A stretch of DNA of 64,000 bases from Sipunculus nudus (Eukaryota; Annelida; Sipuncula; Golfingiida; Sipunculidae): NCBI GenBank assembly GCA_026874595.1, contig CM049322.1, positions 49,825,340-49,889,339 of the forward strand, read 5' to 3'. Positions 1-64,000 of this stretch are shown here, piece by piece; the first letter of the stretch is position 1; each line of letters opens with the position of its first letter. Both the position numbers and the translations under genes were made by a program. A model generated the notes under the pieces. The model did no database searches. It worked only from the letters and a program-made list of their open reading frames with translations, and was not told the DNA's origin.

Positions 1-336
1 AGTCAGAAAGCATGAAATAGGGTAAACAGAAAAATAATTTCTCTTCATGGGAAGAAATTTGAATTCTGTAACACAAAGTCTAGACAGATTCCCAGTGTAT
101 CACTGAGTATCACAGTTATTGTAATGAATATTTACAAGAAATTATAAAAACTTCCCAAAAATCTATAAAGAAACCTCCTGAAAAGTTACCCTTAATTTTA
201 TCATAAAACTGTCACTAAATCTAGGCTGATGACTGATGATAACATTTCCTCTGATAGCAAGCCCCATATAAATTACCAAACACTAAGAACAGAACAGATT
301 CTGGATCCTCAGCCAATTATAATAGCTCTAGCCTAC

Positions 337-18881
<18,545 letters not shown>

Positions 18882-19411
18882 ATTTCTGTTTTTGACGTGT
18901 TTTGCCGTAAATAGGTTGTATCAGACGATTGTTGGTAACGATGTCGCTAAAACTGCGAAATAAACCATTGAATAAAAATAAACAAGTATTTGCTAAGTAA
19001 ATTAATTCAAGAGAGACATTATTTTCATACTGTATCTACGATTTTTTATAAATGAGTTTATTTGACATTATATTTGGTATTTGGAAAACCGGAAATAGTT
19101 TGCGACGCCGTTGAACCTCGTACCAAGAACTACAACACATCAACTTGGAAATCCCCTCGTCATAAGTTGTTTCCTTTTTAAGCACTAGATGGCAGCGGTG
19201 GGTAAACCCTAATTATCATTATCCCCGACCCACTTCATTTTCTGTGATACACAGTGCAGAATAATTCAACAAATTACTGACTTTAAAATCTATATGAAAT
19301 AATTTTTATACATATTAGATCTGTTTGATAAAAATAGTTTTATTGCTCTTTGTTTCAATGATTTCAAAAATGTAAAGCAACATTTTAATCTTTACTAAAC
19401 AATGTGATCAT

Positions 19412-19443
<32 letters not shown>

Positions 19444-19446
19444 TAT
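19412..19446. repeat. (TA)n microsatellite
   Basis: Alternating TA of about 34 bases with one interruption (ATACAT), in the intergenic region. Confidence 0.8.
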
Positions 19447-21504
19447 CAAAACCGACTTTAGATGTACATTTAAGGTAGCACCATCGTCTGCATTTATTTT
19501 GCACTCTTGTCACAATAAACTGCAAATGAATTGTTTTATTTTTTGCTAAACCAAATTAAATTATACCATTTAAAACCATGTAAAATTATCTCTAATAAAA
19601 TATATTTTTTCGTATTTCATCAATGACTTTCAATTTTTTAACTTTTTTGAAGTAACAGTTTGGGGAAAAGAAAAAAAAAACACTTTTCAAAAATCACACT
19701 TGACTTTGTGAGTATTAAATAAGAAATGTATGTGATTTGCCGTTTCTGAGAAACATCGATTTAGGCCTAAAACTCATGCATTTGGCTAAGATCATATTTG
19801 AAACCATCTTTAAAAAAACATACCATGGAAGATCTCCATGCGTTTATGTTTTATTCATAACCATTCCCTTTTTTTCCTGACATTTAAAAATTTTTACCAG
19901 TTAAAAAATATGTTTTACATATTATGATTCGATTTGGTTCCCTCCAACCTGTATTAGTCCAAAGTAAGTACTCCTTTCGAAAAGGTTGTCATACAGAAGA
20001 GTAAACAAAAACAGAACAGTTGGTATGGCCCTATCTAAAGATAAAAAAAAAGTTTAGCAAATTACACAGAAAATGGGCGTCTTCATGGTAAATTTTGTGG
20101 TGAAATGTCTGCCACGAAACTCAAGGTCTAGAAAAAAAATTATGCATGAAGAACTAAGCAGGTCTTTCTATGTTTTTATATATTTTTACTCTTTTGTACG
20201 ACAATTTTAAAGATTACTTAAGTTTAACATTAAGAGTAAGTTCGAGTATAATCCTAACAGATTATATATATTAAGGTTCTAATCCAACATCCGAGACTCA
20301 TATTGACCTGAATTTTTAGACATGTAAGCAATTGTTTTTTTTTTTAAGTAGTCATTATGACCTTTAGCCCAATTTTTTTATTGCAAATGTAAATAAGATG
20401 TCCTTCCATATTAAATCAGCTATTCGCCTGCCTTATTTGTAGAATTTACGTGAGTTCTGGCTTACTCTAATAAACTATACGAACTTTCTGCTGAGAAAGC
20501 TTCTTAAAAAGCGTCTGATACTGACGTATGGGCTTGTGTATATACAAGATATATAGCAAAGTTGTTGACAAACAGAAAAAAAAACCTGAGTAACCGAACG
20601 AGGGTGTCTGGCTGGTAAATATATACTAGTAAGTGCCTAAGTTGAAAGGTCACTAGTTGCTTAACGCCATTCGCAGAACATGAATGAGTTTGGATTATTT
20701 CGGATTATTATAAACACTTGGATATAAACAAAATAAAAGCCTGTTTATTTTTGGGATAGGCGTTTCCTACATCGCCTATTTTTATGAAAGGTTCATAGAA
20801 TTATCTTTAGCTACATACGTCATAATTTCGAAATATAGGCCCCTTTACACATTGTCACACCATTTATTTAATAAGTAAAAAAACAAAAGAATTATGAATC
20901 ATATAAATACTAACTTGAAAAATACTAGAAAAAAAGACGTCAAAATTTCCATTTTGTGAATTTATTTTTATTTTAAATAGTTATATAATTTGCGCCAGAT
21001 AGCAGAGCCTACCTCCGCGAATGAAATTATAAGCGATATTAGGCGGCATTAAAAGTGCGTGCTCTCTCCCGGATACGGCATTTTCTTGAGGGAGACCTCG
21101 CGGTCTGTAAGGAATCATGAGCGAGCACGATCCCCTCTCTGACTCGTGACTGTGGTTGTATATTGTATTGAGTTTCATAATGAATATTACTGTATGTTAT
21201 TTCACGGGATTTATCATGTCCGGAATGCGGACATTAGGTTAAAAGTTCTCCTTACATAGTTACAGTATTTCTTTTTTTATTATTTTCTACGCTTTGTTAT
21301 GCTCATAAGCGCTTTAATTCAATGTTCGATTGTAATTATAAACATATCATAATAGAAAACTATTTTACAAAATACCATATACTAATATGATCGATTTTAC
21401 ACACTTTATCCACTATATATTATACGTAACGGTTAATCTATATTACAACTGACGGTGGTCGCTCGACTGTTGTTATCAGTGGCGTCAATTTATCTTCTAG
21501 ATTG

Positions 21505-21910
21505 GGGGGGGGTGGGGGTAACTTGTAGACACACACGCACATATGTGTGTGTATATATATGATATATATATATACTTTTTCAGCGTCTGTATGACTTATT
21601 TGAAATACATTCTTAATCACACTTCAGATATATTACAATTAAGTATTAGGTTTTAGAAAAGGTATTATGTTTCCAGTATATGTTAATTGTAAACCAGGTT
21701 TAGATTTAATATTTCATATAGTAAACTCATAAATGGAACCAAAGTATATAATTTTATTCATTACAATTTTTCTTTTGCAATATATAAATATTGTTCTCTG
21801 AATAATGGGGATTCGGGGGGGGGGGAGGGGGGATGATTACATTGACCATCCCCCCTTGCCAAAAAGTTGGAGGGGATATATCCCCCCCCCCCCCATTACC
21901 TATATTGACG
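21505..21910. repeat. G-run / C-run inverted low-complexity pair
   Basis: A G-rich run at about 21,504-21,516, and a G-run at 21,817-21,832 facing a C-run near 21,881-21,894. The phrases ATTTATCTTCTAGATTGGGGG and CCCCATTACCTATATTGACGCCCCTGG bracket it, so it may be an eroded inverted-repeat element. Proline- or glycine-rich ORFs here come from these runs. Confidence 0.35.
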
Positions 21911-23369
21911 CCCCTGGTTGTCATGCAACTCCTTTGTGACCACAACAGTAATGAAATATCCGTACTTTTTTGTCGTGATTGTCAACGACGATGCCAAGTG
22001 TGTCCTAAGCGGGTCGACATTTCCCAAAGTGTCCCATAACTTTTGAGAAATCTGACATGATTTCTCGAACAGGCTATTGCGGCGACATCTATCAGAAACT
22101 AAAAGAACTAAAAGAAAAAGGGAAGATATGCTGGTTTTTGTAGTAAAGTGTCATATCATAGCGAGACTGACTGCTGCCATGTCCGGCTGGGGCAGAGACG
22201 CAAAGGGTTTCTTCCATATGTGTCTGTTCCTATCTGTATTACTTTATTTCGTTGGCACCTTATCAATTTGACACAGGGTTGGAAGAAACCAGAGGACCCA
22301 TAGATAACCACCGACCTTTGTTGTAGTTGTCTCTGGGTCCTCCCGTTTCCTCCACCTCTATAGAACACCGAACGCCACCATCCGAGACATGGAGAGTGCC
22401 GTGCATCAGCTTTTCTAATATTTATGCCTGTACTACCATTTGAAATAAATAGGTTTATATGTAAATTTGACATGGAATACACATACATAGTACAAAACAT
22501 GTTTTAGAACATTTCCAATGTGTTGCAAAGATGTTTCAACAGATCATTTTCAAGAAACATCAATTCTTGTGATGTTAAAAAAGTGCTATATTAATTCGTT
22601 GATACAGTAAATGTTATGTAATTTAAGTAGCTATTTGATCAGACTATAGTAAGACTACGTCTAAAAGATGAAATATCTAGTGTTTTTTAATTTAACAAGA
22701 AAAATGTTAAATCTCAGATCACTTATACATATGACAAAACAAACATTGCAATTTACAAGATACAAAAACAAAAAACACAACATTATGACAGGTTTAAACA
22801 AGACCACAACTCTTGAACCTCAGTCAATTTTTCACCTTTCTTCTCTGTCTCTGCATGTCTCTGGTCTTGATACAGTTTAACTTTATGTATAAATCTTGTG
22901 ATCTTTGGTTTTGTTCTATGATACCTACAATCATACATGTAATTCTTACCAAGCAAAATAATAATATTTATAATCTTGTTTAAATTTATGTCTCTTATTT
23001 TACAAAATAATATTTTGTTTATAACTTGACTCCATTTAAGAATTTGGTTGCTATATACAGTGCAACACCAACCAGGTAATTACAAAAATGTATAGAAAAT
23101 TATTGTATGGAATGTAACGCCTCCATGTTGGCAAAAAGACGTAAGGTATTGTACGAAAACATACAGGTAACAAGCCCTAACTTTGCTTCTGTCACTCGCT
23201 CAAGTAGGCCTAAGTTCTTATATCTTATGACACATGAATGTAAACTATTATCACGGTTTATATCAGACATATGGACAATCCGTTCGCAGATTATATATAA
23301 CCAATAGTGTTGCTCCACTTGCACATTAATTACTTACAATTTGTTTCAATGAGTGACATATAACCCCTT

Positions 23370-23470
23370 GAGGGCTGGGTACCAATTATGTATATTTATT
23401 GTATTCAGATATTGCATGTATACATGTATGATCATGTCACAATAATAAAGAAACTTTCTTCTTTCTTTCT
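23370..23470 (+). repeat. 3'-tail-like relic (LINE or retrocopy end)
   Basis: GTATACATGTATGATCATGT followed by CACAATAATAAAGAAACTTTCTTCTTTC: a poly(A)-signal-like AATAAAG with a simple TTTC tail. It resembles the end of a retroposed copy. No upstream reverse-transcriptase sequence was recognised. Confidence 0.3.
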
Positions 23471-24420
23471 GTATACCTGACTCCTATCATATATATTATT
23501 GTCAACAGAAATGTGCTATATGACACTTGTCATATGAACATACACCGATAATGCAATTATTATTCAATCAGATTTTATTTCAACTACATTTCAAAGATAA
23601 CTATATATAGAATATAAAACAATTTTGTGTCATATATAGAGTAAAACACGCACCAGCTAATTATATATATCGGCGTATTCTGCGATAAATCCTGTCATAA
23701 TATTATCAACAAAAAAATTTGCTATACAGCAGCCTTGATAGCTGAAACCTGTATAATTATGCCAGCATTAAACGATAATGCGATAAATGTTTAGCCCAAC
23801 TGAACTAGCTGACATATCATTATGGTGAGATATATGAAAAATATCATTTAGCTCCACGGCAGCGATATGAATATATTTCATTTTCATTCTCCCGAAAATC
23901 TGTTTTGTTCATAATACCAAAATAATAAATAAATTTAATTATTTTTCTTCAGGGTTGATTTTATAAACACAATAAAACTTAAATGTGTATAAAATTTAGA
24001 AATTCGTCTGCTTGAATCCTTGTTCATGTAAAACATTCCTTAAAGCCGCCCATGCATTCACCTGCTTTTCCAGTAGAATTTGTGCGATATGATAATAACT
24101 ATGTGCACATATAAATGATCCGAACATATTTTGGTAATTCCTGTTAAGAATGGTTCTTATAACGCCTCTCTGGTGGATGTAGGCCTATGAGTTTGTTTAT
24201 CTACAAGCTCTTACAGCAAAAGAGACCGGTACATGGGCCAGTGTTAATAAACAGAAAGACCATATGTTAAATACCTGAGATGGATGGTTAGCCTAATTGC
24301 ATTTGCATGTGTGGAAGTTCAATAGTCATTGTTTGAAAAACGGCCTTGCTAAACTCTGATTCATCTAAATCGCCACTAGATGTCCTTAATTATTGTATTT
24401 GTATTATTTTGGCAGTGTCA

Positions 24421-24706
24421 TTCCAGCTGTACGACTTCGGGATGGACTACCTCGGGATGGACGACACTATACGAATGGACGACATTCTGAATGGACGACG
24501 TCAACAATATAAATTATAAGGTAATAATTAAGGAGTTATAAGTGGGGTAATTGGGGGATTTCTACATGTAGTAAGGGTTAGGTTAGGGTTGTGTATCACT
24601 CTATCAATTACACGCACTTTAACTCCTGATTACTTATTAAGTTAGATTGTCGTCCATTCGGAATGTCGTCCATTCGAATGTCGTCCATCCCGAACGTCCA
24701 GCTGGA
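24421..24706. mobile_element. Inverted-repeat MITE-like element with internal GTCCATTCG repeats
   Basis: The left side reads TTCCAGCTGTACGACTTCGG then GATGGAC..., and the right side is the inverse, ending in CCCGAACGTCCAGCTGGA. Each arm carries three GTCGTCCATTCG-type units in tandem (period about 20-24 bp), mirror-imaged. The centre is AT-rich with GGGTTAGGTTAGGGTT at 24,584. It lies 500 bp upstream of the CBL start codon. Confidence 0.6.
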
Positions 24707-25208
24707 TTGTAACCATTTTCCCGGGCCCACCAGATATTTTAAACACACGGATTAAAATAAATGAACAGCGTATGTGTGTTGGGATCATAGATTTCTGGTC
24801 TATTTATAAAAGGTTCAACAGATTAATTTTAAGATAAAAGTCGTCAAATGTTGGAATAGACGCCTTTAAAAAAATAAAAAGAAAAACATGCATATATATG
24901 TGTATATTATATAAACTTAATTAATTTAAGTAAACATTAAATAGGCCTGTTTTTGTTTTATTACAGTGTGAGGCTGCATAACAAACACTTGGTGATCCCA
25001 TACTATAAAAAGAAAATACACCGATGCAACAGTGTAAATTATTAGTTGTTTTGCTGCTTGTTTACTGACAAATACCTTCTATTTTTGTAATTTTAATCAT
25101 TTGTGGTTGCGTACAAAAAGGTCGCTCGGACAAGCAGACGACAAGCGCAAGGGATGACGGGAAGCCTATGCCTGGTACGAGGTTGCTGGAACAAGGAAGT
25201 GAAGCAAG

Positions 25209-25753
25209 ATGGCGGCCTCGGGAAGACGGGGAGCTCCGGGCATCAATCTCCCAGGCTGGATACAGCGTCTCGGAGGTGCCATAGCCGACGTAGTCACACC
25301 CCCACGGTTCATCGTCGATAGAAAAAGTATTGAAAAATCGTGGAAACTTATGGACAAGGTCGTAAAGCAGTGTCAAAACCCAAAGATGAACTTGAAAAAT
25401 AGCCCCCCTTTCATTTTAGACATCCTTCCCGATACATACCAACATCTACGGCAAGTGTACGCCAAGTACGAGGACAGAATAGCGGTTCTTAATGAGAACG
25501 ATTATTTCCGTATTTTCATCGAGAACTTGATAAACAAGTGCAAGAAAACTATCAGACTTTTCAAGGAAGGGAAGGACCGTATGTATGATGAAGGCACGCA
25601 TTATCGCCGGAATCTGACTAAACTGTCACTGGTTTTCTCTCATATGCTTGCCGAGCTCAAAGCAATATTTCCAGATGGGGTTTTCGCCGGGGACAAATTC
25701 AGAATAACAAAAAGTGACGCCGCTGACTGGTGGAAACGGACGTTTGGTGACAA
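25209..25753 (+). CDS. CBL: CBL coding exon 1 (N-terminus and 4H bundle)
   Basis: Encodes residues 1-181 and two bases of Lys182. It starts [19 protein letters not shown] and soon enters conserved runs such as [36 protein letters not shown] and [20 protein letters not shown]. The N-terminus is short and lacks the His-rich tract of human CBL. The donor is AA|GTAAGT; unspliced, the frame stops at once (TAA at 25,755). Confidence 0.97.
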
Positions 25754-26843
25754 GTAAGTTTTTCCTCTTTAATTCGATACAAGGTGGGAGGGGCAGTTTT
25801 TAAATGACAGGTGACATGTCCATTTGTAAACATGTCAAGTTCAGTGTCAGCTCTATTAGATAGGGTATAACAGAGATCTCAGAACTTCTCTGAGTTCATA
25901 ACCTGAAAATAGTTTTGGTAAAAATACCAGTATTTCCTCGAGATATATAAACATTATCCATTTGAAATTATTGAGTTGGGATTAGTAAACAACTAAACAT
26001 GCTGCTGGACCATGTGGTCGATTCATTCCCTTTCCAGTTTAATGTAGTTACCTAGGTTACCATTACATATGCTACGATCATCCGCTTCTGACATTCAGTC
26101 ATGGAGAGACGGACCGGATGGTCATTTGTATACTAACGGTCATCCATTTGCACATCTTATAATTTCACATGTACTTGTTCTGAGTCCCCATGCCCACTTT
26201 CTAGAGTTCCACCTCTTATCCTCCCTTGCACAGGTTGATATATACATATAATATATATGTATATATGTTATTATATGTATATATGTTACAGACTTGCAGC
26301 CTCACAGCTCAAACAGGCCATACAAAAAAATGACTTAAATTTTGAGTTGTGCAGTGAAACATGAATGGACTATCCAGCAGGTAAATTTCATGTTTATTCC
26401 TGACAGAGCAGCCGGTCCTGCATTCATGGAGAGGCTACATAATAGCCATGCACATGCTGGACTGAGTAACATGAAAATATGAAGGTCCAGTTGTTATTTG
26501 TATTATAATGAAATAATATGGTACATGATAAGAGTACTAAATGACAGGGCTCCACATTAACGGTTTACTGTTTGTCCAGGGCAAGTAAAATTCCCAGAAA
26601 ATGGTGGTAAGGCAACCAAAAGTGGGGTCCTACTTGTCTGACTGGGCAAGTGGGTGCAACAAACCTTTACACAAGGTCTGCATCTTGACTTATCATAAGT
26701 AAGCTACTTTCTTTTCAGGAGAAGTGAAGTTAAAATTGTAATACTTCTAGCTTAAATTTCCTCCATGTTTTTTTTTCTGTGCAAATGCTAAAGAGAAACA
26801 TTATTTACAAACAAACATTTGAATATATATATATATATATATT

Positions 26844-26885
<42 letters not shown>

Positions 26886-29800
26886 ATAATAATCATGTGG
26901 ATGTGGCAGATTTGTGTGGGGACAAGTAAAAATTCATGTAGGGCAAATAAAAACCAGCTGTCGCTTGCCCTACTTGACAAGTTCTTTCAAAAGTAAATGT
27001 CGAGCCCTGAATGATTATCTGTTTTGGTTTTCATCAGATGATCCAGCATAGTTTACATCTGGCCTAGGCTAGATTAAAATCCTGGCCTGCTCCATGATGG
27101 ATTTTAATTTAGCCTAGGCAAGATTGCGATTGTGATCTCGTCTAGGCGAGTTCAAAATCTGTCTAGGCGAGATCACAATCGCAATCTCGCCTAGGCCAGA
27201 TCACAATCGCAATCTCTTCTAGGCGAATTTAAAATGGGCCTGGATTTAAATCTTGTCTCTGACATATATATAAGTTTATCACTATCAGTCATATGTACAA
27301 TAAAAATTTAGGCTAAATCTGCACATTTATATCCTTTTCTCTGCCTTATAGGATACGAAAATGCCTGATGTGACATACTTTACACCTGTTATTGCATATC
27401 TGAGGTATCTCCTGTTGTTGACTTGAGTGTAACACTGGAAGTAGATGGGGTTAGAATTGATCTCAAATGAATGAGAGTCCTGACCAACAATTATATGTTC
27501 AAATTTTCTGGCGATCCTCGAATTAGACCTCACCAGGAAACAGTTTCATACAGAAAAAGTGCACATTTTCCAAATGCGGCCTGTCTGGACACAAATGCTA
27601 CACTATTTTTAGATGATGGCATGTTGTGTTACACTTACAATCTACTGGTATACAGAAATGCAGGAAATACGATTTGAGTGAGGAACACATGGCCGAGAGT
27701 CATTTTCACTCATTCTTTTGGAGTAGGGAAAGAATAGTAAAATAAGTGTTCCACATAAAGTAGTCCATATCAGGATTTCTTGGTACTCAATAAAGGAACA
27801 AGTGAATCAAGTGTGCATCTTTAGGTCAGGTGTAAGTACCTGAGTTGTTACAACATAGCTTCAGGCCAATCTTTAGTTTATATAACCTAATTCACAATGG
27901 AGTAATTTATTACATCCAGTCATTGTATTTACAACTAGTAGAAATCAGCATTCTAGTGAATGCAAGCCTGTAACATGTGGGGGGTCCCAGTTGTGGGAAG
28001 CTGCTCAAACTGTGTTCGTATACACTTTTTTGGCCCATATTCCTAGGCTCATTCATGCATTTATTATTGCCTTTACGGCAGAGAATATGATGATCTAATC
28101 ATTTCTTCATTGGCCCATTCCAGAAATGCCCTGAAAATTTCGTGAGATTCATGATTGCATGGGTGAGTTATGTTGTGAACAAACACACGTACACACATAC
28201 ACACGAAAGGGGATGAACACGTACTCTCCTGGTCCAAGCTTTTGGTCAAATATACAATATATATGATGCAGTAAGCTCTTCTGTTGAACACTATCAACAG
28301 GGATGGTCACCTGATATCTTGCAGTAGATGTCAGCATAGCCAGAGTAACACATGAAAACAAGTACATTTACTACTTGGTCTGCATAAATTTTATGCTTTG
28401 GTACAATATAATCTTTTTATTGGCATAATCTGGGAAGAAAACATTTAATATAGATCTATATAATTCCTTAACAGAATATTACAGTTGCTAGCAATAACTG
28501 AATCAAGACTAGAATGGGGAAATTGTAATTTTATAATTTATATTTGAGTAGCACTGAGAATCCCTACAAAAATTTATAGGCCTTATAACTACTTGGATGT
28601 CAAAAACTTGGATATATATCATGTTCTTGCAAACAATCATGACCATTTTCAATTGCCTTTTAATTGCCCTTGTTATTCCCAGAAAGGGTTGTTTGAGTTT
28701 CCTTGAAATTGGTAATGTTACCCAGTTATCAGATTAAGTGTCAAGGCTCCTTATTTTCTGAAAACAGTACAATTGTTCTGTTATTGTGGTAAAGTGTTTA
28801 TATACTCCCAAAGAGTTATAAATAGCAATCTCTCTATAGGTATGTTTAATTTTTTTTGTCAATTTAATAATACACAGCCAAATTCTAGTGTGTCTGCACT
28901 TTAAGTGAGATAGCAGCAGCTTTGCCCATCTGATGATAGTTATGAATACACAAAAATTTCAGTGGACATTTATATTGGACTGGTAGGCTTACAAAAGTTA
29001 AAACAAGTCATAAGGGAAGAGGCACTGCAATAGACTTTTTCAACAAGCATGTGCACTGGGTGTGTTTGAGCAGGGTATTGGTCACCTTCACTGCTCAAGC
29101 AAACAGACAATCAAGACAATGATATCAAGTATCGAGGTGTTCAATATCAATATAGGTAGAATGCAACTATATTTGAGCAAGGATACTACATATATTTGTA
29201 ATATGACCAGAAATAAATTGATTAAATTCATTATTTTGTTAAAGTACGTAGCATGGTTGTCAAATATATATATATATATATATAGGAACATTCAACAAAT
29301 TTCAAAATGAAACCTTTTTCATTCAGGTTCTCATGGTTGTCAAGTAAGAGTTCTACAACTTTAAGTACAAGTTATTTCACTGCAACGGGCAAAAACACAA
29401 CTGCTATTGCTATACACTGCCGTGCAAAAGTATGCTGCTTACCCAAAATCATACATGTCAAATATCTCCGATAGGTGTCACTTGTGAAATTTATGGAAAG
29501 GTCTGTTCCATTGATAAAAGTGTATCTGCCCAAAACAGAGTTTTGCAGATACTATGTTTTTGAACTGGTTGCATTGAATCGCTGCTGCCGCAACAATAGT
29601 TTCTGAAAAAGAACTCTGAGACCACTGGACAGATTTTTCCAAAATTTTACACCAATTATCGGGTCACATGTGAACTGGTGCCAAACTATTTTGCGTTGAC
29701 CTCTGACCTTCCTCTCTTCAGTGTGTCCATGTGTGCATCTGTTTTGACACAGTAACCCACATATCTTCGGACTCGTTTGACCAATCAGACTAAAAATTTT

Positions 29801-32800
29801 GCTCTAATGTAGCCCTTTGATAGCTTTATAATATACATTAAAATGGTGGAGCCACCTGCAATCATTTTGCACATCATCCATCTGTTCATCTGCCTTGGGG
29901 AAAAATCACTCATATCTCTGCAGTGAATGGACTTATTCACCTGAAATTTTGTATGTGTATTCATCCTGGATAGCTTTCTTGATTTTATGGCAGGTGGCGC
30001 CACCTACATTCATGTTCAGGCTGCAGACATCCAGGCTGATATCTCAGGACTGGTTAGATGTATCCTCCTGAAATTGTGCTTGTGTATAGATTTCACATAA
30101 CTCTTTATCATTTGCAAAACTGGGGGCGTGACCTGCAACCATTTTTGCACAGCGTCCGTCTGTTTGTCTTCCACCCATTAAATCACTCATATCTCGGCAG
30201 TGGTTTGACTTAACTGCCTATAATCTTGCAATTGTATACATATTGGAGAGCTTTTTGAGTTTGTGGCAGGTGGCGCCACCTACATTAGCATTCTGGCTGC
30301 AGATATCCAGGCTTATAGCTCAGCTGGTTTGATGTATCCTCCTGAAATTTTGCATCTAATAGATCTCACAAAGCTTTTTATCATACGCAAAACTGGTCAT
30401 GCCACCTGCAACCATTTTTGCACAGCATCAATCTGTTTGTCTTCTGTTTGTCTGCCGTTGAATAAAATTACTCATATCTTGGCAGTGGTTTGACTTATCT
30501 GCCTAAAATTTTGCAGTTGTATACAAATTGGATAACTTTCTGGATTTTATGGCACGAGGAGCCACCTACATACACATTTCTGCTGCAGACATCCATGCTA
30601 ATATGCAACACACCTCACTCTATTTCCCCTTGCCACTTAATCCATGCCTCACTTTGCCTGTGCCACTCTGATTTCGGCAGATATACTTGGTCTCTTGTCG
30701 ACTACTCTTATTCTAGTTGTAAACAGCTGGTAATCTTAACATTAAGCAAATTAAAAAACAAAGAATGACGAGTTAGAACAAAAAAAGATACATGTGACTT
30801 GCAAACAAAAGTAAGAAAAAATAAAAATAAAAATGTAAAATATCCAATCTGTGTATGGTGACCAACCATTTCCTGCGTATGGTACAGGTTGGCTATTGTC
30901 CATGTAACACTTGTGAGACATGCTTGTATACAGATAACGTGGTCTGGTCATAAGTTCAACAAATATGCAGGGCTATTATACAGATTGCTGAGCTAAAACA
31001 AAATTTTTCACACACTTGACAACTAGGTTTTACTTGCCTTATATGAATTTTTACTTGTCCCACACAAATCATTGATCACAGCCGCAACCACAAAAGATGT
31101 GATTTGCATGACCATTTTACAATAGTATACATATGTTTAAATGTTTGTTTTTAATAATATATCTTTTAGCAATTGCACAGATTAAAACATGCTGGTAATT
31201 TAAGCTAGAGGTATTGAAATATGATTCCACTTCTCCTAAAAAAAATTGGCTTAGTTAAGATTTAGGCCTTTGTGTTAAGGTTTAAGTTGCACCCACTTGC
31301 CAACAGTTTTCTGGAACTTCTACTTGCCCTGGGCAAGTGGATAACTTAATGTCGAACCCTGTCTTGTTTAATTTAAGTGACTTATGGTGGATAATTGCAC
31401 TGGTTTAATTTAAGTGACCCTTACCTGTAGACCAAGAGGCGTAAAAAATGATAAAAAAAATGCATTGTCATCAAGGTTTACAGTGTGGTTCTCACCATTA
31501 GATTAACCTACCACTCTGACAGGTAGATACTCTTCTATGTCAGAAGGGGAAATTGCCATACACTGATATAAGACAAGAGATGAAGTGTTTAAAGGTTAGT
31601 ACCGTAATGTTTTCATAAGGCAGGTGGAAAATTGTGCTGAAATATCTCATTATAACAGTAGACCACCCTCTCATTGATCAGAATATTTATTTGCCCCCTG
31701 CCAGGGCTCTGAAGCCCGTAAACTGCAAAGTCAACCTTTGCAAGCAGTGAGTAAGTGAAATAAGTTTCATCTAATGTAACATGACCACTAAGTATTAAAG
31801 GTATATATGACCTAATGGGGTCTAATAGAGCTAAGTTGAAATTAAAACCCCATTTTGTACATATCTATTGCTGGTCTGTGTAACAGTATTGTACTATATG
31901 TATGCACAGTTAATATATCAACTGAGCTCTCCACTAGAGCACATACAGTGTTGTGATGGCTGTTTTTTATCAGACTAGTAGATAGTGAGTGTGCTTCTGA
32001 GGAAAATCCACCCTGCCTTGAACTTAGGTAATCTTGTCTAAACGTGATAAGTGTCAAGGCCAGACTAGTGGGGACAACCTCATCTGGATAAACCTAGGCT
32101 ATTTTCACTATCAGCTTTGTTTGTTTCTCGTTGGTTTCAGGTGTCAGATGTGCCTGGACAGAAAACCATTTCAGAATCTGTTTACAAGTGCCTCTAGAAA
32201 TAGAAACTTTGAATTTAATCTACACAACATACACACACTCACACACAAGATATTTTTTGTTGAGAGAGATGCTGAAATTGATTGATTAAACTGTGTTTAA
32301 AGTCTGGTGATCTATCAGATTCACTTAATTATTTTGTATGGCAGTTTATAGCACTAGTTAGGATTGCCAGGTTTATAATTTGTTGTAATTTTCTATTAAC
32401 TTAAGGTTTTATTCATAAATATTTAAATGCTAGCTTGTTTGAATGTTTTTATAATTTTTTAGCTCAATGTTGTGAATGAAGTTGCTATGACTACAATTGA
32501 ACCTTCATAACTTTTGTGTATGTTAATAGGACAGATTCCCCATTTTATCACTAAAAGTAGTGTAAAGCCTCAGGACAGTAAAAGATCACATTTTTAAAAC
32601 ACTTTTTACCGGCTTTCTTACCTGAGCAGAGCACAAGGCTTCGTTAGTTTGAATCTCAGCCGGAGCAGTGAGAAATGTCACGGTCTGCCCTCCCCCAGGG
32701 TGAGCCCTCTGCCAGCTTAATGGGAAGGCTGTGCCCAATGGCTGTGTTTCCCTCACATTTAAGTGCGCCTTTCTGGGGCTTCTCGGTGGAATGACCCAGC

Positions 32801-35800
32801 AATGGGGACAATTACATAGGGCCTGCAGGTGCATTAGTCACCAGGCCTGGTTGACACCAGGATTATAAATGAGAGGAAGCTTGTGATACTGCCCTGTCAC
32901 GAAGTCTGAAGCAAGAATGCATTTCTGCAGATTATATTAAAATATGGAGGCGGTTACCTCCACCAAAAAAATCACATATATTACACACCGTGAATTGAGT
33001 TTCATTTTCTGGATTTGTCCATTCCTCAAGCTCTTAAGATTAAAACCCATGTGAGTGTGATCAGTGTACATAATCATATATATATATAGGCATATATGTA
33101 ATATATATGAGTGAAACAATGTGTATTTTGTGCATATACATGTGTGCATATATATATATATATGCATGAACCTGCAGAAGGGTCCAGTAGTACAGCAGGC
33201 ACATGGATGTGGTGGGCTTTCCCAAAAAAAGTGTACTGATGGTCATTTTACTAGGAAACTCTCATTCTTTTATGTGTGAAGATCTCACCTCTGATGTATA
33301 AGTGTGTGCACATACTGTGGTTACCTCTTTTTTGTGAGGGTTTATAATTCACAATATTCACAGAAGAGAAAGTGTTGTGAAAATGAACACTGGGGATCCA
33401 TCAGAGAAGGGCCAGTGGACAGGGGAATAAGGACAAGGATACAGGTAGATCTTGTATGTTACCAGGAAATAAAAAAATTATACTATATATTATATCTTTT
33501 TACATAAAAGAAAATCATATCCCCTCGTTCATTTATCCTTTTGGTCCCCGTCCAGTTATTATGATTTCGGGCACATATTATTTAAAATAATTCATCAAAT
33601 AATGGATACATATATACTGTGTATGTTACTACATGGTGAGAGGGTGAATATGAAACCCTTGTGAAACAATCAGTAGTATTAATTTGTGAAATTTTAACTT
33701 CATGAATATGAAGCCAACCACAGTATGCTGATGAACAAATTGGGGTTAGACCTTCTTTCTTATCTGCCAAATTGGCCAGCTGCTTGAAAAAAAAGGTGCC
33801 CAAACATTCATAGTCCATTCAACTTTGGGGTTTTTGTAGAGACAGTTTTTTGTAGTGAAAATTACTTTCCAGTGCACAAATTATTAATGACTCTCCCAGG
33901 GGGAAAGAGACCATGGGTACACCCTTTGGAAACATATGACACATAATATAATACCGTATTCGACGTAATAAGCGCCTCTCCTGTAATAAGCGCCCCCCCC
34001 CCCCCCCTGGATTTGGGAGATCACTTTATGAAACTAAAGGATGAGCCATCCTTACCTCACTTTTCTCCCAGCCAATATAACACAGGACAACATAATGCTT
34101 TCATTTTTCTCCCCGCCAAGCTTAAAAGTTACCACCAGTTTTATTCAATCTCCCTTAAGCTTTATCATCTAATATAATTATAATATTAGTTACACATAAC
34201 AGAATCAGTGGTCAAGTGTATCATAGATAACACTGAATGACGGTGTCCGTGAAGGCAGACCCTGCAGGTGGCCATGCTGATCGGGTGACCTGAATTCAGG
34301 TACGCATGTGGATGTATTATGCAATGAAATATATATTACATACCGTATTTGCTCGTGTACAGGACGATTAATTTTATCCTAAAATATTGGCAAAGAATGG
34401 CAGCTCTTATACACTGGTACAAGTTTCTCAGCGTCCTCAGGGCAGCCAAGGATAATTTACAGCAATTTGAATTATTACGTCGGCCAAACTTGACGCCGTG
34501 AATATCAGTGATCATGTCCGTATTGTGGTAATATACACTCAATAAAGAACATTTCAATGCTTTGTTTTTGTTTGAATTTATCGTTTATACATCAAATTTC
34601 CATGTGCACATAGTTAAATAATTGCTAAGAAAAGGTTTGCCGTTGCCGCATTGACACAGGGATTTTAACTGAATCAATTTATGAAAGCCCTTCTGACAGT
34701 AGAGCCAGTGAATTTACGCGACCGCGGACGGAATCGCGGAATTGACCCAAACGGAATTCCTAATCCTGATAATATATAAGTTTTAATGTATTTTTTGCCA
34801 AAAAGTATCTTGGCAATTCACTTGAAACATGTACACAGTGATATAATTGTCGATGCCACTGACAGCGTGCAGGGCTTACCCATGTACTCAAGATCCCAGT
34901 GCCCTGGGTTAATCTGTGTGTATACAGCACTCGCACAAGGGATGCTTGGAACTTGCCTAACCAAGTGCCATCCAGTAGCACATAATATGCATGTTAAAAC
35001 AAGGGACCTATGGGTCACGACGCTCAGCTGTTATATATGATAAAAAAATATTATTTAGAAATGAGGCACATGCTGGTTTTGTGTGGTAATAAATATAAGC
35101 TGTATTATGAGTTGTTGTTGTTTAGCTTATGTATGATTTTGATAGTACCTTTGGAAACAGGGAAGAGGATTGATTTCATTTATTTTATTAACAAATGGAG
35201 TACTACTGTCACACAGATTTTGACTTGGCCATATAACTTATAAGCAGAACATATAATTTAAGAGTTTAACTATTTATTAAAAAAATTACAAATATTGTCC
35301 CAAATATAATTTTTATTAAAAAAAATAAGAGAATCATATGATTTTTTAAAATGAAATATAATTGATATGATTATTAAAATAATATTAAAGAATATATTCA
35401 TGAATGCATTCATGAATACATTTTGAAAGTATTTGCACGAGTATTCATATACTTTCATTTTTACCTGAATTCCCATTCTTTATGCAAGAAATTTTATAAT
35501 GGAGTACATAATCATATTCGTATTTAAATACAATTACAAAGTATTCGCACCATGTCTGGTATTTATTCACCAAACAATGATGTTGAGAATCCAGAATATA
35601 CAAAATTCACACATTTAAATAATGATCATAAGTACCTGGTTTTATGGCTTTTATTTATATTAAAAAATAACTGTAAAAAATTCATTTTGGACTAATTTCA
35701 CATCAATGTACACACTAGACACAGTAGGAATCTAGATTAATATTATCAACTGCATCTTTGTCTATCATTAATTTCCTTCATATAATCCTTAATGATTAGT

Positions 35801-38800
35801 AATGAATAATATGATTTACTTCTTTATCATTAAAAATGAACTGAAAAATGCCATAGGTGACTGCATGGTGTTATTTGGAATATGTGACATTCTACCCATC
35901 GATACAAGATTCTTATATCATCAGTAACTGCAAGTTAATTTCCTGTTATTATAAACTAACAAATTCCTTTTCTATTTTTCTTTAATTTGTTATTAAAAAC
36001 CAATAAAAATTTATTAATTTATTGTTTATTGTTATGTTGTTGGTTAAAACTACTAGATGAGTTGGGTTGAACACCTGGATCAACTGTGGCTGGCCATCAG
36101 CTGCCTGGATTCTCCCCTCAAGCGTGCATAATTTGATGAAAGGTCAACAAGGTCAACATACAGGTGACTCAAGAGGGGCTTGAGAGAGCCAAAGTCTGAC
36201 AGGGTCTCATAAAAAACATTAATAAAAGCTACAATATTTGGCAAATTTCTTTCAGCTTTCTAAACTAAAAAGCTGAAATCCTTATGTGTGCAAGATATGA
36301 AAATTATATCAACAGTGCTCACGGGAAACAAACGTGCCATGGTCACAGTTGGGCAAAATTTAAGGTACTAATTTTATATTTATACTAATAACTTATAAAA
36401 TTTGAAAAATTCAGAACTAATTTTGGGTATTCAATTGAATCTTGATTAAATATTGTTACATCCCTGACAAAAAAGATCTCTAGCGTCAGCAATGCCCTTG
36501 TTAAGGGAGTAAATATATTTCTTGATTTTTTACAAAGTGCATTATGTTTGGGCCCATAACTTAAAAAAATACACAATACTGACATCATTTCTGGCATGTG
36601 CATAGTGAATGTATAGAAAAGTATGTATATTATATATGATCAAAGTCAGATCAGTGGTTTTGATATTAGGCAGTCTTAAAGTGTAACATTGGGTTTTTAA
36701 TGGAAAAATTAAGTTTTTCATTGATATCTCGAAGGAATTAAGTCCTAGTGACCAAATTCTTGGCATGGTAGGGGATTTTGGAGAAATCTAACTGTATGCC
36801 AAATTTAAGGAACTTAGAGCTGAAGCTCGGGAGCTGAGCTCTAGCAAACTGCATAACACTAGCAATATGTGACATGGTGCTTGAAAACTTGAATAAAATC
36901 TACAGTTTTTGATCAACTGGTTTCAAATTTTTGGTGTTAACAGTTGAAATGCTAACAAAAACATACTGTGAAAATTAAATCCACAGCAGTTACAGCAAAA
37001 AAATGTGCCATGGTCAAAGTTGGGCAAAATTTAAGGTACCAATTTTTTATTTTTGCTAATATTTTAAAAAATTTAAAAGATTTTGATCTAATTTTGGGTA
37101 TACAATTTAATTTTGATTAATAAAAGTAATATTACTGGAAAAAAAGTGCTTAGCTTTAACAAGTTTTGTGTTAAGTGATAAAATTTCTTTCCTGATTATT
37201 TGAAAAATGCATTATGTTTGGGCCCATAACTTTTTTAAATTAAATAATACAGACCTAATTTCTGGCATGTACATAGGAATTATATAGAGGATTATTTATA
37301 GGAAATATGAGGAAAAACAGATGAGTGGTTTTGATATTAGGCAGTCCTAAAGTGTGAAAATAGGTTTTTAATAAAAAATTGAGGTTTTTCCTTCATTTCT
37401 CAAAGGAATGAAGTCGCAAAGACCCAGTTTTTGGCTTGGTAGGAGATCTTGGGGACATCTAACATTATGCTGAATTTTGGATTCCTAGGTCTTACGGTTT
37501 CAAAACGTGCCACATCTACGGACGGACGGACGGACGGACGGACAGACGGACGGACGACGGACAATGGACCACGACTATAGCTCAGATGACTTATAGTCAG
37601 CTGAGCTAACAAGGATGATTTTTTTCATATGGTGCCGTATTTACTGCGTAAAATGTTCACGAGTCCAGTGAATGCGGACGCTGTCAGCTGGCTTGCACAC
37701 TGACATACACGGAGACTCGCTCATGGCACTTCAATTACAAGACAACCAGTAGCGCATTATAATTTTAAATATGAAGCGGCCTTTCCTCAGGTGACAATGT
37801 TTGTCAAGCTTGTATTATTGGACTACCTCAAGAAATGAATGTATTATAACGGGTCAACAAAGTTAAAGAAAGGGACCGTGTTTCCACGGGATATAAATAT
37901 GACAAATTTCCTAACAATTTTAAAACAAAACCCCGGATTTGGTTCGTATACGCACTGAAGTAAATATAATACGCTGGAGTCTGTGGGCCAGTATTTCAGT
38001 TTTTTTTTAAACTTTTGCATGTAATATCAAGCACAATGAAAGACAAAAAAGACAATTATTGTCGATGCCATTCCATGCCATTAATCGACTCAGCTGTCAA
38101 AGGTATTTGCGCAAGGTGACTGACATAATTGGGGTACCGATGTCCCGTATTATTTTTTTTCATTATTCAAATAAATACTGTTTTACATATTTTTATATGA
38201 ACATTTTATATATTCTGCTACCTTATTAGGCTTTGACTTTTATAAAAGCGTTCATTTATTACCATCCTTATTTTTTTCCTCTTCACCTGCAAAGGAAATC
38301 TCGAACTGTAGTCATTCAGACAATTCTCTCATGCAAAACAAAATAAAATCGTCTGCAAATCGGTATCACTTGGATTACACAACCATTGTTAAATGATCAT
38401 TGTTTTTCTCTGAATTGTCCTGAATGTGCTGTGAAGTCAAACACGTGTACACAAGCCGCAGTGTTAAATTGGAGGATCGTAATGCACTTTGGAAGTTGGC
38501 AGATGTTGGGGGGGGCGCTTATTAGGGTATAAAAAAAATTGGGAAAAATTAAATTTTGAGAGCGCCCGGGGTGCATATTACATCGAATACGGTATATATC
38601 TGTTGATTTTAAAAGTGAAAATCTTTGAAAATTATTCAAGTTTCCTTTATCCTGATATCCAGTATTGCACACTGTACATGGCAGGAAATGTGTATAGGTC
38701 ACGGTATAAAATTATTTTGTTATGAGTTTACTAGAGTTCATATCCGGAGTTTGTATTTACACATGGGTGTGAAATGGGAAAGTCAGATTTTGTATTGGCT

Positions 38801-41800
38801 CCACCGGAAGTAAGATAAGTTGACATTTACACATTGGTCCCTGAGGAGAGATAGATGTTAAGTTATTCCTGCTCATCTTCCTCTCCCAGAGGTTATACAC
38901 TGCGGTCATCCCTTTATCTCTTTTGTTTCAACCCCTGCTTTGTATATTTGCAAGATTTTCTGTATCTCTACCAGGGCTGGCACTAAGCAAAGACCAACGA
39001 GTCCATGGTTTCAAATGTTGTGTCCAGCTCCCAAATTTTAAACATGTGACACCTGCTGCTGTTGGTCTGTTTATATACATTGATTCTTGCACAGGGCCAA
39101 GAATCCAGGCCAAGTTACATGACTCTGAACACAAGTTGACCTAGTTGTACATCAGATTGGCCTAGTTATGTGACTTTGAACACAGGTTTTCGAAGTTATG
39201 TGAATCTGAACACAGATTTGCCTAGTTATATGACTCTGAACTGAGGTTGGCCTGGTAATAAGACACTGAACTGAGGTTGGCCTAGTAATATGAATTTGAA
39301 CTCAGGTTGGCATATTTAAGAGACTCTGAACACAATGAGTTTGGTGAAGTTATGTGACTCTAAACACAGGTTGGCCTAGTTATGTGACTGAACACAGGTT
39401 GGCCTGGTTATGTGACTTTGAACAAAGGTTGGCCTGGTTATGTGACTTTGAACACAGGTTGCCCTAGTTAAGTGACTAATCACAGGTTGGCCTAGTTATG
39501 TGACTTTTAATACGGGTTGGCCTAGTTATGTGACAGAACACAGGTTGGCCTAGTTATGTGACTGAACACAGGTTGGCCTGGTTATGTGACTTAACACACG
39601 TTGGCCTAGTTATGACTTTGAACTCAGATTGGCCTAGTAATGTTACTGAACACAGGTTGGCCTAGTTACATGATTTTGAACACAGGTTGGCCTAGTTATG
39701 TTACTGAACACAGATTGGCCCAATTATGGGAGTGCCCTAAGGTTGGCCTAGTTATGTGACTCTGAACACATGTTGGCCTAGTTATGTGACTTTGAATACA
39801 GGTTGACCTAGTTGTGTGACTGAACACAGGTTGGCCTAGTTATGACTTTGAACTCAGGTTGGCCTAGTAATGTGACTCTGAACACAGATTGGCCCAATTA
39901 TTTGAGTGCCCTCAGGTTGGCCTAGTAATGTGACTCTGAACACAGGTTGGCCTAGTTATGTGACACAGAACACAGGTTGGCCTAGTAATGTGACTGAACA
40001 CAGGTTGGCCTAGTTATGTGACGGAACAAAGGTTGGGTTAGTTATGTGACTCAGAGCACAGGTTGGCCTATTTATGTGACTTTGAATACAGGTTGACCTA
40101 GTTATGTGACTGAACACAGGTTAGCCTATTTATGACTTTAAACTCAGGTTGGCCAAGTAATGTGACTCTGAACACAGATTGGCCCAGTTATGTGAATGCA
40201 CTCAGGTTGGCCTAGTTATGTGACTCTGAACACAGGTTGGCCTAGTAATGTGACTCTTAACACAGAATGGCCTGATTATGTGACTGCACTCAGGTCGGCC
40301 TAGTTATGTGACTCTGAACACAGGTTGGCCTAGTTATGTGACTCTAAGCACAGGTTGGCCTAGTTATGTGACTGAACACAGGTTGGCCTAGTTATGACTT
40401 TAAACTCAGGTTGGCCAAGTAATGTGACTCTGAACACAGATTGGCCCAATTATGTGACTGCACTCAGGTTGGCCTAGTTATGTGACTCTGAACACAGGTT
40501 GGCCTAGTAATGTGACTCTGAACACAGATTGGCCCGATTATGTGACTGCACTCAGGTTGGCCTAGTTATGTGACTCTGAACACAGGTTGGCCTAGTAATG
40601 TGACTCTGAACACAGGTTGGCCTAGTAATGTGACTCTGAACTCAGGTTGGCCTAGTAATGTTACTGAACACAGGTTGGCCTAGTTACATGACTTTGAACA
40701 CAGGTATGCCTAGTTATGTGACTGAACACAGGTTGGCCTAGTTATGTGACTGAACACAGGTTGGCCTGGTTATGTGACTTAACACACGTTGGCCTAGTTA
40801 TGACTTTGAACTCAGATTGGCCTAGTAATGTTACTGAACACAGGTTGGCCTAGTTACATGATTTTGAACACAGGTTGGCCTAGTTATGTTACTGAACACA
40901 GATTGGCCCAATTATGTGAGTGCCCTCAGGTTGGCCTAGTTATGTGACTCTGAGCACAGGTTGGCCTAGTTATGTGACTGAACACAGGTTGGCCTGGTTA
41001 TGTGACTTAACACACGTTGGCCTAGTTATGACTTTGAACTCAGATTGGCCTAGTAATGTTACTGAACACAGGTTGGCCTAGTTACATGATTTTGAACACA
41101 GGTTGGCCTAGTTATGTTACTGAACACAGATTGGCCCAATTATGTGAGTGCCCTCAGGTTGGCCTAGTTATGTGACTCTGAGCACAGGTTGGCCTAGTTA
41201 TGTGACTGAACACAGGTTGGCCTAGTTATGACTTTAAACTCAGGTGACTCTGAACACAGATTGGCCCAATTATGTGACTGCACTCAGGTTGGCCTAATTA
41301 CGTGACTCTGAGCACAGGTGGCCATGATATAAGACACTGAACATAAGTTACATAAGATAAATTGACCCTCCAGCCATTTGACTAAGGCATATAATATACC
41401 ACTTAACACAGGGTGCATGGCCAAGATGCAAAAAAAAGCTTTAAATGAAGTGAAAACAGGATTAACGGAAGTAAGGGTCTGAAAACAAGATATGTGGTGT
41501 TGTTATATGAAAGCATTCACAGGCTGAGGTAGATACAGCGGTCATTCTGAAAAGAGGAGGCTCAAGGTATATGGTTTAAAACATGTTGAGCTAACTAGTA
41601 TCTAGACATAACAGACTCAGACCAAAACTCGTTAGAGGAAACGGCCAGCTCCTCTAATGCCATTTTGACATACTGATGTATATCCACATTTCAACGATTT
41701 AACCAATTTACTTGGCAGTTTGTTAGTGTGGGCCAGTATGGAAAATCAGTTATGTCAAACAGGGCTGCTACATGGCATGGACTTATGTTTTATTTAACTT

Positions 41801-41915
41801 ACTTCAGTGACAAATATATATTATTGTGGTCGGGCATGTGTGGGTACAGACCAGTTTCAGGGTTTTTGAGAGTATGTCTGTAAACATTCTTTCTCTCCTT
41901 CTCTTTTTCTTTCTT

Positions 41916-41955
<40 letters not shown>

Positions 41956-44900
41956 AGCACATGTACTTGTATAGATGTATAGATCAGACATGGGGTCTAT
42001 TACAGTTTTTCTATTACTATTACTATTACTATTACTTTAAATTCCTGATATTACTATTACTATTACCACATTTTATCTTCTATTACTATTACTATTACTA
42101 TTACTGGGGTATCTATTACTATTACTATTACTATTACTATTACATGTACTTAAACTTAATTAAAATATCATAAGGTTTAAGAATATATCTATACTATAGA
42201 TATATTCTTAAACCTGATGATATTTTAATTAAGTACATATATTGTTACTGTATATCTGTTCATTACACACCCAGAAGACTAGGAAAAAATAACAAGAAAA
42301 AAAAAGAAAAGCTGTCCTCAACAGCTCGTTGACAGGTTCCATGGTAGAGTTAGAGGAAGAGATATTTCATTTTCAGAAGCATTATTGACATTAAATGCTA
42401 TCTGTGCATCGGTAATATATAATATATAGTGATCTCCTGTGCTCTGATTGCTAATATATTTATACTTCCTGTTAGTGCCCAGGGTTGTCACGATTCAGAG
42501 CTGACCTCTGACCTTTCCCTCTTAGTGTTTGCATGTTCGATCAAGTTCTTACAAACAGGCTTGACCTGTTGTTGACTGGTGGCTGACAGAATTGGGGACA
42601 AAGTTTGCCAACTAAAACTTCTTTAGGTTTTTCATGTGTCCGTTTCTCAAATCATTCAAACTGAAAGTGTCATTCTCCTTAGAAAGAATACACTGTAACA
42701 CTCCTGTGTCAAAAGCTACAGTGGTTAATTTACCAAATAAGGTTGATAAATAATTATGAAATAATTGAAAGTGAAAATACTTCTGCTTGTACAGTACAAT
42801 ATTGGTGGGATATTAGGTAACAATATTTCATTATTACATTTTCCTGTCCCTAAAATACAGTTTTTATTTTAGCTTGTTAAAGTTTCTCAATCTAAACATA
42901 TATGTAAACAGCCTTGCTTCTTAATGCCAAATAGACCTTTTCCATCAGAGCTGTGACACCGGTCAGCAGCGATTAACACTGTTTGAGTAATCAGGACTGG
43001 TACATTGACAAGAGAGAATTATAATATTTTGTTGTATCTAAGTTGATAAATAGTAATAATCATACCTTATATAATTAAAAGGGATATTCCTGTGGGAGTT
43101 TCTTATAAATTTGTATTTGATTTCACTTTACAAAATGGCCCATTCAACCAGATTGCTACAGAAGACCGTTATGGACAGTTCGCATATTCATGGAAAAGGT
43201 CTACTGTTTTCTGCTCATTTCCTTTAAGTAATTTCTGAATCTTGTCTTTTCATTAAAATTAAATAGACAAAACCAGTATGGGCCCAGTGAGGCAGACCAG
43301 TTAAACATATAGCATATTAAGGCTGTGTGACGTATTAACATTATTAATATACAGTAGAATCTTGCTTATCCAGACATCTCGACCAACAGTAAATTTATTG
43401 GATAAGTTTAGCAATTATATATTTGTTTTCCTTTTTGAGTATCATATCATAAGGACTGCATTACCTAGATATGTAACTGTGTTATATTAAGGTGCTAGTA
43501 TCTTTCACCCCCTACTATGCCTGGAAAGAACCACTGTGTAAAAAGTAAAAGAAGAAAAACCATGAATTCATCGTATTATTTATGATTAATAAGTGATAAA
43601 TCATTTTTACCATAATGTCAGGTAGAACAAGGGAACATTTGCAATCCTTGGCAGAAGATGCATGACATATAGCAGCTCGGAATATCTTTTTGCTCAGAAC
43701 ATAAATAGAGTTGGTCACAATATTGACATGTAGGTCAAAGGCTGAATTACCTCATTGACACAGTGTTTGACAGCCTTGACACAGGCTGAATGACCTCATT
43801 GACCCCATGTTTGTGACAGCATTGACACAGGGGGGCTGAACTCATTGACACAGGGTGGGTGACCACATTGACACATGCTGGTTGACCACATTGACACCGG
43901 TGGGTTGACCAAATTGACACAGGGTGGGTGACCACAATCACACAGGGTAGGTGACCATATTGACACAGGGTAGGTGACCATGTTGACAATGTGTGGGTGA
44001 CCATAATGACACATGGTGGTACTGGTAGTCCTCATTGACACCAGGTGGGTTACCACATTGACACATGGCAGATGACCACGTTGACACAGGACAGACGACC
44101 ACATTGTCACAGGGCAGTTGACAGAATGACACAGGGTGGGTGACCATATTGCCACAGGGCAGATGACCACATTGTCACAGGGCAGCTGACAGCATTGACA
44201 CAGGGTGGGTGACCACATTGACACAGGGTAGGTGCCCACATTGACACAGGGTGGGTGTTCACTTTGACACAGAGTGGGTGTCTACATTGACTCAACAGTT
44301 GGTGACCACATTGACACAGGGTGGTACTGGTAGACCACATTGACACTGGGTGGTTGACCACATTGACACTGGGTGGTTGACCACATTGACGCAAGGTGGG
44401 TGACCACATTGACACAGGGTAGGTGACCATCTTAGCACAGGGCGGGTGACCACATTGACACATGGTTGACGGCCACATTGACTGGTTATATGATTATAAC
44501 ATTGAAGTGGAATGCCTCAACAATATAGACTTAACCTCCACATATAGGTTTCAATAACCACATATATTATAATGTATATTTTAAGTGAAATATTAAGTAT
44601 ATATAGAGATTTGGAAGTGAATATTTTAGTACAGAGTGTCCAGGTTTGGTTTCTGGACCTGATAGGGAGCACACATCCTCATTGGTGTTCATGTGACGGG
44701 CTGTATCAGATCTGTGGAGGGGATGCCTCTGTTTACGGCAGATAACACTGGCTGCTGCCCTATATAAATTGGCCTGATGCCTGAATACTCCTGTTCCAGG
44801 ACTGGGCTGGCAGATGTAACTGCACTGACAAACCCCGTCAAGTTCAGCCTGTGCACACCACACAGGCATAAATATTGAAAATAAACCATACAACTCAGGC

Positions 44901-47900
44901 GTGATCACTTCACTAGAGCTAAAATAAAAATTAAGTTATTTCTTTTTATATTTGTGTGTGTATATATATATATGAGAGACAAATTATGAGACCATCACAG
45001 TATTATATCAGATGAATAAATTGTTATATATGCACAGGGCTTGGTGCATGCCGCAAGGGTCATGTGACCTGGTTTACCATGGTTTCAGCTCATCCTGACC
45101 TCTCCTCATTAGAGCTTTAACAAAGATTGTATTGTCAGCTTATTATTATAATCTACTAAAATGCTAGTTTGCTTGATCCACTATTTACAATAAAATGTAG
45201 CCCGTACTATGATCCTGCTTGTGTCATACAAGTTACATCCCCCATGAAACTTACACAGTCATTTACTGGATAGATAATGTGTAATTGGCTCGAATGAAAT
45301 GTGATAATAATGTTTTAAGTGTATTATAATTGTGATAGGTTTCATACATGCACAGTGATATGTAGTTACTTTGTGTTGTCAGTCTGTCTTCCAGCTTTTA
45401 AAAAGGAGTGTGATCCAACATACATATATAATATATACCTTAATATAAAAAAAGCAAAGGAAGTACATGTAATCCCACCAACAGCAACATATAGTTATAA
45501 TTTTAATTACATTGCTGTAGATCATCATACTTCCTTGACTCAAGGCTCAGATTCCTTATCATTTCCAAATTCCCCCTCCAGGGGCTTCTCTCCCTTTGGT
45601 TTGGATAATAGTTTATCAGAATTTTGGCAATATTTCTATTAACATGGAAGAAAGTTGGCCTCAAATCTGAACTGACAAAATTTTGTCTCAAGGATTATTG
45701 TGTCCCCTATAACTAAGATATTACAATTAAAAAGTACTGCAAATTTTTCCTTCAAATCTGACACACAAGTTGCTTTCATCAAGTTCTCAGGGACTTTAAA
45801 TGCTGCTTGTTTGGGGAAGGTCTCCTACACTTATACCTGAACTACATATTTGACATGTTCTTGGATGTGTTTGAAAACAGACAACCTTGACCATTGGTCT
45901 GAAGGTCAAATCTGGTTAATTCTATGATTATTGAGACATCCCCCATAACTTTGTAAGTCCTGTAGGTTTTTTTCCTCAACTTTGCCAAGCCACCTGTTTT
46001 GCCAAGTTCTTGGACAAGTTAAAAAAATCTTGACTTTGATCTTCAAGACCAGATCTGCAATTATTTGTTTTCTATAAACCCCAATTTAACTTTTGAGATA
46101 TTACATATTTTCCCCTTAAATTTGAACCATTATTATGTTTAAATATGTTTGTTAATTTCTGATTAAATGCACCATGTACAAAATAAGATTGTTGTAATTA
46201 CCATATTGGTGAATCTCTGCGCACGTATGTTTGATTTGTGACCCCAAACAGCATGTCTCCCACTGGGTGTTAAGGGGTGTTTCCATGTACATGTTGATGC
46301 GAATATGCGTGAAAATCACTCATATAATTTTGTAACTGGGGTATTTCCATGTGTCTGTCAGCGTATATGTATATGTGTGTATGTGCGTGAAAATTGCTAC
46401 AGGAGCGTTTTCATGCATAGGGTGTGCGCAAACTCAGGGATTGGTGTTAAATCACTGCGCCATCTTTTTTTTTTCTTCACCATCATTTTGTAAAAGGCCT
46501 GCTTGATCCACTGTACAAATAAAAATGTCTGCCAGTTCACGCATATGCATGCACATGGAAACACCTATTTATTCATGCAAAAAAACCTATTTATAATATA
46601 CGCGCACATGGAAACACCTATTTTTTCACACATATATGCACATACGCATATACACACACATTGGAAACATTTCAGCCTTGGTCCTAAGAGAGTCTGTCAA
46701 GATGTGCCTTTCTAAGGTTAGATGAGGATCACATGGTAAGGCTCAATGAGGATACTAATATTTTCGTAATTTTTTACATAACATGGCTTACGGGTAAGCT
46801 GTCACTTACTTATTTAAACCAGACCAATCATTTGTTTACTAGCTAAGTACACCCAACATATGCAAGAAAAATTCTGTTGTAACTTTGCCTGATGGTAAAT
46901 CCCCATGCATGCATGACCGCATGAGTATTGATAATCATGTCTCAAATTAGATACAGGACATTAGCCAACTTTTACAACTAACAGGAAATGACTTTTTGCC
47001 ATAGTGATGGATTTTTAGCTCAGCTGACTGTAAGTCAACTTAGTTTTTATGCCCCCGCCACAAAGTGGCTGGGGCATATAGTTTTACCCATGTCCGTCAT
47101 TCCGTCCTTCTGTCCTTCCGAAATCAAACAGTTGTACGGACTTTTTTTCGCAATGCCTGCAGATATTGGCCTGATTTTTGGTGTGTGGGCAGATATAGAC
47201 CAGTTACAGATCGAGTTTGCGTTTCCTCCCGGTTGACCTACTTTTGACCGTTTTACGACTCCTAAATTTAGAAAATTTCATGAAAAATAGAAATATCATG
47301 ACAAATACACATGTACGGACTTTTTTTCGCAATGCCTGCAGATATTGGCCTGGATTTTGGTGTGTAGGCAGATAATGACCATTTTCAGATCGAGTTCGCG
47401 TTTTGTCCCAGTTGACGTACTTTTGACTGTTTTACGGCTCCTAAACTTGGAAAATTTCATGAAAAATAGAAATTTTCATGACAAATACACATGTACGGAC
47501 TTTTTTTTCGCAATGCCTGCAGATATTGGCCTGATTTTTGTGTGTGGGCAGATAATGACCAGTTACAGATTGAGTTCACGTTTTGTCCCGGTTGACCTAC
47601 TTTTGAACGTTTTACGCCTCCTTAACTTAGAAAATTTCATGAAAAATAGAAATATTCAAGACAGATACACATGTACGGCTTTTTTTTTCGCAATGCCTGC
47701 AGATATTGGCCTGATTTTTGGTGTGTGGGCAGATATTGACCAGTTACAGATTGAATTCGCGTATCGTCCCAGTTGACCTACTTTTGAATGTTTTACGGCT
47801 TCTGAACATAGAACATTTCATGTAAAATATAAATTTTCATGACAAATACACTTGTACAGACTTTTCTTCGCAATACCTGCAGATATTGGCCTGATTTTTG

Positions 47901-50900
47901 GTGTGTGGCCAGGTAATGACCAGTTACAGATCAAGTTCACGTTTTGTCCCAGTTGACCTACTTTTGACCATTTGACGGTGCTCTAACATAGAAAATTTCA
48001 TAAAAAAGTGCACATGTATGGACTTTTTTTCGCAGTGCCTGCAGATGGGGGCCTTATTTTTTTTATGTGTAGGCAGATAATGACCAGTTACAGATTGAGT
48101 TCTTGTTTTGTCCCAGTTGACCTACTTTTGACCATTTGACTGCTCCTGAACATAGAAATTTTCATGAAAAATAGAAATTTTCATAACAAATGCATATGTA
48201 CTGACTTTTTTTCCTCAATGCCTGCAGATACCACCCAGATTTTTTATGTGTGGGCAGATAATGACAGTTACAGATCAAGTTCGCGTTTCGTCCCAGTTGA
48301 CCTACTTTTGATTGTTTTACGGCTCCTAAACATAGAAAATTTCATGAAAGACAGAAATTTTTATGGAAAATGCACATGTATGGACTTTTTTTCACAATGC
48401 CTGAATATACTGGTATGATTTTTGGTGTGTTGCTTGATAATGACCCGTTACAGATCGAGTTTGCATTTTGCCCTTGTTGACCTACTTTTGACCATACAAC
48501 ACCTCCTGCACTTAAAAAATTTTCCAAATTTTACAAATGTTTCTAATTTGCCCCAGGCGGGGGCATTCGTGTCGTTCCGACATATCTAGTTTGATGATAA
48601 TTTTTCTTTGATTATACAGATTGGCTTCAAACTTGATTTATTAATGACCCACAAGTAAGAAACATTTTGATATTTAGAATGATTGTGGATTCATTTTAAA
48701 TCAAATCTTTCACATATGGCTTACTTGCCCAAAGTGGAAGAAATCTTTAGATTTTGAGGTTACTCTTGTCAGGGGTCAAGGTCACTGGACCCCTTTTTTT
48801 AAGCTCAGCTGACTTTCAGTCATGCTGGCCTATAGCGATGGGTCTTTGTCTGTCGTCCTTCCGTCCGGCCGTCTGTTAGCAGGGCACAAATCGTATCCGT
48901 AGGGGCTAGGGCCATGAACCCTATGCAGTCTTAGAGGTTCTAAAAAGATCTCCTTGCAAACCTGAAATTAGGTCACTGCGACCTATATTCTCGAAGTTAT
49001 GGGGTGTGTTTGCACCCCCCAGAAATAATTCTTTTGGCCAAAATTTTCATCCCAAACCTTCCATCTTTCACATACAGCTCACCTACCAACAGGGGAAGAA
49101 CCATAATTATTTTGATGTCACAAGGTCAAAGGTCAAGGTCACAGAACCAACTTCTTTGAAAAGCCTGTGGATGCATTTTAAGCCAAACCTTTCATCCCAA
49201 TTCTTTGATCTTTCACATAAAGCTCACCTACTAAGTGGGAGAAGAATCCTATAGATGTTGAGGTCACAAGGTCAAAGGTCAGGGTCACAGGATCCACTTC
49301 TTTGAAAAGTTTGTGGACACATTTCAAGCTGGACCTTTCATTCCAAACCTTTCAGCACTGATATCGCTTCTCTGCCAACAGGGGAAAAGACCTGTTGATT
49401 TTGAGGTCAAAGGTCAAGTTCACAGCACCCTCTTCTTGCGTGGAGTCATTTTCAGGCAAACTTTTCAATCTATACTTTCCATCTGTCATATATGGCTTAC
49501 CTACCAATACGGGAAGAAGCCTATTGATGTTGAGTTCAAAAGGTCAAAGGTCAAGGTCACAATATTGTTCTTAATGCTTGTGAACATATTTCAAGTGAAA
49601 CTGTTCAACCCAAACCTTCAGTCTTTCACATATGCCACATCTATGCATCACTGAATGTGATTCAAACTTCATATTTATGGGTCTTTTTGCATGAAGAAAT
49701 AACTAATTGATTTTGAGGTCAGCTGGTCAGGAGGTTAAAGGTTGCAGGTCTAAGTTATTCACTCATTGGTTGCCAAGTAATTATACCCGGCCAGATGTAT
49801 AGTGGTTAGTAGTTACCCATCATTTAGGAAGAATCCAGTTGATATGTGGGCAAAAGGCCAAGGTCATAGGTCAGGGATGTTCACAATAACTTATTTTGTA
49901 GACCATCTCTATTTTTCTTGTTTTCTTGTATATATAACCATGGCCCTCACAACTGGTACATCTCACTGTGTGCCCATAATTGTCAGTAACACTTGTGATA
50001 TATGACTCCCTTTTGTATCAGCTCATGGAGTGATAAGGATATATCATTAGTGCATAACAGATACACTGTAGCCAGAATGCTTTTGCCAGGCATTAAGACT
50101 ATGAGAGTAAAGTGTTACGGTCTAGCTACTGATTTATAAAATGATGGGAACATTTTGCAGTTTATATCATGGAATCATAGCAATAAACTTAGTTTTCTAG
50201 ATATCTGAATATTATGATACAAATCATCAGATATACCAGCAAGTGTTTGTTCTGATAATATGTGGGTCTGTACCTGGATTTCAGATGGCATTATTTGATT
50301 ACAAGACTCTTAGTGATGCTTTCTGCATTTCTTTTCTTTTAGGTTTTGCAGTTTACCTACCCTGCTGACCCCATTGAATAGCAAGCTGATAATTAAAACA
50401 AATTGGACTTGCACTTTTTACATTTGCATGTTCATAAATCTGATATGAATGCTCTCCAATCTGATCATGCCTTTTGAATTGTGTTGGACATTCATAACTG
50501 TTAAATTTTTTGACCAATTGCTACAAGTTTAGTGTCTTATTGGAGGATGTGTGATATCAAATGTCAGACTTGTCAGAAAACCATTTTGTCTGCCAGGTAT
50601 CCATTTTAGAAATCCTTTATCCAGGGCAGTTTCTGTTATTTTTTTATGATGTTTGGTCCCTTTTAGAGGATGTCTGTTGTTCAATTTCCGACCTGTCAGA
50701 AATCCAATATGGCGACCAGGAAGCCATCTTTAAATTCCTTTAGAACATATTATCTCAAGGACTATTAAAGTGAATGCAGTTGGATGTATATTAATGTAAT
50801 CTTGCATTGAGTCAAAGATTTCTTAATAAATATGACCATTTATGAAAGCTCAGTACAGTTGGCTTGTATTGAATAAAAATTAATATGGAAGCACCCGTTT

Positions 50901-53900
50901 CACAATAATTCTTGCATGGATTTCCTTGATCTTTTGCTATATTTTGATCTTATATGTGGCCTGAGTGGTATTCCTTTTTAGACTGACAGGTATCGAGCAA
51001 GCTGTGGGATAAGTTCCTGACAGCTAAACAACCATACATTTTGCCTCAGACCATCAAACACTATGTTTTAACCAGACATATATGATAAGAATTTATGGCA
51101 ACGTAGAAAGTTTAAACAAAATTGGCATATAGGTTCTGCAACAATTTTACTAGAAGTTGTGAATCGCAGCACATGATGTCGCAGGTCATGCTTGGCAGCT
51201 GAGCGTCATGACCCATGGGTCACTTATTTAAAGATTATTACAATAATCTAAATGCTGCAAGTTAAAGGATAATAAATTCTCAGATTTTTTGGTCACAAGG
51301 TTAAAATCACATGACCATCATTCTGAAAAATTTCTTTAAAAATATCCTTATAGACAAATACAGCTGAGCGTCGAGACCCCTGGGTCCCTTGTTTATTTGG
51401 TATGTTGTGTCTATTCTTCACAGGTTAAGATTATTTGTCATTTACCACAGTGTTGATGCAGTAGGATGGATGGCTGTTGCAGTTCATTTGCCCTTTATGA
51501 CAGTTTACATATGTCATAACTCTACTAAACTTACCAGTCCAATATAAATGCAAAATTAGTCATGTTTTAATTTCTAACCAGAAATGTGAATAACAGCCAA
51601 GTTGTGTGAAGAGAAGGAAATGGTGCCAAGTACCACAGAGACAGCATCAGTGCTTTTAGTTTTTACAGTCACATGCAAGCTTCTGTGGTAATTCCTCACT
51701 CATAGTATAATATATCAAGATAAACAGCTATGCTCAGTGAAATTGTAACAGCGGGGGGGGGGGGGGGATAGCCATCGCAGTGTGGTTTTTTGCATTACTG
51801 GCATTAAGATTCAAAGTAGGCATTATCAGTCTTGTATAAACGCATAAGTCATGTACATTTGGCCTTTAGTTATGTTCAGTGTACTTTGTTGAGTGAGATG
51901 GCCCTGCAGGCAATGATAGCTGTGTTGATCAGATTTTTAGTTTATGCAAGATAAGTTAAGCACACACAATGATGTCATATCTTTCTTGTACATCAGACTT
52001 CTCAGCATAAGTCCTACCACTGGTAAAGACATCTGTTGGATTGATTTGGTACTAATGAATTTGAAGGGTATAGAGCAGACTTGGATCAAGTACATACACT
52101 TCAAGTACATACTTTGTAGTGGTTTCCCTGTAATTTTACACAAGTAGAGTACCTGAATTGAATCAAGTACATCTCAAATACTGTTCAGTGCCGGCATTTT
52201 TTTTGTGTTTGTTTATTTTTAAAACAGAGAATCATGTGCTGACCATAAGCATAGCATGACAAGACCTGTTCATTGTTTACCGCTTAAAGGACAAATAAAC
52301 ATAAATACAGCATTATACTTCCTTCTTAATTTATTGACAGGTAGCATTGAAAACAAGACCATATCAGGTGGTAATCATCTAGATACATCTAACTAAGTAC
52401 TGATTCTAGAGATGTGCACATGATGAAAAGATATAGGTTTAAAACAAGTAAAATTCCTGGCTCAGATCTGATAATGTTGAGGGATACATTGTTCTGTACA
52501 GTGTTACATTTGTGATTTAAGTGAAACTTCCCTGTTTGGGGGTTTGTGTCGTGATGTTGCGGTCCATAGTTGTGGGTGATTGGAAAACACAGAGGAGATT
52601 ACTATCTTTCACTTAAAATATTTTGACTTCTTTGGCTGTTTGCTGCAGGCTGGGTCACTTCCTATGATCAAGACTCACTCTAGTGGAACGAAGACACCTT
52701 ACTTCTCCTAGCCACACTACCTGCTATATCATGAATTATCAACCCATCAAATCCAGCATATGTAACACAAGTAAACAGTACTGATACAGTACTGATACTC
52801 AGGATTAAACACTGTTCACACACAAACAGATCAACAAGAACACATGAACTGGATTAGGTTACAAGTTTCTTTAAATATTATTATTGTTCATACAGGTCTT
52901 AAAACCCATGAAAGGCAAAATTGAGGTTCATAGATATCCATAAAATTTCATAAATATAACAAGAAGTTCACAAAAGTCCTTAGAATTTTCTGTTTGTGCA
53001 GTTCTGTCTTTTTTTCAGCTTTACCTCTGGTTTTACCGCTGATGAATGGTTAATTTTACAGATGCACAATGTAGTCTTAGCCCCTGTTGTTTCTCTCGAA
53101 TTATCTGCTCTTGTAAGTCTTGTAAGGAGACTGTATAGAGTTTTATTTTCAGATAACTTTGTGAATTTGGCAGCAAGGAGTGGAGCATCAGTTTTCCTGA
53201 GTGAACATGTTTATTTATCAGAAGTGGTCGCCATTCATCAGAAATTATCTCACTAAATGCAGATAGAGGTCCATAAAATCTGATGGATGTGGTCCTTAAA
53301 AGTCCTAAAAAGGTTCTTAAATTTATAGAAAGGTTAAGAGTGTGAACCCCGGTGATATTCCAGCATTGCTAGGTTATTGATCTAAAATTAGAAACAGAAT
53401 TGTTTTACACAGTGCATACAGAGAGCAAATGCAAGTCACTTTATTTGTTCAATGGCCTTGAGAATAAGATGTGAAATGGCTGGTCTGTACCACTGCCAGT
53501 TAATATGATTAATATCAACAAGCCCCAAATTGCATGATGTAAATATAACTGATGTCAACAATATACTACATGAAGATGAAAATGATGTTGCCGGGGAGAT
53601 CCCTGCATTTAGTCCACATCCAATATTGCATGTATACGTCAATCATAAAAGTGATAAATTAAATAATAAGTAGAGAAATAGTGACAATATATATATATGT
53701 ATATATGGTTGATAGCATATTTGGTTGTTTAATGATGAATTTTCCTTATAAAATTCAATCTTGACCTTCAGACTGTCTTTAGGCCACTATGCAAGTAGTT
53801 CCACTACCAGTCAAAACATTTATTTAGTTAATAATATACAAGTAATTAGTGCTCAGTGTAGTGTAGTGTAGATATGCCAATAATTAGGTGAAAATGAGAT

Positions 53901-56900
53901 CATAAGAGCTTGAACTTTCTGCGATGTCAGCCATTAGATTTTCTTTAAAAAATTGGTTGGATTTCTCATAAAATCAACAAAATGAAATGTCCCTTGATTA
54001 ATTAAGAATCAACTGTAAATCCAAGAACGATTATAGCGTTGTCAGAGGAAACACGGTGCACTCATTCTCCTCATGTTTCTGCCGATGTTTACTGCCGACA
54101 TATTTAATCTATTTATAAATCGAGACAGGAAATGTGTGTCCTCTTTATACCAATAGTAAACACCGACTGTGATGGATGTTATGATTTACTCTCCTGAATA
54201 AAAGTGATTTGTCATAGAGTGCTGATGGCGATAAGACTTCATTATGTCATACAGAGAACTGCAGGTCAGACATAGGCCACACACACTTCCCCCAAGGCTA
54301 AACCCTCGGACAAAAAAGATAAAAAATACTTTCTAGATTAGACGTTCCTGGAACATTCATTCTTTAAATGGTTTTATCCTACTTGAGAATTTGGGTGTGG
54401 TCCAAAAAAAGTGTTATTGCGATATTAACTTTGCTGATACACATCTCCTTGCAACCAGGGGCTCTGCTCAGACGGATCCTCACCTGAAAACTGTCCTCAA
54501 ATTCTCACCTGGACATTGTTCTGGGAGTACTTAACTAATCTGTACAGGTTTATTTCTACTGGTTTCTTGAAACTGTTCATGGGGGCTACCATTATGTGTA
54601 CACACTAAAACCTGGACATCTGTGACAGGTCCCATATCAAAATTTTGCATATACACTGTTAGTATTTATTTGTTGTAGAAAACTTTGTTTAAATATTGCA
54701 GATTATTTCCTCGCAGAAATATATAAATTGTTAATAAGATATCATGGAATATGTTTCAACTGTGCTTGGCCATCTTACAAAATAATTCTAGAGTAACTTG
54801 GAACATGATTGTTGTTAATATAGATTTTGATTTTTTTAAAAGGTTTTAATATCTCTAGCTTAATCTTATTTCAGCTTGTTGCACTGGAAATAATGCTGTT
54901 CACAATTGCAATCCATGGAATATGTGTTTGAGCATATAATATGAGGATATACACTAATACAGGGGTCGTAATAATGCCTTTCTGCCTGTCTCAGACAGGC
55001 AAACACATGAACAGAAAGACATTTTTCATTTTGTACCAGTCCATTGGAAAGGTGAATTCCCAGATGTAAAAAATAATTAAAAATCAGCAAAAACAAAATA
55101 GTATGGTTACTTCAAGCCTCCCAGCTACTCACGCCTATATTCAATCACAACTTACATGACAAAAGTTTGCTGGGGGTCCCCATTAGGACACTGCACCATA
55201 ACAGCGCAGGTTAAATGTTCCCAACAAATATCAAAACGGATGTGACTGATTGAAATTTTGATATGATGATAGGATGCATCTGTTTGTGGAAAGCCAAATT
55301 TTCCAGCAGAAAGGCAAAACTACATTTATGTGTTTCCGTCGGAAAGAGGAACAATTCAAAATATTACGAACCCTGATGACAACAACAATAAAATTATCCA
55401 GTATTTGCATGTTATGTGTTTTATTAAATGAACAGTAGGTGGAGCTGAAATGCAGAATCAGTATTACTGTAATTGATAATCAAGACAATTTTATTAACCC
55501 ATTTTAGACCCTGGTATCACTATTTATAAAGGAGTTGTACAAAATATCATCATATGTGACCTTGAAATACATCAGTCTGTACATTGGAACACATCCACCA
55601 AATATACTAAAGCACAGTGAACATTTCATTGTGGTCTCCAATGATCTAGTCACATTTTGTTACTTCTTCGGAAAAATGTATCAGTTTGGTTGTAAAAAAA
55701 TTAATGGATAAAATAAATATATTCTTGATTTACTGGTGTTTGGACAACAGATCCCAGTTGCAATTAGGGGTCTTGATCCACTTAGCCTACCACCTGGCTG
55801 AAGAACACATTGATTTTTTCAGGTTAACAGTGTGGGCTAGTGTGGTCATGAATTACTGAAACATCTATATAATATATTGATTTATGTTGATGCACCTTAC
55901 AGTTATCACAAATCAATATGATAAATAGGTGTAGTGCCTTCTTAAAAGACAGGTAACACAAATGGAAGAGATTTCCAACCTGTTTTTACTGAACTGTATT
56001 GGGAACATTCTGTTAGTGTTAATACAAACCTAGAGAAATCGGCTTCTTTGGTGTAGCAGTAGAACACAGGACTCAAAGCTGGGAGATCACGAGTTCAAAT
56101 CTCAGCCAAGGAGTTGGCCCCACCCAGGGAAAGAGCGCTGTAGGCTTAATGGGAATGCTGCATCCAAGGGCCATGTTTACTCACAAACGAATGCACCTTT
56201 CAGGGGTTCCTTGTTTGTATGACCAAGAAGTGGGGTCAATTACACACCCAGGTGAAGGTGCAGTAGTCACCGGGCCTGTTTAACATTAGTGTTGCTGCCC
56301 TGTCTTATACTTATAGTCAGAAACTGGAATGGAATTCTGCAGATGTACACCTTTAGTTGAGCTAGCATTAAAGATGGAGGCGGTTTTCTCTCACCAAAAC
56401 AAGACTATATAGAGATAAGATTTTGATGACTTTCTCTATTCTGTTTCCAGAACAATTGTTCCATGGAGGTTCTTCCGCCAGCACCTTCACGACACCCACA
56501 CAATCAGTTCGTCGCTGGAAGCCATGGCGCTCAAGTCCACGATAGACTTAACGTGTAACGACTACATCTCCTGTTTTGAATATGATGTGTTCACTAGGTA
56601 AGTCCTCTTTTATAGACTGTAAATAACATGTAAAAGATACAACAGTGAATTATGCTAGTGGAATTCTCACTGAAATATAGTGTTATTTTCATTGTTTAGC
56701 AGTTTCGTTGATGTTTTTTGGTATTTTATCTATAAAGAAATTTGATTTTCACATAAAATGAATTGCAGATCAATACTAGAAAGGGAAAACTGTTGAAATT
56801 GTGTATTGCAGTCTAAACAGAATACACGACAGAGTGCTGTTTTCTGCTTTCCATAGGTGGACTCCTACAGATTTCTCGGGACTCGAGAGAGTCCTGCACT

Positions 56901-59900
56901 GTTAAAATTTTTGTCCCTGAAAAAATGAACAGATTTAAGTTAAAGCCTGCTCTTGAGTCCTACATCACTTACCGATCGTAGTCAAACCAGCTGATACCTC
57001 GTACTCCTGTTTATGTATTCTTTTTCAGCATTTGAATTTGGTGTGTTACACTGATTTACATAATTTTACACCCATGTGTTATATTGCAGACTGTTCCAGC
57101 CCTGGTCAAACCTATTGAGGAATTGGAATGTATTGGCGGTCACGCATCCTGGTTACGTGGCCTTCCTAACGTACGACGAGGTCAAGGCCAGGTTAAATAA
57201 ATTCTCATCCAAACCAGGAAGGTGAGAGATGGTGATGTTTATGAACTGATTAAATTTTAAGTCAGTCATGACAGTGCTTAGGTGTATGTTCTGAAGTAAT
57301 CCTGCCAGCATTCGGTTACCATGGCAGCATTTGGGTAAATATTAAGGGTACCATATATATAAGGTACTAGTATATATTTCAGAGTTGATCATGACAGCAC
57401 TTTGGTATATATTTATTGGTTATAGCCATGGCAACACTTGGGGGATATATTTCAATGTTGATCATGGTAGCTCTTTTGTCTATATTTAGAGGTAGCCCAA
57501 TGCAACACTTGGGTATATATATTTAGAGGTAGCCATGGCAACTCTAAACTATATATTTACAGGGAACTATGATAGCACTTGATGATATATATCAGATGTA
57601 TGTTTGAGGTATATGTTCACATGTTTATTTATTTCACAGGTAACCTTTGCAAAATATATATATATGGTTTTATATTCAGAAGGTTATCAGCATTACTGGG
57701 AGCATTATTCTGATGTACCTCTGATTTAATATTTTATATAATATGTTTATCCTTATATATCATGTATACAGTTCTATATATGTTAATCTCCCAAAGTCAA
57801 CAGCAAAATGCTTTGAAAGGTTAAAATTGTGAATACAACAATTACATGACAGACCAACACATTTATTATCCAAAAGGTTTGGAAACAGTTGTACAAGTGT
57901 TTTCAAAATGGTAACAATGTGATGGAATCAAGACCCCCTGAAATGCTTTGAGTACAAGTACAGGAGTCAATACTTTATTTCAAGTATAAGTAATTTTATC
58001 ATTTAATTAATTCAGATACTCATACTGAGGTTTATAATGTGAGAAGTTTACGACTGATATCTAGTTGAGAACAAATTTCTATCAGTCTGTCATGGTGCTA
58101 AGATAGTCAGATCATCACAAGGTGTCCTCATGCTATATTAGTAGATATATTTCTTTTTTTGTTTAAAATTTGTACTTGACTTGTACCTAACTTTTCAAGT
58201 ACATTTTTGGCAAGTACAAGTACAGGACAAGTACTCATATACTTGAACGGAAGTACAAGTACCAAGTACAAGTATGTGTACATTACCCAAGCCTGCAACA
58301 AACCGGCATCATGAAAAGGGTCATTTATATGTTTCTTCATTGTAAAATGTCAAGTACAGATACATATTGTATTGTCATGTGTTTCTTATGTTTCGACAGC
58401 TACGTGTTCAGACTTAGCTGCACAAGACTCGGCCAGTGGGCTATCGGCTATGTCACACAGGACGGACAGATACTGCAGACTATACCACAGAATAAATCAC
58501 TGTCTCAGGCACTGCTGGACGGACAGAGGGAGGGGTTGTAAGTCTAAGAACATCAAGTACAACGGAACTTTATTAAATACATAAGATATATGAACTATTA
58601 AATATATGAAATAATTACTGGCTCAGGTGCTGCTGGACAGAAAGAGGGAGAGGTTCTTAGTCAAAGAATGTAAAATAGAACTGTATTAAATAAATGAAAT
58701 ATATAAACTGCAAAATAAATCATCAGCTGAGGCACAGCTTAACAGACAGATGGAGGGGTTGTAAGTCAAAGAACATAAAAAACAACTTCAGTAGAATCTC
58801 AAATTGTTGTATCTATTTTTAGCTCAGCTGACTATAAGTCATCTGAGCTATAGTCGTGGTCCATTGTCCGTCGTCCGTCCGTCTGTCCGTCCGTCCGTCC
58901 GTCCGTCCGTAGATGTGGCACGTTTTGAAACCGTAAGACCTAGGAATCCAAAATTCAGCATAATGTTAGATGTCCCCAAGATCTCCTACCAAGCCAAAAA
59001 CTGGGTCTTTGCGACTTCATTCCTTTGAGAAATTAAGGAAAAACCTCAATTTTTTATTAAAAACCTATTTTTACACTTTAGGACTGCCTAATATCAAAAC
59101 CACTCATCTGTTTTTCCTCATATTTCCTATAAATAATCCTCTATATAATTCCTATGTACATGCCAGAAATTAGGTCTGTATTATTTAATTTAAAAAAGTT
59201 ATGGGCCCAAACATAATGCATTTTTTAAATAATCAGGAAAGAAATTTTATCACTTAACACAAAACTTGTTAAAGCTAAGCACTTTTTTTCCAGTAATATT
59301 ACTTTTATTAATCAAAATTAAATTGTATACCCAAAATTAGATCAAAATCTTTTAAATTTTTAAAAATATTAGCAAAAATAAAAAATTGGTACCTTAAATT
59401 TTGCCCAACTTTGACCATCTCACATTTTTTTGCTGTAACTGCTGTGGATTTAATTTTCACAGCATGTTTTTGTTAGCATTTTAACTGTTAACACCAAAAA
59501 TTTGAAACCAGTTGATCAAAAACTGTAGATTTTATTCAAGTTTTCAAGCACCATGTCACATATTGCTAGTGTTATGCAGTTTGCTAGAGCTCAGCTCCCG
59601 AGCTTCAGCTCTAAGTTCCTTAAATTTGGCATACAGTTAGATTTCTCCAAAATCCCCTACCATGCCAAGAATTTGGTCACTAGGACTTAATTCCTTCAAG
59701 ATATCAATGAAAAACTTAATTTTTCCATTAAAAACCCAATGTTACACTTTAAGACTGCCTAATATCAAAACCACTGATCTGACTTTGATCATATATAATA
59801 TACATATTTTTCTATACATTCACTATGCACATGCCAGAAATGATGTCAGTATTGTGTATTTTTTTTAAGTTATGGGCCCAAACATAATGCACTTTGTAAA

Positions 59901-62392
59901 AAATCAAGAAATATATTTACTCCCTTAACAAGGGCATTGCTGAAGCTAGAGATTTTTTTTGTCAGGGATGTAACATTATTTAATCAAGATTCAATTGAAT
60001 ACCCAAAATTAGTTCTGATTTTTTCAAATTTTATAAGTTATTAGTATAAATATAAAATTAGTACCTTAAATTTTGCCCAACTGTGACCATGGCACGTTTG
60101 TTTCCCGTGAGCACTGTTGATATAATTTTCATATCTTGCACACATAAGGATTTCAGCTTTTTAGTTTAGAAAGCTGAAAGAAATTTGCCAAATATTGTAG
60201 CTTTTATTAATGTTTTTTATGAGACCCTGTCAGACTTTGGCTCTCTCAAGCCCCTCTTGAGTCGCCTGTATGTTGACCTTGTTGACCTTTCATCAAATTA
60301 TGCACGCTGAAGGGGAGAATCCAGGCAGCTGATGGCCAGCCACAGTTGATCCAGGTGTTCAACCCAACTCATCTAGTAGTTTTAACCAACAACATAACAA
60401 TAAACAATAAATTAATAAATTTTTATTGGTTTTTAATAACAAATTAGAAAAAATAGAAAAGGAATTTGTTAGTTTATAATAAAAGGAAATTAACTTGCAG
60501 TTACTGATGATATAAGAATCTTGTATCGATGGGTAGAATGTCACATATTCCAAATAACACCATGCAGTCACCTATGGCATTTTTCAGTTCATTTTTAATG
60601 ATAAAGAAGTAAATCATATTATTCATTACTAATCATTAAGGATTATATGAAGGAAATTAATGATAGACAAAGATGCAGTTGATAATATTAATCTAGATTC
60701 CTACTGTGTCTAGTGTGTACATTGATGTGAAATTAGTCCAAAATGAATTTTTTACAGTTATTTTTTAATATAAATAAAAGCCATAAAACCAGGTACTTAT
60801 GATCATTATTTAAATGTGTGAATTTTGTATATTCTGGATTCTCAACATCATTGTTTGGTGAAAACTGAATAAATACCAGACGTGGTGCGGATACTTTGTA
60901 ATTGTATTTAAATACGAATATAATTATGTACTCCATTATAAAATTTCTTGCATAAAGAATGGGAATTCAGGTAAAAATGAAAGTATATGAATACTCGTGC
61001 AAATACTTTCAAAATGTATTCATGAATGCATTCATGAATATATTCTTTAATATTATTTTAATAATCATATCAGTTATATTTCATTTTAAAAAATCATATG
61101 ATTCTCTTATTATTTTTAATAAAAATTATATTTGGGACAATATTTGTAATTTTTTTAATAAATAGTTAAACTCTTATATTATATGTTCTGCTTATAAGTT
61201 ATATGGCCAAGTCAAAATCTGTGTGACAGTAGTACTCCATTTGTTAATAAAATAAATGAAATCAATCCTCTTCCCTGTCTCCAAAGGTACTATCAAAATC
61301 ATACATAAGCTAAACAACAACAACTCATGATACAGCTTATATTTATTACCACACAAAACCAGCATGTGCCTCATTTCTAAATAATATTTTTTTATTATAT
61401 ATAACAGCTGAGCGTCGTGACCCATAGGTCCCTTGTTTTTCCTAAAATTTGCTTTTCCAAAATTTAAATTGAGGAACCAAAATTTACCAATATTTACTGA
61501 TAAGTAGAAATGTGACATTCAGAAACACATTTTTTTCCATATAAGCGAATTTTATTCTGAGGTTAACAGTGATTGTAAATGGTTCGCTGTTTTATAAAAT
61601 AAAAATAAAATTCAGGATCAAATGTTCTGATGAGATAACGTTACTGGCAGGATCAGGATTAGTGAGCAGTAGCGTGTTGGAACCTTGAAATGCCCACCGG
61701 TAGTAATAGTATATTTATTGAAAACAATGGTATACCGTAAAAATCTCATTAGAATCCCCGAATTATATTAAGATAAAGTCATGCACAAATTGGGGAACTT
61801 TATATGAACTCTGCCTGTGTCTTATATTTGGGGCATCACCGTGAATCTTATCTGAAGGGCGTGAACCAAAATAGGTGTATTTATGGCAATGTGCTTGCAC
61901 TCTGAAATTTACTGTACTTTCTTTACTTCATTTATCCATAACCTCAAACATCTGAACAAATTTGATGTCCCCCAAACTATTCAGATATTCAAGCTTCTAC
62001 TGTATATGTAATATTAGGGCTGTAAAGAATATTCAAACTCTTTGAGTGTCTGTGTTTGATGCTTGAAATCCGATGCACGAATATTCGCCTACAGGAACAT
62101 CACCAATTCACAACTTTGTTGAGACACCTACTTTGAGCTAAGAGGCTCAGTTGTATGTCTTTTCTTTTACAGTTACTTGTATCCGGATGGGAGGAATATA
62201 AATCCTGACATCTCGTTTCTGGTCGACGATCTGGCAGAAGACCACATTCAAGTCACACAAGAACAGTATGAGCTTTATTGCGAGATGGGCTCCACGTTCC
62301 AGCTCTGTAAGATCTGTGCGGAGAATGACAAAGATATCCGTATTGAACCGTGTGGTCACCTTCTGTGTATGCCATGTTTAAATGCCTGGCAG
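25209..62392 (+). CDS. CBL: CBL family E3 ubiquitin-protein ligase (exons 1-5, 3' part missing)
   Basis: Five exons join in frame into 394 residues that align closely with human CBL/CBLB. The family binds phosphotyrosine on receptor tyrosine kinases and ubiquitinates them, ending signalling. Residues 30-160 are the four-helix bundle, then the EF-hand ([13 protein letters not shown]) and the variant SH2, with the phosphotyrosine-binding Arg279 (human R294) and Gly291 (human G306, site of the loss-of-function G306E). The linker keeps Tyr353 and Tyr356 (human Y368 and Y371). The RING starts at Cys366 and shows C366, C369, C381, H383, C386, C389 and the E2-contact Trp393; its last two cysteines lie right of the window. 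The start ATG has A at -3, G at +4 and an in-frame TGA at 25,200. CBL, CBLB and CBLC cannot be told apart here; an invertebrate would usually have one gene. Confidence 0.97.
26545..27009. mobile_element. hAT-like MITE, copy A (465 bp)
   Basis: Ends CAGGGCTCCACATTAACG and AATGTCGAGCCCTG (inverted). AATGA is present just outside both ends (26,540-26,544 and 27,010-27,014), consistent with a 5-bp target duplication. The arms contain GGCAAGTAAAA and GGGGACAAGTAAAAATTCATG. An internal (TA)n tract fills 26,823-26,878. A related copy lies at 30,968-31,361. Confidence 0.7.
26823..26878. repeat. (TA)n microsatellite
   Basis: Interrupted TA repeat of about 55 bases inside MITE copy A, followed by TGTGTGTA. 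The related copy B lacks it, so it expanded after insertion or was the variable part of the element. Confidence 0.75.
27061..27252. repeat. Palindromic repeat with GATCACAATCGCAATCTCG units
   Basis: AGATTGCGATTGTGATCTCG occurs at about 27,120 and its inverse CGAGATCACAATCGCAATCT follows at 27,168 and again at 27,197, with CTAGGC between units. GGCCTAGGCTAGATTAAAAT at the left and AATTTAAAATGGGCC at the right form outer arms. Looks like a small foldback element. No TSD was identified. Confidence 0.5.
29264..29284. repeat. (TA)n microsatellite
   Basis: About ten TA units within CBL intron 1. Confidence 0.7.
29380..30760 (+). repeat. Tandem-core dispersed element, period about 270 bp
   Basis: The unit carries CCACCTGCAACCATTTTTGC, a CATCTGTTTGTCTKCC run, ACTCATATCTCGGCAGTGG, TGGCAGGTGGCGCCACCTAC and GCTGCAGACATCCAGGCT. 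It appears at about 29,850, 30,125 and 30,400, with a decayed copy before. GTGGCGCCACC is a self-complementary 11-mer. Lies in CBL intron 1; layout like the other tandem-core elements, but the ends are not clearly defined. Confidence 0.6.
30968..31361. mobile_element. hAT-like MITE, copy B (inverted relative to copy A)
   Basis: Ends CAGGGCT... (left, degraded) and AATGTCGAACCCTG (right). Read on the minus strand it follows copy A: GGCAAGTAGAAGTTCC, AAACCTTAACACAAAGG, AGTGGAATCATATTTC and GGGACAAGTAAAAATTC. No clear target duplication. It sits in inverted orientation 4 kb from copy A. Confidence 0.6.
32611..32970 (+). mobile_element. tRNA-derived SINE, copy 1 (head partly deleted)
   Basis: Head: GGCTTTCTTACCTGAGCAGA, then AGTTTGAATCTCAGCCGG with a B-box-like GTTTGAATCTC; part of the anticodon region is missing compared with copy 2. 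The shared body includes GGCTTAATGGGAA, TGCACCTTTC or TGCGCCTTTC, AATGGGGACAATTACA and GTAGTCACC/ATTAGTCACCAGGCCTG, and the tail is ATGGAGGCGGTT...CACCAAAAA. Same strand as CBL. Confidence 0.7.
33951..38595. mobile_element. Nested TIR element with CCGTATTCG ends, 4.6 kb
   Basis: Left end ATACCGTATTCGACGTAATAAGCGCC, right end GGTGCATATTACATCGAATACGGTAT: inverted repeats with a few differences. A C-run (33,993-34,006) and a G-run (38,509-38,515) face each other next to GCGCTTATTA on both sides. A 2.6-kb element of another family (34,999-37,607) is inserted inside, so the host element is about 2 kb by itself. No transposase ORF was recognised. Confidence 0.6.
34999..37607 (-). mobile_element. 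AGCTCAG-family element, copy A, 2.6 kb, nearly intact
   Basis: In minus orientation. Left end: a 29-nt hairpin at 37,579-37,607 (13-bp arms, one mismatch), then GTGGTCCATTGTCC and a (GTCC)n microsatellite (37,515-37,560). The interior holds two diverged 670-bp direct repeats, marked by GTGCCATGGTCA at 36,335 and 37,005 and by ATGTTTGGGCCCATAACTT. The right end is CAGCTGAGCGTCGTGACCC then ATAGGTCCCTTGT. It matches copy B (58,821-61,435) almost base for base. ORFs such as the [15 protein letters not shown] peptide come from the GTCC repeat. Confidence 0.8.
39110..41335. repeat. Minisatellite of 28-30-bp units, about 2.2 kb
   Basis: The unit is GGTTGGCCTAGTTATGTGAC plus TCTGAACACA (30 bp), with 28-bp variants lacking TC. 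Roughly 75 copies with point changes (CTAGTAATG, CCCAATTATG, CTGGTTATG). Late copies also form a higher-order repeat: the variant series starting GGTTGGCCTGGTTATGTGAC recurs at 40,759 and 40,987 (228 bp apart) and once at 39,571. No coding frame. Lies in CBL intron 1. Confidence 0.95.
41921..41954. repeat. (CT)n microsatellite
   Basis: About 17 CT units preceded by a TTTC-rich run from 41,888. It produces the false Leu/Ser-rich ORF around 41,900. Confidence 0.85.
42012..42143. repeat. (TTACTA)n microsatellite, three blocks
   Basis: Blocks of CTATTA hexamers at about 42,012-42,036, 42,048-42,066 and 42,079-42,143, interrupted by short unrelated spacers. They give a spurious poly-Tyr frame. 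Confidence 0.85.
42146..42236. repeat. 91-nt hairpin directly after the (TTACTA)n tract
   Basis: GTACTTAAACTTAATTAAAA through ATATCTATA, the single base C at 42,194, and then the mirror image ending ATTTTAATTAAGTAC. Arms of about 42-46 nt with a few mismatches or gaps (CATAAGG against CCTGATG). A minimal palindromic element or extruded-cruciform product. Confidence 0.7.
43351..43410. repeat. Possible pogo-like terminus
   Basis: TACAGTAGAATCTTGCTTATCC then AGACATCTCGACC: a CAGTNGAAnCTnNNTTATCCG-like end as seen in pogo/Tigger elements. No partner end was found close by. Confidence 0.3.
43740..44482. repeat. Minisatellite of 23-bp units, about 0.7 kb
   Basis: The plus-strand unit is TTGACCACATTGACACAGGG plus TGG, about 30 copies with variants (TGTTGACC, GGGCAGATGACC). 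23 is not a multiple of 3, and no minus-strand frame of the unit has a stop. So long minus-strand ORFs (147 and 123 codons) arise with a 23-residue period (for example [19 protein letters not shown]). I treat them as non-coding. Confidence 0.9.
46270..46670. repeat. Degenerate inverted repeat with GTGTTTCCATGT ends
   Basis: GGTGTTTCCATGTACATG and GTATTTCCATGTGTCTG on the left face ACATGGAAACACC twice on the right (46,552-46,566 and 46,605-46,618), with ATATGCGTGAAAA against TTCACGCATATGC. A palindromic MITE-like unit with a poly(T) run in the middle. Confidence 0.45.
47016..47042 (+). repeat. Left-end fragment of the AGCTCAG family
   Basis: AGCTCAGCTGACTGTAAGTC then AACTTAG: the left hairpin of the AGCTCAG family, preceded by a T-run and cut off by the next element. 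Confidence 0.55.
47043..48595 (+). repeat. ATGCCCCCGCC tandem-core element, core period about 185 bp (pearl/HINE-like)
   Basis: Starts with a T-run and a 29-nt hairpin at 47,049-47,077 (ATGCCCC, GCCAC against GTGGC, GGGGCAT), then ATGTCCGTCATTCCGTCC. About seven tandem units follow, each with ACATGTACGGACTTTTTTTC, GCAATGCCTGCAGATATTGG, GTGTGTGGGCAGATA, CAGTTACAGATCGAGTT, GTTGACCTACTTTTGACC and AAAATTTCATGAAAAATAGA. The right arm GCCCCAGGCGGGGGCATTCG then TGTCGTTCCGACATATCTAG mirrors the left GC-rich arm. ORFs across units are repeat translations, not genes. Confidence 0.8.
49123..49560 (+). promoter_or_regulatory. AGGTCA half-site arrays (nuclear-receptor-like DR1) in tandem units
   Basis: AGGTCA-A-AGGTCA-AGGTCA occurs at 49,123-49,141 and again near 49,541. 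AGGTCA-A-AGGTCA occurs near 49,269 and 49,404. Direct repeats spaced by one base are the RXR/HNF4/PPAR-type DR1 arrangement. The sites repeat because they are part of the tandem unit. Function is untested. Confidence 0.35.
50520..50790. repeat. Diverged tandem repeat, unit about 120 bp
   Basis: Two copies of GAGGATGTSTG...TCAAATGTCAGACTTGTCAGAA and ...TCAATTTCCGACCTGTCAGAA, each followed by (A)CCATTTTGTCTGCCAGG or CCAATATGGCGACCAGG. Lies within the interior of the diverged AGCTCAG-family element. Confidence 0.45.
51361..51393 (+). repeat. Extra right terminus of the AGCTCAG family
   Basis: CAGCTGAGCGTCGAGACCCC then TGGGTCCCTTGTT. A second terminus 135 bp beyond the first one suggests either two overlapping elements or an element that read through to a downstream end. 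Confidence 0.55.
56041..56400 (+). mobile_element. tRNA-derived SINE, copy 2, ends 50 bp before CBL exon 2
   Basis: Head GGCTTCTTTGGTGTAGCAGT (A box) and GAGTTCAAATCTCAGCC (B box), about 70 bp apart as in a tRNA. The body shares GGCTTAATGGGAA, AATGCACCTTTC, GGGGTCAATTACACA and GTAGTCACCGGGCCTG with copy 1. Tail GATGGAGGCGGTTTTCTCTCACC. Only about 50 bases separate it from the exon 2 acceptor, so the intron's branch point and polypyrimidine tract lie just at its edge. Confidence 0.75.
56451..56597 (+). CDS. CBL: CBL coding exon 2 (EF-hand region)
   Basis: Completes Lys182 and encodes residues 183-230 plus two bases: [19 protein letters not shown], then [20 protein letters not shown] and [10 protein letters not shown]. 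The EF-hand calcium loop residues D, T, N and the later E are kept. Acceptor TTTCCAG, donor AG|GTAAGT. Confidence 0.97.
57090..57221 (+). CDS. CBL: CBL coding exon 3 (EF-hand to SH2)
   Basis: Completes Arg231 and encodes residues 232-274: [20 protein letters not shown], then [20 protein letters not shown] and KPG plus two bases. This matches human [20 protein letters not shown] almost exactly. Acceptor TTGCAG, donor AAG|GTGAGA. Confidence 0.97.
57222..58399. other. CBL intron 3 with degenerate tandem repeat
   Basis: 1.18 kb. Bases 57,310-57,620 are built from variants of a unit of about 60 bp (CATGGCAACACTTGGGTATATATTT...GAGGTAGC). Bases 58,170-58,290 have repeated AAGTACAAGTAC text. No gene. 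Confidence 0.5.
58400..58537 (+). CDS. CBL: CBL coding exon 4 (SH2 phosphotyrosine pocket)
   Basis: Completes Ser275 and encodes residues 276-320: [20 protein letters not shown] and then [20 protein letters not shown] and GQREG plus two bases. Arg279 is the phosphotyrosine-binding arginine and Gly291 matches human G306. Acceptor CGACAG, donor TT|GTAAGT. Confidence 0.97.
58821..61435 (+). mobile_element. AGCTCAG-family element, copy B, 2.6 kb, nearly intact
   Basis: Plus orientation in CBL intron 4. The T-run and 29-nt hairpin (58,821-58,849) are followed by GTGGTCCATTGTCCGTCGTC and a (GTCC)n tract to 58,911. The interior and right end follow copy A throughout by eye, with scattered single-base differences (for example CATCTCACATTTTTTT at 59,417 against the mirror of copy A's TGTGCCATGG). 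The right end is CAGCTGAGCGTCGTGACCCA then TAGGTCCCTTGT. No transposase ORF. Target duplication not resolved because both flanks are T-rich. Confidence 0.8.
61960..62010. repeat. Possible pogo-like right end
   Basis: TTCAAGCTTCTACTGTATATG: an inverted match to the CAGTAGAATCTC at 58,788, suggesting that copy B may be inserted inside an eroded pogo-like element. Weak. Confidence 0.25.
62173..62392 (+). CDS. CBL: CBL coding exon 5 (SH2 end, linker, RING start)
   Basis: Completes Phe321 and encodes residues 322-394, including [20 protein letters not shown] and [15 protein letters not shown]. Tyr353 and Tyr356 are the regulatory linker tyrosines. Acceptor TTTTACAG, donor CAG|GTAAGT. The next exon (RING cysteines of the CPFC type) is not found in the remaining 1.6 kb. 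Confidence 0.97.
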
Positions 62393-62943
62393 GTAAGTTT
62401 ACCTCCCACACCCCCCAAACAGCTGTTTCATGAAACAAAAAATTTATTCTGTCCTGTTCAAATTTACCTTTAAGCTGAGCCTCATAACCTGTGGGTGGGT
62501 CACTTCTTAAATGTGAGTGAAAAGATTATTTATTCCTGAATTGATGTGAAATAATTTGTTTTGAAGGAGGGTTCCTGTTTGGGTGGGGGGTCAGATCCTC
62601 CACTACAGTGGGTAACTTGGTTTGTAAATAGAAACTTAAATACATGCTACTTCAGTGTCATAGTAATGCTCAGGTGAATTAATCAGATTATGAAAGAAAA
62701 TTGACATGATGTAGTCTTACTGTAATAAACCTTACCATAATTTGAGGAATACAGCATCATATAATATAAACTTAATTCTGATATAAGCTTTGTTAATACA
62801 CTCACTTTTTCCCCCAAACATTTCCTGCTGATTTATTTTTGTCTGGAAACTGTCCTCTGAGTATTTTCCTGTCATTTCCTTGTTGTTTCCTTATTGAGCC
62901 CTGTCAGGTTTATTTCTTTAATTAAAAAAAAATAATTAACCTT

Positions 62944-63755
62944 CTTTTTATGCCCCCGCCACAAAGTAGTTTTACCCATGTCCGTTGTTCCGTCCTTCCG
63001 TCATTCAGAAATCAAACAGTTGTACGGACTTTTTTTCGCAATGCCTGCAGATATTGGCCTGATTTTTGGTGTGTGGGCAGATATAGAACAGTTACAGATC
63101 GAGTTCGCGTTTCGTCCCGGTTGACCTACTTTTGACCGTTTTACGGCTCCTAAACTTAGAAAATTTCATGAAAAATAAAAATATTCATGACAGATACACA
63201 TGTAGGGTATTTTTTTCGCAATGCCTGCAGATATTGGCTTGATTTTTGGTGTGTGAGCAGATATAGACCAGTTACAGATAGAGTTTGCGTTTCGTCCTGG
63301 TTGACCTAATTTTGACCGTTTTACGGCTCCTGAACATAGAAAAATTCATGAAAAATATGAAATTTCATGACAAATACACATGTACGGACTTTTTTTCGCA
63401 GTGCCTGCAGATATTGGCCTGATTTTTGGTGTGTGGACAGATATAGACTAGTTACAGATCGAGTTCGCGTTTCGTCCCGGTTGACCTACTTTTGACCGTT
63501 TTACTGCTCCTAAACTTAGAAATTTTCATGAAAAATAGTAATATTCATGACAGATACACATGTATGGACTTTTTTTGGCAATGCCTGCAGATATTGGCCT
63601 GATTTTTGTTGTGTGGGCAGATATAGACCAGTTACAGATCGAGTTTGCGTTTCGTCCCGGTTGACCTACTTTTGACCGTTTAACGGCTCCTGAATATAGA
63701 AAATTTCATGAAAAATATGAAATTTCATGACAAATACACATGTACGGACTTTTTT
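62944..63755 (+). repeat. ATGCCCCCGCC tandem-core element, copy 2 (broken)
   Basis: The T-run and ATGCCCCCGCCACAAAGTAG mark the left end, but the second half of its hairpin (GGCTGGGGCATA) is missing. About four core units of about 180 bp match those at 47,043-48,595. The array is cut after ...CATGTACGGACTTTTT by another element. Confidence 0.8.
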
Positions 63756-64000
63756 AGCTCAGCTGACTATAAGTCATCTGAGCTATAGTTGTGGTCCATT
63801 GTCCGTCGTCCGTCCGTCTGTCCGTCCGTCCGTCCGTCCGTCCGTCCGTAGATGTGGCACGTTTTGAAACCGTAAGACCTAGGAATCCAAAATTCAGCAT
63901 AATGTTAGATGTCCCCAAGATCTCCTACCAAGCCGAAAACTGGGTCTTTGCGACTTCGTTCCTTTGAGAAATTAAGGAAAAACCTCAATTTTTTATTAAA
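63756..64000 (+). mobile_element. AGCTCAG-family element, copy C (cut by window edge)
   Basis: Left hairpin at 63,756-63,784, then GTTGTGGTCCATTGTCCGTC, a (GTCC)n tract and the same following text as copies A and B up to the window end. It is inserted after the ...ACGGACTTTTT of the tandem-core element, which is therefore older. Confidence 0.8.

Follow-up and report, generated by a model that had tools for sequence, protein, structure and literature searches.

Near-identical inverted elements around exons 2-4 of Sipunculus nudus CBL are separate insertions of an abundant element, very probably of the Helentron type

How do two nearly identical 2.6-kb elements come to lie in opposite orientations on either side of exons 2-4 of a CBL gene, and does their pairing matter to that gene? 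The question was raised by an initial annotation of a stretch of 64,000 nucleotides from Sipunculus nudus (contig CM049322.1, positions 49,825,340 to 49,889,339; hereafter, the window). The copies were described there as facing away from each other, about 21 kb apart, in introns around CBL exons 2-4, and as a pair that could support inversion, formation of double-stranded RNA or back-splicing. When the exons beside and between the copies were joined, they matched CBL-B and CBL chains of the PDB (212 of 212 residues covered; lowest E, 2.6e-120). The exons, with approximate ends, and the two copies, which belong to a family that we call F1, are arranged as follows.

~25302..25751, plus strand: CBL exon, 4H domain (tblastn E, 5e-70; approximate ends)
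35000..37608, minus strand: copy A, full-length F1 element (very probably of the non-autonomous Helentron/HINE type), in the CBL intron that precedes exon 2
56452..56595, plus strand: CBL exon 2 (protein match, approximate ends)
57088..57219, plus strand: CBL exon 3 (protein match, approximate ends)
58400..58537, plus strand: CBL exon 4, SH2 part (protein match, approximate ends)
58820..61435, plus strand: copy B, full-length F1 element, 282 bases past the end of CBL exon 4
62174..62398, plus strand: CBL exon 5, linker and start of the RING (protein match, approximate ends)

Comparison of the window with itself by blastn aligned 34,996-37,612 (minus) with 58,816-61,439 (plus) over 2,625 columns, at 98.55% identity and with 3 gap openings. 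With the element ends taken as TAGCTC...CCCTTG, copy A is 2,609 bases long and copy B 2,616 bases. Aligned from end to end, they differ by 28 substitutions over 2,608 aligned bases and by 3 gaps totaling 9 bases, an identity of 98.93% without gaps. This exact alignment, which had been proposed as a check, confirmed that the copies are near-identical over their full length (98.9%, minus against plus). Their measured separation is 21.2 kb, the protein matches place A before the exon at 56,451 and B after the exon at 58,537, and the exons lying between them are those originally named. Outside the copies the resemblance stops: in the same blastn comparison, the flanks of A and B are unrelated, and dissimilarity begins exactly at the element ends.

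Both copies possess an ordered set of terminal and internal features. They start with TAGCTCAGCTGACTATAAGTCATCTGAGCTATAGTC and finish with CAGCTGAGC-GTCGT-GACCCATAGGTC-CCTTG, and between these ends carry the parts listed here.

58820..58856, plus strand: B, 5' subterminal inverted repeat with an internal inverted repeat, predicted to fold into a hairpin as single-stranded DNA
58866..58910, plus strand: B, (GTCC)n microsatellite behind the 5' end
58951..59544, plus strand: B, core repeat 1, 75% identical to core repeat 2
59622..60216, plus strand: B, core repeat 2 (blastn, window against itself)
61405..61413, plus strand: B, 3' subterminal repeat CAGCTGAGC, the inverse of GCTCAGCTG in the 5' end
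61419..61430, plus strand: B, 3' palindrome GACCCATAGGTC, followed by CCTTG and a T-run
37518..37562, minus strand: A, (GTCC)n microsatellite
36884..37477, minus strand: A, core repeat 1
36213..36806, minus strand: A, core repeat 2
35000..35030, minus strand: A, 3' subterminal repeat, palindrome and CCCTTG end

The nested inverted repeats of the 5' end gave a predicted single-stranded DNA hairpin of -10.6 kcal/mol (z, -4.9 against shuffled sequences), while the predicted fold of the 3' palindrome was no better than that of shuffles (z, -0.57). The core consists of two units of about 595 bases each that are 75% alike, and the 3' subterminal repeat sits 22 bases before the end of CCCTTG. No coding capacity is apparent from frame length, the longest stop-to-stop frame touching B being 108 amino acids and extending into the flank. 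A scan of 34,900-61,600 against Rfam returned nothing at the gathering threshold, and a search of a phage collection with B returned only chance-like matches (smallest E, 0.07, among the best 20 of 31).

F1 is very abundant. Its exact 37-base 5' end occurs at 11,588 places in the genome searched (1.43 Gb, 153 contigs), 5,765 on the plus and 5,823 on the minus strand; the reversed control occurs on neither strand. The first 601 bases of B yielded 1,925 first-look candidates, and the best 40 of the 1,925, which were scored, were all 95-100% identical; the last 601 bases yielded 347, with 40 of the 347 scored. Boundaries were compared in 41 copies, comprising A, B and 39 loci selected, not at random, for matching the first 601 bases of B best. 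The 5' boundary is identical in 41 of 41, and an intact 3' end, CCCTTG, is present in 37 of 41, with TT as the next bases in all 37. TTTT precedes the 5' end in 38 of 41; in the exceptions, A and the loci L018 and L035, a single T follows another base.

A third member of the family, on which the initial annotation did not remark, straddles the end of the window.

63755..65660 (window ends at 64000), plus strand: copy C, F1-related, 1,906 bases, in the T-run of a 180-bp satellite monomer

Copy C resembles F1 in its first 650 bases (87%) and in its 3' end, and has a different body. It is bordered by five Ts on the left and three on the right, the T-run of the monomer usually being seven or eight long, and L031 occupies the same monomer T-run in another array. 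Copy C and the nested copies L017 and L047, the latter two inserted in T-runs of other family members, split T-runs of known sequences with no duplication of non-T bases. A short duplication of Ts may nevertheless accompany insertion, since three nested copies carry extra Ts relative to uninterrupted relatives (two in L017 and in L047, four in L014).

These features place F1 among elements that are already known. The parts of a HINE, as given in the accessible portions of two papers (PMC4067079, PMC7492417), are a 5' subterminal repeat with an internal inverted repeat, a microsatellite, central tandem repeats, a 3' subterminal repeat and a palindrome. In line with this, F1 has the 5' subterminal inverted repeat containing an inverted repeat, the 3' repeat inverse to it, the palindrome near the 3' end (present as GACCCATAGGTC in spite of its unremarkable fold), the microsatellite and tandem core, T-rich sites with TT on each side and no duplication of non-T target bases, and no coding capacity as judged by frame length. 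By description, it agrees with Cg_HINE, as covered in the available part of PMC7492417, in the 5' subTIR, inverted repeat, microsatellite, central tandem repeats, 3' subTIR and palindrome, and in having copies of either orientation, within the non-coding parts of genes, at T-rich targets that are not duplicated; however, the Cg_HINE arrays are built of 138-181 base units, as opposed to the two long units of F1. With DINE-1/HINE-Mo and their Helentrons, as far as the accessible text of PMC4067079 describes them, F1 shares the end type, the T-run target, a variable number of flanking Ts and high copy number. That text also gives 38-60 bases for the distance of the 3' subterminal repeat from the end in mite HINEs, as against 22 in F1, and describes autonomous Helentrons with the same ends as DINE-1/HINE-Mo, whereas none was found for F1 in the two loci examined. 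Canonical Helitrons resemble F1 in having a 3' palindrome and no target duplication, besides possible Ts; their 5' TC, 3' CTRR and insertion between A and T are absent from the F1 copies, which have TAGC...CTTG ends in T-runs. Cut-and-paste (TIR) organization is likewise absent, since the F1 repeat is terminal at the 5' end but internal at the 3' end and there is no non-T duplication.

From the anatomy and the insertion into T-runs, we infer rolling-circle transposition by a Helentron-type Rep/helicase. An enzyme encoded elsewhere in the genome would mobilize F1 in trans, one F1 strand would be copied by way of a single-strand intermediate, and the copy would be inserted into a T-run without duplicating other target bases. 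Mobilizing enzymes may be available, because the Helitron_like_N domain (PF14214) has at least 143 matches in the genome (150 of 195 candidates scored) with open frames of up to 2,426 codons, seven of the frames among the matches listed exceeding 2,200 codons. An autonomous element with F1 ends was not found at two of the 143 matches (L061 and L062), where the 3.5 kb upstream of the Rep domain holds no 5' end of F1 or of two further families, F2 and F3, at 6-8 mismatches. Collectively, A and B are very probably independent, fairly recent insertions of a non-coding, non-autonomous rolling-circle element of Helentron/HINE type that is mobilized in trans, which would make F1 an additional element of a known kind.

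The relationship between A and B was examined in 38 full-length copies, consisting of A, B and 36 of the 39 loci, likewise selected for their match to the start of B and thus not random; L018, L024 and L028 were left out because they gave no full-length alignment, and L044, with a cut 3' end, was retained. Mean pairwise identity in this set is 99.18%, compared with 98.93% for A and B, and 573 of the 702 other pairs, among copies chosen by likeness to B, are at least as similar as A and B are. Among the copies compared, the nearest relative of A is L025 on C5 (99.62%) and that of B is L042 on C4 (99.54%), and A-B identity holds rank 33 of 38 when seen from A and rank 23 of 38 when seen from B. 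These ranks were taken from pairwise identities and not from a tree, in which copy C was included and distorts the rooting by its different body; C was also omitted from the counts of base states. No sign of gene conversion or exchange between A and B was seen in the shared non-majority states of the 38 copies, since A and B have 1 such state in common, whereas A shares 9 with L025 and 9 with L051. A special inverted pair and gene conversion were rejected on these grounds, A and B being less similar than most pairs compared. The mean distance from the 38-copy majority is 0.48% (A, 0.61%; B, 0.54%), and the copies examined are therefore young. Near-identical inverted copies are to be expected of a young family with thousands of members. 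A and B are separate, fairly recent landings and not each other's closest relatives, as their different flanks and their closer relatives on other chromosomes demonstrate, and their inverted arrangement, which is not known to have any effect on CBL, is a consequence of where each copy landed. The initial annotation was thus right about similarity, inversion and position around exons 2-4, but a special status of the pair is not supported. A and B both belong to a transposable element that is very abundant, and the pair in itself is ordinary.

Two other accounts of the pair have to be set against these separate landings. High identity in inverted orientation is also what an inverted segmental duplication, or an artefact of assembly, would leave. 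However, flanks that are unrelated from the element ends onward rule out this origin, and together with the 28 substitutions and with the closer relatives that A and B each have on other chromosomes they leave it a negligible probability. An artefact is unlikely because the flanks differ and because 28 base differences and 3 indels separate the copies. The other account takes A and B for a functional inverted pair, the transcripts of which would pair and favor back-splicing of exons 2-4, or which would undergo recurrent inversion. Their length and identity would suffice in principle, and B lies just 282 bases from exon 4; However, 18.8 kb separate A from exon 2, copy C (63,755, beyond exon 5) is an alternative partner for A, the sequences of A and B show no trace of exchange, and family members number in the thousands, so that we regard a dedicated function as very improbable. 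Judged from the arrangement of the copies, inversion, A-to-I editing and exon 4-to-exon 2 back-splicing are possible at A and B in the way that they are for any long, similar inverted pair.

Separate landings account for the pair. The strands of neighboring elements suggest a wider pattern. The following further pieces of F1 and of F2, a second family, lie in or across the window.

12689..12719, minus strand: F1-like 3' end with 7 mismatches, above the 6-mismatch cut used for a 150-kb scan
47015..47044, plus strand: F1-like 5' end with 4 mismatches, an F2 element directly after
47044..48590, plus strand: F2, second family, with ATGCCCCCGCC...CTAG ends and an internal array of 180-bp units
51196..51226 and 51361..51391, plus strand: two F1-like 3' ends
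62945..~66,565 (window ends at 64000), plus strand: F2 element hosting copy C

The element that starts at 47,015 may terminate at one of the two 3' ends at 51,196-51,391. The scan used the direct sequence of 150 kb (C17:49,785,340-49,935,339) and the 6-mismatch cut, plus the 12,689 end with its 7 mismatches. F1 and F2 pieces are minus in 4 of 4 cases left of 37.6 kb and plus in 8 of 8 cases right of 47.0 kb, two of the 8 being nested. Without the two nested pieces, 10 of 10 fit a single switch, with a chance of 0.02 if the insertions were separate; by our own arithmetic, counting the 47,015 end and the 3' end near 51.3 kb as one element gives 9 pieces and a chance of 0.035. Kept outside the count were a copy of F3 at 29,518, five palindromic echoes of better opposite-strand matches and a 5' end at 48,800 (plus, 7 mismatches). 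The F3 copy is plus within the minus half, contrary to the pattern of F1 and F2.

Several local causes of the switch were considered. Runs of at least five Ts or As number 191 and 236 on the left and 133 and 152 on the right; the supply of target T-runs does not switch at the border and was ruled out there as the cause. Gene orientation is not supported either, since the gene-like frames found, CBL and, at -28.8 to -23.3 kb, a frame resembling ankyrin repeats by eye, are both plus. From left to right, the T/A ratio rises from 0.956 to 1.028 and the G/C ratio from 0.961 to 1.047. Rising T/A and G/C skew is the sign expected at a replication origin, though the rise across this border is also explicable by transcription of CBL, which gives the same sign. 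Of the 39 F1 loci, 19 have another F1 or F2 piece in their flanks, on the same strand in 18 of the 19 (hand count); about half of these are nested, and nested copies are biased to the same strand because the target T-runs lie within the host element. Where F1 flanks contain F3, the two families agree in strand in 3 of 7 cases (in L041 via a match to L018).

Strand was also compared along chromosome C1, using the first 100 listed of the 11,588 F1 places, of 2,719 exact 5' ends of F2 and of 2,134 places of F3; F2 and F3 were judged rolling-circle-like by eye from their ends, the feature-by-feature testing applying to F1. Between 0.10 and 1.15 Mb, 34 of 34 F1 places among the matches listed are minus. 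Among the matches listed, the proportion of F1 pairs on one strand is 0.92-0.94 at distances below 100 kb and 0.86 at 100-300 kb, then falls to 0.77 at 300-600 kb and to 0.50-0.51 for pairs more than 1 Mb apart; when the first 1.2 Mb is excluded, the same matches give 0.77 at 30-100 kb, 0.70 at 100-300 kb, 0.38 at 0.6-1 Mb and 0.30 at 1-2 Mb. F1 places among the matches listed fall into 18 strand runs where 43 are expected (0 of 20,000 shuffles as low), and 58 of 20,000 shuffles were as low once same-strand neighbors within 30 kb had been merged.

Agreement extends across families. Among the matches listed, in which pairs are not independent of one another, members lying within 100 kb share a strand in 127 of 138 F1-F2 pairs (reached by 3 of 99 rotations), 35 of 42 F1-F3 pairs (2 of 99) and 37 of 52 F2-F3 pairs (1 of 99). 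Beyond 8 Mb, the listed F2-F3 pairs agree in 34 of 45 cases within 100 kb (0 of 74 rotations) and in 19 of 22 within 30 kb (10 of 5,000 permutations); the count is 15 of 23 for distances of 30-100 kb and 33 of 59 for those of 100-300 kb, and agreement among listed F2-F2 pairs is gone at 100-300 kb (28 of 57). Other counts among the matches listed are weaker: F2 shares the strand of its nearest F1 in 20 of 25 cases (reached by 4 of 99 rotations), F3 that of the closest F2, where one lies within 100 kb, in 23 of 36, and F2 forms 41 strand runs where 51 would be expected, a number as low being seen in 532 of 20,000 shuffles. These counts suggest that the three families have common strand domains on C1, of about 30-100 kb and longer near the chromosome start.

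Two controls bear on this pattern. T10 runs (n = 110,167), meant as a control for target supply, lack minus-strand places between 541 kb and 2.89 Mb among the matches listed, and because of this one-strand gap beyond 541 kb the F1 list may be strand-biased as well. Below 541 kb, the matches listed comprise 18 plus and 47 minus T10 runs and 0 plus and 27 minus F1 places; the last positions in the F1, F2 and F3 lists are similar on both strands. The second control, a cut-and-paste TIR element, is sparse (internal 25-mer, 157 places; 5' end, 701 places; 19 copies in the strand comparison). In it, TIR-TIR pairs share a strand in 0 of 3 cases within 100 kb and in 6 of 15 at 100-300 kb. TIR copies agree with the nearest listed F1, F2 or F3 place within 100 kb in 5 of 11 cases, 8 of the 19 having none so near, and all such pairs within 100 kb agree in 3 of 11 cases with F3, 4 of 5 with F2 and 20 of 20 with F1, the last coming from three TIR copies.

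A tentative reading, which would add to the rolling-circle origin and is not a replacement for it, is that the direction of the replication fork sets the insertion strand: a single-stranded element would join the lagging-strand template, elements would point along fork movement, and neighbors would agree. A (minus) and B (plus) would then flank a zone of replication initiation within CBL intron 1, at 37.6-47.0 kb, and would be inverted because they lie on either side of it. The single switch at CBL, which was read from direct sequence, is consistent with this, as are T-run supply and gene-like frames that keep their direction at the border, the rise of both base ratios across it, and, among the matches listed on C1, the same-strand runs of F1 and the agreement of the three families. 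On the other hand, the listed places may be strand-biased, as the T10 runs warn; F3 departs from the F1 strand in most of the flanks in which both occur, and at 29,518 within the window; the nearest-neighbor counts for F2 and F3 and the run count for F2 among the matches listed are weaker, and F2-F2 agreement beyond 8 Mb is lost at distances of 100-300 kb; pairs are not independent, and nested copies are biased by their targets; and the TIR control is sparse, with complete F1 agreement arising from three copies. Alternatively, the domains, where real, could reflect transcription, insertion or selection depending on the strand relative to host genes. A correlation length of about 30-100 kb outside the first 8 Mb of C1, among the listed places, is the usual size of genes, and the five F1/F2 pieces counted within CBL at 47.0-61.4 kb are all sense. 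However, A is antisense within CBL itself, the pieces left of CBL are minus although the closest frame found there that resembles a gene is plus, and same-strand runs among the matches listed on C1 reach about 1 Mb, and we consider transcription the less probable source, and on the whole a doubtful one.

The fork explanation is attractive because orientation is linked to replication in two other systems. The orientation of IS200/IS605 elements follows the direction of host replication, according to the accessible part of PMC5371812, a likeness that holds if the F1 strand domains are real; those elements, as that part presents them, are bacterial, with another enzyme and no helicase, and for F1 the link to replication is an inferred one. 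L1 prefers the leading-strand orientation, in the portion of PMC10030826 that is accessible, and human L1 is thus similar in its bias relative to replication direction, but it is a retrotransposon with a mechanism other than that of F1. As regards Helitrons, the available text of a review (PMC12477314) states that they tend to insert near other Helitrons, which concerns clustering and not strand; the word "orientation" is absent from the main text of a paper on their mechanism (PMC5876387); and the accessible portions of PMC9341512 and PMC5148889 hold nothing on a replication-linked Helitron strand. No prior report of a fork-coupled Helentron or Helitron strand was found in full-text searches of literature, the scope of which excludes most subscription journals and all bioRxiv preprints.

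More tentatively still, eukaryotic rolling-circle elements in general could insert on a strand fixed by the direction of the fork, and their orientations throughout this genome could form a fossil map of that direction, with A and B straddling an initiation zone in CBL intron 1. The element copies are ordinary, and it is the strand pattern that deserves attention across the whole genome. If the strand domains hold, Helentron/Helitron insertion in animals would seem to be coupled to the host replication fork, and the past direction of replication would be readable from sequence in species that lack replication data.

Copies A and B, the inverted pair of F1 elements (a non-autonomous family of the Helentron/HINE type) in the CBL introns, are joined by a third family member, copy C, and by two further families, F2 and F3 (window numbering, extended into the flanks):

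-3,485 to -2,619 (L056): F2 element
29,518-30,718, plus strand: F3 element
47,044-48,590: F2 element
62,945-66,565: F2 element
63,755-64,000, plus strand, continuing beyond the window to 65,660 (L052): copy C

Copy C resembles A and B at its ends and differs from them in its body, and it is inserted into a satellite array inside an F2 element. F2 elements are built of conserved ends, ATGCCCCCGCC...CTAG, enclosing arrays of a 180-bp satellite; the 24-base 5' end has 2,719 exact copies genome-wide. By eye, F3 has an inverted repeat at its 5' end, internal repeats of 273 bp, and a hairpin with CTAG at its 3' end. The F3 copy lies on the plus strand, against the minus orientation of F1 and F2 in that stretch.

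Other repeats and open frames were found in the window and on either side of CBL:

-28,839 to -23,276, plus strand (L054), upstream of CBL: two open frames (253 and 791 codons)
5,977-7,214: probable cut-and-paste element whose terminal repeats are TACAGTGGAACCCC...GGGGTTCCACTGTA
16,808-16,990 and 18,108-18,301: inverted repeats, ~190 bases each
39,108-41,349: minisatellite array, CBL intron 1, units of 28-30 bases
43,723-44,483: minisatellite array, CBL intron 1, units of 23 bases
89,669-110,000 (L058-L060), downstream of the window: tandem unit of ~7 kb, three copies

The 5' end of the probable cut-and-paste element has 701 matches genome-wide. The ~190-base repeats, 91-96% alike and spaced ~1.1 kb apart, are possibly the ends of another DNA element. 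Both minisatellite arrays adjoin the F1/F2 strand switch, from minus left of 37.6 kb to plus right of 47.0 kb. The three ~7-kb copies share 97-98% identity, and the two upstream frames look, by eye, like ankyrin repeats.

Elsewhere in the assembly (G000), a dense group of runs of ten Ts, all on one strand, is probably a tandem array (contig C1, 526,309-541,118). Matches to the rolling-circle Rep-type domain Helitron_like_N (PF14214) were found within long open frames of 1,882-2,426 codons on C3, C4, C7, C8, C11, C13, and C17, and these frames may represent intact autonomous elements.
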